From: Lutimonas zeaxanthinifaciens
GTDB taxonomy: Bacteria > Bacteroidota > Bacteroidia > Flavobacteriales > Flavobacteriaceae
Length of the DNA: 64,000 nucleotides
Assembly: GCF_030503675.1 (NCBI RefSeq)
Contig: NZ_CP129964.1
Coordinates: 1,178,001-1,242,000, forward strand
Direction: 5' to 3'
Positions 1-64,000 of this stretch are shown in pieces. Positions within the stretch are counted from its first letter, which is position 1; every line of letters starts with the position of its first letter. The translations under genes were made by a program, and so were the position numbers. The notes beneath the pieces were generated by a model. It saw only the letters and a program-made list of their open reading frames with translations, had not been told where the DNA came from and ran no database searches.

Positions 1-12
1 ACCGTTGGCAAC
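1..12 (+). repeat. S0: right end of an attC-like site
   Basis: The window opens inside a site. GTTGGCAAC at 4-12 is an R'-type outer box. It is the exact reverse complement of GTTGCCAAC at 365-373, after the first gene, so the two mark the ends of one cassette. Confidence 0.6.
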
Positions 13-24
13 AATTAAAACCAA

Positions 25-360
25 ATGAATAGTAAGAATAAAATCATCAGAACCTGGAAAGGATGGACTTCATTAGAAAACGCACCGATTTATGAAAATA
101 TGCTCATAAACGAGGTATTTCCTGAAGTGAAAAGGAAAGGTGTTGAAGGCTTGGAGAAAGTCAGTATTTCGACAATGGAAAATAATGATGAGATGGAGTT
201 TTTTCTTGTACTTCAATTTGACTCATTGGATTCTGTTAAAATGTTTGCAGGCGAAAACTTTGAGCAAGCATACATTCCAGATAATGCAAAACGTGTTTTG
301 TCCAGATATGATGAAACTGCTCAACATTTTACACTGAAAGAAGAATTAATATTAAAATAA
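25..360 (+). CDS. Antibiotic biosynthesis monooxygenase (ABM)-like small protein
   Basis: A 111-residue cytoplasmic protein with no signal peptide. It has the alpha-beta pattern of the dimeric ferredoxin-like ABM/Dabb fold. It opens with IIRTWKGWTS and has a central FFLVLQFDSLDSVKMFAG strand-helix unit, followed by a RVLSRYDETAQHF ending typical of this group. Family members are small heme or quinone-related monooxygenases or stress proteins, and the substrate cannot be told from sequence. It is the only gene between S0 and S1, so it forms a complete one-gene cassette. The start is the ATG 13 bases after the left outer box, leaving a very short leader. Confidence 0.7.
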   Translation: MNSKNKIIRTWKGWTSLENAPIYENMLINEVFPEVKRKGVEGLEKVSISTMENNDEMEFFLVLQFDSLDSVKMFAGENFEQAYIPDNAKRVLSRYDETAQHFTLKEELILK

Positions 361-364
361 AACT

Positions 365-499
365 GTTGCCAACAATGGCTATAAGTAATTGCTCGTTCTC
401 GCTTACTTCTGAAAATCCACGAGGATTTTCAGTTTGGTGCGTACTTGCAAAGTTGAGTGCTAACCCACGCAACTACTCATAGCCGAGACCGTTGGCAAC
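365..499 (+). repeat. S1: attC-like site, long form
   Basis: GTTGCCAAC (365-373) pairs with GTTGGCAAC (491-499). Inside these, AATGGCTATAAG faces CTCATAGC, and the tip carries a perfect hairpin GAAAATCC-acga-GGATTTTC near 410-431. The 135 bp length and nested, asymmetric arms match integron attC architecture. S5 and S18 share most of this interior. Confidence 0.7.
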
Positions 500-537
500 A
501 ATCAAAAAGATAATAATAACCTATTGAAAAATATAGT

Positions 538-2364
538 ATGAAAATGAGACAAATAACTCTACTAATTCTATCTCTGGCATTTTTAATGCTTGGATGTTTT
601 CAAGAAAATAAGAAAATAAAAGATGTAGACATAACAGCCGCTGACATACTTGGAAATCCTGAGTATTTGGCATTTTCGTACGGAGGATATAGAGAAAACA
701 CAAGGGCGGTCGTGCCCACAATTAAGGAGTTGAAAGATGATATGAAAATATTATCTGCAATGGGAATCAAATTAATAAGGACATACAACACTCAACAATT
801 TGGACATACGGCTAATCTCTTGCAGGCGATTAAACAATTGAAAGACGAAGATCCAAGTTTTGAAATGTATGTGATGTTGGGTACCTGGATAGAATGTGAA
901 GGTGCATGGTCTGCATCTGCCAATCATAATGCCGGAAATGTAGAAAATAATACTGCAGAGATAGAAGCTGCAGTAAAAATGGCCCAAACATACCCCGATA
1001 TAGTGAAAATCATTGCCGTAGGAAATGAGGCGATGGTACAATGGGCAATCAACTACTTTGTCTATCCAAATGTCATTCTCAAATGGGTGGATTACCTCAA
1101 AGAATTGCGAAAAAAAGGTGAAATCCCAACTGGTATCTGGATTACGAGTTCTGATAACTATGAATCTTGGGGTGGAGGAGCAAAAAGTTATCAGACAGAC
1201 GAGTTAGTAGCCTTGATAAAAGCAGTCGATTTTATATCACTCCACACCTATCCCTTTCATGATTCACATTACAATCCAACATTTTGGGGTGTGCCTGAAG
1301 AAGAGGAAGACCTACCAAAACTGAAACAAATTGAGGCTTCAATGCTTAGAGCCAAGAATTATGCTATTTCTCAATATCAAAGTGCTGTTGATTATATGAA
1401 AAGTCTTGGGATTGATAAGCCTATTCACATTGGTGAAACAGGATGGGCAACTATTGCAAGCTCCTCTTATGGAGTCACTGGTTCTAAGGCAGCAGATGAA
1501 TACAAGGAGAAATTATATTATGAGCACATGAGGGATTGGACGAATGCTGCAGGTATGTCTTGTTTCTATTTTGAGGCTTTTGATGAACAATGGAAAGATC
1601 AAGGGAATGCCTTAGGATCAGAAAATCATTTTGGGTTGATCAACCTAAAAGGAGAGGCAAAATTCTCATTGTGGGAGATGGTAGACGAAGGTGTGTTTGA
1701 TGGATTGACCCGAAACGGTTTACCTATAACAAAAACCTATGCTGGAGATATAGGCAAACTAATGAAAGATGTTCTTGCCCCGCCTTTAGAGAGCGAGATG
1801 GGATTGCTTGAAATTACTACCGTTAACGAAAACCGAAAAATTGGTCAGCCTGTACATGAAAGTACTTATGTGGTGGTTCATGCTACCCTGATGCCGGAAG
1901 GGACAAATGACATATCTTATCCAAGTGGAAAACTGAAACTGAATGCATGGGAGGGCACCTGTGGTATTGAAATGTCAAAAGATGGAATTATAGAAGTAAA
2001 AACCGGAACTGGGGCATGGTGGGGTTGTGCAATCGAAATAGTTGGAGGAATTGGTGAAAATCTCTCTAATTATAAATCGGGAAAATTGAATTTTGAAATA
2101 AAAGGAAACACCGTCTCATCTTTCCAGATAGGTTTTCAAACAGGTTCATTTGCCCAGGGAAGTCAAACAAATAATAAGATTACTTTTAACCCTGAAGGCG
2201 ATTATTCAATGGCAAGTGAATGGAAATCGTATTCGATTCCTATCGCTGAAGTTGATGAGGGTGCAGATTTAAGTAATGTGACAGCACTTCTATTTTTGAG
2301 AGGCGACAAGGATTTTGATGGAAAAGACATCTATATAAAAAATATTTACTATACAAGAGAATGA
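538..2364 (+). CDS. Glycoside hydrolase family 17-like lipoprotein (putative beta-1,3-glucanase) with C-terminal carbohydrate-binding-like domain
   Basis: A 608-residue lipoprotein with a lipobox at LMLGC (Cys20). Residues about 35-410 form a TIM-barrel glycosidase. VGNEAM carries the likely acid/base Glu164, and HIGETGW carries the likely nucleophile Glu300, the clan GH-A pattern of GH17 enzymes. The last ~150 residues look beta-rich and contain a W-rich stretch, probably a carbohydrate-binding module. A role in cutting laminarin-like beta-glucans at the cell surface is inferred from the family. The gene is alone between S1 and S2. The start could also be the next Met two codons in. Confidence 0.75.
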   Translation: MKMRQITLLILSLAFLMLGCFQENKKIKDVDITAADILGNPEYLAFSYGGYRENTRAVVPTIKELKDDMKILSAMGIKLIRTYNTQQFGHTANLLQAIKQLKDEDPSFEMYVMLGTWIECEGAWSASANHNAGNVENNTAEIEAAVKMAQTYPDIVKIIAVGNEAMVQWAINYFVYPNVILKWVDYLKELRKKGEIPTGIWITSSDNYESWGGGAKSYQTDELVALIKAVDFISLHTYPFHDSHYNPTFWGVPEEEEDLPKLKQIEASMLRAKNYAISQYQSAVDYMKSLGIDKPIHIGETGWATIASSSYGVTGSKAADEYKEKLYYEHMRDWTNAAGMSCFYFEAFDEQWKDQGNALGSENHFGLINLKGEAKFSLWEMVDEGVFDGLTRNGLPITKTYAGDIGKLMKDVLAPPLESEMGLLEITTVNENRKIGQPVHESTYVVVHATLMPEGTNDISYPSGKLKLNAWEGTCGIEMSKDGIIEVKTGTGAWWGCAIEIVGGIGENLSNYKSGKLNFEIKGNTVSSFQIGFQTGSFAQGSQTNNKITFNPEGDYSMASEWKSYSIPIAEVDEGADLSNVTALLFLRGDKDFDGKDIYIKNIYYTRE

Positions 2365-2366
2365 CA

Positions 2367-2498
2367 GTTGCCAACAATGTATAAGAATAATAGACGATTC
2401 AGTAGTAAATTTAAGGGTTGCAGCCCGCTTCAACTTTCGTGTATCTTGACAGGAAAGTACCACGCTGCCGGCTACTATTCTTATACTCACCGTTGTGT
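2367..2498 (+). repeat. S2: attC-like site, long form
   Basis: GTTGCCAACAATGTATAAGAAT at the left faces ATTCTTATACTCACCGTTGTGT at the right. The inner arms pair well. The outer boxes do not match each other (TGCCAAC against GTTGTGT); instead TGCCAAC matches the start of the upstream cassette at 491. Confidence 0.65.
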
Positions 2499-2535
2499 AA
2501 TTCGCTCTTTTTCGGACGAAAATAATTACTTTGAG

Positions 2536-2622
2536 GTAACGTTTGAAAGTGATTATTTCTGAAATTGAGATTACGTAAAATATGTTTTTAAAGCTCAATT
2601 TCGAACATTTTGAAAACGTTAC
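2536..2622. repeat. Nested inverted repeat in a non-coding leader
   Basis: GTAACGTTT (2536-2544) pairs with AAACGTTAC (2614-2622). Inside it, GAAATTGAG (2561-2569) pairs with CTCAATTTC (2594-2602). Two perfect 9 bp arms, one inside the other, suggest a folded RNA or single-strand DNA structure, or a decayed site of another family. Apart from this element I see nothing in the gap between S2 and the next gene. Confidence 0.55.
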
Positions 2623-2752
2623 TTAGGATTAGAAGCTCCAGGAACTACAGGTCAAGTTATTAATGCCTAGTATTTTAATAAGAGGAATCTGATTACTTTG
2701 AATCAATATGTTAGATAAATTAGGTTTTCATTAATCACTAAAACAATACAAA

Positions 2753-3244
2753 ATGAAAAAGAATAACAGCTTATCAATTACAATTACATTTTTATTGTTA
2801 TTTCTTATATCATGTTCAGAAAAGAAATCAGATCAAATGGATCTTGTCAACGAGATATTCCCTGAGGCACAAAATGAATTGAGAGAAGTCATTAATTCAA
2901 TAGTCAGGGATAATGAAACAGCTAATTTAGAGGGGCTCAAAGCATCACATTTGTTAAGTGATAAATTCACAAAATTTGGTCCCCGAAGTTTTGAAAGACA
3001 AGACGTAGAGAGTACAAATGAGTCTGAGTTAGCACATTTTGGTTCAATTTCAAGTTTTAAAATGGAAGTAAAAGATCTGAAGATTGATGTGTTCGGAGAT
3101 ATTGGTATAGCAACATATTACCCTCACTTTTCTCTTGAAAAGGATGGAGAGAAGATAACTGGAAGTGCTCGCCAAACACTTGTGTTCCTAAAGACGGATG
3201 AAGGATGGAGAATCATTCATGAGCACGGGACTAAAAAGTTTTAA
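2753..3244 (+). CDS. SnoaL/DUF4440-like (NTF2-fold) lipoprotein
   Basis: A 163-residue protein with a signal peptide and lipobox LISC (Cys21). The mature part has the NTF2-like fold order: N-terminal helices, a middle region with KMEVKDLKIDVFGDIGIATYY, and a final strand pair ending LVFLKTDEGWRIIHEHGT, the DUF4440 hallmark. The family contains small-molecule isomerases and binding proteins; no substrate can be assigned. It lies alone between S2 and S3. Confidence 0.7.
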   Translation: MKKNNSLSITITFLLLFLISCSEKKSDQMDLVNEIFPEAQNELREVINSIVRDNETANLEGLKASHLLSDKFTKFGPRSFERQDVESTNESELAHFGSISSFKMEVKDLKIDVFGDIGIATYYPHFSLEKDGEKITGSARQTLVFLKTDEGWRIIHEHGTKKF

Positions 3245-3262
3245 CGCTCATATATCTTAACT

Positions 3263-3395
3263 GCACTCAACAACACCTATATCACATGGCCTCGTTAGAG
3301 TCATTAAGAAAAATGAATAGTAAATTGAACATACAAGTAATCAACATAAATTAGAGTAGTGAACGGCCACGTGCCATAGCCGCAAAACGTTGTAA
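3263..3395 (+). repeat. S3: attC-like site, degenerate long form
   Basis: The left box is ACTCAAC (3265-3271), followed by a CTAT..ATGGC arm. The right side has GCCAC..GCCATAG and the box GTTGTAA (3389-3395). Arm pairing is imperfect. The left box matches 6 of 7 positions with the start of its cassette (GTTGTGT at 2492). The right box matches the end of the next cassette perfectly. Confidence 0.5.
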
Positions 3396-3414
3396 AAAAT
3401 TAAAATAACTATCC

Positions 3415-4125
3415 ATGAAAGAAAACTTTATTTTAAAAATTTATTCAATAACCTTAACATTGATTTTAGGGTTCATACTTGTGTCAGGTTTTAAATCAAG
3501 TAATTCAAACCAAAAATTTGACGAAATCACAGTTGAACGTATTAACATAGTCGAACCTGACGGCAAACTGAAAATGGTTATAAGCAATCAAGAGCGTCAA
3601 CATCCCGGGATGCATGATGGTAACGTGCTGGACTCTAGAGAAAGACCGCCGGGAATTTTATTTTTTAATGAGGAACAAGATGAAATAGGAGGGTTAAGTT
3701 TTCATGGGAATAAAGAAATAGGTGGCAACTCGCTTTTCCTTTCTTTTGATCAATACAAAAACGATCAAATTATGCACTTAAAGCAATCTTCTAATAAGAA
3801 CGGAGATAATCAATATGGCTTGCAACTTTGGGAAAGGGATAAAAAATTGACACCAGCTGTATTACAGAAAACCTTGGATTCTTTGGACAGGGCAGGATAT
3901 TACTATCAACAGAAAATGGATTATCTGAGAGAAATGAATGGAGGAAATCCTATAAATGAGCCAAGATTGTTTATTGGAAAAAAATATAATAGAGAGACAG
4001 GCTTATTTATTCAAGATAAATCGGGAGTTGACCGATTACGATTTTATATTGATTCTGATAACTCCCCTAAAATTGAAGTCTTGGATGAGAAAGGTGAGAT
4101 AATTACAAACATTTTGGATAAATAA
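3415..4125 (+). CDS. Conserved hypothetical membrane-anchored or secreted protein
   Basis: A 236-residue protein with an N-terminal hydrophobic segment (about residues 8-26), then a soluble domain rich in short beta strands. I do not recognise a named family. Recurrent features are ERINIVEPDGKLKMVIS near the start of the mature part, and repeated strand-turn units such as GLQLWERD and GLFIQDKSGVDRLRFYID that resemble one another, suggesting a repeat-built beta structure. It is a single-gene cassette between S3 and S4, whose outer boxes match perfectly (GTTGTAA / TTACAAC). Confidence 0.6.
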   Translation: MKENFILKIYSITLTLILGFILVSGFKSSNSNQKFDEITVERINIVEPDGKLKMVISNQERQHPGMHDGNVLDSRERPPGILFFNEEQDEIGGLSFHGNKEIGGNSLFLSFDQYKNDQIMHLKQSSNKNGDNQYGLQLWERDKKLTPAVLQKTLDSLDRAGYYYQQKMDYLREMNGGNPINEPRLFIGKKYNRETGLFIQDKSGVDRLRFYIDSDNSPKIEVLDEKGEIITNILDK

Positions 4126-4130
4126 ACTAT

Positions 4131-4183
4131 TTACAACAATGTATAAGCGGCATTAAAACGGCCGCTTATACCAACCGTTGTGC
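4131..4183 (+). repeat. S4: attC-like site, short form
   Basis: The clearest short site at 53 bp. Left box TTACAAC, spacer AAT, arm GTATAAGCGGC (4141-4151), 9-base loop ATTAAAACG, arm GCCGCTTATAC (4161-4171), asymmetric spacer CAACC, right box GTTGTGC. The 11 bp inner stem is perfect. No T-run follows, which argues against an intrinsic terminator. Confidence 0.7.
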
Positions 4184-4189
4184 TTCATT

Positions 4190-4204
4190 ATGACCAACCA
4201 ATAA
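4190..4204 (+). promoter_or_regulatory. Leader mini-ORF before the DUF6090 gene
   Basis: ATG followed by three sense codons and TAA, ending 3 bases before the ATG of the DUF6090 gene. The same leader, CTTCATTATGACCAACCAA, precedes the second DUF6090 gene, where the frame runs on past that gene's start. A translation-coupling role behind a folded site is inferred only. Confidence 0.35.
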
Positions 4205-4207
4205 CCA

Positions 4208-4951
4208 ATGATTAAATTTTTTAGAAAAATTAGACAAAACTTACTTACTGAAGATAAAACTGGAAAATATTTTAAATATGCATTAGGAGAAATTATCCTA
4301 GTAGTTATTGGTATTCTTATTGCACTTCAAATAAATAATTGGAATGAATACAGGAAGGACATCAACAAGTCCAGAGCCATTCTGGGAGAGTTTAAAAAAG
4401 ATCTTGCCAGTGATACAACGGGCATTAACCGGGTTGTAAGACTTCTTGAGCGAAGAGTAGGCTATGAGACTTGGGCCCTGAACAAAGTCGTCTATGACAA
4501 GAGCCAGGCTGACAGCCTCAGAAAGGCTTTTTTTAGTCCGGTTCACCAGGAATTTATCAAGGACCGAACCTACAAGAAGCTGCAAGTTTCCCAAAACCCT
4601 AATCTCACTGGATTTCTCGATCTGCAAAATGACCTGACGACGTATTACACGGATACCAAGTTTCTTTTGGATTACGGCAATCAATTAGAAGAGGAGTTTC
4701 TGAAGCAATACAATGTAAACACCCTATTGAGAAAGGAATTGGAAATACAATTGGATCCGTTTCCCACGCTTTCTTCCGAAGACAAGCAGATCGAAACACT
4801 CATCAGCTATGCGCAAACGATTGAAGGGAGGAATTTCCTAAAAGAGAACTATTCCCGCAGGAGCAGAATGATAAGATATTTCAACAAGGTTAAAGAGGAA
4901 GCGCGGGAGTTGATTCAGAAAATAAATACTCACCTAGCAACGGAAAAATAA
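4208..4951 (+). CDS. DUF6090 family membrane-anchored protein
   Basis: A 247-residue protein with the hallmark N-terminus of DUF6090: a basic stretch KFFRKIRQ, then a single membrane helix (about residues 25-42, GEIILVVIGILIALQINNW). A mostly helical, coiled-coil-like soluble domain follows. The function of the family is unknown; it is common in Flavobacteriia. It is a single-gene cassette between S4 and S5, preceded by the mini-ORF leader. From about position 4340 the gene body seems less AT-rich than its neighbours. A paralogue lies at 7385. Confidence 0.8.
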   Translation: MIKFFRKIRQNLLTEDKTGKYFKYALGEIILVVIGILIALQINNWNEYRKDINKSRAILGEFKKDLASDTTGINRVVRLLERRVGYETWALNKVVYDKSQADSLRKAFFSPVHQEFIKDRTYKKLQVSQNPNLTGFLDLQNDLTTYYTDTKFLLDYGNQLEEEFLKQYNVNTLLRKELEIQLDPFPTLSSEDKQIETLISYAQTIEGRNFLKENYSRRSRMIRYFNKVKEEARELIQKINTHLATEK

Positions 4952-4957
4952 CGAAAG

Positions 4958-5090
4958 CGCAACAATGGCTATAAGTAATTGCTTATTCTCGCCTACTTTG
5001 GAAATTTCTGCGGAATTTCTAACTTGGTGTGTACTTGCAAAGTTAAGTGCTAAACCACGCGACTACTCATAGCGGAGATCATTGTTTGCA
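4958..5090 (+). repeat. S5: attC-like site, long form
   Basis: Left box GCGCAAC, arm AATGGCTATAAGTAATTGC, tip hairpin GAAATT..AATTTC, arm ACTACTCATAGC, right box GTTTGCA. The interior is closely similar to S1, but the tip hairpin differs in sequence while still pairing, which suggests conservation of structure. Confidence 0.65.
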
Positions 5091-5114
5091 ACCTAACAAT
5101 CCAAACGGTAATTA

Positions 5115-5741
5115 ATGGAATTTGATAAAAACTTATTGTCTTTTTTAAAACCAAGGCTGTTAGATGAATTGATTAAGAAATCTACACTTCAGGAATTTTC
5201 AAAAGGCACTGAAATTTTAAGAGAAGAACAGTATGTGAAAGTACTACCTATAGTACTTAACGGACTTGTGAAAGTTTATTCTAGATTTGATGAAAAAGAA
5301 TTATTACTTTATTACATAGAACCAGCTCAAAGCTGCGTAATGACTTTTTATGCTGCTTTAAAGAATACACCAAGTAAGGTTTTTGCAACAACTGAAGAAG
5401 ATTCTAAAATTCTTCTAATTCCAGTTCAGTATATACCAAATTGGCTAAAGGAGTACCCTGGTTTTAACGAATTATTTTATAACCAATTCAATCTACGTTA
5501 TTCTGAACTTTTAGACACAATTCGGCATTTAATGTTGGACAAAATGGATAAGAGACTGTACGACCATCTTAAAAAGAAATCAGAATTAACAAAAAGTAAT
5601 TCGATTAAAATGAGTCATATCCAAATAGCAAATGAATTAGGAACTGCGCGTGAAGTAATTACTAGGGTTCTGAAAAAACTTGAAACTGATAATAAAGTTG
5701 TTCAAAATGCAGGAGAAATAAAAATTAATAGCGAGTGGTGA
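5115..5741 (+). CDS. Crp/Fnr family transcriptional regulator
   Basis: A 208-residue protein with an N-terminal cyclic-nucleotide-binding-type beta-barrel (about 10-120), a dimer helix (125-150), and a C-terminal winged helix with the recognition helix in HIQIANELGTAREVITRVLKKL. No Fnr-type cysteine cluster is seen, so an oxygen-sensing Fe-S role is unlikely. It is followed by a DUF2892 gene, a common partner of Crp/Fnr genes in Bacteroidota, and probably controls it. Confidence 0.8.
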   Translation: MEFDKNLLSFLKPRLLDELIKKSTLQEFSKGTEILREEQYVKVLPIVLNGLVKVYSRFDEKELLLYYIEPAQSCVMTFYAALKNTPSKVFATTEEDSKILLIPVQYIPNWLKEYPGFNELFYNQFNLRYSELLDTIRHLMLDKMDKRLYDHLKKKSELTKSNSIKMSHIQIANELGTAREVITRVLKKLETDNKVVQNAGEIKINSEW

Positions 5742-5773
5742 TCATAGTCACTGCATACCTTTATGGAACCATT

Positions 5774-5781
5774 TACCTTTG
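5774..5781 (+). promoter_or_regulatory. Possible Bacteroidota -7 promoter element (TACCTTTG)
   Basis: TACCTTTG fits the TAnnTTTG consensus and sits 36 bases before the DUF2892 start. No clean -33 TTTG at the usual spacing was found, so support is partial. Confidence 0.35.
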
Positions 5782-5816
5782 TAAAGCAATAATGCATAAT
5801 TAATTTATTTCAAAAG

Positions 5817-6026
5817 ATGAAAAAAAACATGGGCAGTGCAGATAGAATTATTCGAATAATAATCGCTGCAATAGTTGGAATTCTTTATTTTACAGATACC
5901 ATTTCGGGAACTTTAGGTCTAATTCTTTTAATCCTAGCAGGAATATTTGTTTTAACTAGTTTAATTAGTTTTTGTCCTCTTTATGCACCATTTGGAATTA
6001 GCACCTGTGCTTTAAAAGAAAAATAA
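5817..6026 (+). CDS. DUF2892 family inner-membrane protein
   Basis: A 69-residue protein with two membrane helices (about 10-27 and 30-50) and a short tail with paired cysteines (SFCPLYAPFGISTC). The opening KNMGSADRIIRI is the DUF2892 signature, as in the membrane part of YgaP. Relatives are often linked to rhodanese or sulfide metabolism. It lies downstream of the Crp/Fnr gene and 5 bases before the next gene. Confidence 0.75.
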   Translation: MKKNMGSADRIIRIIIAAIVGILYFTDTISGTLGLILLILAGIFVLTSLISFCPLYAPFGISTCALKEK

Positions 6027-6031
6027 TTGTT

Positions 6032-6502
6032 ATGGAAAAAAGATTTTATTTCAGTTTTTTAGTGATAATTTGTTTCAATTTAATATTTTCTGCTTGCTCA
6101 AATAGCGATGACGATGGAGACGTAAATGATAATAGTGAACAAATAACTCAAGTTGAAAACACAGTTGAATCAGGAACTTGGCGAATAACTAATTTTATAG
6201 ATTCTGGAGAAAATGAGACATCAGATTTTACAGGATATAATTTCTCGTTTAATTCTGATGGTTCACTTGTTGCTACAAATGGAACTGATACTTTAACTGG
6301 TACGTGGTCAGTTACCGACGATAGCAGCGGTAGTGACGACGATATTGATTTCAATATTTTCTTCCCTGTTCCGGATACTAATGATTTTGAAGATTTAAAC
6401 GATGATTGGGATATTATATCATATACGTCTACTAGAATTGAACTTATTGACATAAGTGGAGGAAATGGAGGTACCGATAATCTGACATTTGAAAAAAATT
6501 AA
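6032..6502 (+). CDS. Lipocalin-like lipoprotein
   Basis: A 156-residue protein with lipobox FSAC (Cys22), then an Asp/Ser-rich linker (SNSDDDGDVNDNS). A beta-rich domain follows with a GTWRITNF opening, FNSDGSLVATNG and LTGTWSVTD strands, and a closing RIELIDISGG, the layout of lipocalin-like domains in Bacteroidota lipoproteins. No ligand can be assigned. It is translated 5 bases after the DUF2892 gene, so it is probably the third gene of that operon. Confidence 0.6.
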   Translation: MEKRFYFSFLVIICFNLIFSACSNSDDDGDVNDNSEQITQVENTVESGTWRITNFIDSGENETSDFTGYNFSFNSDGSLVATNGTDTLTGTWSVTDDSSGSDDDIDFNIFFPVPDTNDFEDLNDDWDIISYTSTRIELIDISGGNGGTDNLTFEKN

Positions 6503-6506
6503 GGCA

Positions 6507-6636
6507 GCACACAACAATGTATATAAGCAATAGCGGTTTGAGTTCTAACTTTGACCGTTTTTTTTTATTTAAGTATCTTTTCAATGGAAAAGTAGGTGCT
6601 TAAAATCCGCTACTGCTCATACCCGAACCGTTGGGG
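6507..6636 (+). repeat. S6: attC-like site, long form (variant B)
   Basis: Left box ACACAAC, then ATGTATATAAGCAATAGCGG. The right half is CCGCTACTGCTCATACCCGAACC ending in GTTGGGG. S17 shares this interior (AATAGCGGTTTGAG...ACTGCTTATACCC). Confidence 0.6.
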
Positions 6637-6649
6637 GTAATTTGGATAT

Positions 6650-6668
6650 TTTACCAATATTTGGTAAA
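6650..6668. promoter_or_regulatory. Perfect palindrome upstream of the parD-like gene (probable operator)
   Basis: TTTACCAA-tat-TTGGTAAA is a perfect 19 bp palindrome 18 bases before the antitoxin start codon. Ribbon-helix-helix antitoxins such as ParD autorepress through palindromes in this position. Its role here is inferred. Confidence 0.6.
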
Positions 6669-6685
6669 TTCGCAAAAATAGGAAT

Positions 6686-6934
6686 ATGAAGAATACATCA
6701 ATATCACTCGGAAATTATTTCGACGAATTTGTTCAAACTCAAGTCTCAACAGGACGATACAAAAATGTTAGTGAAGTAATTCGTGCTGGGCTTCGGCTTT
6801 TAGAAAATGAAGAAAGCAAAGTGATTGCCATAAGAAATGCCATACAAGAAGGATTGAATAGTCCGCTAGTAGAGGATTTTGACTTTGAAGAAAATTTAAA
6901 AAAGCTAAAAGCAGCAAAGAGACAAAATGGCTAA
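6686..6934 (+). CDS. ParD-like ribbon-helix-helix antitoxin
   Basis: An 82-residue protein. Residues 3-45 form the ParD-type ribbon-helix-helix DNA-binding unit (TSISLGNYFDEFVQTQV then YKNVSEVIRAGLRLLE). The tail (FDFEENLKKLKAAKR) is the toxin-binding part. It overlaps the toxin gene by 8 bases, the usual translational coupling. A palindromic operator lies just upstream. The module occupies one cassette (S6-S7), as toxin-antitoxin modules often do in large cassette arrays. Confidence 0.85.
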   Translation: MKNTSISLGNYFDEFVQTQVSTGRYKNVSEVIRAGLRLLENEESKVIAIRNAIQEGLNSPLVEDFDFEENLKKLKAAKRQNG

Positions 6935-7226
6935 AGTTATACTGAGACAAAAAGCCATTGATGATTTGAATGACATTTGGGACTATACTTTTGAAACTTG
7001 GTCTGCAAAGCACGCGGACAAATATTATGCAACGATTAAACTTGTTTGTAATGGAATTGGAAAAAATCCAGATATTGGAAAAGAGTATCAAGGAATAAGT
7101 CAAAATCTACTAGGACTTAAATCCGGTAGACATATCATTTTTTACCAATTACTTTCAGAAGATAAAATTGAAGTTATCAGAATCCTACATGAACGCATGG
7201 ACTTGAAAAATAGAATAGTTGAATAA
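6927..7226 (+). CDS. ParE/RelE-superfamily toxin
   Basis: A 99-residue protein with the ParE pattern: an N-terminal strand VILRQKAIDDLNDIWDYT, helices around SAKHADKYYATI, and C-terminal strands with LKSGRHIIFYQLL and VIRILHERMDLKN. ParE toxins poison DNA gyrase, while other members cleave mRNA; the target here is not known. It is partnered with the antitoxin by an 8-base overlap. No site separates them, so they move as a unit. Confidence 0.85.
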   Translation: MAKVILRQKAIDDLNDIWDYTFETWSAKHADKYYATIKLVCNGIGKNPDIGKEYQGISQNLLGLKSGRHIIFYQLLSEDKIEVIRILHERMDLKNRIVE

Positions 7227-7233
7227 AAACTAC

Positions 7234-7359
7234 ACTCAACAACGTATACAGCTCATACCTTTGATTACACTGAATTTTATGCATCTTGAAATCTACATAA
7301 ATTCCGTGTAAGAAGCTCGCAATGAAGAAAGGTATGAGCTATATACATAACCGTTAGCC
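7234..7359 (+). repeat. S7: attC-like site, long form
   Basis: Left box ACTCAAC, arm GTATACAGCTCATACC; right arm GGTATGAGCTATATAC, box GTTAGCC. The inner arms pair over GCTCATACC / GGTATGAGC. The left box pairs 8 of 10 bases plus one G-U with the GTTGGGGGTA that opens the toxin-antitoxin cassette. Confidence 0.65.
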
Positions 7360-7384
7360 TTCATTATGACCAACCAACAAACCA

Positions 7385-8143
7385 ATGATAAAATTCTTTA
7401 GAAAAATTAGACAAAAACTACTATCTGAAAATAAATTCAGTAAATATTTACTTTATGCTGTTGGCGAAATCGTTCTTGTTGTAATTGGAATATTAATTGC
7501 GTTGCAAATCAATAATCAAAATATTTATAAGCAAGAAAGAACAATTGAAAAGACTTATCTTATAGCTCTGAAAGAAGAATTTGAGATCAACATAAATAAA
7601 TTGGACGAGACTATTGACTTAAACAACAATCTCATTGATAGTGCTCAAAGATTGATTGAAGTATTTCAAAATAATGTTATTGATACCATCTCGGAAAGAA
7701 CTTTAGTCAATTACTTATACCAAACACTTTCAAATGAAGTAAACTACTCACCAAGTAAAGGAGTATTGACAGAAATTATAAGTTCTGGGAATTTAAGACT
7801 TATTAAAAATCAAAAATTAAAACAAAAACTAGCCTCTTTCGAAAGCGCTATAGACAGAATAAGTCATCAAGAGAATGAAATAAATATTCCTCGACTCGAA
7901 ATCATGGAACATTTTAGGAATCAAGCGAATTACAAGCGATATTTAGAAGAACTCGGGAGGGAAACAAATTGGGCATCCATATTTGAAGATAGAAGTAATA
8001 AGGAACTTTTTAAGTCATTGCATTTTTTCAATAGTTTGTACTTTTTTCAAGCTACATCAATGGCGGCTAATAGGGTTTGTTATGTTCCTATTAAAGAAGA
8101 CATGGTAAAAACTTTAAAATTGATTAATTCCGAAATTGATTAA
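7385..8143 (+). CDS. DUF6090 family membrane-anchored protein (second copy)
   Basis: A 252-residue protein with the same N-terminal module as the gene at 4208 (KFFRKIRQ, then one membrane helix, GEIVLVVIGILIALQINNQ). The C-terminal domain is divergent and mostly helical, with IEKTYLIALKEEFEINI and an LTEIISSGNLRLIKN segment common in this family. Function unknown. It is a single-gene cassette between S7 and S8. The leader CTTCATTATGACCAACCAA is shared with the first copy, and its small frame overlaps this start codon in another phase. Confidence 0.8.
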   Translation: MIKFFRKIRQKLLSENKFSKYLLYAVGEIVLVVIGILIALQINNQNIYKQERTIEKTYLIALKEEFEININKLDETIDLNNNLIDSAQRLIEVFQNNVIDTISERTLVNYLYQTLSNEVNYSPSKGVLTEIISSGNLRLIKNQKLKQKLASFESAIDRISHQENEINIPRLEIMEHFRNQANYKRYLEELGRETNWASIFEDRSNKELFKSLHFFNSLYFFQATSMAANRVCYVPIKEDMVKTLKLINSEID

Positions 8144-8148
8144 AAGAA

Positions 8149-8202
8149 AAGCGAACAATGCATATAAGCCATTAAAAAGGCTCATATAATAGCCGGTTAG
8201 CT
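8149..8202 (+). repeat. S8: attC-like site, short form
   Basis: Left box AGCGAAC, arm CATATAAGCC, loop ATTAAAAA, arm GGCTCATATA, right box GTTAGCT. Same short subfamily as S4, S9 and S20. The following gap to 8442 is AT-rich and I see nothing else in it. Confidence 0.6.
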
Positions 8203-8441
8203 GCAATTTGAGTGAGATTGTAACAGCGACCCTTTTCAATCGTCAGAAATTAGTTGTGTTTATTAATTTTAATCCAAAATGAGTGTAATAATGGGTAATC
8301 CTAAATCCTTGACCTATTACGAAATCAATATAAAAATAAAGCTAGCAAGTCTTTGGACCTCTTTGATGTTTCTAGACATATAAGCTGACTGGATAGCCCA
8401 GCGCAATCCATATGCGAAACCTTTGTGAGCAATTATACCTT

Positions 8442-9515
8442 ATGAAAAAAATTCTAATAATACCCCTAATATTTACTGTACTTTCTTGTGCTGAAATATC
8501 AAAGAATAAAGAAACAGGTAATTCCTTAATGGAGAAAAGCCACTTTAGACACCTGCGTTATTTACTTAATGTTAAAAATGAAACCGCACAAAAATATTGG
8601 CCGGATTTCGGGACAAGTGACTTTCATCAACCTATCGTTTATTATAGCAAAGAAAACACCTTCGTGGTTAATCCATCAGAACACATTCTGAACAACTTCG
8701 ATTATCAAGCGGTGGACAGCTTTAACAAGATGCGCGTTATTCAACTACCTGATAGCTTTAATGACAACAGTTCTTTAAAATTTAATAACAGTGTGTCTAA
8801 CGACAGTTCCGAGCTTCATTACATGCAGCCAATCATGTATTTTCAAAGTTATAAGCTCACTAAAAAATTTCTTCAAGGGGACTTAAAAGACCTGGAAGAT
8901 TGGTCTATCATGGTTAGTCATGAGCTTTTTCACGGTTACCAATGGTCAAAACCAAAGATGTTTAACCAAGCAAGAACAGTTTCAATGCCTGGTGGTCCTG
9001 ACAAATTTCTTGGTTCTTACCATAAGGATCTTGACTGGTACAAAGAAAGTGTGGAAAAGGGAAATGATTTATTGAAGGCTATTTGGATTGATGGTACCGA
9101 TTTAAATCAAAATCTGAAGCAATTTGACTCTCTGCGTAATCTTAGGATTGAACGCATAAAACGAGAATATGATGTTGATATTCGAGCTGCTGAGGATTAT
9201 GAAATCACCATTGAAGGCAATGCACGCTACTTTGAATCATTGATAAAACGATATCTAGCTAAAAACAGACCAGATGCCTCCTTTTTGACTGATGAAGATA
9301 AAAAGAGCATCGTCAATATGTTTGCCGGATATGAAGTTTCAAAAGACAAAAATCTCTTTAACATCTATAATAGCAGGTATTATTACGTTATTGGATACAA
9401 TATTTCCATGATATTGGAGAAATATGAGCACGATTTTAAAAGTAGAATTAACACTGATGAGGTAAGCCTTTTAGAATTATTGAAGGAATTAAGAAGCTCA
9501 CAACAAGATATATAA
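8442..9515 (+). CDS. Putative HExxH metallopeptidase lipoprotein
   Basis: About 357 residues. I chose the ATG at 8442, not 8412, because it gives a signal peptide directly (MKKILIIPLIFTVLSC, lipobox VLSC). Mid-protein MVSHELFHGYQW is an HExxH zinc motif, and downstream EGNARYFE could supply the third (Glu) ligand, as in gluzincins. A Y-rich stretch RYYYVIGYNIS follows. A paralogue at 26621 has the same order (HEMFH, EGSARYIE, YHYTIGFN). I do not recognise a named family; protease activity is inferred from motifs. The last codons overlap the left box of S9. Confidence 0.6.
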   Translation: MKKILIIPLIFTVLSCAEISKNKETGNSLMEKSHFRHLRYLLNVKNETAQKYWPDFGTSDFHQPIVYYSKENTFVVNPSEHILNNFDYQAVDSFNKMRVIQLPDSFNDNSSLKFNNSVSNDSSELHYMQPIMYFQSYKLTKKFLQGDLKDLEDWSIMVSHELFHGYQWSKPKMFNQARTVSMPGGPDKFLGSYHKDLDWYKESVEKGNDLLKAIWIDGTDLNQNLKQFDSLRNLRIERIKREYDVDIRAAEDYEITIEGNARYFESLIKRYLAKNRPDASFLTDEDKKSIVNMFAGYEVSKDKNLFNIYNSRYYYVIGYNISMILEKYEHDFKSRINTDEVSLLELLKELRSSQQDI

Positions 9516-9552
9516 ACCATTAAAACGGCTCATAGCCAAGACCGTAGTAGTT
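9496..9552 (+). repeat. S9: degenerate attC-like site, short form
   Basis: TCACAAC at the end of the upstream gene, then ATATATAAACC, loop ATTAAAACG, GGCTCATAGCC and a right end CGTAGTAGTTAA. It shares the loop and arms of S4/S8, but the right box is eroded. Low pairing in the outer boxes. Confidence 0.4.
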
Positions 9553-9568
9553 AATTAGAAAAAAACAG

Positions 9569-10954
9569 ATGAAATATTTATTAGTAACAGTACTCTTTTT
9601 ATCAAGCTCTTTACTCAAAGCGCAAACTCAAAATACTTTGTCGAATACTGATAAGGTTTATGGATTGTCAAAGTTCTGGCAAGAGGTAAATTATAATTTT
9701 GTTTTTATTGATAAAGTAGATAGGACTCAATGGGAAGACGATTTTAAGTTGTTGATAGAGGAAGTTCAAAAAACTGAGAATGATTATGAGTATTATCGGC
9801 TTTTACAAAAGTTTTGTGCAACCTTAAAGGATGGACATACCAATGTCTATTTTCCAGACACCATACGTAACTCCCTATTCACTTCATATTTCGGAGCGTA
9901 CCGTTTATTTCTCACAAACATTGATGGCAAGGCAATCATCACGCGAATAAACCTCAGTAAGAAAGATGAAATCCCTATTGGGACTGAAGTGATTAAAGTC
10001 AATGGAATGAAGACACAAGAGTACCTGGAACAGGAGGTGATACCATACATATCCTCATCAACTGATCATATTTTAATGGATTGGGCAGTTTCAAGAATGT
10101 TTCGGGCACCAAAGGGAACTAGCTTCGATATTACGCTTAAGTTACCTAATGGGGAGAGAAAAGACTTAACCATCACTCACGAAGAGACCACCGAAAAAGA
10201 AGTCTATCCGGCATTTGAAGAAAGAGAATTGATGGATTTCAAATGGTACAAAGATGATGTTGCTTACATTAGCCTAAACAGTTTTAGCAACCCAAAAATT
10301 GATAGCTTATTTATAGACAAGCTACCCGAACTGAGGAATGCTAAAAAGCTGATAGTTGATTTAAGGTTTAACGGTGGTGGTAACACAAGCATCGGGACTC
10401 AGATTCTCCAATACCTAACTTATGACAGTGTACTTTACGGTTCTGCCTACTCGAGCAGGCTACATATCCCAACATTTAAGGCATGGGGCAAATGGTATTC
10501 GCTAAAAGATACCATAGGTTCATCGGAGGAAGATAAGAAATGGCTTAAACAGGCGGTACTATCTTACCAAGACAGATATTTCCATTACTTTCCTTATAAA
10601 CCAACTTCCATTGATCTGGATAGAGAAGAAAGGATCGTAATCCCTACAGCTATCCTTATCGGACACAATACGGCGTCCGCAGCAGAAGACTTCTTAATAG
10701 CGGCGGATAACCAAAAGCACATGGTTAAGATAGGTGAGCCAACATTTGGGAGTACCGGACAGCCTCTTTCATTCGATATGCCCGGTGGTGGTTCTGCTAG
10801 AATTTGTACAAAGAAAGATACTTATCCAGGAGGAAAAGAGTTTGTGGGATATGGGATTTTACCCGATATACAAGTTACCAAATCTTACGATGACTACATG
10901 GAAAACAAGGACCCAGTTCTTGAAAAAGCGATTCAATACTTAGACAAAAAATAA
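9569..10954 (+). CDS. S41 family (C-terminal processing-like) serine peptidase
   Basis: A 461-residue protein with a signal peptide (cut near KAQ, residue 19). It has an N-terminal helical domain with LKDGHTNVYFP, a PDZ-like segment around residues 115-210, and an S41 catalytic domain with LIVDLRFNGGGNT (264-273). IGHNTASAAEDF contains the likely nucleophile Ser370, and a GGGSARI...GIL closing segment follows. It acts outside the cytoplasm on unknown peptides. It is followed 25 bases later by the ceramidase-like gene, possibly in one transcript. Confidence 0.85.
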   Translation: MKYLLVTVLFLSSSLLKAQTQNTLSNTDKVYGLSKFWQEVNYNFVFIDKVDRTQWEDDFKLLIEEVQKTENDYEYYRLLQKFCATLKDGHTNVYFPDTIRNSLFTSYFGAYRLFLTNIDGKAIITRINLSKKDEIPIGTEVIKVNGMKTQEYLEQEVIPYISSSTDHILMDWAVSRMFRAPKGTSFDITLKLPNGERKDLTITHEETTEKEVYPAFEERELMDFKWYKDDVAYISLNSFSNPKIDSLFIDKLPELRNAKKLIVDLRFNGGGNTSIGTQILQYLTYDSVLYGSAYSSRLHIPTFKAWGKWYSLKDTIGSSEEDKKWLKQAVLSYQDRYFHYFPYKPTSIDLDREERIVIPTAILIGHNTASAAEDFLIAADNQKHMVKIGEPTFGSTGQPLSFDMPGGGSARICTKKDTYPGGKEFVGYGILPDIQVTKSYDDYMENKDPVLEKAIQYLDKK

Positions 10955-10979
10955 GAAATAGACTCTAAACAATCCTAAA

Positions 10980-12485
10980 ATGAAAATCATCAAATTCATT
11001 GGCATAACATTAATACTGCTTCTTATCATTGCATTACTCTACTTTCTATATCAAACCCGAGATCGGTATGAAGGCTATGAGGTGAATATTCATATTGAGA
11101 ATAACCCAGTCGGTTCAATAAAATCGGGTTTTGCTGCCGTCTCCATTACGCCCGAAATTGTGGATACATGGAATGATGTAGACAACAATGCACGCTACGA
11201 GCCTGAAAATGGAGATACGTTTAACGACAATAATAAAAATGGAAAGTTTGATGCGTTTTGGATTGCAGGTTTTGACAACCGAAGAGCCGCCAATGGAGTA
11301 CATGATCAACTCTGGGCACGAACCATGATCCTTGACGATGGAACAAGCCGAATGGCCATTGTTTCTCTTGATGCCATTGGATTTTTTCACGATCAGGTCA
11401 TTGAAGTGCGAAAAAGACTTAAAGATGAGTTAGGAATTGATTATTGTATGATAGCTTCAACCCATGTTCACGAAGCTCCTGATTTAATGGGAATTTGGGG
11501 AGAAAGCGAGTATAAAAGTGGAATAAATAAAGAGTACCTAGAGTTTGTAATCAATCAAACAGTTAAATCGGTTGAAGATGCCATCAAAGATTTAGAACCT
11601 GTACAGTTGCACTTTGCCAAAGGTGAAGAAGAAACAACTGTCACCGATACGCGCAAACCTTTTGTTCGTGATTCAGGGATATATATCATCCAGGCAAAAA
11701 ACGAGAAGGGAGACGTTAAAGGAACGCTTGTTTCATGGGCGAACCATCCAGAGACTTTATGGAGTAAGAACTTATTGTTAAGTTCTGATTTCCCACATTA
11801 TCTAAGAAAGAATGTAGAGGAAAAATCGGGTGGTATTTGTGTATATCTAAATGGTGCTATCGGAGGACTGATGACCACACACCCAGATGTGGAGGTAACT
11901 CATCCGACAACTGGAAATAGAATAAAAGAACCAAGTTTTCAAAAGGCTGAAGCGCAAGGGCTGATTCTTTCTGAAAATATATTAAATGCTCTAAAAAACT
12001 CAACGGACTCAATACGTGAAGGCTCAATTGCCTTGTCGGCGAAAACGTTCAACTTACCGATGGATAATGATATTTTTAAATTAGGATTAGTTGCGGGAGT
12101 TTTAGATAGAGGCATGGTTAAACGATGGGAAGTAAGGACGGAAATGGCGGCATGGGGTATTGGTCCTGCATCATTTTTAACCATACCAGGTGAAATTTAC
12201 CCTGAAATTATACTTGGTGGAATTGATACGCCTAAAGGACAAGATATCCATGTTTCTGCAGTAGAAATCCCTCCTCTTCAAAGTAAAATGCCAAGAAAGT
12301 ATCAATTTGTTATTGGACAAGCCAATGACGCCTTGGGATATATTATTCCAAAAAGTCAATGGGATAACAAAGAGCCATGGACATATGGAGACGAACAACT
12401 GTACGGTGAAGTCAACTCTTTGGGACCTGAAACGGCACCACTTATTCATGGGAAAGGCTTAGAGTTATTGAATGATATCAAGTAG
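10980..12485 (+). CDS. Neutral/alkaline ceramidase-like hydrolase, membrane-anchored
   Basis: A 501-residue protein with an N-terminal membrane helix (about 5-24). The motif STHVHEAPD (160-168) matches the zinc-binding segment of neutral ceramidases (His162, His164), preceded by the strand AIVSLDAIGF. VSWANHPE and the late AVEIPPLQSK/NDALGYI segments also fit that family. An Asp/Asn-rich insertion at 64-92 ends in DNNKNGKFDA, which resembles a calcium-binding EF-hand loop. Substrate unknown; sphingolipid-like amides are a family-based guess. Confidence 0.7.
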   Translation: MKIIKFIGITLILLLIIALLYFLYQTRDRYEGYEVNIHIENNPVGSIKSGFAAVSITPEIVDTWNDVDNNARYEPENGDTFNDNNKNGKFDAFWIAGFDNRRAANGVHDQLWARTMILDDGTSRMAIVSLDAIGFFHDQVIEVRKRLKDELGIDYCMIASTHVHEAPDLMGIWGESEYKSGINKEYLEFVINQTVKSVEDAIKDLEPVQLHFAKGEEETTVTDTRKPFVRDSGIYIIQAKNEKGDVKGTLVSWANHPETLWSKNLLLSSDFPHYLRKNVEEKSGGICVYLNGAIGGLMTTHPDVEVTHPTTGNRIKEPSFQKAEAQGLILSENILNALKNSTDSIREGSIALSAKTFNLPMDNDIFKLGLVAGVLDRGMVKRWEVRTEMAAWGIGPASFLTIPGEIYPEIILGGIDTPKGQDIHVSAVEIPPLQSKMPRKYQFVIGQANDALGYIIPKSQWDNKEPWTYGDEQLYGEVNSLGPETAPLIHGKGLELLNDIK

Positions 12486-12680
12486 CTAACGGAATCAGTT
12501 TGGGAACAATTTGACGACTTGTGCTTTGAATGAATACTGACTCCTTGAAAGAATGGGCAGCGATGTTATTTCAAGTATTGGATTACGAATTTTGAATTAT
12601 ATCCGAGCCCTATCTCGTTTTTTTTATCAAATCATTTCATTATTTTTGACCGTCATCTGAAAAAACAGATATTATTCTTT

Positions 12681-13736
12681 ATGAGCATTTACCTTAGGCG
12701 TATTTTACCTTTCATTATATTCTTAATAGGGAATTACTGTTATGGGCAATATTCTATTTCCGGATATCTGGATACACCCGAAAAAAACAAACGAGTATAT
12801 CTGTGCTTATTAAAGTTTGATGAACTGAATGCTATAGGTTCAAATCAAATCCTAACGTCTACCGTAACAGATAGTTTGGGATACTTTTCTTTTGAAGGAA
12901 GTTTGCTTTCAGATAAACACGCCTTATATCGTATTTATGCTAATTTGGATGAAGATGTTGAAGGCGTGCAAAAATACGATATGGAAGACCTTAAAAACTT
13001 TCACAATTTTATTTTCTCTAATAAAGACACCATCGTATTTGAAAAGAACAAAAAATTCTGGTTTTCCAGTAATAGCAATACCAATTCGATTGATAAAGAA
13101 TGGAATGCATATGGTTCCTATATTGATAAATTGCGCGCAGAGTTTTCAGACTTTAACAATCAGGAAATGATCAAACAAACCACTGAACAATTTCTGTCGG
13201 AATTAAAGTCTTTTGTACTTGAGAAAGAAACACATCCCTTAACAACTTTGATTTTACTAGGAAGCCTGCCAGAAAGCGGGATTAAAAAAGACTTGAACGA
13301 TGACCCGGAATTCTACGTTCAACTTCTTGGCCAACTTAATGACTATTATGATAATTCCTCTTATGCGCTGCAATATAGAAGCTTTTTGGATGATCAGTAC
13401 AGGTCTGAAACCAAAGAAGATCTGGCCTTCTTCAAAAAGTTAAGTTATGCTTTGGGTTTTTTATGTCTTCTGTTTTTAGGAGGCCTGGTATTTTTAAGTA
13501 TCAAACTAAAACAAGCCGGAATTATACAACAGACACCTATAGATTTTAGTCTTACTACCCAGGAGGAAAAGGTGGCGGAATTGATGATTGACAACAAAAC
13601 CAACAAAGAAATTGCTTCAGAACTCTTTATATCCTTAAACACCGTAAAAACTCATATTCGCAATCTTTACGCGAAGCTAGAAGTGAGTAATCGCACGGAA
13701 TTTGTGGAGAAATTTAAAAATCACCCCAGGGATTAG
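12681..13736 (+). CDS. Membrane-bound LuxR-type regulator with DUF4369-like sensor region
   Basis: A 351-residue protein with a signal peptide (ends YGQ). An extracytoplasmic region opens SISGYLDTPEKNKRVYLCLL, with TDSLGYFSFEGSL, resembling DUF4369 domains. A transmembrane helix lies near 255-275 (LGFLCLLFLGGLVFLS). A cytoplasmic GerE/LuxR helix-turn-helix lies at about 293-345 (LTTQEEKVAELMIDNKTNKEIA). It looks like a one-component transmembrane regulator. Its position just before the CBM20 esterase cluster suggests, but does not prove, that it controls that cluster. Confidence 0.7.
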   Translation: MSIYLRRILPFIIFLIGNYCYGQYSISGYLDTPEKNKRVYLCLLKFDELNAIGSNQILTSTVTDSLGYFSFEGSLLSDKHALYRIYANLDEDVEGVQKYDMEDLKNFHNFIFSNKDTIVFEKNKKFWFSSNSNTNSIDKEWNAYGSYIDKLRAEFSDFNNQEMIKQTTEQFLSELKSFVLEKETHPLTTLILLGSLPESGIKKDLNDDPEFYVQLLGQLNDYYDNSSYALQYRSFLDDQYRSETKEDLAFFKKLSYALGFLCLLFLGGLVFLSIKLKQAGIIQQTPIDFSLTTQEEKVAELMIDNKTNKEIASELFISLNTVKTHIRNLYAKLEVSNRTEFVEKFKNHPRD

Positions 13737-13808
13737 CCCCTAAATCACCACCACTTTCCTTTAATTTCCACGACATCACCGATACTTTTGTTCAAAAAAA
13801 TAATCGAC

Positions 13809-15527
13809 ATGAGCAAAAAATCAATCACACTAAAAATCATGCTATTGTTAACAGTAATGGTTTTTAGTCAGACAACACAAACAATTAAAGTTATTGTACC
13901 GAACAAAACTGACGACGTTTACATAACGGGAAATCAGGAAGCATTAGGAAACTGGAATCCCAAACAGGTAATAATGGAAAAAATCTCAGACTACGAAAGA
14001 AGTATTTCTGTAGATCTTAGCTATCCAGCCGAATTTAAATTCACAAAAGGCGATTGGAATTCTGAAGGCATCATTAAAGCGCTTAATGACAATCCTAATC
14101 AGAAAATTGAATCGACAGAGTCTAAAAACATTTTCACCATTAAAGGGTGGTCAAATGACATAGACAGTGAAGTTTTAGGTTTAGATTATCAAGTTGAATT
14201 TTTAGCTTCTCAATATGTTTTGGGTGGTGGTAGACAGATTAAAATTGCACTACCCAACAATTACGATCCAAAGAAAAAATACCCGGTTTTTTACATCACC
14301 GATGGTGAATGGAGAAACTTTGGCGTAGCTAAGAACTATTTAGAAAGCATGGCAGGTGAACCATACAATATTGTTCCAGAAACCATCTTGGTAGGAATAG
14401 TTCATGGAAGTAGTAATGGAGAATCGAATAGAAACAAAGATTTAGATGTCTATTATGAAGAGACTGGACAACAGTTTAAAAATTTCTTATTTCAAGAGTT
14501 GGTGCCATACATCAACAAAACGTACAGTACCTCTGGATTTAATGTAATGATCGGGCATTCTAACGGAGCTGAATACAATCACTACTTATTCTTAGAGGAA
14601 GACAATCCGTTTGGAGGTTTTATATCCATATCCACCAATTTCTTTGGGAAACGAAAAAACAAAGATGTCGATACCAAAATGGGAGGTGCTATGAAAAACT
14701 ATAACGGAGACACCTTCTACTATTTTGTTGCCAACGCTAAATACGATTCACCAGACAGAATACAAGCTGGCGATGATTATGAAAAAATGTACGATACCAA
14801 TCCGAATCCAAAATTTCAATTTCAGAAGAAGTTTTATGAAAAGGATCACAACTCTGTTGTACCACCTGCACTGTTTGATGCCATATCTTTTGTATATAAA
14901 GACTACAAACAAATGGAAAAATACAACACCTTTTATGAGTTAAGAGACAATTATGCAAAAGACATGAAGACTTTGTATGGTTTAGATATAGAATACACAT
15001 TTAGTGATGTAGAAGGTCTTTTTGGTAAAATCTTCGAAACTAAAGATAAGAAACAACTGGATGCATTTTATGCCTTTATAGAAGAACACAAGCTATTTCG
15101 AAATGGAGTAACTCAAGAACAAGGGGGTATGGATGCCATGAACCAAGGGAACCTTTATTACCATATTGGAGCTTATAAAACTGGTACTATAAAATTCACA
15201 GAAGCCCTTGAGGAATTGAATAAAACCGTAGAGCCCATGGTCTATTTTGGAAACTTTGATTTTATAGTGGATTGCTTCAAAAAAATAGAAGACCACAAAA
15301 CATTAATGGAAATCTTAATCAAAAGCCGAGACTTTGCCTCTACTAATAAGGTGTATGATGATGGTAATAAAAACATTTTGTTAAAACTTAATTATTTGAT
15401 TGCCACAGTATCGGCCGAGCACAACATTGCCAAAAAAGAAGGCAAAAAAGCGAAGGAATATTGTATCGACAACTACTTCGAAAACAAGCTTTTTGATTTG
15501 GATGAAATGAATCAATTGAGCATCTAA
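13809..15527 (+). CDS. Secreted esterase with N-terminal CBM20 starch-binding-like domain
   Basis: About 572 residues. I chose the ATG at 13809 over the upstream TTG (13788) because it opens a clean signal peptide (ends VFSQ). Mature residues ~20-110 form a CBM20 domain (KVIVPNKTDDVYITGNQ, LGNWNP, EFKFTKGDW). An alpha/beta-hydrolase esterase of the Fes/IroE-like type follows, with nucleophile motif GHSNGAEY and His near KDHNSVVP. A C-terminal TPR-like helical tail completes the protein. The next gene has the same two domains in reverse order. Confidence 0.75.
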   Translation: MSKKSITLKIMLLLTVMVFSQTTQTIKVIVPNKTDDVYITGNQEALGNWNPKQVIMEKISDYERSISVDLSYPAEFKFTKGDWNSEGIIKALNDNPNQKIESTESKNIFTIKGWSNDIDSEVLGLDYQVEFLASQYVLGGGRQIKIALPNNYDPKKKYPVFYITDGEWRNFGVAKNYLESMAGEPYNIVPETILVGIVHGSSNGESNRNKDLDVYYEETGQQFKNFLFQELVPYINKTYSTSGFNVMIGHSNGAEYNHYLFLEEDNPFGGFISISTNFFGKRKNKDVDTKMGGAMKNYNGDTFYYFVANAKYDSPDRIQAGDDYEKMYDTNPNPKFQFQKKFYEKDHNSVVPPALFDAISFVYKDYKQMEKYNTFYELRDNYAKDMKTLYGLDIEYTFSDVEGLFGKIFETKDKKQLDAFYAFIEEHKLFRNGVTQEQGGMDAMNQGNLYYHIGAYKTGTIKFTEALEELNKTVEPMVYFGNFDFIVDCFKKIEDHKTLMEILIKSRDFASTNKVYDDGNKNILLKLNYLIATVSAEHNIAKKEGKKAKEYCIDNYFENKLFDLDEMNQLSI

Positions 15528-15554
15528 ATAAATCCGAACCAATAAAATTTTACA

Positions 15555-16715
15555 ATGAGAAATCTATTTATAATCGCAATATGCTTCCTGAGTATGACTA
15601 TGTCTTCACAGGAAGTTGAGAAAATCAAAGTATTTTCCAAAGAGTTATCTCAAACTAGAGAAATTAGTATCTACAAACCTCTGGGATATGAAGAATACGT
15701 AAATCGTTATTATGATGTGTTCTATGTTTTTGACGCACAGGCTTCAGCATTGCCAAAATACGTCAGCGCTATTTCAGAAATCTTGCAAGGTGACAGTCAT
15801 AAAGGTGCCATTGTAGTAGGCATATCGGCTACTTACATTAAAAACCCAGAATATGCCAGAAATCACGATTTTCTTCCTGAAGATTTTGATGTTACCGGGA
15901 AAGGTTCTTATGGTAATCAAAACCAATTTTTTGCCTATGTAAAAAATGAAGTGATTCCTTATGTAGAAGACAACTATCGGATTAGAAGACATAGAACAGC
16001 TATTGGACATTCTTTGGGAGGTTCATTTGTAATACATACTTTACTAAATAATCCAACACTTTTTGACAATTATGTAGCCGTTTCCCCAAACCTTTCTTAT
16101 AAAGAAGAACGCTTGGTGAAAGGCTTAGAAAATTTTGATTTTAACCAACTAAAGGGCACCAAGTTTATCTATTTGAGTCATTCTGAAGAAAATGATGAAC
16201 AAAAGTGGAAAGGTTGGAAATCAGCTAATGATAGGGCCTATAAAGTATTGAAAGCAATTCCCAAAAATTCAAATGTTCAGGCTTTAGTAGAGCAATTTCC
16301 GAATGAAGATCATTTATCGAACTTTGCCACAAGTGTGAACTCAGCCATGAGAACATACTTCAAAACAGTTCTTCCACAACAGCATGATGAACTAGGTGAA
16401 GAAAGTTATTCAATTACCATAAGAGCCAAAGTGCCTGATGAAAATGATGAATTATACATTACAGGAAATCAGGAAAACATAGGAAATTGGAATCCTGGGT
16501 TACTAAAAATGAAAAAGGTATCTGCTTTCGAAAGAGAACTTAAACTAAGCGTAAAAGATATCACTGAATTTAAGTTTACTCGAGGAAGTTGGGATTCCGA
16601 TGCCTGGGTAAAATCGGCAAACGGGTTTTCTAATTTTAATAGTGTTATCAGGCCAAAAGAAGGACAAACCTATGCTTTTGAAATTGAAACCTATAGTGAT
16701 CGAATGAATAATTAA
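15555..16715 (+). CDS. Secreted esterase with C-terminal CBM20 domain
   Basis: A 386-residue protein with a signal peptide (ends MSSQE). An esterase domain occupies ~20-270 with nucleophile motif GHSLGGSF and a late NEDHLSN segment for the catalytic His. A CBM20 domain fills ~285-385 (SITIRAKVPDENDELYITGNQ, IGNWNP, EFKFTRGSWDSD). It starts 27 bases after the previous gene. The two CBM20 domains resemble each other more than generic CBM20 modules do (YITGNQE.. GNWNP, EFKFT+G.W), pointing to recent domain shuffling. Confidence 0.75.
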   Translation: MRNLFIIAICFLSMTMSSQEVEKIKVFSKELSQTREISIYKPLGYEEYVNRYYDVFYVFDAQASALPKYVSAISEILQGDSHKGAIVVGISATYIKNPEYARNHDFLPEDFDVTGKGSYGNQNQFFAYVKNEVIPYVEDNYRIRRHRTAIGHSLGGSFVIHTLLNNPTLFDNYVAVSPNLSYKEERLVKGLENFDFNQLKGTKFIYLSHSEENDEQKWKGWKSANDRAYKVLKAIPKNSNVQALVEQFPNEDHLSNFATSVNSAMRTYFKTVLPQQHDELGEESYSITIRAKVPDENDELYITGNQENIGNWNPGLLKMKKVSAFERELKLSVKDITEFKFTRGSWDSDAWVKSANGFSNFNSVIRPKEGQTYAFEIETYSDRMNN

Positions 16716-16729
16716 GCAAAAAGGGAAAA

Positions 16730-17722
16730 ATGAAATTATTTAAAAGAAAACTATTAGCGCTATTATTAATTGTAATTGTAGGGGGAACTGTAAGTTTTTT
16801 CTACTTTAAAAATAAGTTTTTATCAGCTCCACCAAATGAACTGACCGTTTCCAACTTAGGACAGCCTTTCGATTTTAAGTGGGATGGTATGACCTTTAAC
16901 GATGAATACACCCCCAACGCAGCAATGTTAGTCCCTGTCAATATTCCAGGAATTGATCGCACATTCTACATGCAGTTTGATACAGGAGCAACAAATACAG
17001 TGTTGTATTATAAACCTATTCTGTCTATAAATGAAAAGTATGACAACCTCATAAAAATAGATACGATTGAAGGAAAGGTGAGAGCTATGGAAGCCTCAAT
17101 AAAGGTGGGTACTGTTGATGTAAAGGCTACTTCCTTAGGTTTTGTTGGCATGAATAATAAAATTAATTGGACCGATAGTACTGCAGTTAACATCATAGGA
17201 ACAGTAGGTAACGATTTTATAGAGAAAAATCCAATAATCCTGGATTTTAAAAATAATAAAATCACTCTTATAGATTCCTTAAAACAGAAAGCTGAAAGCG
17301 ATAAAGACAACCTCCCTTTTACTTTTGATGGCCGAAAAATATTTCTGTCAGCAACTCTCAATAATGAACCTGCCAGTCTATGGTATGACTCTGGTTCAAG
17401 TATGTTTGAATTAATTGTTGAAGAAAGTACATTTTGGGATTTAGCATCTCCTGGAGCTAAGAAAGAATCATTTTTAACCTCATCATGGGGAAACAAAATT
17501 CCTACACACAGTATTCAAAGCAATGGAGAATTTCAGTTTGGCTCCGTCACCACACCCTTGAAAACAGTAACTTATATGGAATGGCCAAATAAACTGCAAG
17601 CATTCATTTTGAAAGCGGCGAATATTGGAGGCGATTTGGGAGGAATGACAGGCAACAAATTATTCTTAGGAAAAACCCTGATTCTGGATGCGCCAAACTT
17701 ATGCTATACGGTAATAGAGTAG
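16730..17722 (+). CDS. Retropepsin-like (clan AA) aspartic peptidase, membrane-anchored
   Basis: A 330-residue protein with an N-terminal membrane helix (about 8-26). Two catalytic-type motifs are visible: FYMQFDTGATNTVLY near residue 85 and SLWYDSGSSMFELIV near 220. A two-lobed arrangement in one chain is thus possible, with D-T-G and D-S-G triplets. It starts 14 bases after the esterase gene. Substrate unknown. Confidence 0.65.
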   Translation: MKLFKRKLLALLLIVIVGGTVSFFYFKNKFLSAPPNELTVSNLGQPFDFKWDGMTFNDEYTPNAAMLVPVNIPGIDRTFYMQFDTGATNTVLYYKPILSINEKYDNLIKIDTIEGKVRAMEASIKVGTVDVKATSLGFVGMNNKINWTDSTAVNIIGTVGNDFIEKNPIILDFKNNKITLIDSLKQKAESDKDNLPFTFDGRKIFLSATLNNEPASLWYDSGSSMFELIVEESTFWDLASPGAKKESFLTSSWGNKIPTHSIQSNGEFQFGSVTTPLKTVTYMEWPNKLQAFILKAANIGGDLGGMTGNKLFLGKTLILDAPNLCYTVIE

Positions 17723-17761
17723 AAATTGGTTGTCTCACAAAATTAGTTCAAAAACATCATC

Positions 17762-18676
17762 ATGAAAAGAATAAAACTTACTAAATACTTAAAGTACGTC
17801 CTGATAACCTGGATATCATTGACAATTATAATCTGTTTAGGAGGAATAATTAAATACAACGTGGACCTCAATAGGTATATCAAGCAGGATGAACCAAGCA
17901 AGAGGTCTAAAAAAAATAATGCTGTAACTAATGGAACAGAAGTATATGTGGTGGGTTCTATGCATTTTGAAACCAATAACTTTAAAAGAGATGATCTCTA
18001 TACTTATATCAATAAAGTTTCTCCATCTGTTATTTTATATGAAAGTGACAAACAGATAGTAAACAGAATGGTAAATAGAACGGATTTCTGGAGGCAACTT
18101 ACGGGTTCTTTTAACAAAAAGAATCCGGTAGAAAAATTTGTGGCGCTCAGGTATTTAAAAAATCATCCCGAATCCAAAGTTTTAGGCTATGAATGGGATG
18201 AAAGAGATCGATTTCACTTTAAACATAATTATCGAAAGAATATGGGTAAACTTATTGGAACAGCCATCAAACTACATAAGGAAAAGGCATTATCCAATGA
18301 AGATTCTGAAATCATGAATGAATTTTTTATGGTAAACAAAAAATACTTTAACCTCGGGAATTCTAAAACAGTATACGATTTTAATAATCCAATTGCTGAT
18401 AGTATCATTAGAGTTAGACAAGAATATGCCTATGATAAAATTCCCAAAATTTTAAATACTAAAGAGCTATCAGATGAATTAAAAGAGTTTGTACCTGTTC
18501 ATATGGACTATTGGGATACCAGAAATATGGCCATGGTGAATAATATTGTAAATCAAATAAAAAACAACCCCAATAAAAGAATTGTTGTATTAACAGGCTA
18601 TTCACATCGATACTATTTATTTGATGAATTAAAAAAACTGGAAGAAGAATATGATTTTTCTATTAAACCGATATAA
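17762..18676 (+). CDS. TraB/ChaN-like (Tiki-fold) membrane-anchored protein, tentative
   Basis: A 304-residue protein with one N-terminal membrane helix (about 13-31). The soluble domain opens YVVGSMHFETN, followed by VILYESD, and closes with DYWDTRNMAMVNNIV and IVVLTGYSHRYYL. That order (HxE-type opening, Glu/Asp strand, RN..M, closing GxxH) is reminiscent of TraB/GumN and erythromycin-esterase-like folds. Activity is unproven. It is the last of four closely spaced rightward genes (gaps 27, 14 and 39 bases), probably one operon. Confidence 0.5.
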   Translation: MKRIKLTKYLKYVLITWISLTIIICLGGIIKYNVDLNRYIKQDEPSKRSKKNNAVTNGTEVYVVGSMHFETNNFKRDDLYTYINKVSPSVILYESDKQIVNRMVNRTDFWRQLTGSFNKKNPVEKFVALRYLKNHPESKVLGYEWDERDRFHFKHNYRKNMGKLIGTAIKLHKEKALSNEDSEIMNEFFMVNKKYFNLGNSKTVYDFNNPIADSIIRVRQEYAYDKIPKILNTKELSDELKEFVPVHMDYWDTRNMAMVNNIVNQIKNNPNKRIVVLTGYSHRYYLFDELKKLEEEYDFSIKPI

Positions 18677-18721
18677 TTCATGGCTACTTTCTCGATCCAA
18701 TTGAAATGAATTCATACATTG

Positions 18722-18837
18722 AAACGCAAATAGAAACATGAACGTTTGCGTTTTGCTGTTTGCTACGCACCCGTTGAATAGAACAGCAACGCTGCGCAAA
18801 CATCCACTCTCAACGGATCATCACCAAAACGTTGTAG
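18722..18837 (+). repeat. S10: hairpin-rich spacer ending in an R'-type box
   Basis: AAACGCAAA (18722-18730) pairs with TTTGCGTTT (18745-18753). CCGTTGA (18771-18777) pairs with TCAACGG (18810-18816), and GTTTGCG also faces CGCAAAC at 18795. The block ends with GTTGTAG (18831-18837). That last box matches 6 of 7 bases with CGACAAC after the next gene, so a cassette starts here even though this site is not a standard one. Confidence 0.45.
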
Positions 18838-18896
18838 TTTATAAATGAGGTAACATTTTTATTAGAGCATCGTCTTTACGCTAAAACATCTAATAA

Positions 18897-20117
18897 ATGA
18901 ACTTTAATTCAATCAAAATTTCGCTTGCAGTACTTTCTGCATTCTTCTTTCAACTTATTGCTACTGCACAAGTGGCAGACAAAATAGAGTTAACTGAAGA
19001 CAATCAGCTTTTAGGTTTAGGAACGCAGTACATCTTAAAATCTGATATTTTACAAGAAGACCGTCCAATTATTATCTCCTTACCAAAAGGATACAAAGAG
19101 GGGGAAACAAATTACCCTGTTCTTTATCTTTTGGATGGATTGGGTAACATAAAACATCAAGTTGGTACAGTTGAACTTTTAACAGAATCAGGAATTATCC
19201 CCCCAATGATTATTGTGGCTATAGAAAGTTTAGACAGGGCAAGAGATTTAACGCCATCACATGCAGGCCAAGATGTTCATGGAGGAGCAGGTACAGATAT
19301 ACCTCAAAGTGGAGGCGCTCCTAGTTTTCTTCAGTTTTTAGAAAACGAGTTGATTCCATATGTAGAATCCAATTTTCGAACTCATCCCTATCGACTATTG
19401 GAAGGGCATTCTTTTGGTGGATTATTCTGTACATATGCATTGATGAACAAACCAGAATTGTTTAATGCATTCATCGTTCAGGCACCTGCTTTATGGTGGA
19501 ATAAAGAAGAAATGACCGAGCAAGCTAAAGATTTTTTCAATTCTAATGATTCCCTGGATATTACCGTTTATTTTGGAGCTGGTGAAGCTGAAGGCTGGGG
19601 TATGCGGCAAGAATTAGCTCGTTATGTAGATGTTATTAAACAGAATCCCCCTAAAAAATTCCGTTGGAAACATGAAGAAACAACTAGCGGTGAAGAACAT
19701 ATGGATTCTCGTTTATTATTAAATTATTATGGTTTGAAATTTGTGTTTTCTGATTTAAAGGCTTCTGAGGATTTGAAAACAAATTATAGTGACGCATCTT
19801 TTTTGCAAGGTGAGCAGGAATTAAGAGATAAATATGGGCCAAATGCCAGAAGGCCGGCCAGTGATTATTTTAACATAATTTTGGAATTGCTACATAAAGA
19901 AAATAACCTGGGAGCAATAACAGTATATAAAAGAGCTGCAGAAGCATATCCAAAGTATATTATGTTTTTAAATAATTTAGCTGCCTTGTATGAGAAAACA
20001 AACCAATTGGATAAGGCTATTGAGACTTATAGGTCGGCAGTTACGGTTTCAAAAAAAATGAAGTTAGGATTCGAGGAAGGTTATCAAAAAGAAATTGAAA
20101 GATTGAAAAAAAGCTAA
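18897..20117 (+). CDS. Secreted Fes/IroE-like esterase with C-terminal TPR
   Basis: A 406-residue protein with a signal peptide (ends ATAQ). Esterase domain with RPIIISLPKGY, YPVLYLLDGLGNI, nucleophile motif GHSFGGLF and EEHMDSRLL near the end of the domain. Residues ~330-400 are helical and TPR-like (AYPKYIMFLNNLAALYEKTNQLDKAIETY). The family hydrolyses siderophore or other esters; the substrate here is unknown. It is alone between S10 and S11. The closest relative in the window is the partial gene at 63476, with a similar LEVLT..APPMIVVGIES segment. Confidence 0.75.
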   Translation: MNFNSIKISLAVLSAFFFQLIATAQVADKIELTEDNQLLGLGTQYILKSDILQEDRPIIISLPKGYKEGETNYPVLYLLDGLGNIKHQVGTVELLTESGIIPPMIIVAIESLDRARDLTPSHAGQDVHGGAGTDIPQSGGAPSFLQFLENELIPYVESNFRTHPYRLLEGHSFGGLFCTYALMNKPELFNAFIVQAPALWWNKEEMTEQAKDFFNSNDSLDITVYFGAGEAEGWGMRQELARYVDVIKQNPPKKFRWKHEETTSGEEHMDSRLLLNYYGLKFVFSDLKASEDLKTNYSDASFLQGEQELRDKYGPNARRPASDYFNIILELLHKENNLGAITVYKRAAEAYPKYIMFLNNLAALYEKTNQLDKAIETYRSAVTVSKKMKLGFEEGYQKEIERLKKS

Positions 20118-20177
20118 CGACAACAATGTGTATAATGCTTACCTTGCACGATATGCACCATTCATACATCGTTAGGC
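20116..20177 (+). repeat. S11: attC-like site, short form
   Basis: Left box CGACAAC (overlapping the upstream stop codon), arm AATGTGTATAATG, right arm CATACATC, right box GTTAGGC. The last is the exact textbook integron R' core (GTTRRRY). The boxes do not match each other (3 of 7) but each matches its own cassette. Confidence 0.65.
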
Positions 20178-20220
20178 AACATATAACAAATTTTGTCGTT
20201 TGAATCAAAATACTTACCTT

Positions 20221-20234
20221 TAACGTTAGTAACG
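20221..20234. promoter_or_regulatory. Palindrome upstream of the higB-like gene (possible operator)
   Basis: TAACGTTA (20221-20228) overlaps CGTTA-g-TAACG (20224-20234). Both are perfect small palindromes 8 to 22 bases before the toxin start. Autoregulation by the HigA-type antitoxin is the natural reading. Confidence 0.4.
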
Positions 20235-20242
20235 CAAAAGAT

Positions 20243-20524
20243 ATGATTCAATCCTTTGGTTCAAAAGAAACCGAACAAATATGGAATGGAATGCGGGTAA
20301 AAAAAATTCCACTGGAAATTCAGTCAGTTGGTAGGAGGAAATTAAGAATGCTTCATAACTCACAAGATGTTAAGGACCTAAGAATTCCTCCTTCAAATAG
20401 ACTCGAAAAATTGTCAGGAAATTTAAAAGATTTTTACAGTATACGAATTAATAAACAGTGGAGAATAATTTTTACTTGGGATAATGGCCATGCTAATGAA
20501 GTGAAAATAACTGATTATCATTAA
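20243..20524 (+). CDS. higB: HigB-like toxin (RelE/ParE superfamily)
   Basis: A 93-residue protein with the HigB pattern: MIQSFGSKETEQIWNG opening, RKLRMLHNSQDVKDLRIPPSNRLEKL core, and closing YSIRINKQWRIIFTW with the conserved basic and aromatic residues. HigB toxins cleave mRNA on the ribosome. The gene order toxin-then-antitoxin is characteristic of HigBA. The module fills the cassette S11-S12, whose outer boxes are perfect complements (GTTAGGCAAC / GTTGCCTAAC). Confidence 0.9.
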   Translation: MIQSFGSKETEQIWNGMRVKKIPLEIQSVGRRKLRMLHNSQDVKDLRIPPSNRLEKLSGNLKDFYSIRINKQWRIIFTWDNGHANEVKITDYH

Positions 20525-20535
20525 ATGAAAGAATT

Positions 20536-20838
20536 ATGAAAAAATTATCAAATATACATCCAGGGGAAGTTTTATTACATGAGTTTCTTGAACCATTGGA
20601 AATATCGGCATATCGCCTTTCTAAAGATTTATTAATTCCACAGACTAGAATTTCTCAAATTATTAAGGGGAATAGACGAGTGACAGCAGATACGGCATTA
20701 AGATTGAGTAAGTATTTTGGGAATTCAGCTAAATTTTGGCTGGGAATACAAGATGACTATGACATAGAGGAAGAAAAGCATTCAAAAGAAGCTGAGCTCA
20801 ATGAAATCAATCATTTTGAAAATAACAACGTTGCCTAA
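20536..20838 (+). CDS. higA: HigA-like XRE antitoxin
   Basis: A 100-residue protein. Residues ~8-75 form the HigA-type helix-turn-helix (IHPGEVLLHEFLEPLEISAYRLSKDLLIPQTRISQIIKG, then TADTALRLSKYF and FWLGIQDDYD). It starts 11 bases after the toxin stop and ends within the left box of S12. It neutralises the toxin and likely represses the operon through the upstream palindrome. Confidence 0.9.
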   Translation: MKKLSNIHPGEVLLHEFLEPLEISAYRLSKDLLIPQTRISQIIKGNRRVTADTALRLSKYFGNSAKFWLGIQDDYDIEEEKHSKEAELNEINHFENNNVA

Positions 20839-20889
20839 CAACGTGTATAATTAATTGCCAGCCATTTGTAAATAGCCAAACCATCAGCC
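20833..20889 (+). repeat. S12: attC-like site with eroded right box
   Basis: Left box GCCTAAC (20833-20839) is the exact attC R'' core. It is followed by AACGTGTATAATTAATTGCC. The right side is GGC-poor and ends ATCAGCC where GTTAGCC would be expected. The left half is excellent, the right half degenerate. Confidence 0.5.
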
Positions 20890-20905
20890 TCAATAAAAAA
20901 CTCAA

Positions 20906-22150
20906 ATGAGAAAATACATCTTACTCATCATAACTTTTGCATCATTCTTTTCTTCTTTTCAGGTAATTTCGGCACAAGCGAATGCAATTGAAACAGAAAT
21001 TACTGATTCTTTATATTCAGAATTGCTTGAAGAAAACAGAGAGTTTTGGGTTAAATTCCCTGAAAATTATAACCCAGACAGCAGTACAAAATATCCTGTT
21101 GTTTATTTGTTAGATGGGTTTTCATTGAAAAATAGTTTGGAAGCCGTTTATGAAAATTATTGGGGGCATTATTTACCGCACATGATTATAGTTGGAATTT
21201 CTAATAGAACCAACAGGGTAAGAGATCTCACTACTTCACAGATCAAAATGAGGCGTGGGAGCGTTATGAATGAAAATACTGGCGGCGCTGAAAACTTTAC
21301 GCAATTTATTGAAAAAGAACTTATTCCATACATTGACAAGAAGTACCCTACTACGCCTTATCGGACATTAATTGGTCATTCTTATGCAGGGCTGTTTACG
21401 ATAAACATGCTGATCAATCATAAGCATGTTTTTGAAAATTATATTGCTATAGATCCAAGTATTGAATGGGATGATCAAAACTTTTTGAAGGAGGCTAAGC
21501 AAAAACTGACTTCAGAAAATTATAAAGGAAAATCGCTTTTTGTTTCTTTGGCTGCAGAACAGTTACATATGTGGAATGAAGATATAACCATAGATAATAT
21601 TATGGACGACTCTTCAGAATTCACTTTGTTTGCGCGTTCAATCATTGACTTTTCAACTTTTGCTGAATCTGAAAAACAGAGTGGATTAAATTTCTATTGG
21701 AAGGTTTATAATGAAGATTTACATGGCACAGTTCCACTCCCATCAATGAGAGATGGACTGGTTTTTCTTTTTAAATGGTATCAGTTTAAATCTCCACAAA
21801 AATATAATAACCCTGAAACGACAGTTGAAGAATTGATGGAACTATTGGGAAAACAAGAAGAAATTTATTCAACACATTTTGGTTATCCCTTCCCTCCAAT
21901 GATTGAGGAAATGTTAAGTGGATATGGTTATATGAATTTGGAGATGGGGCAACCTGAAAAGGCATTTATGTTTTTCAAAATGAATATTAACTATTATCCC
22001 AAAAGCGCAAGTGCCCAAAATTCAATGGCTGACTATTATGAGACTAAAAATGACCATGCCAGCGCTTTAAAATATGTAACCAAGGCGTTTGAACTAAGTG
22101 GAGAAAATAAATACAAAGACAGAATAAAAGAACTTGAAGGAAAGAATTGA
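20906..22150 (+). CDS. Secreted Fes/IroE-like esterase with C-terminal TPR (second)
   Basis: A 414-residue protein with a signal peptide (ends VISAQ). Esterase core with REFWVKFPENY, YPVVYLLDGFS, nucleophile motif GHSYAGLF (Ala where Gly is usual) and NEDLHGTVPLPS holding the likely His. The C-terminal ~80 residues are TPR-like (ASAQNSMADYYETKNDHASALKYV). It is a single-gene cassette between S12 and S13. Same overall plan as the gene at 18897 but clearly diverged. Confidence 0.75.
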   Translation: MRKYILLIITFASFFSSFQVISAQANAIETEITDSLYSELLEENREFWVKFPENYNPDSSTKYPVVYLLDGFSLKNSLEAVYENYWGHYLPHMIIVGISNRTNRVRDLTTSQIKMRRGSVMNENTGGAENFTQFIEKELIPYIDKKYPTTPYRTLIGHSYAGLFTINMLINHKHVFENYIAIDPSIEWDDQNFLKEAKQKLTSENYKGKSLFVSLAAEQLHMWNEDITIDNIMDDSSEFTLFARSIIDFSTFAESEKQSGLNFYWKVYNEDLHGTVPLPSMRDGLVFLFKWYQFKSPQKYNNPETTVEELMELLGKQEEIYSTHFGYPFPPMIEEMLSGYGYMNLEMGQPEKAFMFFKMNINYYPKSASAQNSMADYYETKNDHASALKYVTKAFELSGENKYKDRIKELEGKN

Positions 22151-22275
22151 GGTTAACCACGTTTATAAGTAATGCGGGTTTAAGTGTTAAAAAGAAAAAT
22201 AAAATATAAACAAAGGTAAGTGCAAAACCTAAAGGTTCGTAATTAAAAATCAACGACTGCTCATAACCAACACAT
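22151..22275 (+). repeat. S13: degenerate attC-like site, long form
   Basis: Left box GGTTAAC, arm CACGTTTATAAGTAATGCGGGTTTAAG. The right part has CGACTGCTCATAACCAAC, which fits the right arm of variant B sites, but no clear GTT box follows. Confidence 0.4.
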
Positions 22276-22313
22276 TCTAATTAATTAAACCAAAGAATCA
22301 ATAGACTGCTGAT

Positions 22314-22742
22314 TTGAATTTGTCTGATTACGTAAAAAGAAGAAATGGTGTGCCTTTAGGGGACAGCGATTCGCTACGTAATATGTTGAGCCGTTCCTTG
22401 GGAGCAGGAAAGTTTTCGATATTTTGGCAATACTGGAACCCAATCTGGGGATTCTATCTGGCGAAATATATATTCAAACCGCTTAAGCTCATCTTACCCC
22501 AAGCGTTATCCATAATAATCACTTTTGTTGTCTGTGGATTTATCCATGACCTAGCGATCATGTTATTAAAAAGGGAATTTACCTTACTACTAACTCCTTG
22601 GTTTTTATTTATGGGAAGCAGTCTGGTTTTAAGTGACTACGCGAGAATTGATTACTCAAAATGTCCATGGATAGTGAGAGCTGCAATAAACGTAATAATC
22701 ATATCAGTTTGCTTATTTTTAGCTTACCAAATAAGAATCTAA
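22314..22742 (+). CDS. Short MBOAT-like membrane protein, possibly a fragment
   Basis: A 142-residue open frame beginning at a TTG; no ATG is available before residue 25. Three or four membrane helices are visible. WQYWNPIWGFYL followed by VVCGFIHDLAIML resembles the conserved histidine region of membrane-bound O-acyltransferases, but full MBOAT proteins are about three times longer. It may be a stand-alone short family or a truncated gene. Located between S13 and S14. Confidence 0.45.
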   Translation: MNLSDYVKRRNGVPLGDSDSLRNMLSRSLGAGKFSIFWQYWNPIWGFYLAKYIFKPLKLILPQALSIIITFVVCGFIHDLAIMLLKREFTLLLTPWFLFMGSSLVLSDYARIDYSKCPWIVRAAINVIIISVCLFLAYQIRI

Positions 22743-22775
22743 AAATGAATTAGAGATGCTAAATTGATTAAACTA

Positions 22776-22843
22776 ATTACAACAATGTGTATCGTACATA
22801 GAACCTGTCGGGATGTTATGACACCATGCACAATCCGTTATAC
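22776..22843 (+). repeat. S14: attC-like site preceding the G+C-rich gene
   Basis: Left box TTACAAC, arm TGTGTAT facing ATGCACA (7 bp with one wobble), right box GTTATAC. It is 68 bp long. The downstream gene has a base composition unlike everything else in the window. Confidence 0.55.
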
Positions 22844-22980
22844 GACAAGGAAGAGGTGACGAGGATACAAAAAAAAACCGACTCGGAAGACCTTTAGAAA
22901 GCGCTCTCGCCATTGGAGAGAGCTCTATTTGAGAAATAAAAGCTAAGATTATTTTACCAGACAATTACTAAAACAAACAT

Positions 22981-25140
22981 ATGCAACAGATCTCTTTTTG
23001 GCAAACATGCTTAGTGGCAGGCTTACTTATGGCCATGCCGGCAACAGTAACAGCGCAGGAAGGTGAGCTCACTCTTGATGACTTGTTCGCAACGCCGAAA
23101 CTCACGGGAACAACCCCGTCCAGGCCTGCCTGGGCACCTAACAGCGAGCACTTCGCCTTTTCCTGGAGTGAACCAGGAAATCCAGGGCGTGGACTCTGGG
23201 TATCTACAAACGATGGGAAGGAAATGCGCCTCCGTTCTAATACGGCATCCGCCTCAGTCCGCGATATTGTCTGGACCGACGCGAACACAATCATCAGCCT
23301 GCGAGGTAACCACCTATGGCAGACATCGCTGAGTCATGGAGACGACCTCCAGTTGATGCCCGTCGAGGCAGGTGCACATCATCTGTCAATATCGCCAAGC
23401 GGCAACCAAGCGGCGTATATACGGAAGGGTGACCTGTGGCTTGCTGACTTCCCTTCCAAACAGAATCGACAGCTTACCGATATCGGCATTGCCAGTCTCT
23501 CGAGCTTACGGAAGGGCCGCTACAGCCGACCGGAACGTGAAATCGGTCCAGGCATCTGGAGTGGGCCAACCTACAAGTGGTCCCCGGATGGTAAGACAAT
23601 CGCGTTTCACGCCGTTGACCGACGTGAGATGCGAAAGGTGCCGTTCCCGGATTACCTTGCTGCCGAAACCAATCCCAATGAGGTACGCCGAGGATACCCG
23701 GGCGATCCAAACGAGATTCGCAGGGTTGGCCTGCTCGATGTAGAAAGCGGTAACATTATATACCTCGATTTGCCGGACCCGCAGGCCAACCAGGTCATCG
23801 ACTTCAACTGGTCACCGGAAGGAGCTCTGCTAATTGATACCGCATCCGATACGGCGGTTGAACGTAAGTTGTTCGTCGTTGCACCTGGGGAAAGCCAACT
23901 GCGAGAAATTTGGCGTGGTGTTCGAGAGAGCCGCATGTACACATCATTTGGATCTACATGGCATCCGGATGGGCAGCAGGTCGTTTTCTTAAGCGATATG
24001 GGTGATCGTTACGGCCTTTATACGATCGATGCCTCTCCGTCTCGGGATCGTCCGCAACTCCTGACAGATCCGTCCTACGATGTGCTGTCCGCTCCAAGTA
24101 TTGCTGGTGATGCACTGTTTTATGCAGGAAATGGCGTTAATCCATACGAACAACACGTGTATCGTTTGAATATGTCCGGGGGCGATCCCGAGCAGGTGAC
24201 GCGTCTTTCTGGCCGCAACGTTGGCTACCCCTCACCGGATGGCCGGCACTTGGTGTTCATGCACAGCAACGACACATCACCGCCCGAGCTTTACGTGGTA
24301 AGCAGCAAGGTTGGCGACGCTAAGCGAATAACCCACTCCCCGTTGCCTGCCTTCACGGAGCGAACCTGGGCGGCTGCGGAATACGTGAGTTTCCCCAGTC
24401 TTGTAGATGACTACACGCTGCATGCCCGGATTCTGAAACCTGACAACATGCAGCCCGGTAAGAAGTATCCAGTGCTGTTTGGGCCCGTATATTCGAATAC
24501 AGCGAGGAACCGCTGGGCCGGTAATTACAGCCTTGTACAGCAGCTTTTAGCCGAGAAGGGGTATATTATCGTACAGGTGGATTCACGAGGTAGCAACGGT
24601 TATGGCCGGGCATTCCGGGAAGAGTTCCTACTGGGCTTTGCTGATCAGGACATTGAGGATTATGTAAGTGCCGTTGCATACATGGAGTCACTGGCTTATG
24701 TAGATCCCGATCGCATCGGCATCTGGGGCAGCAGTTACGGTGGCACACTCTCCGTTTATTCGCTGTTGATGAAGCCGGGCTTATTCCAGGCGGGTGTTGC
24801 CGCTGCGGCGGCTGTTGACCCGATGTTCTTTGGTACGGATGATGTTGCGATTGTTCGCAGCCCACAGACACACCCTGAGATTTTCGAAAGAAAAGCGCTC
24901 AACTATGCAGCGAATCTGCAGGATAAACTCCTGTTCATCCACGGCATCCAGGACCATGTGGTACCATTCAGGACGACGGCCGTATTAGCTGAAGAACTGA
25001 TTAAACAGGGCAAGGACTTCGACTTTGTGTTTGCACCCGGTGCGACGCATGGATGGAGCCGTGAGCGGGATTACAATCGCTACCTGTTTGGCAAGATCAT
25101 TGAATACTTTGACCGACACCTAGCCGTTCCGTCTGAGTAA
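22981..25140 (+). CDS. S9 family prolyl oligopeptidase/dipeptidyl peptidase, likely acquired from a G+C-richer organism
   Basis: A 719-residue protein with a signal peptide (ends VTAQE). Residues ~30-450 form a beta-propeller built of WD-like repeats (APNSEHFAFSW, SPSGNQAAYI, SPDGKTIAFH, HPDGQQVVFLS). Residues ~450-715 form the peptidase domain with motif WGSSYGG (Ser585), Asp658 in HGIQDHVVP and His690 in ATHGWSRE, a complete triad. Family members release dipeptides from peptides. The gene is strikingly G+C-rich; for example, 24181-24240 has 39 of 60 G or C. Its codons resemble those of gamma-proteobacteria. Confidence 0.9.
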   Translation: MQQISFWQTCLVAGLLMAMPATVTAQEGELTLDDLFATPKLTGTTPSRPAWAPNSEHFAFSWSEPGNPGRGLWVSTNDGKEMRLRSNTASASVRDIVWTDANTIISLRGNHLWQTSLSHGDDLQLMPVEAGAHHLSISPSGNQAAYIRKGDLWLADFPSKQNRQLTDIGIASLSSLRKGRYSRPEREIGPGIWSGPTYKWSPDGKTIAFHAVDRREMRKVPFPDYLAAETNPNEVRRGYPGDPNEIRRVGLLDVESGNIIYLDLPDPQANQVIDFNWSPEGALLIDTASDTAVERKLFVVAPGESQLREIWRGVRESRMYTSFGSTWHPDGQQVVFLSDMGDRYGLYTIDASPSRDRPQLLTDPSYDVLSAPSIAGDALFYAGNGVNPYEQHVYRLNMSGGDPEQVTRLSGRNVGYPSPDGRHLVFMHSNDTSPPELYVVSSKVGDAKRITHSPLPAFTERTWAAAEYVSFPSLVDDYTLHARILKPDNMQPGKKYPVLFGPVYSNTARNRWAGNYSLVQQLLAEKGYIIVQVDSRGSNGYGRAFREEFLLGFADQDIEDYVSAVAYMESLAYVDPDRIGIWGSSYGGTLSVYSLLMKPGLFQAGVAAAAAVDPMFFGTDDVAIVRSPQTHPEIFERKALNYAANLQDKLLFIHGIQDHVVPFRTTAVLAEELIKQGKDFDFVFAPGATHGWSRERDYNRYLFGKIIEYFDRHLAVPSE

Positions 25141-25523
25141 ATGTTTGCAGTTGTTTGTTGCAGGCCGATGAGAAACGTCGGGCAGATCTTTAGAATGCCA
25201 CATAATAAACGATATACCATTTGCCTCACCTGAGTTATCTGACAGTGAAATGCATCAAAGAAACATTACCTATATTTGAAAGCCCGGTCGCAAATGCCAT
25301 ATTTGGTCGTTATCTCTTATTATCAACTTTTTAATGTCCTCATTAATAAGTAATAAAAAATGAATAAAACTACTGCGTACATTGTGCACTATTATTAGCG
25401 TTTTAAACGATCAAACGAAAGTATAAACATAAAACAAAGGTCAGTTCTTACCCGAAAAGTTAGTGCCTAATCCCTACTTTTAATATACTGGACCGTTTTA
25501 AGCGATTAAAAAAAACCGAGGAA
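25141..25523. other. Gene-free gap after the S9 peptidase
   Basis: The G+C-rich tail of the peptidase cassette continues to roughly 25195, then the sequence turns AT-rich. TATATTTG at 25271 fits a TAnnTTTG promoter element, but it is 245 bases from the next start. I see no clear attC-like site here, so the right end of the foreign cassette is not defined. Confidence 0.4.
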
Positions 25524-26459
25524 ATGGTAAGGAAACTTATTAAAATTAGTATCATTATTCTGATTTCTGTTAGTTGCTACAGTCAGAACAAAATACATTT
25601 TACACCTAATTTCATTGAATCTAAAGAGAGTACTCATAAAATTCCGAAAGATCAAGACTATACTTTTGGATATTTAGAAGTTTTAGAAAATAGAGCCAAA
25701 CCTGACGGTAATACGATAAAATTACCAATATATATTTTTAAAAGCCGAAGCAAAAACCCAAAACCTGACCCGATTATTTACACGGTGGGAGGACCTGGTT
25801 ATACTTCTATGCGTGCATCAAAGTATATGAAATACTATAAGTATCTTGATGATCGAGATTTTATTTTATTTGAGCAAAGAGGTACTCAATATGCAAAGCC
25901 GAGTTTAGACTGTCCTGAATGGGCAAACGCAGTGTATGAATCTAATCTTCCAAATTTTGATTCTTCCAAAACTGATAGTCTTTTTCAAATGGCAGCCAAA
26001 CAGTGCAACGAAAGATTACGGCAAAATGGAATTGACCTAAACTATTACACAACAAACCAAATTGCTGCCGATATAATAGACTTAATAAGTGTATTGGGAA
26101 TTCAAGAGTATAATTTACTTACCATGTCCTATAGTACTAAAATTGGACAGGTTTTAATACGAGATTATCCTGATAAAGTTAGAAGTGTAGTCATGGATTC
26201 ACCGCTTCCTTTAGAAGTTAATTATGATGAAGAAAGCGTGAAGAATCTTCTGGAGTCTTTAGATAAATTACTATCTGATTGTGAAACAGATACTGACTGT
26301 GGTGATGCCTTTCCGAATATTAAAAGTCGCTTCCTCAAATTTCTGGAAGAGAAGACAAACAATCCACTTGAAGTAAAAGTAGAAAATCCAAAAAGTGGCG
26401 AACTGGAAAGTTTTTATCTCAAAGGGAAAGACTTGATAAACGTATTCTCCTCAGCTTAA
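25524..26459 (+). pseudogene. Truncated alpha/beta hydrolase (TAP/proline iminopeptidase-like), C-terminus missing
   Basis: A 311-residue frame with a signal peptide (ends CYSQ). YTVGGPGYTSMRA is the oxyanion GGPG region and FILFEQRGTQYAKPSLDCPE follows. LLTMSYSTKIGQVL sits where the nucleophile elbow G-x-S-Y-G is expected, with Thr in place of the usual Gly. The frame stops at DLINVFSSA, before the region that normally carries the catalytic Asp and His (whole proteins are about 450-500 residues). No continuation is seen in any nearby frame. It is probably inactive. Confidence 0.65.
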
Positions 26460-26620
26460 AAGTTTGGAGGCAAACAAATAAACTATTCTCAAAACTATAT
26501 ATGGATTAACAGCCCCCTGTGCGATGCTAGGCTTCATAGACTAATCTTTGTATGCAATTTAAATAGTATCTTTTGTAGCATTAAGTCTTTAATGTCGTCC
26601 TAAATGAAACAAAGAACAAA

Positions 26621-27742
26621 ATGAATATAAAACTAATACTATTGGCAGTAGTTTGCATGTTTGCAACAGCATGTCAGAATCAAAAAAAGAATTCTCAGAA
26701 AAGTGTTGAAAACATAAAGTTGGAGAATCAATTTGAATTGCCAGATAGTTTATCTACCAGCAGAATTTCTTTTGTCCTAAATCTAAAAAAATCTGTTGCT
26801 GAAAAATCTTGGCTTGACTTTGGCAAAAAAAGAACTGAAGGAACCTTAATTTACTTCGATGGTGATAAATCAGAAGTATTCTTTCCAGGCCCTCAGATAT
26901 TCAGAAGATTACATGACTATGATAAATTTACTGATGATTACTTGTTAACAGAAAGGACTGACAGCTTTCCTTATCATATGGAAGTTATGATCAGTTTCAA
27001 CGAAAAGGATTCTTTAGAATTCTTCTATAAAAACCCTGTAGAACAATATTCTTCGGTAGAAGAAATTGAAAAATATATTCCTTCCGTTGTAAGCACTGAA
27101 ATGTGGTCAACCATGGTTGTTCATGAAATGTTCCATCACTTTCAATACAACAATGAAAATTTTGTAAAATACGCTGAATCCGAAATTGGAATTTTGCCTT
27201 TTGACTCCAGAAACTTGGTAGCACTATGCCAGGAAGATGAGCAATTCTTAACCCTTATTCAAAGTGAAAATAAAATTCTTATGGAAGCCATTTCAGAAGG
27301 CAATAAAAATAATCGTAACGCTTTAATTTCATCTTATCTGGATAAGAGAGAAAATAGAATCACTAAGTATGGCTCAGAATATCCACATCTTGAACAGGTA
27401 GAAAACTATTACATTATACAAGAAGGATCGGCTCGATATATTGAGTATCAAAGCATGTTTATGCTTAAAAGATACTTCAATAATTCTGATGCTCCAACCA
27501 TCCTAAATGATCCAAAGTTTAATTCTTTTTTGGAATTTGAAGAAATTGATATGGAAAATAGTGATTTTAATTACCTAGTCTATGCCGGTCCAACTGACTA
27601 TCACTATACTATCGGCTTCAATACAATGCGCCTTTTAGATAAACTGAAAATTGAATACAAAAAAGATTTACTCGATAATCCAGAAAAAGGGTTGCATCAA
27701 TATTTAGCGGATTATATAAATAGTTTGCCTCACAAACCCTAA
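26621..27742 (+). CDS. Putative HExxH metallopeptidase lipoprotein (second copy)
   Basis: A 373-residue protein with lipobox ATAC (Cys18). Central STMVVHEMFHHFQYN is an HExxH motif. Later QEGSARYIEYQ offers the third ligand Glu, and YHYTIGFNTMRLL closes the domain. It is paralogous to the gene at 8442: both share an N-terminal AEKSWLDFGKK / AQKYWPDFGTS segment, the HExxH helix, EGxARYxE and a YxYxIGxN block in the same order. Active-site chemistry is inferred from motifs; I do not recognise a named family. Confidence 0.6.
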   Translation: MNIKLILLAVVCMFATACQNQKKNSQKSVENIKLENQFELPDSLSTSRISFVLNLKKSVAEKSWLDFGKKRTEGTLIYFDGDKSEVFFPGPQIFRRLHDYDKFTDDYLLTERTDSFPYHMEVMISFNEKDSLEFFYKNPVEQYSSVEEIEKYIPSVVSTEMWSTMVVHEMFHHFQYNNENFVKYAESEIGILPFDSRNLVALCQEDEQFLTLIQSENKILMEAISEGNKNNRNALISSYLDKRENRITKYGSEYPHLEQVENYYIIQEGSARYIEYQSMFMLKRYFNNSDAPTILNDPKFNSFLEFEEIDMENSDFNYLVYAGPTDYHYTIGFNTMRLLDKLKIEYKKDLLDNPEKGLHQYLADYINSLPHKP

Positions 27743-27770
27743 ACCGCAATAAAAAGAAATTTAACCAATT

Positions 27771-27780
27771 GTTAGCCTTC
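27771..27780 (+). repeat. S15: isolated R'-type box
   Basis: AATTGTTAGCCTTC, with GTTAGCC at 27771-27777, resembles the right end of a site and the start of a cassette (compare GTTAGCCTTCATT at S7). No good left half is visible. Confidence 0.35.
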
Positions 27781-27890
27781 AACTTGAATTAAAACCAAAC
27801 CCTTATCAACAAATTCAATAGAACACTGTAACATAATTGAAAACTGACAGACTTATTCATCATCAATCAGTCAATCAATCAGTCACAAAA

Positions 27891-29366
27891 ATGAGGTTAT
27901 CTATTAAATTACTATGTTTTGTTTTCATTACTTTTTCAACATTAAATACTTTTACTCAAAACACTGATAATGAACTATTTGATAGAATTGACTCCTATTT
28001 GGAGTCAAGTGTAACAAATGGGTTTTCCGGAGTGGTTCTCGTTTCTAAAAAGGGAGAAATTATTTTATCTAAAGGATATGGATGGGCAGATAGGGAAAAC
28101 AAAATACCCAACTCACCATCAACAGTTTTTAACATTGGTTCTGTAACTAAGCAATTTACGGCATCTGCCATTTTAAAACTTGTAGAACAAGGAAAAATTA
28201 AAACATCCGATAAAATAAGTTTATATTTTGCCCAAACACCTATCGACAAAAGTGAGATAACTATTCATCAGTTATTGACTCATACATCTGGAATTTCTGA
28301 AAGAACGGGAGGTTTTAGATATGATGAAGCAAGTAAAGAACAGTTTTTAATAGAATTTTTTGAATCAGAATTACAATCTAAACCTGGAACAAAGTACCAA
28401 TATGCAAATGCTAACTACATTATGCTAACCGCTATATTAGAATTGATTTCAGGACAAACGTATGGTTCTTTTCTAAATGACTATTTATTTGAACCTTCTC
28501 AAATGAAAAGCACAGGATACAAATCTATCACGTTTAATACAGAAAGGCTTGCACATGGATACTACTATGATAGAAATGATGAGAAATGGACAGATTGGGG
28601 AACAACCCAGCAACATCTTCCTTACAATAATAAACACTGGTACAGTATTGGAAAGGGAGACATTCATTCCACCATAGAAGATCTGTATAAATGGCATATT
28701 GCTTTAAAAAACGACATTGTTTTAACATCAGAAACAAAGGAAATCCAAGAAACACCTTATGTAGCCGAAAATGATGAAATGACCTCATATTATGGCTATG
28801 GTTGGGCAATATCTCATAGTGACAGAGACACCAAAATCGTTGCTCATAATGGTAGTAACGGATTATATTTTGCAGATTTTGTTCGATTTACAGATGATGA
28901 GGTGGTTGTTATATACATAACAAATGCGTTTTTAGGAAGTGGTTCAGAAAATGTTGCCCAAGAAATTGGTAAAATGATTTTTGATTCAAATTATAGGGCA
29001 ACACCAATTTCCAAGAACGTTTATGAATTAATTCATGAATTTATGAAAATGAATCCATCTGTAAATGCGGAAAAATTACCAGATTTTTTAAAAAAAGAAC
29101 TTAATTATCAATTTAACGACCATGCCGTACTAAATAGACTTGGATATAGCAAGTTGAAAAAAGAAGACAAACCTGACTGGGCGTTAGAACTATTTAAACT
29201 TAATGTGAAGTTATTCCCTGAAGATGGCAATTTATGGGATTCTCTTGGTGAAGCTTACTTAAAATATGACAAAATGGAAGAAGCCATAATGAGTTACACA
29301 AAAGCGGTGCAATTAGGTAATGAAGGCTCAAAGGAAACATTGAATGAATTGTTAAAAAAAGAATAG
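27891..29366 (+). CDS. Beta-lactamase class C-like serine hydrolase with TPR tail
   Basis: About 491 residues. I chose the ATG at 27891 (signal peptide ending TFTQ) over the upstream TTG at 27837. Motifs run in the expected order: IGSVTKQFTASAI (Ser-x-x-Lys), YQYANANYIMLTA (Tyr-x-Asn) and KIVAHNGSNG (His-x-Gly type). Residues after ~370 have TPR-like helices (DGNLWDSLGEAYLKYDKMEEAIMSY). The family includes esterases, D-aminopeptidases and penicillin-recognising proteins. It is most likely a periplasmic or secreted hydrolase, not a drug-resistance enzyme. Confidence 0.8.
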   Translation: MRLSIKLLCFVFITFSTLNTFTQNTDNELFDRIDSYLESSVTNGFSGVVLVSKKGEIILSKGYGWADRENKIPNSPSTVFNIGSVTKQFTASAILKLVEQGKIKTSDKISLYFAQTPIDKSEITIHQLLTHTSGISERTGGFRYDEASKEQFLIEFFESELQSKPGTKYQYANANYIMLTAILELISGQTYGSFLNDYLFEPSQMKSTGYKSITFNTERLAHGYYYDRNDEKWTDWGTTQQHLPYNNKHWYSIGKGDIHSTIEDLYKWHIALKNDIVLTSETKEIQETPYVAENDEMTSYYGYGWAISHSDRDTKIVAHNGSNGLYFADFVRFTDDEVVVIYITNAFLGSGSENVAQEIGKMIFDSNYRATPISKNVYELIHEFMKMNPSVNAEKLPDFLKKELNYQFNDHAVLNRLGYSKLKKEDKPDWALELFKLNVKLFPEDGNLWDSLGEAYLKYDKMEEAIMSYTKAVQLGNEGSKETLNELLKKE

Positions 29367-29377
29367 AGTGAAATACT

Positions 29378-29474
29378 GTTGCCAACAACAGCTATAAACG
29401 GCAGATCAATTTAATTCAACTACCAATAAATTAGTCTATAAAAGGGCTAATTATTATCGCTTATCATGTTGTGC
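29378..29474 (+). repeat. S16: attC-like site
   Basis: Left box TGCCAAC with AACAGCTATAAACGG; the right side carries ATCGCTTATCAT and box GTTGTGC (29468-29474). It is 97 bp long. Together with S17 it fills much of the gene-free stretch 29367-29923. Confidence 0.5.
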
Positions 29475-29545
29475 GTCATTAAAATCATCGAAAAAGTATA
29501 AAACAACGGTACTGCAAACTCAAAAAACGGATTTAAAAATAACTA

Positions 29546-29675
29546 CCTAAAACAAAGTCTATATACAATAGCGGTTTGAGTACTTCATCGATCCGCTATT
29601 CATTAAATTAATGTAAATTGTTATCCGAAAAGTAGTTGTGTAAAATCCGATACTGCTTATACCCAACGCTGAAAC
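29546..29675 (+). repeat. S17: attC-like site, variant B, outer boxes eroded
   Basis: The interior closely follows S6 (TATATACAATAGCGGTTTGAG...AAAATCCGATACTGCTTATACCC). The left box CTAAAAC and right end CGCTGAAAC are weak. The remaining bases to 29923 show no gene or structure I can name. Confidence 0.5.
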
Positions 29676-29923
29676 CCCTTAATTAGAAGTCAATCTAAAA
29701 GGAGGCGAGTCAAGATCAAGGCAGCGTGGGGTAGTCAAAGTTGATAAAAACAAAGGTGACGTCCTGCATTAGGGATGTTAATAAGATGTTTTACCAAATA
29801 GGTGGATTTTCAAAAAAGGCTTATGTTATATAATTTGCTTTATGCTACTGAAACTAATCATGTTGTTCATATAGGGAATAACTTCTTTAAATCTTAATAA
29901 AATAATACTAACTCGATAAAATT

Positions 29924-31867
29924 ATGTATAAATCAATATCCATACTTTTTGGGCTTTCACTGCTTACTTCCTGCATTCAAACCAATAAAAAAAAGGAAGT
30001 AACTCAATATTCAGAATTATTGAGTGAAAAGTCTCAAGTCTTAGTTGAAAAAGAAGGTGTAACATTCAGAGATTTAAACAGCAACGGGAAATTAGATATT
30101 TACGAAGATATCAATCAAGATATTCAAGCCAGGACTGAAGATCTGTTAAGTCGAATGACTTTGGAAGAAAAGGCGGGTATGATGTTCATTAATGGAGCAC
30201 CGGTTAGCAAAGATGCGAAACCAGATGGCAAAGAAGGTCTTGAGGGTCCTGCGTCACGAATGGCATCTGTCGTCGAAAATATGGACAATCTTAAAATGAC
30301 ACATTTTAATATTTGGAGCATTCCAGCTGATCTAAATATTTTTGCAAAATGGTACAATAATACGCAACAAGTCGCTGAAAAAACAAGATTGGGAATTCCA
30401 GTTACAATCGCTTCAGACCCAAGACACCACTTCAGTAACACAATTTTTTCATTGAGTGCACAAGGTTTTGCTCAATTTTGTGAAATGCCAGGATTTGCCG
30501 CTATTGGAGACGAAAACCTGGTGGCTGAATTTGCAAATATCGTCCGTGAAGAATATCTGGCAATTGGAATTAGAGAGGCCTTACATCCGCAAATTGACTT
30601 AGCTACTGAACCACGTTGGTCAAGGATTAGTGGAAACTTTAGTGAAGATGCTGAACTAACGGCTCGATTGGTCAAACCTTATATACGTGGTTTGCAAGGA
30701 GAAGAACTGAGTAATGGTGTGGCTTGTATGACGAAACACTTCCCCGGAGGCGGACCACAAAAAGAAGGTTTAGATCCACATTTTTCATTTCAAAAAGGAC
30801 AAATATATCCCGGCGATAATTTTGACTATCATCTTATTCCCTTCGAGGCTGCTTTTGAAGTCAATACGGCTGCCATTATGCCTTATTATGGCATACCGAC
30901 GGACCAAACGGACGAGAACGTGGCAATGGCTTATAACAAAACCATTATTACTACTTTGTTGAGAGAAAAATATAAATATGATGGTGTCGTTTGCACCGAT
31001 TGGGGCTTGATTACCGACAGACCTATGGGGCCTGATGTGGTTTGGAAAGCTAGGGCATGGGGGGTGGAAGATTTAAGTGCCGCCGAGCGAGCTTTAAAAA
31101 TTATTGAAGCTGGTTGTGACCAATTTGGTGGTGAGAACAGACCGGAGTTGATTGTTCAATTAGTCAAAGAAGGCAAATTGACTGAAAAACGCATTGATGT
31201 TTCTGTAAGACGTTTGTTAAATCAAAAGTTCCAATTAGGTTTGTTTGACAATCCTTTTGTTGATGAAACGAAAGTCAATGAAGTTTTTGGCAAAGAATCA
31301 TCAATAGCATTAGGAGAGAAAACGCAAAAAATCTCAATGACACTTTTAAAAAATGATGAATCAACATTGCCTTTAGCACAAAAAAATGTTAAGGTATACA
31401 TTGAAAACATTGATAGTACAACGGTAGCTAATTATGCTGAAGTAGTTACAACACCAGAAGCAGCTGATATTGCGATTATCAGATTGAATACGCCTTGGTA
31501 TCCAGCGGAAACCAAGGTGCCTTTTGCAAAAAGTTTTCATCATGGTGATTTAAATTTTAAACATGAAGAAAAAAGTAGAATCTTAGAACTTTTAAATAAG
31601 GTACCAACAGTTGTTGATATTTATTTGGATAGACCTGCTGTCATTCCTGAAATTACTAGTGCGGCAAGGGCTCTGATTGCCAATTACGGTGCAAGTGATA
31701 AATCTGTTTGTGAAGTGCTTTTTGGAAATACCGCACCTCAAGGAAAATTACCTTTTGAGTTACCTTCGTCTATGAAAGAAGTAGAATACCAAAAAACTGA
31801 TATACCCTATGATAGCGAAAATCCGTTATTCCAATTTGGGTTTGGACTAGAGTATGAAAAGAATTAA
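29924..31867 (+). CDS. Glycoside hydrolase family 3 lipoprotein
   Basis: A 647-residue protein with lipobox LTSC (Cys16). Before the barrel, DLNSNGKLDIYED resembles a calcium-binding loop. The GH3 barrel follows: RTEDLLSRMTLEEKAGMMF, RLGIPVTIASDPRHH, MTKHFPGGGP and GVVCTDWG, the last holding the likely nucleophile Asp. The C-terminal sandwich domain (~480-640) carries SMTLLKNDESTLPL and RALIANYGASDKSVCEVLFG and ends FQFGFGLEYE, as GH3 enzymes do. Probably an exo-acting beta-glucosidase at the cell surface, possibly complementing the GH17 enzyme. Confidence 0.85.
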   Translation: MYKSISILFGLSLLTSCIQTNKKKEVTQYSELLSEKSQVLVEKEGVTFRDLNSNGKLDIYEDINQDIQARTEDLLSRMTLEEKAGMMFINGAPVSKDAKPDGKEGLEGPASRMASVVENMDNLKMTHFNIWSIPADLNIFAKWYNNTQQVAEKTRLGIPVTIASDPRHHFSNTIFSLSAQGFAQFCEMPGFAAIGDENLVAEFANIVREEYLAIGIREALHPQIDLATEPRWSRISGNFSEDAELTARLVKPYIRGLQGEELSNGVACMTKHFPGGGPQKEGLDPHFSFQKGQIYPGDNFDYHLIPFEAAFEVNTAAIMPYYGIPTDQTDENVAMAYNKTIITTLLREKYKYDGVVCTDWGLITDRPMGPDVVWKARAWGVEDLSAAERALKIIEAGCDQFGGENRPELIVQLVKEGKLTEKRIDVSVRRLLNQKFQLGLFDNPFVDETKVNEVFGKESSIALGEKTQKISMTLLKNDESTLPLAQKNVKVYIENIDSTTVANYAEVVTTPEAADIAIIRLNTPWYPAETKVPFAKSFHHGDLNFKHEEKSRILELLNKVPTVVDIYLDRPAVIPEITSAARALIANYGASDKSVCEVLFGNTAPQGKLPFELPSSMKEVEYQKTDIPYDSENPLFQFGFGLEYEKN

Positions 31868-31874
31868 AAACAGA

Positions 31875-32002
31875 CTATAACAATGGCTATAAGCAATTGC
31901 TTTTTCCCACCTACTTAGAAAATCTGAAGGAATTTCCAAAGTGGTGTCTGCATTTAAAGTTAGTTCTAACCAACACAATTGATCCTAGCCTCACCGTTGT
32001 AA
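31875..32002 (+). repeat. S18: attC-like site, long form
   Basis: Left box CTATAAC, arm AATGGCTATAAGCAATTGC, tip with GAAAATCTGAAGGAATTTCC, right arm CAATTGATCCTAGCC, right box GTTGTAA. Interior homologous to S1 and S5 with changed tip bases. Confidence 0.6.
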
Positions 32003-32028
32003 CAATTTTAAAAATACTGAAACAAAAA

Positions 32029-32250
32029 ATGAACTTGGAAAGTAATAAAGAAAATGCGATTAATTTTTATAAAACGGCCTACAAAGGGAATCCTAAAAAG
32101 GCGGTTGACCGTGCTACTAATGCCGGAGCTGAAGTACTGGCCCCTATTAGATTAGTACAAACAAATGGGATTGAGACAAAACAAGCATTTTTAAAAGGAC
32201 CTGACGGAGAAATTATTGAATTGATGCAAATAATTTCGGGGGATTTTTAA
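32029..32250 (+). pseudogene. Chimeric remnant: NTF2-like N-terminus joined to VOC/glyoxalase C-terminus
   Basis: A 73-residue frame starting at an ATG just after S18. Residues 1-23 (NKENAINFYKTAYKGNPKKAV) look like the N-terminal helix of SnoaL/NTF2-like proteins. From about residue 24 the sequence (RATNAGAEVLAPIRLV, KGPDGEIIELMQI) looks like the second half of a VOC domain. Neither domain is complete. Probably a fused deletion product; a functional small protein cannot be excluded. Confidence 0.5.
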
Positions 32251-32262
32251 AAAGAAAACTGT

Positions 32263-32300
32263 ACACAACAATGTATAAGAGTTATAAAAACGATCGCCAT
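32263..32300 (+). repeat. S19: left half of an attC-like site
   Basis: ACACAAC followed by AATGTATAAG, then sequence that does not form the usual right half. The next gene starts only 40 bases on. Confidence 0.4.
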
Positions 32301-32343
32301 TTACTAAAGGTTGGCGGCGATTAAAACGATAATATTTAAAAGT

Positions 32344-32898
32344 ATGGCAGTTAAGAATCAAGTTTTAGACATGACACCGCTTGGAATGATTTTTACTGTA
32401 GTGAAAGGTAAAGTAGATACAAACGGAAAGTCTCTAGACCTTAAATGGGAATTATTACCAAAGTGTAATATGAAAGATCCGCTGTATCATGTTCACCCTG
32501 AAGCCATTGAAACGTATCATATACTTGAAGGAGAAATGGAATTCTTTATCAAGGATAAGTGGGTAAAAGCGAAGAAAGGAGATAAACTAAAAGTAGATAT
32601 TGGGGTGAAACATGCATTCCGAAATCCTACTGATCAAATTGTGAAAGTCTATAATACTCATGAGCCTGCTTTGGACATGGAAGACTATTTTGAGGATGTC
32701 TGTAGAGTAGCTGAGCTGGCTAAAAATCCTAAGACAAGCAAAGTGAGTATGAAGAATATTAAGACTTTATTGCTTTTTGGTAAACTCATGAGTAATTACA
32801 GAAGAGAAATTATAGCTGTAAATCCACCCGATATTCTTGTTAGAACTTTAGGGGTTTTAGCGAATCTAATAGGAACAGCATATAAAAAAAGCAGCTAA
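32344..32898 (+). CDS. Cupin-domain protein
   Basis: About 184 residues from the ATG at 32344; a TTG extension upstream would read into S19 and is unlikely. The cupin motif 1 region is HVHPEAIETYHILEGEMEFFI and motif 2 is VKHAFRNPTDQIVKVYNTHEP, giving two or three His and a Glu for a metal site. A C-terminal helical tail of ~60 residues follows. Function unknown; substrate probably a small molecule. Between S19 and S20. Confidence 0.75.
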   Translation: MAVKNQVLDMTPLGMIFTVVKGKVDTNGKSLDLKWELLPKCNMKDPLYHVHPEAIETYHILEGEMEFFIKDKWVKAKKGDKLKVDIGVKHAFRNPTDQIVKVYNTHEPALDMEDYFEDVCRVAELAKNPKTSKVSMKNIKTLLLFGKLMSNYRREIIAVNPPDILVRTLGVLANLIGTAYKKSS

Positions 32899-32946
32899 CA
32901 ATGTATAAGCCGTATTAAAACGATCCCCCTATACTTACCGTTAGAG
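32892..32946 (+). repeat. S20: attC-like site, short form
   Basis: AGCTAAC, then AATGTATAAGCCG, loop TATTAAAACG, right arm CCCCTATAC and box GTTAGAG (32940-32946). Same short subfamily as S4 and S8; inner arm pairing is imperfect. Confidence 0.5.
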
Positions 32947-32963
32947 ACAAGAAGACGCTTTTT

Positions 32964-33398
32964 CTAAACTTTGATGATCATGTCAAAATCTGCTGCTGTT
33001 TCCATTACTTTTTTGATAATAGTGGGAGTAATAGATTCTAATTGTGCATTTTCTTTTTCAGCAGGGATTCCCATTTTATCAAAAAAGTCTCTAAAACCTT
33101 TAGGGCTATGAATATTTACCCATTTACAAATTGAATTGCTTTTATTTCCAAAAGTATGCAAAGTTTTTGGTGGAATATCAACTGACTCTCCTTCCTTAAC
33201 CTGGATCACCTCTCCATTTATGAAAAATTCCATTTCACCTTCTATTATTAAGAAAGATTCTTTGAAGCTATTATGTAAATGAGGTGGTGGACCCTGAACC
33301 TTAGGCGGAGTTTCGGCCATCATCATGTCATAATCACCTGAAGTATCATAAGTTGTTACTTTATGACCTAAAACCCATTTTGTATTGTCTGTTTTCAT
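32964..33398 (-). CDS. Cupin-domain protein, divergent from tetR-like gene
   Basis: A 144-residue protein, read leftward, and the only leftward gene in the first 50 kb. Cupin motif 1 is PPPHLHNSFKESFLIIEGEMEFF and motif 2 is PPKTLHTFGNKSNSICKWVNIHSP, with the usual His and Glu metal ligands. It is divergent from the TetR-type regulator, with 73 bases between start codons that hold two matching operator-like palindromes. It is therefore the probable target of that regulator. Confidence 0.75.
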   Translation of the reverse strand: MKTDNTKWVLGHKVTTYDTSGDYDMMMAETPPKVQGPPPHLHNSFKESFLIIEGEMEFFINGEVIQVKEGESVDIPPKTLHTFGNKSNSICKWVNIHSPKGFRDFFDKMGIPAEKENAQLESITPTIIKKVMETAADFDMIIKV

Positions 33399-33402
33399 TT
33401 TT

Positions 33403-33420
33403 ATGAGATTTGTGTCTCAC
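33403..33420. promoter_or_regulatory. Operator-like palindrome 1 (TetR-type), next to the cupin start
   Basis: ATGAGA-tttgtg-TCTCAC, 5 bases from the cupin start codon. Five of six arm positions match, and the site is nearly identical to palindrome 2. Confidence 0.6.
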
Positions 33421-33455
33421 AAAACTATATTATAATTTTGAAATATCCAAGTTTT

Positions 33456-33473
33456 ATGAGATATTTGTCTCAT
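33456..33473. promoter_or_regulatory. Operator-like palindrome 2 (TetR-type), overlapping the regulator start
   Basis: ATGAGA-tatttg-TCTCAT, a perfect 6+6 inverted repeat that runs into the start codon of the regulator. Two copies in one divergent promoter, 53 bases apart, strongly suggest repression of both genes. Confidence 0.65.
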
Positions 33474-34068
33474 GAAAAAAGAATATATCAAATCGGGCAG
33501 GGTAAATCAAAAATTAGAAACCAGAAGCAAAATTTTAACTAGTGCACAATACTACATAAATAACGGATTAGAATTTACGCTTGAAGATATTGCAAAAAAA
33601 TCTGGAATATCAAGAGCTACTATTTATCGTTATTATTCAAAAGTTGAAATTCTGGCAAATGAAGCTGGATTGGATTTAAATACAAAAAGCCCAGAAAATA
33701 TTATTGAAAACCTAAAAGAAAAAAATATTGAAGACATAATTCTAGGGATTCAACATTACTACAACAAACTAGCGATAGATCATGAGGGTGCATTCCGAAA
33801 ATATCTAAGTACAGTATTAACGTCAAATCCATCTGAATTAAAAAGAGGTGCGAGGCGAAAAAAAACGTTACAGCTTGCCTTTGAAAACGCATCTGTCCAA
33901 GCTCAAGAAAAAGAAAAATTAGTCAATTTATTTACGCTCTTAATGGGAATAGAACCACTAATAGTCACTAAAGATGTTTCTGGTTTAAATAATGATCAAT
34001 CCGTAGAAATTATGAAATGGGGTGTCCAATTAATTCTGAAGGGCTACTTTGAATCTAACAAAAAATAA
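33472..34068 (+). CDS. TetR/AcrR family transcriptional regulator
   Basis: A 198-residue protein. Residues ~12-60 form the TetR helix-turn-helix (RSKILTSAQYYINNGLEFTLEDIAKKSGIS, then RATIYRYYSKVEILANEA). The remaining helical part is the ligand-binding/dimer domain. It very likely autorepresses and represses the divergent cupin through the two palindromes in the shared promoter. The pair occupies one cassette-like unit between S20 and S21. Confidence 0.85.
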   Translation: MKKEYIKSGRVNQKLETRSKILTSAQYYINNGLEFTLEDIAKKSGISRATIYRYYSKVEILANEAGLDLNTKSPENIIENLKEKNIEDIILGIQHYYNKLAIDHEGAFRKYLSTVLTSNPSELKRGARRKKTLQLAFENASVQAQEKEKLVNLFTLLMGIEPLIVTKDVSGLNNDQSVEIMKWGVQLILKGYFESNKK

Positions 34069-34073
34069 TACCA

Positions 34074-34207
34074 GTTGCCAACAACACGTATAATTAATTC
34101 CCGGTTACTGGCAACTTACGAACATTCCTTTGGTACATCCTATCTGTGATTTATTTGCTAAATTAGGTCCTTAACCGAGTAACTGCTCAAACACAGACCT
34201 TTGGGCT
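34074..34207 (+). repeat. S21: attC-like site, long form, right box eroded
   Basis: Left box TGCCAAC with AACACGTATAATTAATTCCCGGTTACT. The right side has CCGAGTAACTGCTC, then ACCTTTGGGCTTCAT where GTT(A/G)GGC would be expected. The last clear site of the main array. Confidence 0.5.
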
Positions 34208-34224
34208 TCATAAAATAAACTGAA

Positions 34225-35283
34225 GTGACCCTTGAAGATTTAGGATATAGAAACGATTTGGAAAAATATCGTAAAGAACAACATCTTGATTCTTTTGGAA
34301 TAGGTAGAATTATTAAACAACACAAAGATCGTTACAGCGTCAAAACTATTTCTGGAGAATTAGATTGTGAACTTATTGGTAACTTAAGATTCACTTTGGA
34401 AAGTGAAACGGAATTACCAGCCGTTGGTGACTGGGTGTCTATTTCAGAATACGATACAAGTAAAGGTCTAATTCATGCTGTTCTCCCCAGATTTTCAATA
34501 TTGGAAAGAAAGGCTGTTGGAAAAAAAGGCCAATCCCAGATCATTGCCACCAATATAGATGTTGGTTTGATCATTCAATCTATTAATAGAGATTTTAGTG
34601 TTAATCGGCTTGAACGGTATATAACAATTTGTAACACAGCTAAAATTGAACCTGTCATAGTTTTAAGTAAAATTGATTTACTCGAAGAACAAGATCTTGA
34701 AAAATTATTAATCCGAGTCAAAGAGAGAATTAAAAACGTAGTTGTCTATGCTATAAGCAACCTAAATAAAGCTGGGATAGATGGTGTGAAATCCATTTTA
34801 AAGAAAGGAAAAACATACTGTTTGCTGGGTTCTTCAGGTGTTGGAAAATCAACCTTGATCAATGTTTTAGCCGGAGAACATATTATGAATACAGGGGAGA
34901 TCAGTGAAGCTATAGACCGTGGCAAGCATGTTACTACTCATAGAGAACTTATTGTATTTGAGGATGGAATACTAATTGATAACCCCGGAATGCGAGAAAT
35001 AGGAATAACCGAATCTCGTGATGGAATTGAAATGACCTTTGATGAGATTTCAGCTCTTTCTAAGACCTGTAAATACAAAGATTGTAAGCATATTAGTGAA
35101 TATGGATGTGCCGTATTGATTGCACTGGAAAATGATGATTTAAGCCTTGAAACTTATGAGAACTACCTCAAGATGGAAAAAGAAAGAATGCATTTTGAAT
35201 CAAGTTCGCTTCAAAGGAAAAAGAAGGGTAAGGACCTGGGCAAGCTGATTAAGAATATGAAAAAGAACCACAATAAATACTAA
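34225..35283 (+). CDS. rsgA: Ribosome small-subunit-dependent GTPase A-like
   Basis: A 352-residue protein from a GTG start. OB-fold N-domain (~30-100), then the circularly permuted GTPase order typical of RsgA: G4 LSKIDL (148-152), G1 GSSGVGKST (202-210), G3 DNPG (252-255). A C-terminal zinc knuckle CKYKDCKH...C closes the protein. RsgA helps mature the 30S subunit. Usual copies have DTPG at G3 and NKxD at G4. The changes here and the location next to a cassette site suggest an accessory paralogue, not the housekeeping copy. Confidence 0.85.
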   Translation: MTLEDLGYRNDLEKYRKEQHLDSFGIGRIIKQHKDRYSVKTISGELDCELIGNLRFTLESETELPAVGDWVSISEYDTSKGLIHAVLPRFSILERKAVGKKGQSQIIATNIDVGLIIQSINRDFSVNRLERYITICNTAKIEPVIVLSKIDLLEEQDLEKLLIRVKERIKNVVVYAISNLNKAGIDGVKSILKKGKTYCLLGSSGVGKSTLINVLAGEHIMNTGEISEAIDRGKHVTTHRELIVFEDGILIDNPGMREIGITESRDGIEMTFDEISALSKTCKYKDCKHISEYGCAVLIALENDDLSLETYENYLKMEKERMHFESSSLQRKKKGKDLGKLIKNMKKNHNKY

Positions 35284-35373
35284 TCACGACAATTCCTAAA
35301 CAAATTGAAACGCAGTTTAGCCATTCTCTTGCTCACTATTTGAGAAAAAGAAATGACCAAAAAACATATTCAA

Positions 35374-35925
35374 ATGAAAAAAATACTACTCGTACTCTTT
35401 TCAGTCTTTCTGACCTCAGTTACTTTTGGACAAGAGAAGAGAGTTATATCGAAAATAGATTCAACCAAAACACCTGAACTGGTTTTAATTCAAGAACTGA
35501 CAGTAAAAGCACCCATCAAATCTGTTTGGGATGCTTACACTACGAAAAATGGCTGGGAAAGCTGGGCCGTTCCACTTGCTGAGGTTGATTTAAAAGTTGG
35601 TGGTTTTATCAAAACAAATTATAACGAGAAAGGAGTGATTGGGGATAGTACAACAATTGTGACTCATATCATAAATTATGTACCAAACAGGTTGCTCACG
35701 CTGCAGGCAGAAATAACGAATAATTTTCCGGAATTTATGAAAGATGATGCCAAAGACTTTTATAATGTCATTTACTTTGATGAGTTGGAGAATGGAGAGA
35801 CAAATATTAAATCATTTGGAATTGGGTATAAAAACAATCCGAAGTACTTGTCGTTAATGAATTATTTCATTCCAGCGAATGAAAAGACCTTAATGAAATT
35901 GATCGCTTACCTGGAAAAGGAATGA
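35374..35925 (+). CDS. Secreted SRPBCC (AHSA1/START-like) domain protein
   Basis: About 183 residues from the ATG at 35374, which opens a signal peptide (MKKILLVLFSVFLTSVTFGQ); the upstream ATG at 35353 would add seven residues. SRPBCC features are the opening VKAPIKSVWDAYTTKNGWESW, the middle KVGGFIKTNYNEKG and a final helix. The family binds hydrophobic ligands or acts in stress response. A secreted form is less usual. Confidence 0.7.
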   Translation: MKKILLVLFSVFLTSVTFGQEKRVISKIDSTKTPELVLIQELTVKAPIKSVWDAYTTKNGWESWAVPLAEVDLKVGGFIKTNYNEKGVIGDSTTIVTHIINYVPNRLLTLQAEITNNFPEFMKDDAKDFYNVIYFDELENGETNIKSFGIGYKNNPKYLSLMNYFIPANEKTLMKLIAYLEKE

Positions 35926-36009
35926 AGGAGAGATTCTCTAATGATCAAGTAAAGTTAAAGATCAAAGATTAATTAATTTTTTTAACTTACCCGGGCAAAT
36001 TCAACTATC

Positions 36010-37734
36010 ATGACACTTCGATTTTATTATTTAAAAATACTCATCGCTTGCCTTATTTTAAGTTCATGTTCTAATTTTGAAAAAGAATTTGGGACCATGA
36101 TTATTCATGGAGGAACCATTTATACAGTCGACTCTGCACAAACAACTGTAGAAGCAGTTGTTACAAAAAACGAGAAAATTCTCTTTGCAGGAAGTTTTGG
36201 AGAAGCTAAAAACTTTCAAAATGAACAAACCGAGATCATAGATTTAAAAGGTAAGACGATGACTCCAGGTTTAATTGAAGGGCATGGTCATTTTATGGGC
36301 TTAGGCTATAATGAATTAGAGCTTGACCTGATGAATACAAGAAGCTATCAGGATATTATAGATGCGGTTGCTGAGAAAGTGAAAGCATCAGAACCAGGTG
36401 AATGGATTGTTGGCAGAGGATGGCATCAAAGTAAATGGGATAGTTTGCCAGCAAATATTGTTAAAGGATTTCAGACGCATCATTTACTTAGCGAAGTATC
36501 ACCAGATAACCCCGTTTATTTAAGACATGCCAGTGGTCACGCGGGCTTCGCCAATGCCAAGGCTATGGAAATGGCTGGTTTGAATGGGTTTGTCAAAGAA
36601 GGAATTAAGTCTTTTCAAATAGAAGGTGGAGAAATTATTGTAGATCAATTTGGAAATCCAACCGGGATTTTTAATGAACGTGCTCAATCTATAATTTATA
36701 AACACATTCCGGAAAAGACATCTGAAACGGATGTTCAAGCTTTTGATCTGGCCATTAAAGCCTGTTATGAAAATGGTATAACAAGTTTTCATGACGCTGG
36801 CATATCAAAAGAAACCATAGCCTTATATGAGGAGATGAAGTTAGCCGGAAAAATGAATATTAGAATGTATGCTATGCTTACCGGCTGGGATGAGGAATTA
36901 CTCGATGAATGGTATGAGAAAGGCCCTATGATTGATCCGGATCACCGTTTTACGATACGCTCTGTAAAATTAAATTGCGATGGTGCTCTGGGATCAAGAG
37001 GTGCATGGCTTTTAGAACCTTACGCGGATCGTCCTGATCACTTTGGCCATGAGACGCTTCCTATGGATTTTGTCAAAAAAACAGCAATAAACGGTCTTAA
37101 GAACAATTTTCAAGTCTGTTCACATGCCATTGGAGATCGAGCAAACAGAGAAATTCTGGATCGTTATGAATCTGCCTTATCTGAAATGTCTATGCTAGGA
37201 GCAGATCACAGATTTCGTATTGAACATGCGCAACATTTACACCCCGATGATATTCCTCGTTTTGCTCAATTAAATGTGATTCCCGCCATGCAGGCAGTAC
37301 ATATGTCTTCAGACAGGCCCTGGGCCATTGACCGTTTGGGTAAAAAACGTATCATAGAGGGCGCCTACATGTGGCAGGATTTACTACAAAGCGGTGTTCC
37401 TATTGTTAATGGAACTGATGTCCCAGTGGAACCCATAAACCCGATAGCTAGCTTCTATGCCAGTGTAAGCCGAAAGACACTTGAAGGGACTCCTGAAGGG
37501 GGATATGAACCTGAACAAAAAATGACACGAGCACAAGCATTGAAATCGTATACCTTAGATGCTGCCTATGGGGCCTTCGAAGAAAATATTAAAGGTTCTA
37601 TTAGCATTGGTAAACTGGCTGATTTTACAATTTACGATCAAGATTTGATGACGGTTCATGAAAAGGAGATTTTAAGTACTGAAATTGTCATGACTATTTT
37701 TAATGGTAAAGTAGTTTATGAGAAAATAGAGTAA
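36010..37734 (+). CDS. YtcJ-like amidohydrolase (Amidohydro_3) lipoprotein
   Basis: A 574-residue protein with lipobox LSSC (Cys19). Metal-site motifs occur in order: EGHGHFMGLG, the CDGALGSRGAWL stretch, CSHAIGDRANREIL, RIEHAQHLHPDD and NGTDVPVEPINP. The family hydrolyses amides of small molecules at the surface; substrate unknown. Confidence 0.85.
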   Translation: MTLRFYYLKILIACLILSSCSNFEKEFGTMIIHGGTIYTVDSAQTTVEAVVTKNEKILFAGSFGEAKNFQNEQTEIIDLKGKTMTPGLIEGHGHFMGLGYNELELDLMNTRSYQDIIDAVAEKVKASEPGEWIVGRGWHQSKWDSLPANIVKGFQTHHLLSEVSPDNPVYLRHASGHAGFANAKAMEMAGLNGFVKEGIKSFQIEGGEIIVDQFGNPTGIFNERAQSIIYKHIPEKTSETDVQAFDLAIKACYENGITSFHDAGISKETIALYEEMKLAGKMNIRMYAMLTGWDEELLDEWYEKGPMIDPDHRFTIRSVKLNCDGALGSRGAWLLEPYADRPDHFGHETLPMDFVKKTAINGLKNNFQVCSHAIGDRANREILDRYESALSEMSMLGADHRFRIEHAQHLHPDDIPRFAQLNVIPAMQAVHMSSDRPWAIDRLGKKRIIEGAYMWQDLLQSGVPIVNGTDVPVEPINPIASFYASVSRKTLEGTPEGGYEPEQKMTRAQALKSYTLDAAYGAFEENIKGSISIGKLADFTIYDQDLMTVHEKEILSTEIVMTIFNGKVVYEKIE

Positions 37735-37739
37735 TAACA

Positions 37740-37790
37740 GTTTACCATAATGTATACTAGGAATTATGACTATAATTGGTTCTAGAAGTG
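37740..37790 (+). repeat. S22: weak attC-like remnant
   Basis: GTTTACCATAATGTATACTAGG resembles a left half (compare TTACAACAATGTATAAG), and CTAG-aATTAT..ATAATT-CTAG forms a small inverted repeat. No right box. Confidence 0.25.
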
Positions 37791-37883
37791 TATTCTTTAT
37801 AATTGTAAACCGAAAGGGCTTTGAATCATTCAAATCCGTTCAATAATTATGATTTAACAATTCAAATAGTTAAAGAATAAAAC

Positions 37884-38270
37884 ATGGAGAGGAAATTACA
37901 TAAAGGCTGGTTCATACTGAAAATATTTCTGGCTTTCATGATATTTTTTTTAGGAGTACTACATTTTATAATCCCTAATTTTTACCTTAAGGTTATTCCG
38001 CCTTTCCTAATGAATTTCGCGATGCCGATCATTTATATCTCTGGTATTATTGAAATAGTAATTGGTCTGTTACTTTTTACAAAAAAATACCAATACTTGG
38101 GAGCTTTGTCCTTGTTTTTATTAATGCTTGCTTTTTTACCTCTCCATATTTGGGATGTGTTTGCAGAAAATCCTTTTACGGGTAGTAGAAATGCCGCATA
38201 TATTCGACTAGCCATACAGTTTGTTTTAATAGCATTGCCTTGGAAGTTGAAGTCGATTTATCGTGATTAG
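37884..38270 (+). CDS. DoxX-like membrane protein
   Basis: A 128-residue protein with four membrane helices (about 13-30, 42-62, 65-85 and 105-122). The pattern FFLGVLHFIIPNFYLKVIPPFL and YISGIIEIVIGLLLF, then the last helix with ALPWKLK, is typical of small DoxX/DUF4870-like proteins. Role unknown; probably linked to redox or quinone processes in some relatives. Confidence 0.7.
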   Translation: MERKLHKGWFILKIFLAFMIFFLGVLHFIIPNFYLKVIPPFLMNFAMPIIYISGIIEIVIGLLLFTKKYQYLGALSLFLLMLAFLPLHIWDVFAENPFTGSRNAAYIRLAIQFVLIALPWKLKSIYRD

Positions 38271-38451
38271 CATTTTAGAAATCATAACCAAGATAGGGCT
38301 TAAGTATGAAGATTAAAGTATACAAACTGCAACAAGGCGCCTAATTAGTTCCTTGGAATTAATTAACTTGTGATCTTATCGGAATATTCTATTTGAATTT
38401 CCTTAAACCAATTAAGCATAAACATGTTTGATGTATTAAAATCCAACCAAT

Positions 38452-39627
38452 ATGAATAGAATAGTTTCAATTTTTATAATCGTTCTTATTTTTTCCCAGT
38501 CATACGGGCAAAAACCAAGAGCAAGGGATTTGGGGGTTCCCTTTGTGGGTACAACAGGAGAATTCAATGCAATTACAGATGTGAAAGGTGTAGAAGTTGG
38601 ATATAGCACAATTATTTCGGGCGAAGGAAAAAATGTTTTAGGAAAAGGACCTGTTCGAACCGGAGTCACTGCCATATTTCCAAGAGGGAAAGCCAAAAAA
38701 TTTAGTCCGGTTTATGCCAACTGGTACAGTTTAAATGGTAATGGGGAAATGACAGGTACAACTTGGGTAACTGAATCTGGTTTTCTTGAAACGCCAATTA
38801 TGATTACCAATACCAATAGTGTTGGTGAAGTAAGACAAGCTGTGCTGAAATGGTATGTTGATACTGATTGGTATAATGGAGAAAACTGGTGGTATACCTA
38901 TCCGGTAGTTGCGGAAACATATGACGGATTTCTTAATGACATTTATGGGTTTCACGTAAAAGAAAAGCATGTTTTAGAGGCTATAGAAAATTCTTCAGGA
39001 GGAAAAATAGCTGAAGGAAATGTTGGCGGAGGGACTGGAATGATGAGTTTGGGCTTTAAAGGTGGAACTGGAACGTCATCAAGGATTTTTAAGATAAAGG
39101 ATTCAACTTATACAGTTGGTGCACTTGTACAGTCAAATTTTGGAGCTAAAAGAAATTTATCAATTGCAGGCGTACCTGTTGGCATAGAGCTAAAAGATAC
39201 TTTAAATTATGAATTCAACGCACCGCCAACATCGAGAAGACAAGAAGGAGATGGCTCTATTATAGTAATTCTTGCAACTGATGTACCCTTATTACCACAC
39301 CAATTAAAAAGAATCGCCCAAAGAATTCCCTTAGGGGTTGGTATTGTTGGTGGACGAGGAAGTAATGGCTCCGGAGACATATTTTTGGCATTTTCAACAG
39401 CAAATGAAAAGGCTTTTAATCGCGACGAAATGACATCTGTAGAAACCATGTCAAATGATTTGCTAATGCCAGTTTTTGAGGCAACTGTCCAAGCTGTTGA
39501 AGAAGCAATCATCAATGCTATGGTCGCTGCTGATACTATGACAGGAATTCATGGAAATAAAGCCTATGCCATTCCTCATGATTTACTTATTGAAACTTTA
39601 AAAAATTATAATCGGATAAAAAAATAA
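38452..39627 (+). CDS. P1 family (DmpA-type) self-cleaving aminopeptidase
   Basis: A 391-residue protein with a signal peptide (ends YGQ). It has the conserved GNVGGGTGM (near 190), KGGTGTSSR, and EGDGSIIVILATDVPLLP. Autocleavage is expected between Gly268 and Ser269, which becomes the N-terminal nucleophile. GRGSNGSGDIFLAFS follows. The family removes D- or L-amino acids or beta-amino acids from peptides. Confidence 0.85.
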   Translation: MNRIVSIFIIVLIFSQSYGQKPRARDLGVPFVGTTGEFNAITDVKGVEVGYSTIISGEGKNVLGKGPVRTGVTAIFPRGKAKKFSPVYANWYSLNGNGEMTGTTWVTESGFLETPIMITNTNSVGEVRQAVLKWYVDTDWYNGENWWYTYPVVAETYDGFLNDIYGFHVKEKHVLEAIENSSGGKIAEGNVGGGTGMMSLGFKGGTGTSSRIFKIKDSTYTVGALVQSNFGAKRNLSIAGVPVGIELKDTLNYEFNAPPTSRRQEGDGSIIVILATDVPLLPHQLKRIAQRIPLGVGIVGGRGSNGSGDIFLAFSTANEKAFNRDEMTSVETMSNDLLMPVFEATVQAVEEAIINAMVAADTMTGIHGNKAYAIPHDLLIETLKNYNRIKK

Positions 39628-39630
39628 CGT

Positions 39631-39660
39631 GCTACAACAATGGCTATAATTTAACCTAAA
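39631..39660 (+). repeat. S23: left half of an attC-like site
   Basis: GCTACAACAATGGCTATAA, then runs straight into the leader of the AraC gene with no right half. A truncated site, or the end of an eroded cassette. Confidence 0.4.
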
Positions 39661-39676
39661 TGAGATAAGCAAAAGA

Positions 39677-40528
39677 ATGAATCGTGAAATAATTGACATA
39701 AATGATTATACGATTTTATTGGAAGAGGCTTCATCCGATAAAAGTTTAGTTGATTCATGTTTTTTTGACGAGCCGGTAATCGCTATTGCCTTTTATGGTG
39801 CGGGTGATGTTGGCCTTAAGGTCAAGTTTGATGGAAAAGACAAAGAATTCCATCACACCAAAGGTATAGTTCTATCATTTTATGCAGATAGTAAAGTGGA
39901 ATTTGAACATTATGTTTCAAGACTGAAGCCTCTTCAGTGCCTGGTTATAGCAACAACCGTCAGAAATATAAACAAATTGCCAAATGGCGAAAGTCAGTTT
40001 TTAGAAAAATTTTTACATCAGCTGGTACACCCAAAAGATCATTATGTTGAAGGACCTGTGTTCAATATGAGTCCGGAAATGTTTCATTTAGTGGAACAGT
40101 TCTTTAGCAATACTTACCATGGTGAAATTAAAATGATGTTCTACAAAAGCCATATCGCAGCTTTACTTTCTCATTATTTTGCCCAATTGGCGGTTCAACA
40201 CAAGACAACCCTTGATACTTCGCTGCTGGAAAAAGTTAATCTGGCCCAGGAAATTTTAGTTTCTGATTTAGAAAATCCGCCTTCCTTAACCGAGCTTGCC
40301 CATAAAATAGGGATCAACACCAATAAACTGAAAATAGAATTCAAAGCACAGTTTGGTGTTCCCGTTTTCAAATACTTACAAAACGAACGTTTAAAAAAAG
40401 CCTACAACTTAATTAAGAACGAGCAGAATACAATCCAGGAAGCTGCCTGGGCAGTGGGTTATGACAGTTTAGGTTCCTTCTCAAATGCGTTCGAAAAAAA
40501 GTTTGGCTACAGACCGAGCCAGGTATAA
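39677..40528 (+). CDS. AraC family transcriptional regulator
   Basis: A 283-residue protein. Residues 190-283 hold the double helix-turn-helix of AraC (NPPSLTELAHKIGINTNKLKIEFKAQFG, then IQEAAWAVGYDSLGSFSNAFEKKFGYRP). The N-terminal ~180 residues are a sensor domain I cannot name. It lies directly upstream, in the same direction, of the DUF5367-DUF1772-AhpD-NmrA cluster, with a tandem operator just after its stop codon. Confidence 0.85.
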   Translation: MNREIIDINDYTILLEEASSDKSLVDSCFFDEPVIAIAFYGAGDVGLKVKFDGKDKEFHHTKGIVLSFYADSKVEFEHYVSRLKPLQCLVIATTVRNINKLPNGESQFLEKFLHQLVHPKDHYVEGPVFNMSPEMFHLVEQFFSNTYHGEIKMMFYKSHIAALLSHYFAQLAVQHKTTLDTSLLEKVNLAQEILVSDLENPPSLTELAHKIGINTNKLKIEFKAQFGVPVFKYLQNERLKKAYNLIKNEQNTIQEAAWAVGYDSLGSFSNAFEKKFGYRPSQV

Positions 40529-40529
40529 A

Positions 40530-40565
40530 ATTCTTTTCGAATAAATCATAATTCTTTTTGAATAA
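40530..40565 (+). promoter_or_regulatory. Tandem AraC-type operator
   Basis: ATTCTTTTCGAATAA (40530-40544) and ATTCTTTTTGAATAA (40551-40565), 14 of 15 identical. They start 21 bases apart, two helical turns, the spacing AraC proteins bind. They sit just after the araC-like stop and overlap the -33 region of the next promoter. Confidence 0.65.
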
Positions 40566-40586
40566 GCAGGCGGTTCACTGCTGCTA

Positions 40587-40594
40587 TAGATTTG
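40587..40594 (+). promoter_or_regulatory. Bacteroidota -7 promoter element (TAGATTTG)
   Basis: TAGATTTG fits TAnnTTTG and lies 26 bases before the DUF5367 start codon. A TTTG at 40557 is 26 bases upstream, slightly further than usual, compatible with an activator-dependent promoter. Confidence 0.5.
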
Positions 40595-40619
40595 CATCAT
40601 AATTCTAAATCAAAAAATT

Positions 40620-41012
40620 ATGATCAGTAAAAAACTGTATAGCATTGTATGCGCCATCTTAGTCTGGATTTTGGGCCTTAGCTTTTACCTCTTATCGTTT
40701 TATGTACCCGTTTTAAAAAATCCTGAACTTCAATCTAATATTGTACTGGCTTTAGCCATTATTCCAAGTTCATGTTTAGGGACCTATCTGTTCTATAAAA
40801 AGAGATATTTGAAACCAACATCACTTGCACTTACCTTCATAACAGTGGCTATTGTAATGGATATGCTGATAACGGTCCCTGTATTTGTAATTCCAAACGG
40901 AGGAAGTTATTCATCGTTTTTTGGAGATCCTATGTTTTACACGCTGGTCGTAGAGTTTTACTTCATTGTACTGTATTATGGGAACTATTTAACCAAAACA
41001 GCAGAGGCATGA
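40620..41012 (+). CDS. DUF5367 family membrane protein
   Basis: A 130-residue protein with four membrane helices (about 8-28, 40-58, 68-90 and 105-123). The NPELQSNIVLALAIIPSS and VAIVMDMLITVPVFVIPNGG segments are characteristic of DUF5367. Function unknown. First gene of the AraC-linked operon; it overlaps the next frame by 4 bases. Confidence 0.65.
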   Translation: MISKKLYSIVCAILVWILGLSFYLLSFYVPVLKNPELQSNIVLALAIIPSSCLGTYLFYKKRYLKPTSLALTFITVAIVMDMLITVPVFVIPNGGSYSSFFGDPMFYTLVVEFYFIVLYYGNYLTKTAEA

Positions 41013-41493
41013 AAACATTTGTTCTTTTTACAACGGTTATATTAAATGCCTTTGCTACAGGCTTTTTCTTTGCCTGGTCCGTTTCGGTCATTTTAGGAAC
41101 AAAAAAGGTAGGTGACTTCACTTACCTGGAAAGCATGCAGAGCATCAACAGGGAAATCTTAAACCCGGCATTTTTTATCGTATTCTTTGGTAGTATAGTT
41201 TCACTTTTTGCATGTGCCATTTTATAGTACAGTTACAAGCCCATGTTTTGGTTTCTGGCAGCATCTGCAGTTATCTATCTGATAGGAACTTTTGGTGTGA
41301 CAGCCTTTGGAAATGTTCCACTCAATAATGAATTAGAAGCTTTACACCTTAAAGAGCTAAGTATAACTGAATTGAAAAGCTTCAGAAACTATTATGAAAG
41401 CCTATGGAATTGATTTCATACTGTAAGAACACTATCATCATTAATATCATTTGTGCTCTTAATTACAGGATTATTTTACTCAAAATAAGACTT
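41009..41493 (+). pseudogene. DUF1772 (anthrone-oxygenase-like) gene interrupted by two stop codons
   Basis: Frame 1 encodes four-helix DUF1772 sequence (AFATGFFFAWSVSVILG, LNPAFFIVFFG). A TAG at 41225 interrupts it, but the same frame continues with KPMFWFLAASAVIYLIG, VTAFGNVPLNNELEAL and a LWN segment. A TGA (near 41411) is then followed by FHTVRTLSSLISFVLLITG and a final TAA. Everything stays in one frame, so two nonsense changes, not frameshifts, broke the gene. An intact version would be about 160 residues. Confidence 0.7.
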
Positions 41494-41541
41494 GATTAAA
41501 ACCAAGTAGAATTAAAATTTAATTAATAAAAAAATATAATT

Positions 41542-42138
41542 ATGCCATTTTTTAAACATTTAAACGAACTATCAGATATTACAGATATCACCTGGAACGA
41601 CCGAAAAAGGCTAGGTCCGTTAGATAAAGCCTCGCAACAGATCATGCGCGGAAAATCAAGTTTTACCTACGCCCAGAAAGAGCTTTTTGCAGCTTATGTT
41701 TCTGGTCTTAATGCCTGCAGTTTTTGTTATGGTTCTCATGTAGCTGTAGCAGAAAATTTTGGAGTTTCTCCAAAAATAGTGGAAGCACTAATCGATGATA
41801 TTACATCAGCGCCCGTAGAAAATCACGAAAAACCAGTGTTTGAATTTCTCAAGAAACTGACGCTGTCTGCCAGTAAACTTAAACAAGAAGATGCTGATGA
41901 GGTATTTAAGGCAGGTTGGAGCGAGGAAGATCTGCAAGAGGTAATCCTTGTTGGTTGTCTTTTCAATTTTTATAATCGTTTACTTGATGGTCATGGTGTA
42001 AAAGGAAATAAAGCCATTTACCATTTTGGAGCAGACCATTTGCATAAAAAGGGTTATGGTGTACCTTGGTTTATAGGACTTATCAAGGGCTTAATTAAAA
42101 AAAGCAAATTAAAAAAGCTTCAGGAATTTGAAGCATAA
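41542..42138 (+). CDS. AhpD/carboxymuconolactone decarboxylase-like peroxidase-related protein
   Basis: A 198-residue protein. The AhpD core has the redox motif NACSFCYGSH (Cys59, Cys62, His66), with the following helix and a second helical repeat. Relatives are thiol peroxidase-like or alkylhydroperoxidase partners. It is part of the AraC-linked cluster. Confidence 0.8.
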   Translation: MPFFKHLNELSDITDITWNDRKRLGPLDKASQQIMRGKSSFTYAQKELFAAYVSGLNACSFCYGSHVAVAENFGVSPKIVEALIDDITSAPVENHEKPVFEFLKKLTLSASKLKQEDADEVFKAGWSEEDLQEVILVGCLFNFYNRLLDGHGVKGNKAIYHFGADHLHKKGYGVPWFIGLIKGLIKKSKLKKLQEFEA

Positions 42139-42178
42139 TCAATATCAATTTAAAAACATAAAAGATAAAACATAAAAC

Positions 42179-43017
42179 ATGAAAACAGAAAACATTTTAG
42201 TCATTGGAGGAACCGGTAAAACGGGTCGTCGTGTAGTAGAACAATTAAGAAAAAAAGGTATTGAACCAAGAATTGGTTCCAGGAATGCATCACCAGGCTT
42301 TGACTGGGATGATAAAGCTACCTGGATAGATGCCTTAAATGGGATTGAAAAAATGTATGTTAGCTATTATCCTGACCTGGCGGTTCCGGGAGCCAAAGAG
42401 GCTATAGAAAGTTTAACGTATTTGGCCAAAGAGTTAGGCGTTAAAAAAATGGTTTTGTTATCCGGAAAAGGAGAGACAGAAGCAGAAGCCTGTGAAAAAA
42501 TTGTGATGGATTCCGGCATGGATTTTATCATTGTCAGGGCATCCTGGTTTAACCAAAATTGGAGCGAAAGCTTCTTTTTAGAACCTATTCTGTCCGGAGA
42601 TGTGGCCTTACCACTGTCTGATGTTTTGATTCCATTTGTTGATGCCAATGATATTGCTGAAGTTGCTGCAACCGTTTTACTGGATGACACCTATAATGGA
42701 GAAATCATTGAGGTAACAGGTCCGGAATTAATCACGTTTAAGGATATTGTCAATATTATATCAAAGACCAGTAAAAGAGATTTGAATTTTACGACATCAC
42801 ACTTGAGAAGTATGTAGAGGGGATGAAACAAATGGAAATACCTGGTGAGGTTGTGTGGTTGATTGAGTATTTATTTAGTCATGTTTTAACAAATCCGAAC
42901 AATCAGCTGGTGGTTAATGATATTGAACGCGTCCTGGGAAGAAAAGCCAAAACATTTTTGGAATATGCCCAAGAAACGGCTACATCCGGTATCTGGAGTC
43001 CAATAAGAGTAAAATAA
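42179..43017 (+). pseudogene. NmrA-like NAD(P)-binding oxidoreductase with a frameshift
   Basis: Residues 1-200 are an atypical SDR/NmrA protein: nucleotide-binding GGTGKTGRRV at the start, KMVLLSGKGE and FIIVRASWFNQNW following. The frame ends early at 42815-42817, while the downstream frame (from about 42790) reads YDITLEKYVEGMKQM, exactly the expected continuation, to 43017. A single missing T in the run at 42787-42790 explains both. Either a real frameshift or a sequencing error in a homopolymer. An intact protein would be about 280 residues. Confidence 0.75.
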
Positions 43018-43045
43018 ACATAGCCAGTCATTTGTATTCGTAATA

Positions 43046-43080
43046 GCGATTTGGATCAGGATTCAAATCGCTTCTCTTTT
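43046..43080 (+). terminator. Intrinsic terminator
   Basis: GCGATTTG (43046-43053) and CAAATCGC (43064-43071) form a perfect 8 bp stem with a 10-base loop, followed by TTCTCTTTT. It ends the AraC-linked operon. Confidence 0.65.
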
Positions 43081-43158
43081 ATCATCCTTTATAATTGCGA
43101 ATATTTATTATATTAGTTGATTCGGTTAAGAGTAAATACCTTGCGATAATTTTAATTA

Positions 43159-45390
43159 ATGGAAGCTACACCAAAAAATGGTATTCAGGGATTAGTTGAA
43201 AACTGGAAAAGCGATTTAATCGCTGCGGTGAGTGTCGCACTTATTGCTCTTCCTCTTTCATTAGGTATTGCTTTAGCAGCAGGAGCACCTGCTATGGCAG
43301 GTATCTTTTCAGCAATTGTTGGTGGTTTGGTCACCACTTTTTACAGGGGCGGTCACATATCAGTCAACGGGCCTGCTAAAGGGGTCATCGGAGTCATACT
43401 TATGGGTATTGCATTGATGGATGATGGGTCGGGCCAGGCGTTTAATTACGTTTTGGCAGCTATTGTTGTTTCAGGTGCGATTCAAATGGTATTGGGGCTT
43501 TTGAAACTAGGTCGATTGGCCGACATATTCCATACTTCAGTGATTCATGGTATTTTAGCAGCTATAGGAATTATCATTTTTGCAAAGCAGATCCATGTTG
43601 CCATGGGAACTCAATCAGATAGTCCGAGCATTGTACAGAACCTGATTGATGCCGTAAAATTCTTACCTGACGCAAATCCTTTTGTGTTGATAATTTCTTT
43701 GACAGGATTACTTTTGTTGTTGTTTCATTCTAAAATTAGTTACCGCTTTTTTCATCTTTTACCGGCACCAATATGGGTCATAGCCCTTTCTATTCCATTT
43801 GTCTATGCCTTCAATTTTTTTGACGAACGAACACTTTCATTCCTGGGAAAGGCATATGAAGTAGGTCCTCAATTATTGTTGGATATGCCTGATACCATCA
43901 GGGATTCGATCATGCATCCCAACTTTGCTAAAATTAATACACTTGCTTTCTGGACAACCGTGTTTTCTATATTGATCATAACAAGTATTGAATCATTGGC
44001 TATTGCAAAAGCAGTTGACAAAATAGATCCCTACAGACGGAAGACAGATTTGAATAAAGATCTAACAGGTATTGGATTGAGTACTATGGTAGCCGGTTTA
44101 ATCGGAGGTATGCCCATTATTGCCGTGATTATTCGAAGTACTGTAAATATCCATAACGGTGCGAAAACAAAATGGTCAAATCTCTATCAGGGACTTTTAT
44201 TACTTCTTTTTATAGTGGTTTTGAGCCCTGTAATGAGACAAGTGCCGCTTTGTGCATTTGCAATTTTACTGGTTTATACCGGTTTTAAACTGGCTTCTCC
44301 ATCAGTCTTTAAGCAAGCCTATAATCACGGAACAGAACAACTCGTATTCTTTATAGGGACTATGGTTTTAACCCTGTATACGAATTTACTGGTAGGTTTA
44401 CTCGGTGGATTATTATTGGTATTGCTGACGCATATGTTATTGGCTAGACTGTCAATTCCTGAATTTTTTAAAATGGTGTATAGTTCACGTACCAAATTGT
44501 TGAAGAGGCCTGATGGAACTTTCGATCTGAAAATTAGAGGGATTGCAAATTTTTTGGGCATTTTGAAAGTTGAGAAACTTGCGATGCAAATTCCGGCAGG
44601 GGCGGATGTCAATATTGATTTGTCAGAAACACGAATGGTAGGGATGACCTATATGGATTTTTTGGCGGAATATTTAAAAACACAAAGAGCGACAGGAGGT
44701 GAGGTCTTTATCACCGGCTTGGATTCGCATGTTTCATCATCTACTTATAACAGAGCCTTAAAAATTAGTTTGGTCAGTTCTGTGGCTAAATTATCTCCAA
44801 GGCAGAAACGATTGCGAAATTTGGCAACTGAGAAAAATTATCAATACACGAGTCAGGTTGATTGGAATACGATCTATCTAAAAAAGTTTCACTTTTTTGA
44901 AATCAGACCTATTGAGCGCAAATACAATTGTCTCAGAGGAACATTTAAAGATCTTGATATATCGTGGGAAATTGCCGATGTGACCTTCAATGAAGGCCAG
45001 GCATTTACGGCTGAGACCTTTAACACGACCTTAATGGTCCTGAAATTGAATAAAAAAATACCTGTTTTCACCATGGAAAAAGAAGGGATGTTGGAAAAAT
45101 TATTTGACCGGGTGATCGCTTTTACGGGTTATAAAGACATTGATTTTAAAATGTATCCCGATTTTTCGAAAAAGTTCTTGCTTATGGGGAATAATGAGTC
45201 TGAGATCCGGTCATTTTTTACCGAGGAAATCATTCGCTTTTTCGAGAATCATCAGATTTATCATTTGGAAAGCAATGGCGAGGCACTTGTTATTTTTGAT
45301 AAAATCAAATTAGCACGGACGGATGAAACCATTGCATTTATCGATTATGGCAGAGAATTAGCCTCGCTTATTGGTACAAAATCAGGGTAA
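43159..45390 (+). CDS. SulP family anion transporter with extra C-terminal domain
   Basis: A 743-residue protein. Residues ~15-440 have the SulP membrane domain (LIAAVSVALIALPLSLGIALAAGAPAMAGIFSA, GPAKGVIGVI). A STAS-type region lies near 460-560 (ILKVEKLAMQI...VNIDLSETRMVGMTYMDFL). About 180 further residues (FFEIRPIERKY to the end) exceed the usual family length and I cannot name them. Members carry sulfate or bicarbonate. Confidence 0.85.
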   Translation: MEATPKNGIQGLVENWKSDLIAAVSVALIALPLSLGIALAAGAPAMAGIFSAIVGGLVTTFYRGGHISVNGPAKGVIGVILMGIALMDDGSGQAFNYVLAAIVVSGAIQMVLGLLKLGRLADIFHTSVIHGILAAIGIIIFAKQIHVAMGTQSDSPSIVQNLIDAVKFLPDANPFVLIISLTGLLLLLFHSKISYRFFHLLPAPIWVIALSIPFVYAFNFFDERTLSFLGKAYEVGPQLLLDMPDTIRDSIMHPNFAKINTLAFWTTVFSILIITSIESLAIAKAVDKIDPYRRKTDLNKDLTGIGLSTMVAGLIGGMPIIAVIIRSTVNIHNGAKTKWSNLYQGLLLLLFIVVLSPVMRQVPLCAFAILLVYTGFKLASPSVFKQAYNHGTEQLVFFIGTMVLTLYTNLLVGLLGGLLLVLLTHMLLARLSIPEFFKMVYSSRTKLLKRPDGTFDLKIRGIANFLGILKVEKLAMQIPAGADVNIDLSETRMVGMTYMDFLAEYLKTQRATGGEVFITGLDSHVSSSTYNRALKISLVSSVAKLSPRQKRLRNLATEKNYQYTSQVDWNTIYLKKFHFFEIRPIERKYNCLRGTFKDLDISWEIADVTFNEGQAFTAETFNTTLMVLKLNKKIPVFTMEKEGMLEKLFDRVIAFTGYKDIDFKMYPDFSKKFLLMGNNESEIRSFFTEEIIRFFENHQIYHLESNGEALVIFDKIKLARTDETIAFIDYGRELASLIGTKSG

Positions 45391-45393
45391 AAT

Positions 45394-45450
45394 TGGGTCC
45401 ATTATTATTTTACTGAGTTAGCAGATATTAGATGGATTCATGAAAAATAA
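45394..45450 (+). pseudogene. C-terminal remnant of a PEMT/ICMT-like methyltransferase gene
   Basis: Nineteen codons read WVHYYFTELADIRWIHEK plus stop. The intact gene at 53976 ends with the same string save four changes, and the DNA is also nearly identical there (54594-54650). It has no start. A leftover of a duplicated gene, 9 kb from its relative. Confidence 0.7.
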
Positions 45451-45522
45451 TACATGCTTGTTAAACCAGGAAGCAAAGTAGTAGAAGCTATGAATCAGGA
45501 TTAACGATCAAACAACAATAGT

Positions 45523-45954
45523 ATGAAAATATCAACATTCCTAACCTTTGTAGGTGATCAATGTGGCAAGGCCAAAGAAGCGCTAAATCTTTATACATCC
45601 ATCTTTCCGAATTCAGAAATTAAAAGTATAACGCATTATGCTGAGGGAGAAGTGGGTGGCACACCCGAGCTCATTAAATATGGGGTATTTACATTAAACG
45701 GGATTGAATACATGGTTTCAGAAAGTAATTATAATCATGCGTGGTCATTTTCACCGGCAGTCTCACTATATATAAATGACCATTCTGACGATATGATCAA
45801 ATCAATTTTTGAGAAACTTTCTTCAAATGGAGGCCAAATCATGGTGCCTCTTGATGATTATAAGGGTGAAGGAGATTATGGATTTGGAAAGAAATTTGGA
45901 TGGTGTCAGGACAAATACGGGATTTCCTGGCAATTTGTACTTTCTGATGAATGA
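45523..45954 (+). CDS. PhnB-like VOC family protein
   Basis: A 143-residue protein of the PhnB/3-demethylubiquinone-methyltransferase-like VOC group. It has the opening FLTFVGDQCGKAKEALNLYTSIF, middle MVSESNYNHAWSFSPAVSLYI and end YGFGKKFGWCQDKYGISWQF. Vicinal-oxygen-chelate fold; substrate unknown. Confidence 0.8.
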   Translation: MKISTFLTFVGDQCGKAKEALNLYTSIFPNSEIKSITHYAEGEVGGTPELIKYGVFTLNGIEYMVSESNYNHAWSFSPAVSLYINDHSDDMIKSIFEKLSSNGGQIMVPLDDYKGEGDYGFGKKFGWCQDKYGISWQFVLSDE

Positions 45955-46031
45955 AAGGGAGATAGGGAGTTATAAAATGAGGAGCCTGCTATCTGTCGAT
46001 ATGGTAAAACAAATAAAAATAAACCAGAGAA

Positions 46032-46124
46032 TTTGATCATCAGAAGAGATAATAAGAAGGATTTTAAAGAAGTTTTTGAGGTATACAAAGTCCATTTTCC
46101 TTATAAAGAGATCCTACAGTTTTG
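46032..46124 (+). pseudogene. N-terminal remnant of a GNAT acetyltransferase
   Basis: The frame reads LIIRRDNKKDFKEVFEVYKVHF, then stops after 30 codons. It resembles the start of the intact GNAT at 60146 (TIRQETSKDYKDVFYLIEKAF). No acetyl-CoA-binding part follows. Confidence 0.5.
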
Positions 46125-46202
46125 ACATTAAAATAGGGCATTCCGCATAGATGACGTAAAGATGTCATAAGCATGCCACCATCAATGTCATGGCAAACAA
46201 AT

Positions 46203-46210
46203 TACTTTTG
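46203..46210 (+). promoter_or_regulatory. Bacteroidota -7 promoter element (TACTTTTG)
   Basis: TACTTTTG fits TAnnTTTG, 21 bases upstream of the membrane-protein/XRE operon. Upstream, ATGTCAT occurs twice, and TGCCA..TGGCA forms a loose palindrome, a possible regulator site. Confidence 0.4.
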
Positions 46211-46230
46211 TCATAAATAATCAGACATTG

Positions 46231-46713
46231 ATGGAAAAACAAATGAATACTCAGAACACACTTTTTGAAGAAGCACTGAATCTTGTAAAAACACCAATAA
46301 TAATTGCACTTGTTCTTACTCCGGTTCGATATATACTAGAATTAATTGGACTACCTGAAAAGTTCATTTTTATAATTGGGTTGCTATGGTTAACCATCGG
46401 TATTTCCGTTTATTGGGGTATAAGATTTCATAACAAAAAACGTTTTTTAACCTTACTTTTACTAAGCTTGGTAATTTATTCTCCAATTTCCAGATTTCCG
46501 GTTGCCTTGGCTTGGTGGATTGATACAAAGTGGCAATTAGGTACACATTACGGACTTTACTTTGACAACTTTGGACAGGCAGTACTGAATCAAGTTGTTT
46601 ACGGATCACTCATTCAAATATTACCTGGATTCTTGACAGGTTCAATTACCTTTGCTATTTTACAACACAGACAGACTCTTAAAATAAAAAGCCGCATTAC
46701 AAATAATGGATAA
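46231..46713 (+). CDS. Small integral membrane protein (unrecognised)
   Basis: About 160 residues from the ATG at 46231. Four hydrophobic segments (near 20-40, 45-62, 70-90 and 125-150). I do not recognise a family. It overlaps the next gene by 8 bases, so it is translated together with the XRE regulator. A membrane partner of a regulator is a frequent arrangement. Confidence 0.55.
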   Translation: MEKQMNTQNTLFEEALNLVKTPIIIALVLTPVRYILELIGLPEKFIFIIGLLWLTIGISVYWGIRFHNKKRFLTLLLLSLVIYSPISRFPVALAWWIDTKWQLGTHYGLYFDNFGQAVLNQVVYGSLIQILPGFLTGSITFAILQHRQTLKIKSRITNNG

Positions 46714-47281
46714 CAGTCAATTAGCCATAAGAATAAAAGAATTAAGAAGCCAAAAAGGTATGTCCCAAGAATTTCTCGCGGAGGAATCGGGTTTAAGTTT
46801 AAGAACTATTCAGCGAGTTGAAAAGGGAGAATCAAATCCAACAGGTGATTCACTTAAAAGACTGGCAAATGCCTTAAATATCACCCCGGATGACCTCTTG
46901 GATTGGGCCATTAGGGAAGACAAAAAATATTTGACATATCTCAATCTTTCTGCACTGACCTTTCTATTCTTTCCGTTATTAGGAATTTTAATTCCTTTTA
47001 TGATTTGGACAGCGAAAAGAGGTAAGATTAAAAACATTGATAAATTAGGGAAGGATTTAATCAACTATCAAATTACATGGACAATACTGCTATTTCTCAT
47101 TCTTGTTTTGTTGTTAGCTATATCAAGAACAGGACTAATTGAAAGTATAACTTTGAGTACTTTTTTCATTGTAATTGCTCTTTTGTATTTGATCAATGTG
47201 ATTTCAATATGGGTAAATACCATCCGAATTAGCAATGAAAAAAATGTTGTTTATAGTCCTCAAATTAGATTCTTGAAATAA
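46706..47281 (+). CDS. XRE-type regulator with C-terminal membrane helices
   Basis: A 191-residue protein. Residues 5-65 form a Cro/C1-type helix-turn-helix (IRIKELRSQKGMSQEFLAEESGLSLRTIQRVEKG). The rest has four membrane helices (DUF4870-like arrangement, FFPLLGILIPFMIWTAKR). Such membrane-bound XRE proteins probably sense envelope signals. Overlaps the preceding gene. Confidence 0.75.
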   Translation: MDNSQLAIRIKELRSQKGMSQEFLAEESGLSLRTIQRVEKGESNPTGDSLKRLANALNITPDDLLDWAIREDKKYLTYLNLSALTFLFFPLLGILIPFMIWTAKRGKIKNIDKLGKDLINYQITWTILLFLILVLLLAISRTGLIESITLSTFFIVIALLYLINVISIWVNTIRISNEKNVVYSPQIRFLK

Positions 47282-47340
47282 TACAAGGTTACTGTAACAT
47301 TTGATTTGGATAACGATCTTTTAAAGAAACAAGAGGTCTA

Positions 47341-48705
47341 ATGATCAATAATACAGTTCACTTATTTGTTGCTTTAATTCTAATAAGCGTTTCATCTTGT
47401 AAAGAAGATAAGGCTAACAAGTATCAGTTAGTCATAGCCAATGCTTCCCTGTTCAATACGAAAACACTCCAGGTAGAGGGAAATAAAACTGTATTTATCA
47501 AAAATGGTTTCATTGCCAAAATTGCCGATTCCAAATCATCAGATATTTCACTAAAAAATACGATAAACGCCAATGAACGTCTTCTGACCCCGGCTTTTAT
47601 CGATGTGCATAATCATCTGAATTTTGTTTTAGGGGATACTGTAGAAATAACTAATCCCAAGGAATTTGAAACAGCCAGGAGACTATTAACAGAGCAATAT
47701 ATACCTTATGGGGTGACTGTTGTGCGTTCTGCAGGAGGCAGAGAAGCCCATATACCCATGCAGCAGTCGTGGATGAAAACTAATCCTGAATATGTTGACT
47801 ATTACCCTACAGGGGGGGCTTTGGTTTCAATGGACACAAAGTTTTATAACCATGTTTATGTGGGTGACAGTACTGAGGTGGTCAGGAAAATAAGAGAATA
47901 TTATAAGTTTGGGATGAAGCATATCAAGGTTTATAGTTTGATAGGCGAACCAGAAATGACAGCGGCCGTTGAAGTAGCTAAAGAGTTGGATATGAACATC
48001 TTTGGGCACATTGAGAATCAGATAATTTCGATTGAAGCTGCGTGTAAACTGGGCCTGATAAATTTTGAACATGCCAAAACCTTATTTTTGGAAGTCATCA
48101 AAGAGTATGAAAAAGCTTCCATGGATTTGTCACAACTCCCCCCCGATGACCACGAAAATTGGCGCTACAGAGAATATGAAATATTTAATTTTATAGGTGC
48201 TGACAGTCCTTCAATACTAAAATTAATAGCCTTATTCAAAGAAAATAAGGTCTCCGTTACACCTACCATTCATCTTTACGCCCATCCAATTGGAATTACG
48301 AATGATGCCTTACAATTATCCTTGCATAAAGAGGATCAATTAAGCTGGTCGCCAGTACAATTTGACCGGGCCAAAGAGGGCTATGAGGAACTCGCCACTT
48401 TAATATAGATGCTTCACAAAAACGGGATAATACTGAATACAGGGTCGGATACCTATGAGCCGGGTAAAGCAATACTTTCTGAAATGTTGTTATTTAACGA
48501 ATTGGGCATCCCGATGAATGAAGTTTTGAAAATCACTTCATTAAACAGTGCGAGGTCCATGAATATGGACATAAGTTATGGTTCCATTGAAGTAGGAAAA
48601 AAAGCTCAACTCATATTATTTGATGAGAACCCGTTGTTGGAACCTTTGAATTTATTGTCAAAAAAGACAGTAATTAAAGATGGTTATATCTGGAAAAAAA
48701 AATGA
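47341..48705 (+). pseudogene. Metal-dependent amidohydrolase lipoprotein interrupted by a stop codon
   Basis: The frame runs from 47341 through an in-frame TAG at 48406-48408 straight on to 48705, with no shift. Part 1 has lipobox VSSC, the HxH motif DVHNHLNF, and FEHAKTL. Part 2 has ILNTGSDTYEPG, the metal-Asp motif, and a closing AQLILFDENPL...KDGYIWKK. Together this is a normal ~450-residue imidazolonepropionase-like amidohydrolase. The TAG sits where GAG (Glu) would fit. Confidence 0.75.
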
Positions 48706-48886
48706 TTTGATATAATGACTGCAAATCTATTTACATTGATGAATATGATATGCCTGGACAGCAATTGAGTTTGAGTCAGGTTTTTTTTGGAACTCCTGTC
48801 GATTTCTTATCTTTAGGTTACGGTGGTAAAATACGAAGCCATTTTCTCAACGCCTCATGTAGAAATCGAAAGCCTCATTAAATAGA

Positions 48887-49564
48887 ATGAAAATTAAAGA
48901 ACTAAAAATACGCACTCCAAACCTTGAGAGGCAAATTCTTTTTTACTCTGACAAAATAGGCTTGGAGTTACTTTTTAGATCTGAATATGAAGCTGTATTT
49001 CTGGTTGGTAAATCTAAGCTTAAATTGGTTAAAAGTAAAGAATCATTGCCATATCATTTTGCCATTAATATTCCTTTTAATAAGGAGAATGAAGCCTTGA
49101 AGTGGCTAAAAGAAAGAGTAGAAATTCTCAGAGATGGGAAAAATGAAATTCAAGATTTTAGGTTTTGGAACGCCAAAGCCATGTACTTTTATGATTTGGA
49201 TAAAAACATTGTTGAATTTATTGCGAGAAGGAATCTGAAAAATGAAAGCCAGGCAGATTTTGATGTTGCTTCACTTTTAGAAATTTCTGAAATCGGAATG
49301 CCTGTAAATGATATAGGGGTCGCATTTAATAAATTGAATGAAATATCAAATCTAGAACAATTTGATGGCGGACTTGAAAGGTTTTGCGCCATAGGTGATG
49401 AAAATGGTTTATTCATCTGTATTAATAAAAACAAAAAGGATTGGTATCCAACAGGGGATAAGGCACATTCATCTGAATTTGAAATTGAGTTTGAGCATAA
49501 CAACCGGGAATTTGCGGTAAAATTTATTAATGGAGATCTAAGAAAAGTCGATAAAATAGATTAA
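48887..49564 (+). CDS. Double VOC/glyoxalase-like protein
   Basis: A 225-residue protein with two VOC modules: residues 1-115 (LKIRTPNLERQILFYSDKIGLELLF, YFYDLDKNIVEFIARR) and a shorter second (130-225, SEIGMPVNDIGVAFNKL). Typical of glyoxalase-like dioxygenase relatives. Substrate unknown. Confidence 0.7.
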   Translation: MKIKELKIRTPNLERQILFYSDKIGLELLFRSEYEAVFLVGKSKLKLVKSKESLPYHFAINIPFNKENEALKWLKERVEILRDGKNEIQDFRFWNAKAMYFYDLDKNIVEFIARRNLKNESQADFDVASLLEISEIGMPVNDIGVAFNKLNEISNLEQFDGGLERFCAIGDENGLFICINKNKKDWYPTGDKAHSSEFEIEFEHNNREFAVKFINGDLRKVDKID

Positions 49565-49595
49565 AAATGCGGTAATTTGTATTTTATTAAGAACC

Positions 49596-50087
49596 TTGGA
49601 ACTGATCAAACAAGTGAATAGAAGAAAGATATATTTTTTTTGTGCCCTGATTTTAACTTTAAGTGTAATTCTGCTACTGATTTCTGGTTCTTCTATACTT
49701 ACAACAGCTTTGGATCGTAATAGAACAATTCCTTTTGGGACTTTGATAACGTGGACTGGAATGATCTCATTCCCATTAACGATATACTGGGGCATAAAAG
49801 AGATGAGAAGGCCATCGAGAAAGCTGACCAAAATGCTCTCCGTATTCCTTAAAATCATGATCTTATTAGGAATTCTTTGGGTTCCAATATCATATTTACT
49901 AGCGGGTAATCTTTCATTCTCATTTTCTGAAAAAGAAACATTTCAGGGTGGACAAGATGCTATGAGATGGTTTTGGCGTTTGAGCTATGGAATTGGAGTT
50001 GGAACTATTCTAATCATAATTGCCTATTGGATTTCATTATTATCAAAAAGAAATAGACCAGGTTCCGGCAATTTAAACACAAATTAA
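49596..50087 (+). CDS. Hypothetical membrane protein
   Basis: About 163 residues with four hydrophobic segments (near 12-32, 45-65, 80-105 and 130-152). No recognisable family. The start is uncertain: TTG at 49596 or GTG at 49614; no ATG is near. Confidence 0.45.
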   Translation: MELIKQVNRRKIYFFCALILTLSVILLLISGSSILTTALDRNRTIPFGTLITWTGMISFPLTIYWGIKEMRRPSRKLTKMLSVFLKIMILLGILWVPISYLLAGNLSFSFSEKETFQGGQDAMRWFWRLSYGIGVGTILIIIAYWISLLSKRNRPGSGNLNTN

Positions 50088-50171
50088 TTTAGGAAGATTT
50101 TCAGACTAAACGTCCAATAAACATTTTGTTACCAAACACATTTATTTGCTGTCAAAAGCAAACAATAGATC

Positions 50172-50867
50172 TTATTTTAATAATTGATCAACATTTCGCT
50201 TGTATAGTTTCCCAATGGGAATCAGGTGTCCTTCAATAAATATCCTGTTACCCTCAATACTTTTGATATATTTTGGAGCAACCACAAATGATTTATGAAC
50301 TTGTAAAAAATCTTCATTTGGCAACATTTCCAAAACAGCTGATAATTTTTCTCGAATGGTAATTGTTTCAATTTTCGTTACGACTTTCGTATAATTCCCT
50401 GATGCTTCGATATATAAAATAGTATCAATTTCTACCTGGAAATACTTTTTGTTGCTCTTTAGAAAAATACGTTTGGAAATTGTATTTGTTTGTGATGAGT
50501 TCGGAAGGTAGGATTGTACAGAACTAAATGTTTTATTGATTGCTTTTAAGAAACGCTCAAATCCAAATGGTTTTAACAAATAATCTGAAATATTAAGTTC
50601 ATAACCTTCAAGGGCAAATTCTTTATAAGCAGTTGTTACGATTACTTTTGGTGGATTTTTTAATGTTTTTAAAAATTCAAAACCTTTGAGTTTTGGCATA
50701 TTTAAGTCCAAAAAAATCAAATCAACTTCATTTTTATTCAAATATTCAAAAGCTTCCAACCCGTCATAGCAACTTTTCATCAACTTCATATCCGGTAATA
50801 AATCACAATAACCTTTGATTATATCATGGGCTATGTATTCATCATCAATAATTAAATAGCTAATCAT
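50172..50867 (-). CDS. LytTR-type response regulator
   Basis: A 231-residue protein. The receiver domain (1-120) has phospho-acceptor Asp54 in IFLDLNMP. A LytTR DNA-binding domain occupies ~130-231 (FLKSNKKYFQVEIDTILYIEASGNY, FLQVHKSFVV). It overlaps its kinase gene by 4 bases, the usual paired arrangement. The pair is read leftward against the rest of the window. Confidence 0.9.
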   Translation of the reverse strand: MISYLIIDDEYIAHDIIKGYCDLLPDMKLMKSCYDGLEAFEYLNKNEVDLIFLDLNMPKLKGFEFLKTLKNPPKVIVTTAYKEFALEGYELNISDYLLKPFGFERFLKAINKTFSSVQSYLPNSSQTNTISKRIFLKSNKKYFQVEIDTILYIEASGNYTKVVTKIETITIREKLSAVLEMLPNEDFLQVHKSFVVAPKYIKSIEGNRIFIEGHLIPIGKLYKRNVDQLLK

Positions 50868-51682
50868 AATTGATCTAAAATTAATGTCGCTTTATAAACG
50901 TTATCTCTTACCGAAAATGATAATTTGTGTTTATTGGGATAAACCAATCCTAACCTCCGCTTTAGGTTTTTTAAGCCAATTCCGGAATCCTCAACACTTT
51001 CAGAATCATCAAAATTATTTTCGATGTCAAATTGAATCTTATTTTCAAAGGTAACAATGTTAATATGGACAAAAGAACGCTCCCTTAATTTTTCTACCCC
51101 GTGCTTAAAAGCATTTTCAACAAGTATAATGAACAACAGAGGCATCACTTTACAATTTTTTTCAATGTCAGTGTTGAATTCAACATCAACATCTTTATGA
51201 TAACGCATTTTGTGGAGGCCGACATAATTTTTTAAATAGTCCACCTCATCATTAAGCTCCACTAAATCCTTTTCCCCTTCATAAATACTATAGCGCATCA
51301 GATCTGATAATTTAAGGATCAAGTCTTGAGCCTTTTTAGGATCTTTATCCACCAAACCATACAAATTGTTCAAGGTATTAAAAAAGAAATGAGGGTTTAC
51401 CTGACTTTTTAAATGCTGTAATTCTGCTTTCGAAATTTCACTTTTTAATCTAAAGAAAGAAACGACTTGTTTTGTGAACCAGAAAATACCCAAAATCATG
51501 AGTAATGCATAGTACAAAAGAATTAAAACAACAATTGAAGTAGGGTAGCCTTCTAAAAAGACAACAGACTCCTTATCGGTTTTGATTAATTCAAAAACAG
51601 TAATAACAATTGGAAATAAAGCAATCACTGCTCCAACACCAATAATTACCGACCATTTTCTCTTGCTCATGTTCAATATCAT
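50864..51682 (-). CDS. LytS/YehU-like sensor histidine kinase
   Basis: A 272-residue protein with two membrane helices (11-33 and 48-70). The His_kinase domain has the phospho-acceptor His98 in QVNPHFFFNTLNNL. The ATPase part has N-box LILVENAFKHGVEKL and GIGLKNLKRRL. Partner of the LytTR regulator. Confidence 0.9.
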   Translation of the reverse strand: MILNMSKRKWSVIIGVGAVIALFPIVITVFELIKTDKESVVFLEGYPTSIVVLILLYYALLMILGIFWFTKQVVSFFRLKSEISKAELQHLKSQVNPHFFFNTLNNLYGLVDKDPKKAQDLILKLSDLMRYSIYEGEKDLVELNDEVDYLKNYVGLHKMRYHKDVDVEFNTDIEKNCKVMPLLFIILVENAFKHGVEKLRERSFVHINIVTFENKIQFDIENNFDDSESVEDSGIGLKNLKRRLGLVYPNKHKLSFSVRDNVYKATLILDQL

Positions 51683-51891
51683 CTGGTAAAACTAAGCCGA
51701 ATAATTGTCATGACAAAAGAAGTTGATAAACACCCCGAGTACAGTGTTGAACGTCTTCTATAAAGGGATAAACTCATTTTATAAACACAAGGGAGATTTA
51801 TATCACCTCTGCATGGCTGTGTATCCCACATAATAGGCCGGCTCCCGCGATGAAAGTATTATTGCACCAAAAATCTTAAAACTCTACTTAA

Positions 51892-53064
51892 ATGAAAAAA
51901 AGAATTGTAAGATACTTAAAGCATATTTTGGGAACAATCATAAGCTTGCTGCTTATCGGGGTGGTGATCATCATCTCTATAAATGGAAGTTTCGAATACG
52001 GAAATGACCCGCAAGCAATAAACTTAAACAGAGAAGGCCCTTATGTGTTTTATGAATCGGATAGTAGTTTACATGTCAATTACATCAGAGGAAACAAGAC
52101 AGATGGTTTCTATCTTGACAAGACCGAATACCACACGAATGATGAAATTTTAGCAAACTGCTACTTCCCGCTTGATTCTTCAAGCTTTAATTTCACGATA
52201 CAATCTGAAATAACTATTCCAGAGGCTATTTATGAAGATCAGCAACCCGTATTAGCCATTTCGGATATTGAAAGCGGCTATAAAACATTTCGGGATTTTC
52301 TAATCGCTAATAAGGTAATCGATGAAAACCTGGAATGGATATTTGGTAAAGGCCACCTGGTTCTGGTTGGTGATTTTGTTGACCGAGGCTTTTCGACAAC
52401 TCAAGTTTTATGGTTTATCTACAGGCTGGAGCAGGAAGCCCGAAAAAAAGGCGGACATGTGCATTTTATCATAGGAAATCATGAATTATACAATATGCAG
52501 GGTAAATTCAAATCCGCTTCCTACAAGTATTATGGGGTTGCATCAATTCTGGGAAAACAACATCACGATTTATACAATAAAAATTCATTTATAGGGAAAT
52601 GGATGGCCTCCAAAAACACACTGGAACTTATTAATGGGAATTTGTTTGCCCATGGCGGATTACACCCTGATTTTGAAAATTACAGCATTACAATTGATCA
52701 GGTCAACCAGATCAACAGGGAAAATTATGATCAGTCTTACTTTCCTAAACCTAAAGAATCGGTTGAACAATTAATTCTTTCCAACAAGAAGGGGATTTGC
52801 TGGTACAGAGGATATTTTAAAGATGATTTGTCTCAGGAAGAGGTCGAAAAAGGAATTAATAAGTTTAATGCCAGGGCCATTGTGGTTGGGCATACCTTAC
52901 AGCGGTTGGTTAAGAAATTATACGAGGGGAAGGTGTTTGCAATTGATGTGAAACATCCTAAAGATTACAATAAAAACTGGCCTGCTAAAAAGTCAGAAGG
53001 TTTACTCATAAGTAAAGGTAAATATTACAGAGTATTTGCTGATGGAGAACTATTAGAATTATAA
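51892..53064 (+). CDS. Membrane-anchored metallophosphatase (PPP-like)
   Basis: A 390-residue protein with one N-terminal membrane helix (~8-30). Metal motifs: GDFVDRG, IIGNHE, AHGG and GHT. The first motif reads AISDIES where most phosphatases have D-x-H, so one metal-binding His is replaced. The other ligands are intact. Possible phosphodiesterase or phosphatase at the membrane. Confidence 0.75.
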   Translation: MKKRIVRYLKHILGTIISLLLIGVVIIISINGSFEYGNDPQAINLNREGPYVFYESDSSLHVNYIRGNKTDGFYLDKTEYHTNDEILANCYFPLDSSSFNFTIQSEITIPEAIYEDQQPVLAISDIESGYKTFRDFLIANKVIDENLEWIFGKGHLVLVGDFVDRGFSTTQVLWFIYRLEQEARKKGGHVHFIIGNHELYNMQGKFKSASYKYYGVASILGKQHHDLYNKNSFIGKWMASKNTLELINGNLFAHGGLHPDFENYSITIDQVNQINRENYDQSYFPKPKESVEQLILSNKKGICWYRGYFKDDLSQEEVEKGINKFNARAIVVGHTLQRLVKKLYEGKVFAIDVKHPKDYNKNWPAKKSEGLLISKGKYYRVFADGELLEL

Positions 53065-53076
53065 ACAAATACGAAA

Positions 53077-53757
53077 ATGAAAACTAGAATTTACAATTAT
53101 TTAAACAAACCCTATGCTGTTGTGTTAATCATGCTTATTGCGCCGCTATTTGGGTTTATTGACAGAAACTTTTCCTTTTTCTTTGGCCTTGGTGTTGCAT
53201 TTCTAATTTTACGGGGAAGTAAATTTGACTGGGCAAGATTCGGGATAGGACAGAAAATTACAGTAGGAGTCGTTTTAAAAAGTTTAATCATAACCCTGTT
53301 ATTATTTGCTGCATTCAGCAGCTTTATAGACCCTTTGATTCAACATTGGTTTGGAGAATATGATCTGTCATCTGTAGAGGATATAGAAGGGAATTTTGTG
53401 GGTTATGTTGTATTAATGCTGGTTGTTTGGATATTTGCGGCGTTTGGGGAAGAATTCCTGTTTCGTGGCTATTATATGAAGGCCTTAGCCAAGTTGTTGG
53501 GCAATAACAATAAGGCCTGGATACTCTCGGCATTCATTACCTCGCTCTACTTTGGTGTATCTCACGTATATCAAGGTCTCAGTGGAGTAATATCTGTGTT
53601 TTTATGGTCTTTTACGATTTCATTAATATTTAACAAAAACAGGAATAATTTACTTCTGCTGATATTGATCCATGGCTTTTATGATTCAATAGGAGTGACA
53701 CTTATATATTTGAATAAGGACCCTGTATTTTCAGAATGGGTACAGCAATTGTTTTAA
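53077..53757 (+). CDS. CPBP family intramembrane metalloprotease
   Basis: A 226-residue protein with about seven membrane helices. CPBP motif 1 GEEFLFRGYY (Glu125, Glu126, Arg130), then VSHVYQG and a last HGFYDS. The family includes Abi/bacteriocin-immunity-type proteins and prenyl-endopeptidase relatives. Starts 12 bases after the phosphatase, so co-transcription is likely. Confidence 0.85.
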   Translation: MKTRIYNYLNKPYAVVLIMLIAPLFGFIDRNFSFFFGLGVAFLILRGSKFDWARFGIGQKITVGVVLKSLIITLLLFAAFSSFIDPLIQHWFGEYDLSSVEDIEGNFVGYVVLMLVVWIFAAFGEEFLFRGYYMKALAKLLGNNNKAWILSAFITSLYFGVSHVYQGLSGVISVFLWSFTISLIFNKNRNNLLLLILIHGFYDSIGVTLIYLNKDPVFSEWVQQLF

Positions 53758-53975
53758 GTAAGAAGTATTATTTTTGTTTCAGAGCTAAGAGCTGTTAATG
53801 TCATTATTCATGCAGGACCGGCTACTTCTCAAATGATAAAAACATAAATATCCGATTCCCACGGAGTAAACAAATGCAATGGCAGAGCAATGGATTTATA
53901 AGTTATTGCCGGTTTGATGATAGTGTGTCAGCAAATTCTTGACCCTGACCATTGGAAAACAACGAAAAAATCATC

Positions 53976-54650
53976 ATGAAAATTCTGAAATTTCAACTTT
54001 GGCATTTTTTAATTCTAATAGCTTTACTGATATCGTTGTTTTTGGTTATTTATTCTGACCCGACGATTTTAAAGGGTAGTTTTTTGAATATTGATACAAA
54101 GATTTGGTTGATAATTTCCATTTTTGTTCCCATTGCACATCAATTGTATGTATTGATCTGTTGGAGAACTGAATTATTTTATAAAGGGTTATCCAAAGTA
54201 TTTGGAAATACGCTTAGAGCCTTTAAAATATTTAAGGCCGGATTTGCGGTTCTCTTTGTATCTCGATTAATTTCAATCATCTTTCTATCCTTGTCAAATT
54301 CTGATTCATTCAATGCAAACAACATATTGATTTACGTCATAGCCGTTACAATTTCTTTACCGACTATTTATCTATTTTACTCAGTAAGAAGATATTTTGG
54401 AATTGACAGAGCCTTTGGATTAGACCATTTTGATCCTGATAAATTTATGAATGAACCGTTTGTCAATAAAGGGATCTTTAAATTTACATCAAATGGGATG
54501 TATACCTATGGATTCCTGATATTATGGATCCCCGGACTGATCATGATGTCGAAGGCGGCATTGATTGTTGCTTTATTCAACCACTTATATATCTGGGTAC
54601 ATTATTATTTTACTGAATTACCGGATATTAAATGGATTTATGGAAAATAA
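53976..54650 (+). CDS. PEMT/ICMT-like integral membrane methyltransferase
   Basis: About 224 residues from the ATG at 53976, not the upstream TTG. Five membrane segments; the last part (FGIDRAFGLDHFD, then GIFKFTSNGMYTYGFLILW and HYYFTELPDIKWIY) has the conserved layout of isoprenylcysteine/phospholipid methyltransferases. Its last 19 codons also occur as a remnant at 45394. Confidence 0.65.
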   Translation: MKILKFQLWHFLILIALLISLFLVIYSDPTILKGSFLNIDTKIWLIISIFVPIAHQLYVLICWRTELFYKGLSKVFGNTLRAFKIFKAGFAVLFVSRLISIIFLSLSNSDSFNANNILIYVIAVTISLPTIYLFYSVRRYFGIDRAFGLDHFDPDKFMNEPFVNKGIFKFTSNGMYTYGFLILWIPGLIMMSKAALIVALFNHLYIWVHYYFTELPDIKWIYGK

Positions 54651-54778
54651 TTACTATGATTTAAATTACTAAATTTAAACCATTGAAATGAGACTTAGGA
54701 AAGTGCTGCGGATTCTCAACCGCTGACCGTACATTTAACCGCTTACGATAGCACCCATTAATTCAAAATCCAATAAAA

Positions 54779-55147
54779 ATGAAAGTTACAGCTGAAAAAA
54801 ATGAAAAAGTTGCTAATATGATATTTGCATCCATTTATCCACTTTACCTGAATAGATTGGAAAAAAATGGCAGAACAAAAGAAGAACTCAACCAGGTAAT
54901 TGAATGGCTTACCGGTTTTGATCAAGAGGCTTTACAAGCACTTATTGATGAAAAAGCAACTTTTGGAACATTTTTTCAAAAGGCTACAATAAATCCAAAT
55001 GCTCATTTAATTAAAGGAGTCGTTTGCGGGTATCGGATTGAAGAAATAGAGGATGAATTTGACACCTATAAACAATGCAGACGTATGGAAAAGTTGATTG
55101 ATGAATTAGCGAAAGGTCGTAAAATGGAGAAAATTTTAAGAGAATAA
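54779..55147 (+). CDS. DUF2200 family protein
   Basis: A 122-residue cytoplasmic helical protein: NEKVANMIFASIYPLYLNRLEKNGRTKEELNQVIEWLTGF, VVCGYRIEEIEDEF and CRRMEKLIDELAKGR. This is the full-length DUF2200 pattern. Function unknown. Confidence 0.8.
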   Translation: MKVTAEKNEKVANMIFASIYPLYLNRLEKNGRTKEELNQVIEWLTGFDQEALQALIDEKATFGTFFQKATINPNAHLIKGVVCGYRIEEIEDEFDTYKQCRRMEKLIDELAKGRKMEKILRE

Positions 55148-55180
55148 ACCAAATAAACCCTTGATAAAATGGTCAACCCG

Positions 55181-56092
55181 ATGAAAATTCTAATAATGCT
55201 CTTTTTTCTGGCATTATCAAATTACTCCTTTTCACAGCAGGTGGCTGATACAACGTATCATCCAAAAATTTACGATCCTCTTTATGAAACAGGGAAAGGA
55301 CCTGTCGTTTTTATTGACGAGGGACATCATAATTTCCATACGAAGAATGGAAGATATAAGGCGTTTTCAAACCTTTTGGAGAGGGATGGTTACAAAGTTA
55401 AAGCCTATCAAGGAAACTTTGATAAACAGTTGTTGTCGGAAGGAAATATTCTTGTTATATCCAATGCTCTAAATGAGATAAATGTTAATAATTGGGACCT
55501 TCCTAATCCGTCTGCTTTCTCAGAATCTGAAATTGAGGTTGTTACAGAATGGGTTCGTTCTGGAGGAAGTTTATTTTTGATCGCTGATCATATGCCCATG
55601 GCTGGAGCCGCATCCGATTTAGCCCTGGAATTTGGTTTTGAATTTACAAATGGATTTGTTTTTGATACGATAAACAGAGGACCTGCATATTTTAATTTAA
55701 AGGAAAAAACCCTTACGGAAAGTGTTATTACAAAAGGCCGAGGTTCAGAAGAAAGCGTTGCGCAAATTGTGACATTTACCGGACAGGCATTTAAAATTCC
55801 AGATGATGCCACACCAGTTTTAACCTTTGACAAAAAATTTGTGAATATGCTTCCGGATAAGGCATGGGTTTTTGATGATAAAACGACCAGGTTTAATGTG
55901 GAAGGATGGTCTCAAGGTGCCTTCAAAAACTATGGAAAGGGAAGAGTTGTGGTCTTTGGAGAAGCAGCCATGTTTTCAGCCCAATTAGCCGGTGAAAGTA
56001 AAAGAAAAATGGGTATGAATAATGAAGTTGCACCAGAGAATTATCAATTGTTACTCAATATAATTCATTGGTTAGACTATGTTCTGGAATGA
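55181..56092 (+). CDS. Secreted DUF4350-like protein
   Basis: About 303 residues from the ATG at 55181, which directly opens the signal peptide (ends FSQQ). VVFIDEGHHNFHTKNGRY, LVISNALNE and VTEWVRSGGSLFLIADH give a glutamine-amidotransferase-like/DUF4350 fold. Catalytic capability is unclear. It ends with a WLDYVLE helix. Confidence 0.55.
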   Translation: MKILIMLFFLALSNYSFSQQVADTTYHPKIYDPLYETGKGPVVFIDEGHHNFHTKNGRYKAFSNLLERDGYKVKAYQGNFDKQLLSEGNILVISNALNEINVNNWDLPNPSAFSESEIEVVTEWVRSGGSLFLIADHMPMAGAASDLALEFGFEFTNGFVFDTINRGPAYFNLKEKTLTESVITKGRGSEESVAQIVTFTGQAFKIPDDATPVLTFDKKFVNMLPDKAWVFDDKTTRFNVEGWSQGAFKNYGKGRVVVFGEAAMFSAQLAGESKRKMGMNNEVAPENYQLLLNIIHWLDYVLE

Positions 56093-56188
56093 TAAACCCT
56101 TTCATGACGCGGGTATGGTTCATGTCTAGTTTCAGTAATATGACACGAAGAATTACAAGCTTTCACATTTTGTTATATTTGGGGCCTT

Positions 56189-57136
56189 ATGAATGATTAT
56201 TTAAGATCCCTGGTTCTTCAGGTTACCGGAGCTTCTTCCTTATTTGAAAAAGAGGTGATCCAGGAATTGTGGAGTGGTTATGGCAATATCATGAGGGTTG
56301 GATTAGAGAATGCTTCCGTGGATAGCGTGGTTATCAAACACGTTCAGATGCCCGTAAATAAGAATCATCCTAGAGGTTGGAACACGGATATTGGTCATCA
56401 ACGAAAAGTGAAATCATACCAGGTAGAAACTAACTGGTATGAACGATACAGTAAAAACAGCGCTGCACGTTTACCTGAATGTCTGGCCATTGAGGCTAAA
56501 GGTGACGAGGTGCTGATGGTGATGGAGGATCTGGATGCAGCCGGTTATCACTTGCGTAAGAGCTTTGTAACATGGGAAGAAATAGCTCAGTGTTTGGCAT
56601 GGCTGGCAAGGTTTCATGCGAGTTACCTTGGTAAAAAGCCGGACGGACTCTGGGAAGTGGGAACCTATTGGCATTTAGAAACAAGGCCACAGGAGTTAGC
56701 TGTATTAAATGATCAAAAGCTGAAAGAGGCAGCCCCAATCATTGATAAAAAACTCAATTCATGTAAGTACAAAACGTTTGTCCACGGCGATGCTAAACTG
56801 GCAAACTTTTGTTTTACTGCAAGCGGACAGGTTGGTGGATTGGATTTTCAGTATGTAGGTGGGGGTTGCGGAATGAAAGATGTGGCTTATTTTATAGGAA
56901 GTTGTCTGAATGAAGATGAGTGCGAACGATTGGAAGCACAAATCCTGGATACCTATTTTGAGCATTTACAAGGTGAAATGAACGAAAGAAATAAAGGGCT
57001 GGAAATTGAATGGCGGTCTTTATACAGAGTGGCCTGGGCGGATTTTCATCGCTTTATAAAAGGGTGGAGCCCCGGTCACTGGAAGATTAACAGTTATAGT
57101 GAACGTATCACAGCAGAAGTGATCAAAAACCTTTAA
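56189..57136 (+). CDS. Aminoglycoside-phosphotransferase-like (ecdysteroid/choline-kinase-type) kinase
   Basis: A 315-residue protein with the kinase catalytic loop [13 protein letters not shown], a [22 protein letters not shown] metal-binding segment, and an N-terminal lobe with [11 protein letters not shown]. Probably phosphorylates a small alcohol. The next gene starts after a 2-base gap and encodes a phosphatase of sugar-phosphate type. Confidence 0.75.
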
Positions 57137-57138
57137 AA

Positions 57139-57966
57139 ATGGATCTCTTACAATTGAGCAAAATAGCCATCACGGCGTCCCTTTCAGCCGGGAAAGTCAT
57201 TCAGAAGTATATGAATGCGCAGGTTGAAGTGAAGAAAAAGAAAGGAGGGGAGAGCTATTCCTCACAAGTCGTGACAGCAGTAGACATAGAATGCGAAAAA
57301 GTAATTCTTTCTCATCTGCTTCCTACCTGTGAAGAGTTTGGACTGGCCCTTTTATCGGAAGAGACCGAAGATGATGGAAGTCGATTCGAAGAAGATCTTT
57401 TCTGGTGTATTGACCCCATGGACGGAACGCTTGCTTTTATTAATAAACATCCTGGTTTTTCTGTATCTATTGCTTTAATCGCAAAAGACGGTACGCCGTA
57501 TATTGGGGTTGTGTATGATCCCAGTACGGATACCTTGTACCATGCAGTCAAGGGAAATGGGGCCTTTAAGAATGGCAATCCTTGGGAAATTAAGCATCTT
57601 AATGACCATTTGACCTACGTGACTGATCGAAAACTGAAAGATACGCCTCGTTCCATCGAAATAGAAGGTTTGCTTGACGAACACGTAAAAAAGTTGCGTT
57701 TGAATGGTGTAATCGAAATAGCCGGAGCGGGTTCTGTATTGAATGGCATCCTTGTGTTGGAAAATGGCCCGGCCTGTATGATCAAGCTTCCGAAAAAGGA
57801 AAACGGTGGAGGGAGCTTATGGGACTTCGCCGCAACAGCCTGTATCTATAAGGAAATGGGCTTACCCGCTACAGATTTTCAAGGAGGAAGACTGGACCTG
57901 AACAGAAAGGATGGAACTTTTATGAATAAAGAAGGCGTCTTTTATTCCAATTTAATTCAAAGATAA
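57139..57966 (+). CDS. Inositol-monophosphatase/CysQ family phosphatase
   Basis: A 275-residue protein. Metal motifs LLSEETEDDG (Glu75) and IDPMDGTLAF (Asp92-Thr97), and a final WDFAATACIYKEMG. Family members act on inositol monophosphate, fructose bisphosphate or PAP. It starts 2 bases after the kinase gene, suggesting paired kinase/phosphatase action. Confidence 0.85.
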   Translation: MDLLQLSKIAITASLSAGKVIQKYMNAQVEVKKKKGGESYSSQVVTAVDIECEKVILSHLLPTCEEFGLALLSEETEDDGSRFEEDLFWCIDPMDGTLAFINKHPGFSVSIALIAKDGTPYIGVVYDPSTDTLYHAVKGNGAFKNGNPWEIKHLNDHLTYVTDRKLKDTPRSIEIEGLLDEHVKKLRLNGVIEIAGAGSVLNGILVLENGPACMIKLPKKENGGGSLWDFAATACIYKEMGLPATDFQGGRLDLNRKDGTFMNKEGVFYSNLIQR

Positions 57967-58191
57967 AGAGGGATATTCATCCTTAACGATATTCCTACCT
58001 GATGTAAAGGGATTAACAATCATACGATTCAATATTTGAACGCAGGCAAGAATAATCATAGGTAGTGGTTCACTAAGGGCGAACATTATGTTTGTACTTA
58101 ATTCGTATTTTTGTTTAAGAGCAAATAGGTTTAGCGCCATTACTCGTGCAGGAACTACTGCTTTTCAAATTGATATTCATAAACTGACAAG

Positions 58192-58551
58192 ATGAAACCT
58201 AAAGAATTAATTAAAAAGTGGGTTGAAACTTTTAATGAGGGAAATGCAGATAAGATTTCTGATTTTTACCACCATGATGCCATCAATCATCAAGTCTCCA
58301 ATAAGCCTGTTGTAGGGAAAAAAGCGATTCGGGAAATGTTTGAACATGAATTTAATCAAGCGGAAATGACTTGTATTATTGAAAATATTTTTGAGGATAA
58401 AGATTGGGGAATATTAGAATGGAAGGACCCTTTAGGACTTCGTGGATGTGGGTTTTTTAAAATTGACAATGGCAAGATCAAATTTCAAAGAGGATATTGG
58501 GACAAATTATCGTTTTTGAGGATGCATAAACTCCCGATTCCGAGAGAATGA
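58192..58551 (+). CDS. NTF2-like (SnoaL) protein
   Basis: A 119-residue protein: opening KWVETFNEGNADKISDFYHHDAINHQ, middle MFEHEFNQAEMTCIIENIFEDKDWGILEW, end FFKIDNGKIKFQRGYWDKLSFL. Typical SnoaL-like polyketide-cyclase fold. Substrate unknown. Confidence 0.8.
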   Translation: MKPKELIKKWVETFNEGNADKISDFYHHDAINHQVSNKPVVGKKAIREMFEHEFNQAEMTCIIENIFEDKDWGILEWKDPLGLRGCGFFKIDNGKIKFQRGYWDKLSFLRMHKLPIPRE

Positions 58552-58678
58552 AAAATGTTCCAGTGCGAATATTGGCTTTCTTGAATACGGGTGGATTTTC
58601 ATATGGAAAGAATCTCGTATGATTAGAGATATAGATGCTATGGTAGTTTAGAAAATTATAGAAATAAAATCATTAAAA

Positions 58679-59104
58679 ATGAAAGAAAATAAAGCCGTCA
58701 TTATCCCGACTTTGCGATACAAAAATCCACAAATGGCAATTGACTGGTTGTGCAAGGCTTTCGGATTTGAAAAACACTTGATCGTTGAAGGAGAGAATAA
58801 AACCATTACCCATGCGCAACTGGTCTATGGTAATTCTATGATTATGCTAGGTGCTGACAATGGGAACGAATATGATAATCTTGTAAAAACCCCAGAAAGC
58901 CTGAAGGGAACTAACACTCAGGCACCTTATATTCTTGTTGAGAAAATAGATGAGCATTATGAGAGGGCCGTTGCTACCGGTGCAAAGATTTTAATAGACA
59001 TTAAAGATGAAGAATACGGCGGACGTGGCTATACTTGCCAGGATACTGAACAGTATATTTGGAACTTTGGATCATACGACCCTTGGACCGCGAACGAATT
59101 TTGA
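58679..59104 (+). CDS. VOC/glyoxalase family protein
   Basis: A 141-residue protein: IIPTLRYKNPQMAIDWLCKAFGF, ITHAQLVYGNSMIMLG, and EYGGRGYTCQDTEQYIWNFGSY. A standard single-domain glyoxalase-like protein. Confidence 0.85.
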   Translation: MKENKAVIIPTLRYKNPQMAIDWLCKAFGFEKHLIVEGENKTITHAQLVYGNSMIMLGADNGNEYDNLVKTPESLKGTNTQAPYILVEKIDEHYERAVATGAKILIDIKDEEYGGRGYTCQDTEQYIWNFGSYDPWTANEF

Positions 59105-59164
59105 AAATTAATTAACTTTATTTCCATAACTAATGGTTCTATGACCCTTTTCAACAATTGAATT

Positions 59165-60094
59165 ATGAGATATTATCTGACCTTACTTTTAGCTTTTTTT
59201 TGTTTTAATCATGTATTCTGTCAAACTGAATCTAATTTATTTGAGTACAACAATAAGACAAACAGGACAGGAGTTATTGTACAGAGCCGGGAAATAGATT
59301 CTGTTACCCTCTTTGAGAAGGTGGTCCTTGATGGTTTTGATTCCAAAATACCTTTTTATCACTACGTAAATAAGAGAAAGGTCAAGAATAAATATGTATT
59401 CTTACTTCATGGTTTAGGTGATTCCAAAGAAGATTGGGTGTCTCCGTCAGAACCATATCTTGCCTGGAGCAGGAATACTACTTCAATAAAAGATTCTCTA
59501 TTGACACTTGGTTATAATTTGATCATTCCTGATGCCAAATTTCATGGTGAAAGAAGTTATGAACTGGATTTCAGACCCCCGGAATCCTTACCGCCCGTCA
59601 TATCAAGAAATGTCAATGATAGCCAGCTTTTTAAAACAATGATGACATCAACAGTTAAGGATTTAAGGATCATTATGGATTATATCCAAAATCGTAATTC
59701 GAATCCTGACCAATCTTTTGGAGTTCTTGGATATAGCATGGGTGGTAATATTGCTATTGTATTAAGTGCTTCTGACGATCGAATATCCTGTGTTGTTGCA
59801 TGTGTCCCACCAATTAACTTACCCGCCAGGGGAATGGAATCCTTTAATTGGCCCAAAGAGATAATTCAAGGACAAATTGATATTACACCTATGAAATATG
59901 GAACATTGCAATCTGCTCCCATCATTCTACTGATGGGTAAAAAGGATTATTTTTCCACGGAAGAGGAGGTGTCAGGATTCTATGAACAAGTGGGAATAAA
60001 AGAAAAAGAATTGAAATATTTTGACTCTGGCCATATTCTGCCTGATGCATATAAAATTGACGCGATTCGGTGGATGATTGATTACAACAATTAG
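59165..60094 (+). CDS. Secreted alpha/beta hydrolase
   Basis: A 309-residue protein with a signal peptide (ends VFCQ). FLLHGLGDSKED (oxyanion), nucleophile motif LGYSMGGNI, Asp in LLMGKKDYF and final His in FDSGHILPD give a complete triad in order. Substrate unknown. Confidence 0.8.
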   Translation: MRYYLTLLLAFFCFNHVFCQTESNLFEYNNKTNRTGVIVQSREIDSVTLFEKVVLDGFDSKIPFYHYVNKRKVKNKYVFLLHGLGDSKEDWVSPSEPYLAWSRNTTSIKDSLLTLGYNLIIPDAKFHGERSYELDFRPPESLPPVISRNVNDSQLFKTMMTSTVKDLRIIMDYIQNRNSNPDQSFGVLGYSMGGNIAIVLSASDDRISCVVACVPPINLPARGMESFNWPKEIIQGQIDITPMKYGTLQSAPIILLMGKKDYFSTEEEVSGFYEQVGIKEKELKYFDSGHILPDAYKIDAIRWMIDYNN

Positions 60095-60105
60095 GGTAAA
60101 AAGCG

Positions 60106-60131
60106 TTAAGTCAACTATTGTTGCGCCTTAA
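60106..60131 (+). repeat. Minimal inverted repeat between cassette-like genes
   Basis: TTAAGTCAAC (60106-60115) and GTTGCGCCTTAA (60120-60131) have complementary outer and inner parts with a 4-base loop. It could be a collapsed site consisting only of the outer boxes. Confidence 0.3.
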
Positions 60132-60145
60132 ATAACAGCGGTTAT

Positions 60146-60670
60146 ATGACGATCAGACAAGAAACTTCTAAGGATTATAAAGATGTTTTTTACCTCATCG
60201 AAAAAGCGTTTAGATCTGAACAGTACAGTGACCATAAAGAACAGTTTTTAGTGGAGCGATTAAGAAAGTCGGATGCTTTTATTCCTGAACTTTCATTGGT
60301 AGCAGAAGTTGAGGGAAAAATTGTGGGACACATTTTACTTACAAAACTGAAAATTAAAAATGCGGCGGATTCATTTGACTCACTGGCTCTTGCTCCTGTT
60401 ACTGTTTTACCGGAATTTCAGGGAATTGGGATTGGCGGGAAACTAATAGCGGAATCACACAAAAGGGCAAAAGAGTTAGGGCATGAATCAATCGTTCTTC
60501 TGGGTCACGAAAGTTATTATCCAAAATTTGGTTACCAGCGAGCGGATAAATTTGAAATTGAATTACCCTTTAAAGTGCCGAAGGAAAACTGTATGGTGAT
60601 CGAACTTGTCGAAAATGGTTTGAATGGAGTGAGCGGAATGGTTGAATATCCTAAAGAGTTTAATGAATAA
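60146..60670 (+). CDS. GNAT acetyltransferase (putative)
   Basis: A 174-residue protein: TIRQETSKDYKDVFYLIEKAF, then LALAPVTVLPEFQGIGIGGKLIAESHKRAKELG, the acetyl-CoA-binding motif, and SYYPKFGYQRA. A YhbS-like single-domain acetyltransferase. Substrate unknown. Confidence 0.85.
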   Translation: MTIRQETSKDYKDVFYLIEKAFRSEQYSDHKEQFLVERLRKSDAFIPELSLVAEVEGKIVGHILLTKLKIKNAADSFDSLALAPVTVLPEFQGIGIGGKLIAESHKRAKELGHESIVLLGHESYYPKFGYQRADKFEIELPFKVPKENCMVIELVENGLNGVSGMVEYPKEFNE

Positions 60671-60697
60671 GATAAAATTCGGTGACATGCACAAATC

Positions 60698-60705
60698 GTT
60701 AGGCC
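60698..60705 (+). repeat. S24: cassette-start box GTTAGGCC
   Basis: GTTAGGC at 60698-60704 is the exact integron R' core. It pairs perfectly over 8 bases with GGCCTAAC at 61629-61636 after the CPBP gene. No clear left half is visible. Confidence 0.55.
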
Positions 60706-60762
60706 TTTATGTAACAAGAAAGTCCGTAAATCGTCATCAATAAAACCAAACCGGAATTTAAA

Positions 60763-61617
60763 ATGCAAAATACTTTATCAGATAATAGAGAAACCTGGAA
60801 TACAATCTTTGTTTTTTTAGCTATTGTTACTGTTTTGAGTTCTCTATTTCATTATGCAATCGTTAATTTATATCCTTCAAGAATTTACATCGGAGGCCTG
60901 ATGTGGTGTCCTGCCATAGCTGCAATAATTACGTTGAAACTGAAAAAAAGACCTATTTCTTCGCTACCTTGGAATTGGGGAAATTGGAAGTATATTCGAC
61001 GTTCATATTTTATTCCTGCTCTATATGGATTAATCACTTATATACTTATCTGGATTTTAGGATTTGGAAGTTTAGCAGATAAGGAAGTCATTACAGACTG
61101 GGGGAAAGAACTTGGTTTAATAGGGATAGGAACTTTAAATCCAGCCTGGATAGTTATAATAGCGATAATTTTATCAGGAACTGTTGAAGTGATAAGGTCG
61201 TCGGCAACAACTTTAGGTGAAGAAATAGGGTGGCGTGGTTTTTTTATTTTCGAATTAAGAAAGGTTCTTTCATTTACAGGGGTCTCATTTTTTAGCGGAA
61301 TTATCTGGGCAACCTGGCACTGGCCGGTAATTGTATATTATGGAGAAAATGTAATCTTAGAATTAGGAACTTTTTATGTTGTGATTATTGCCATGTCATT
61401 TATGATGACCTATTACACATTTAAATCCAAAAGCCTCTGGCCCGCTGTAATTTTTCATGCAGTAAGCAATGTCTATATTCAAAAAATCTTGCCAGAGTTA
61501 ACCGTTAAAAACGAAGGAACCGAACATTGGCTTGGTGAATACGGAATTATGTTTGCCATTGTTACCTGTGTTTTTGGAATTTACTTTTGGAGAAAAGCAA
61601 TTAAGGAAAAATTGTAA
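60763..61617 (+). CDS. CPBP family intramembrane metalloprotease (long form)
   Basis: A 284-residue protein with about eight membrane helices. Motif 1 is GEEIGWRGFFIFELRK, then WATWHWPVIVYYG and VIFHAVSNVY. It is bounded by matching cassette-start and cassette-end boxes (S24 and S25). Confidence 0.85.
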   Translation: MQNTLSDNRETWNTIFVFLAIVTVLSSLFHYAIVNLYPSRIYIGGLMWCPAIAAIITLKLKKRPISSLPWNWGNWKYIRRSYFIPALYGLITYILIWILGFGSLADKEVITDWGKELGLIGIGTLNPAWIVIIAIILSGTVEVIRSSATTLGEEIGWRGFFIFELRKVLSFTGVSFFSGIIWATWHWPVIVYYGENVILELGTFYVVIIAMSFMMTYYTFKSKSLWPAVIFHAVSNVYIQKILPELTVKNEGTEHWLGEYGIMFAIVTCVFGIYFWRKAIKEKL

Positions 61618-61629
61618 ACAAAGAACACG

Positions 61630-61691
61630 GCCTAACTAAGTATCTCATGAAGTGAACCTTATTTCACCCGAATGAATTGCCAACATTAGGC
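61630..61691 (+). repeat. S25: attC-like site
   Basis: Left box GCCTAAC (61630-61636) and right box ATTAGGC (61685-61691) are 6 of 7 complementary. Between them are AGTGAACC-TTATTTCAC and TGAATTGCCAAC. The interior does not follow the S1/S4 families. Confidence 0.5.
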
Positions 61692-61753
61692 TTTAGGACT
61701 TTTTTGTGACAATTGCGAATAAAAATATATTTTAAAAAACCAGAATTTAACAA

Positions 61754-61896
61754 ATGAATAAAAATGAATTGATAGCCTTTTTTGAAAGTGACCTGAACAA
61801 GTTGATCACTGAAATAGAACTTTATAAAAATCAAGAAAACATTTGAATTATCATCTTGGTCAAATTAATTATCACAGGCGTCTTATAGATGAATGA
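61754..61896 (+). pseudogene. DinB-like gene with internal deletion
   Basis: The frame from ATG 61754 gives NKNELIAFFESDLNKLITEIELYKNQENI, the start of a DinB-like protein, then a stop. Immediately after, another frame reads NYHLGQINYHRRLIDE, the DinB C-terminal HLGQI/YHRR motif, followed by TGA at 61894. The middle ~100 residues are gone. Confidence 0.6.
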
Positions 61897-61990
61897 CGGA
61901 ACCTCGAATAATAGGAAGAAGCTATAAAAATTATAATCATAAAATTATCAGAGCCTCTACCGCTGTAACCTATAAGTACTAAAGTTCAAA

Positions 61991-62545
61991 ATGATAGATT
62001 TCAAAAAAAATATACAATCCGAGAGGGTATTCTTAAGACCCATGCAACTAGATGATTTTGAAGGAATGGTTAATCTTACAACAGATTCAGCAATGTGGTA
62101 CTATTTCACTGCTGACCTGTCGGATGCAGCGATTCTCAAAAAATGGATTGAAAATGCCGTGAATGAACTTCATAGAAAAGAATCTCTTCCTTTTACAATT
62201 ATTAGTCCCGAGAATGGCGAAATCATTGGAACCACTCGTATAGGAAATATATCCAGGATCCATAAACGTGTTGAGATCGGATGGACCTGGATAGCTAAAA
62301 AATACCAGGGAACTGGGATAAACGGGCACGTAAAAAAGTTATTGTTTGACTACCTTTTTAAAGAAACTGATACACTAAGAATTGAATTTAAGACGGACGT
62401 ATTGAATATTCCTGCGAGAAAGGCCATGGAAAAAGCAGGTCTCACAAAAGAAGGAATTCTACGAAGTCATACTTTAATGACAAACAACCGAAGACGTGAT
62501 ACGCTGTATTACAGCATTCTGAAAGACGAATGGAAAAAGAAATAA
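61991..62545 (+). CDS. RimJ/RimL-type GNAT acetyltransferase
   Basis: A 184-residue protein: VFLRPMQLDDFEGMV opening, IIGTTRIGNISRIHKRVEIGWTWIAKKYQGTGINGHVKKLL carrying the acetyl-CoA pyrophosphate-binding loop (QGTGIN), and NIPARKAMEKAGLTKEGILRSH. Typical of ribosomal-protein or small-molecule acetyltransferases. Confidence 0.85.
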   Translation: MIDFKKNIQSERVFLRPMQLDDFEGMVNLTTDSAMWYYFTADLSDAAILKKWIENAVNELHRKESLPFTIISPENGEIIGTTRIGNISRIHKRVEIGWTWIAKKYQGTGINGHVKKLLFDYLFKETDTLRIEFKTDVLNIPARKAMEKAGLTKEGILRSHTLMTNNRRRDTLYYSILKDEWKKK

Positions 62546-62677
62546 TCGGACATCATTGATATGATGGGCTCAGCAGGATTCGGATCTTTATCTAAATCCA
62601 TTAAGGCTATGAAATTTCCTATCTTCGCTACGCTGAAGTTATAGCTGATTTTATAACAGCAATCCTTTCAAAAAAAC

Positions 62678-62684
62678 GTTGCCC
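62678..62684 (+). repeat. Isolated R'-type box GTTGCCC
   Basis: ACGTTGCCCAACACAC in the leader of the next gene resembles a cassette start, but no left half or matching end was found. Confidence 0.25.
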
Positions 62685-62716
62685 AACACACAAATCAATA
62701 TTTTAAAAAATAAATT

Positions 62717-63061
62717 ATGCCACACTTTGTACTTGATTGCTCTGAAAACATCATAAAGATGAAATCTCCAAAAGAAATTATTCAAAAAGTTTATGACACG
62801 GCAGAATCAACTGAACTTTTTGACAAAGGAGATATTAAGGTAAGAATCAATCCTTTTGAATTTTATACTATAGGAAATACCAAAGATGACTTTATACATA
62901 TATTTGCGAATATAATGGAAGGGCGGTCTGTTTCTGAAAAAAGGAATCTATCCGAAAAAATCATCTCTGAATTGAAATTAATGTTTCCTGAAGTTCCAAT
63001 TATTTCAATCAATATCAGGGATTTTGAAAAAGCAACTTACTGTAACAGATCCATGGTATAG
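62717..63061 (+). CDS. 5-carboxymethyl-2-hydroxymuconate isomerase (CHMI)-like tautomerase
   Basis: A 114-residue protein that keeps Pro2 as the likely catalytic residue (MPHFVLDCS). VRINPFEFYTIG, FIHIFANIMEGRS and PIISINIRDFEKATYCN are CHMI-typical. Probably a small tautomerase. Confidence 0.75.
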   Translation: MPHFVLDCSENIIKMKSPKEIIQKVYDTAESTELFDKGDIKVRINPFEFYTIGNTKDDFIHIFANIMEGRSVSEKRNLSEKIISELKLMFPEVPIISINIRDFEKATYCNRSMV

Positions 63062-63085
63062 ATGACTTCTTAAACAATATTAAAA

Positions 63086-63416
63086 ATGAAAAATATCTTT
63101 TTTGTATGTTTTTTTTAATCACATCCACGATTATTTCGAAGAACGCTCTCAGCGATTTGGAGGGGATGGCAGCATAGATGATAAAACAAAAAACGGTTTA
63201 ATTTGGTTGGCATGGAACAGGAACAATTTTGAGTATTTCAGTTTTTTTATGACTGAATTTGAAGATGTATTGTCAACAAAAAGATATGACTCAGCCTATT
63301 GGCAAAATCGATTTGGACAATTTTATTTGGCGCATAAGGACTACAATAACGCCATTAAACATAACATCCGGCCCTTAATGGATAATGGAGGGGTATTAAT
63401 GCTCTTACTCAATTAA
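63086..63416 (+). pseudogene. Esterase C-terminal remnant after a broken start
   Basis: ATGAAAAATATCTTTTTTG (63086) opens what looks like a signal peptide (MKNIFFVCFF) but stops at a T-run. From about 63110 another frame reads HIHDYFEERSQRFGG...YWQNRFGQFYLAHKDYNNAIKHN, which resembles the TPR-like tail of the esterases in this window. A deletion or T-run shift removed the catalytic part. Confidence 0.5.
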
Positions 63417-63475
63417 AACAACATTATTGCAACACAGGTCAAAGTCTATCGTCATTATGTGAAAAACAGAAAATA

Positions 63476-64000
63476 ATGACTAGAAAACTATTAAGTTCAA
63501 TCTTTACAATGATGTTATTAATTGGATGTCAGACTGACCCAGGGGTTAATATTGAAACAAAGAAAAAAATTGAAACATTTGAGAATCTAACCGTTGGAAC
63601 AAAGCAAAACATAACATCGGCTATTTTAAACGAAGAACGCCCCATAATAATTTCTTTACCAAAAGATTACGAGAACTCTAATGCTGACTACCCCGTTTTG
63701 TATTTAACAGACGGCCTTCAAAATATTTGGCATGCAATAGGAACATTGGAAGTACTTACAAGAACAGGTAGTGCACCACCCATGATTGTTGTTGGTATTG
63801 AAAGTACAAACAGGATGAGAGATTTCACCCTGACTGCAAATGAAAATATAACAGGAAGTGGGGGAGGAAAAAATTTTCTGGCATTTATTGAGAAAGAATT
63901 AATTCCATACATAGAGTCCAATTACAGAACAAATGACTACAGGGTATTGGAAGGACATTCTTTAGGTGGATTATTTACCGCCTCGACTCTAATGGAAAGA
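63476..64000 (+). CDS. Fes/IroE-like esterase lipoprotein, cut by the window end
   Basis: Incomplete at the right edge; 175 residues are visible. Lipobox LIGC, then NEERPIIISLPKDY, YPVLYLTDGLQNIW, APPMIVVGIEST and nucleophile motif GHSLGGLF. Closest in the window to the esterase at 18897 (same order, LEVLT..APPMIVV). The fifth member of this family here. Confidence 0.8.
   Translation, partial: MTRKLLSSIFTMMLLIGCQTDPGVNIETKKKIETFENLTVGTKQNITSAILNEERPIIISLPKDYENSNADYPVLYLTDGLQNIWHAIGTLEVLTRTGSAPPMIVVGIESTNRMRDFTLTANENITGSGGGKNFLAFIEKELIPYIESNYRTNDYRVLEGHSLGGLFTASTLMER

Follow-up and report, generated by a model that had tools for sequence, protein, structure and literature searches.

Features of the locus

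The window, a stretch of 64,000 nucleotides from Lutimonas zeaxanthinifaciens (contig NZ_CP129964.1, positions 1,178,001 to 1,242,000), opens at the right end of an attC-like hairpin site, S0, which spans positions -116 to 6 (score 51.0; covariance-model match at G000:1177884-1178006) and contributes to the window only its positions 1-6, with the right box GTTGGCAAC starting at 4. From there, genes and sites alternate on the forward strand, which also carries every other feature listed below for the window. An open reading frame (ORF) of 111 aa (25-360, no Pfam match at 0.001) is followed by S1 (371-493, bounded by AAC and GTT; score 51.8, model E = 9.9e-18), a 608-aa ORF with a CBM30 domain and a GH17 match below cut-off (538-2364) by S2 (2373-2494; score 53.6, E = 0.0014), and a SnoaL-like ORF (2753-3244) by S3 (3269-3391; E = 2.4e-4). 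A 236-aa ORF (3415-4125, no Pfam match at 0.001) precedes the short site S4 (4135-4179; score 51.7), and a DUF6090 ORF (4208-4951) precedes S5 (4961-5083; E = 2.5e-13), in which the right core reads ATT instead of GTT. Both S3 and S5 escape strict scoring, and the boxes of S3, like those of S8, were re-read by script. The next interval (5115-6502) encodes a Crp-like regulator (5115-5741) with another ORF behind it (6032-6502), and it ends at S6 (6513-6632; score 52.2, E = 5.8e-13). A ParD/ParE-type toxin-antitoxin cassette (6686-7226; PF03693, PF05016), S7 (7238-7355; score 52.4, E = 2.1e-5), another DUF6090 ORF (7385-8143) and the short site S8 (8154-8198; score 34.5) complete this part of the array.

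Further into the window the sites are sparser. Weaker ones lie at 20122-20173 (score 33.8), 22155-22276 (E = 4.7e-4), 22781-22839 (score 33.5) and 29551-29670 (score 22.8, E = 3.4e-6), and a HigB-like toxin gene with an HTH partner (20243-20838; PF05015, PF01381) sits directly behind a site. These are followed by a site at 31879-31998 (score 42.9, E = 5.2e-8), a short one at 32897-32942 (score 34.8) and a weak one at 34080-34202 (score 26.4, E = 9.9e-5), the last found in the window. Past 32,942 the finder returned no site in the window at a score of at least 32, and the last covariance-model match ends at 34,202. The preliminary description had extended the array from 1 to 61,691; sites bear this out as far as 34,202, and the remainder to 61,691 is without site-structure support. 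No part of the window matched an Rfam family at gathering scores. A gene for a tyrosine recombinase of ~390 aa lies upstream, in the same orientation as the array, and is interrupted in this genome by one in-frame stop; the genome also has a separate XerD-type gene.

Outer boxes pair across genes

It had been noticed from the sequence that the variable bases of the outer boxes are complementary across each gene, from the right box of one site to the left box of the next, and less so within a site. With boxes defined by script for S0-S8, 25 of 32 positions of the four-base boxes matched across genes (8 intervals) versus 11 of 28 within sites (S1-S7), and 15 of 100,000 shuffles equalled or exceeded the across-gene count. 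Over seven bases the counts were 41 of 56 and 20 of 49, respectively, with 19 of 100,000 shuffles as high.

We then scanned 172 kb, the window plus 108 kb of flanks, with a blind finder whose input was the AAC/GTT cores, the inner bases and the inner stem only, the outer boxes being left out. Sixteen sites reached a score of at least 32, a threshold chosen after the top control scores were known (31.8 on the opposite strand and 30.6 on the reversed sequence). Because its weights were taken from hand-read site ends of the window's own array (11 left, 10 right), the finder is independent only in other genomes. Among the blind sites separated by gaps of less than 2.5 kb, 37 of 48 positions matched across genes (12 intervals) versus 21 of 56 within sites (2 of 20,000 shuffles). 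The five intervals upstream of the window, outside the view of the preliminary description, gave 20 of 20 across and 8 of 24 within, although, the intervals being few, 315 of 20,000 shuffles also reach 20. Taken alone, the seven intervals between strictly scored sites within the window are weak (17 of 28 across versus 15 of 36 within; 1443 of 20,000 shuffles).

A wider scan of 67 related loci with an inner-base-only finder gave 293 sites. Here 551 of 584 outer-box positions matched across genes (146 intervals of at most 1 kb) and 440 of 1172 within sites, compared with a maximum of 262 across-gene matches in 2000 shuffles; these counts cover related sequences and not independent events. Intervals that do not pair exist (for example, 0 of 7 at L046 8074-9269), and we read them as missed or lost sites. 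Across-gene pairing thus prevails over both within-site and shuffled pairing in the scripted comparison, over the 172 kb as well as the 67 loci, and the initial observation is confirmed: the outer boxes go with the cassette rather than with the junction. Membership in a REP or MITE family, as a repeat independent of the flanking gene, was considered for the sites and rejected on the grounds that the outer boxes follow the gene.

Cassettes and the structure of their sites

Copies of one cassette found at different places share a unit that runs from GTT to GTT and includes the downstream (3') hairpin. These units keep their exact bounds beside different neighbors, some copies lying directly at the attI-like motif described below, and the cassettes therefore appear, from such comparisons, to move as exact units. 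In the copies at L050, L049 and L047, the base 5' of GTT depends on the partner upstream, being A next to attI and C where an array site precedes, whereas the base 3' of GTT tracks the cassette, and exchange would therefore fall inside GTT. The crossover had been placed between the G and the TT; its position inside the triplet agrees with the copies, which resolve it to GTT and not to that single step. Cassette excision, the reading originally proposed, offers the best fit to the box pairing and to the GTT-to-GTT copies with their 3' hairpins. In three large arrays, the longest ORF is of at least 60 aa and on the array strand in 77 of 79 cassettes.

The ends of a unit carry complementary arms consisting of AAC/GTT, seven base pairs, a C.A mismatch that hardly varies and three further pairs; such arms, at opposite ends of a unit, can come together only in a circular cassette. 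The sites are of similar length (most commonly 123-127 nt) and covary as hairpins, with changes on both sides at 13 of 14 pairs. By folding energy the bottom strand is the more stable in all 167 sites folded, and wobbles of the inner stem (292 sites) number 578 on the bottom strand versus 27 on the top, those of the outer arms 18 versus 1. The sites are therefore predicted to act as bottom-strand hairpins. In integron attC sites, extrahelical bases are placed on the R''-L'' arm (PMC2727003). In contrast, an extrahelical base lies on the left arm in 6 of our 293 sites, on the right arm in 84 and on neither in 203, such that left-arm bases of the R''-L'' type are not a feature of these sites.

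The recombinase

Residues R229, K254, H318, R321, H344 and Y353, which we take to be the catalytic residues, are invariant in 59 proteins of the recombinase family. The insert of 42-44 residues found in IntI, the I2 or patch III domain, is absent from the family, being missing in all 19 aligned members in which it was sought. The gap separating two aligned stretches measures 58 residues in IntI4 and 14 in the query from the family, and the spacing from KGxxxR to HxLRH is 63-65 in the family and in those wider rows that have both motifs (69 in L168) versus 106 in IntI rows L188 and L190 (row L186 was excluded for its false motif order). The NCBIfam integron integrase model TIGR02249, with a curated cut-off of 265 bits, scored 195-213 bits in five of five family proteins. 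Scores for NF040815 were 212-221 in five members against a cut-off of 220, which two exceed, and databases may label some members 'site-specific tyrosine recombinase/integron integrase'. Judged by the domain that normally defines an IntI, the recombinase does not count as one. Its best solved relative is XerA (5hxy, 1.1e-38), its catalytic half resembles IntI4 (1.5e-30), and phage records gave a single partial match at 1e-40.

The recombinase also has an extra N-terminal domain of ~100 residues, for which no firm match was obtained: HARP, matched in 5 of 59 members with 0.0032 at best, and DUF5710, matched in 10 of 59 with 0.0079 at best, are weak matches that we do not call significant. A profile search against solved structures returned five hits up to E = 5, the best being 7uek (0.018), with the HARP domain 4o66 among them at E = 1. 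Separately, the N-terminal piece matches two Chryseobacterium plasmids at 26-28% identity.

Linkage and distribution

Sites on the strand of the recombinase gene number 189 in 330 kb downstream of it and 2 in 733 kb upstream; on the opposite strand there are none downstream and one upstream. At least one site is present in 45 of the 46 loci with 2 kb or more of downstream DNA, the remaining locus having none. In an earlier, partly overlapping set, 16 of 20 recombinase loci had a site, and three of the four without one at the threshold are on short contigs. Behind the recombinase gene, an attI-like motif precedes the first cassette. Of 120 loci, 82 have the pattern RTAWAAC-N1-2-GTT within 260 nt of the recombinase stop, with at least five duplicate records among these 82, compared with an expectation of 0.009 per 300 nt. 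The arm that follows the motif agrees in full with the left arm of the first site (seven bases plus A) in 28 of 67 loci, and 18 of the 82 attI have a TAnnTTTG box 22 nt before GTT.

Three genomes (G023, G348 and G313) have neither a family member at 1e-60 nor a site at 0.001, and in G021 the sites lie more than 500 kb from its own family member. With the window's genome included, one or more sites at 1e-6 are present in 36 of the 149 genomes in a sample of its class, and a recombinase relative at 1e-10 in 39 of 149 genomes from its family. Model R1 undercounts some types of site, giving 2 in G078 and 5 in G118, where the weight-based finder gives 11 each in one 20-kb stretch.

Comparison with known systems

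The arrays resemble IntI integrons and chromosomal superintegrons in their head-to-tail cassettes on one strand, AAC/GTT cores, boxes paired across the cassette, bottom-strand hairpins, attI-like head motif and toxin-antitoxin cassettes. They differ in an integrase that lacks the insert and has an N-terminal domain. The integrase and cassettes share one strand, whereas in class 1 integrons they are divergent. Moreover, the arms pair over seven bases and three more beyond AAC, unlike the heptanucleotide box of attC as described in PMC2727003. Four true-IntI loci showed no clear array when scanned for a generic AAC-stem-GTT pattern. IntI integrons have been reported in the same phylum (PMC8618304, PMC9024848, PMC2426708), in the accounts cited by detection via IntI, and Salinibacter ruber M1 is the complete integron named in Bacteroidetes proper in the IntegronFinder 2.0 report (PMC9024848). 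Archaeal integrons likewise have attC arrays, in some cases accompanied by an integrase and attI, but the IntI described in that report carry the patch III IntI-specific domain that the present family is without (PMC9668308). Compared with XerA and NF040815, to which it is close in best solved match and in score, the family adds the ~100-residue N-terminal stretch and the linkage to cassette arrays. Integration of CTX phage by XerCD also uses a folded single-stranded substrate and no I2 domain, but has, as outlined in PMC4792948, no recombinase of its own and no cassette array. A search of the literature, with preprints and most subscription journals outside its scope, found no paper on an insert-less recombinase/cassette system.

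Interpretation of the array

We consider it very probable that a cassette platform resembling integrons, but served by a different tyrosine recombinase from IntI, is widespread in Bacteroidota, and that the window holds one of its arrays in a worn state. A cassette would consist of one or a few genes with a hairpin site at the 3' end, and its complementary ends would come together in the excised circle. Strand choice would depend on the bottom-strand G.T wobbles and an uneven 3/6-nt spacer rather than on left-arm extrahelical bases. Given the in-frame stop in the recombinase gene, the array in this genome is probably no longer active.

On balance we lean, somewhat narrowly, towards a second class of integron in Bacteroidota, characterized by folded single-stranded sites, the lack of both I2 insert and left-arm extrahelical bases, strand choice built on wobbles, and an N-terminal domain, with weak likeness to HARP or DUF5710, that may read the fold; it would have tens to more than 100 sites per genome and is also borne on a plasmid. 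The family could instead belong among the IntI integrons, as a lineage in which the integrase is without the insert or has lost it, and so be only a variant of a known family, which we regard as unlikely. The resemblance of the catalytic half to IntI4 and the inferred function, which is that of an integron, would suit such a branch, as would a subgroup of integron-like simple tyrosine recombinases in which the insert is not fully conserved, although the account of its insert-less members describes no cassette arrays beside them (PMC8138268). The insert is nevertheless absent from every aligned member, and only one of the 105 genomes with IntI above cut-off, among 395 sampled from the phylum, belongs to the window's class. 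In the trees, the 13 IntI rows form one long-branch clade (100/100) and the 28 family rows another (100/99), but the best free tree splits the family plus its wider relatives, which are not kept apart from IntI and Xer. A tree uniting the family with these relatives apart from IntI and Xer is not rejected (p-AU 0.13; 36 rows, one Xer), and the trees are compatible with either a separate or a shared origin of the family and IntI.

That the host XerC/XerD moves the cassettes, with the upstream recombinase a bystander, is very unlikely: the genome does have an XerD-type gene and the family is closest to XerA among solved structures, but the linkage and order of recombinase and sites, the attI-like motif behind the recombinase gene, and the three genomes that lack both family member and sites all point to the recombinase itself. 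Transposon-like units, moved by a transposase acting on terminal inverted repeats round each gene, with the spacers being something else, would account for the mutual inverted repeats at the ends of a unit; yet these repeats vary between units while remaining paired, a copied unit takes the downstream hairpin along, and the sites keep to one strand with a recombinase at the head, making this explanation extremely improbable. We give next to no credence to the idea that the sites are REP or MITE elements or terminator hairpins that take no part in movement. The sites are indeed intergenic hairpins of like length, but such elements predict neither across-gene pairing nor exact cassette copies nor a recombinase at the head, and the preliminary description had rightly found REPs and MITEs a poor fit, as the boxes vary from unit to unit yet stay paired, and as nearly every cassette of the three large arrays has its longest ORF, of at least 60 aa, on the array strand.

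The I2 insert is said, in PMC4792948, to allow integron integrases to take sites with extrahelical bases, and to be unique to them. A cassette platform served by an insert-less recombinase makes this idea testable and provides a natural comparison for strand choice. It also suggests a second form of a known route of gene capture, and that the uptake of cassettes has gone unnoticed across a large part of a phylum. The arrays, which reach tens of cassettes, store genes that are mostly unnamed, and one of them sits on a plasmid with transfer genes.

Outer-box pairing in the window's array

The preliminary description had proposed that the four bases outside the AAC and GTT cores of the attC-like sites pair across each gene, right box of the preceding site with left box of the next, and not within a site. 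A scripted re-reading of S0-S8, the nine sites between the window start and 8154..8198, bore this out, with 25/32 positions paired across genes versus 11/28 within sites, and 15 of 100,000 shuffles equalled or exceeded the across-gene pairing. A blind finder, whose input is limited to the cores, the inner bases and the inner stem and which leaves the outer boxes unused, gave 16 sites scoring at least 32 in 172 kb of window plus flanks; of the two controls, the opposite strand peaked at 31.8 and the reversed sequence at 30.6. For blind-found sites less than 2.5 kb apart, the scripted comparison again agreed with the claim (37/48 across genes versus 21/56 within sites), and five intervals upstream of the window were paired across genes at 20/20 positions. 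The strict list for the window only gave 17/28, a value reached by 1443 of 20,000 shuffles and not strong alone. By eye, GTTAGGCC and later GGCCTAAC flank a gene at window 60690-61650 in the manner of across-gene boxes; no site structure was detected in that interval.

Arrays behind a family of tyrosine recombinases

Approximately 5.5 kb before the window lies a tyrosine recombinase gene (L006, the upstream region, 1094-2491) interrupted by a single in-frame TAA. This gene is distinct from that of the cell's XerD, located elsewhere in the genome. Relatives of its N-terminal piece were found at 1e-10 in 39 of 149 genomes from its own family, its own genome counted. The family is presumably Flavobacteriaceae, since loci from two of its genomes duplicate named Lutibacter and Bizionia records. 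A scan of named genomes gave at least 579 relatives. The 80 loci kept mostly bear Flavobacteriaceae, or a genus of that family, in their titles, with a few from Cyclobacteriaceae, Marinilabiliaceae and Bacteroidales bins. In these 80 loci, 189 sites were found on the recombinase strand in 330 kb downstream of the gene and 2 in 733 kb upstream, while the opposite strand had none downstream and one upstream. Downstream DNA of 2 kb or more was available for 46 loci, and 45 of these had a site.

The 53 of these 80 loci with sites, plus 16 earlier loci and minus 2 sharing identical sites, made up a test set of 67 loci and 293 sites. Across genes, 551 of 584 positions were paired in the 146 intervals of at most 1 kb, with all four paired in 124 intervals, versus 440 of 1172 positions within sites, where all four were paired in 18 of 293; 2000 shuffles of the 146-interval set gave a mean of 221 and a maximum of 262. 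For the 202 intervals of up to 2.5 kb, 694/808 positions were paired across genes. Beyond AAC, 7 bases pair; the eighth position is almost always a C.A mismatch (in 133 of the 152 intervals where 5/7 or more are paired; the right-hand A is present in 292 of 293 sites), after which 3 further bases pair. Three large arrays had 168/192, 52/56 and 45/68 positions paired across genes. Of the 79 intervals in these arrays, 77 have a longest ORF of at least 60 aa on the array strand, and the other two have no ORF that long.

Arrays of this kind are also headed by wider relatives from elsewhere in the phylum, outside the family: a site of at least 32 lies on the recombinase strand in 8 of 11 regions, and of the other three, one shows a lone site scoring 28.4, while the remaining two are short (9 and 3 kb) and without a site. 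A recombinase relative, 34.7% identical to that of the Lacinutrix himadriensis locus L137, is also found on Pontibacter kalidii plasmid pls1, followed by small same-strand ORFs. The plasmid is typed MOBP, mobilizable, with tra genes present. Its sites are below the finder threshold (best 30.5) and were positioned by reading; with sites so placed, boxes match at 31/35 positions across genes versus 14/42 within sites. This array (L221 11665-18180, NZ_CP111080.1) adjoins conjugation genes, and an IS110 element lies within one cassette.

Site structure and cassettes as exact units

Site structure was counted in related sequences. The layout is a core AAC, 3 nt, a stem of at most 16 pairs and, on the opposite side, 6 (or 5) nt before GTT. 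In the inner stem of 292 sites, G.T pairs number 578 on the bottom strand versus 27 on the top, with two stem positions accounting for 368 of the 578; the outer arms have 18 versus 1, and 46 other mismatches. The bottom strand is more stable in 167/167 circle-form sites (mean DNA folding energies of -31.6 vs -27.0 kcal/mol). In 164/167 the arms fold more stably in the circle than at the junction, a figure that is partly built in because these sites were preselected for at least 5/7 paired. Changes on both sides were seen in 13 of 14 predicted pairs (31 sites), and a bulged base improves the stem in the right arm of 84/293 sites and the left arm of 6/293.

Between one GTT and the next, copies of the same cassette (gene or genes plus 3' hairpin site) at separate places match exactly or almost exactly, and they are unlike outside these limits. 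There are 3 copies in locus L050, 4 in L049 and 2 each in L047 and L058, and different species have copies in common (L093/L137, L114/L137 and, for its start, L050/L102); of the 118 matching stretches that were kept, 40 had an end no more than 20 nt from a core. In L050, L049 and L047 the first copy is directly behind the recombinase, after ATATAACRA. This attI-like motif, conserved before the first cassette, occurs in 82 of 120 loci, some counted twice, no more than 260 nt past the recombinase stop, against a chance expectation of 0.009 per 300 nt; a few of the 82 may be chance matches, for example those at 5 and 13 nt from the stop. In these 82 attI regions TTATCC is conserved about 50 nt upstream of the motif, before GTT, and 18 have TAnnTTTG, a promoter element of Bacteroidota, 22 nt before GTT, where it may act as a cassette promoter.

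Relationship to integrons

At the level of sequence, these comparisons establish exact units, paired arms, a bottom-strand-biased hairpin, and a recombinase with an attI-like motif at the head. A cassette would leave as a circle through exchange within GTT and insert at attI, with the bottom strand as the predicted substrate and strand choice provided by the wobbles and uneven spacer. Such a platform most likely works like an integron. It differs in that the IntI-specific domain was looked for in the recombinase family and not found, and in that left-arm extrahelical bases are nearly absent; for these two reasons it falls outside the integrons as usually defined. Five intact family members score 195-213 bits with the integron-integrase model (cut-off 265) and 212-221 bits with NF040815 (cut-off 220). 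The solved V. cholerae IntI4 has 58 residues where the query has 14, and the distance between two conserved motifs is 63-65 residues in those family rows that show both, 69 in one wider relative and 106 in a pair of IntI rows; another IntI row gave a false motif order. In the tree, the 28 family rows group as a clade (100/99), as do the 13 IntI rows (100/100, on a long branch), a topology compatible with either separate origins or a shared one. Among 395 phylum genomes, 105 had IntI above the cut-off, a single one of them belonging to the window's class. PMC8618304, PMC2426708 and PMC9024848 report IntI integrons from Bacteroidota. The N-terminal ~90 residues of the family (A5) have a WS-T---WY motif and weak likeness to HARP and DUF5710; this domain might bind folded DNA.

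State of the window's array and sites across genomes

The window's array looks old, as judged from site scores that drop with distance from the head and from the stop codon in the recombinase gene. Among its sites are a ParDE-type (window 6686-7226) and a HigB-type (20243-20838) toxin-antitoxin pair; such pairs are common in superintegrons. The stretch at 12.7-17.7 kb, which is without strong sites, may be a later insertion. Within its long genes is a diverged 80-nt direct repeat (70%; 13881-13960 and 16416-16495).

A genome-wide search with a covariance model built on the bottom strand gave 134, 103 and 94 sites in the three large-array genomes, among at most 150 candidates scored per genome, and only 2 and 5 in genomes G078 and G118, whose sites differ. 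Under stricter filters, 36 of 149 genomes drawn from the class had at least one match at 1e-6, many with only one or two. Neither sites nor, at 1e-60, a recombinase family member were found in G023, G348 and G313; G021 has both, far apart. In the window's own genome the model gave 14 sites, 13 of them within 40 kb behind the recombinase. A lone well-scoring site (G000:C1:1719634-1719753, E 3.4e-10) lies half a megabase from the array.
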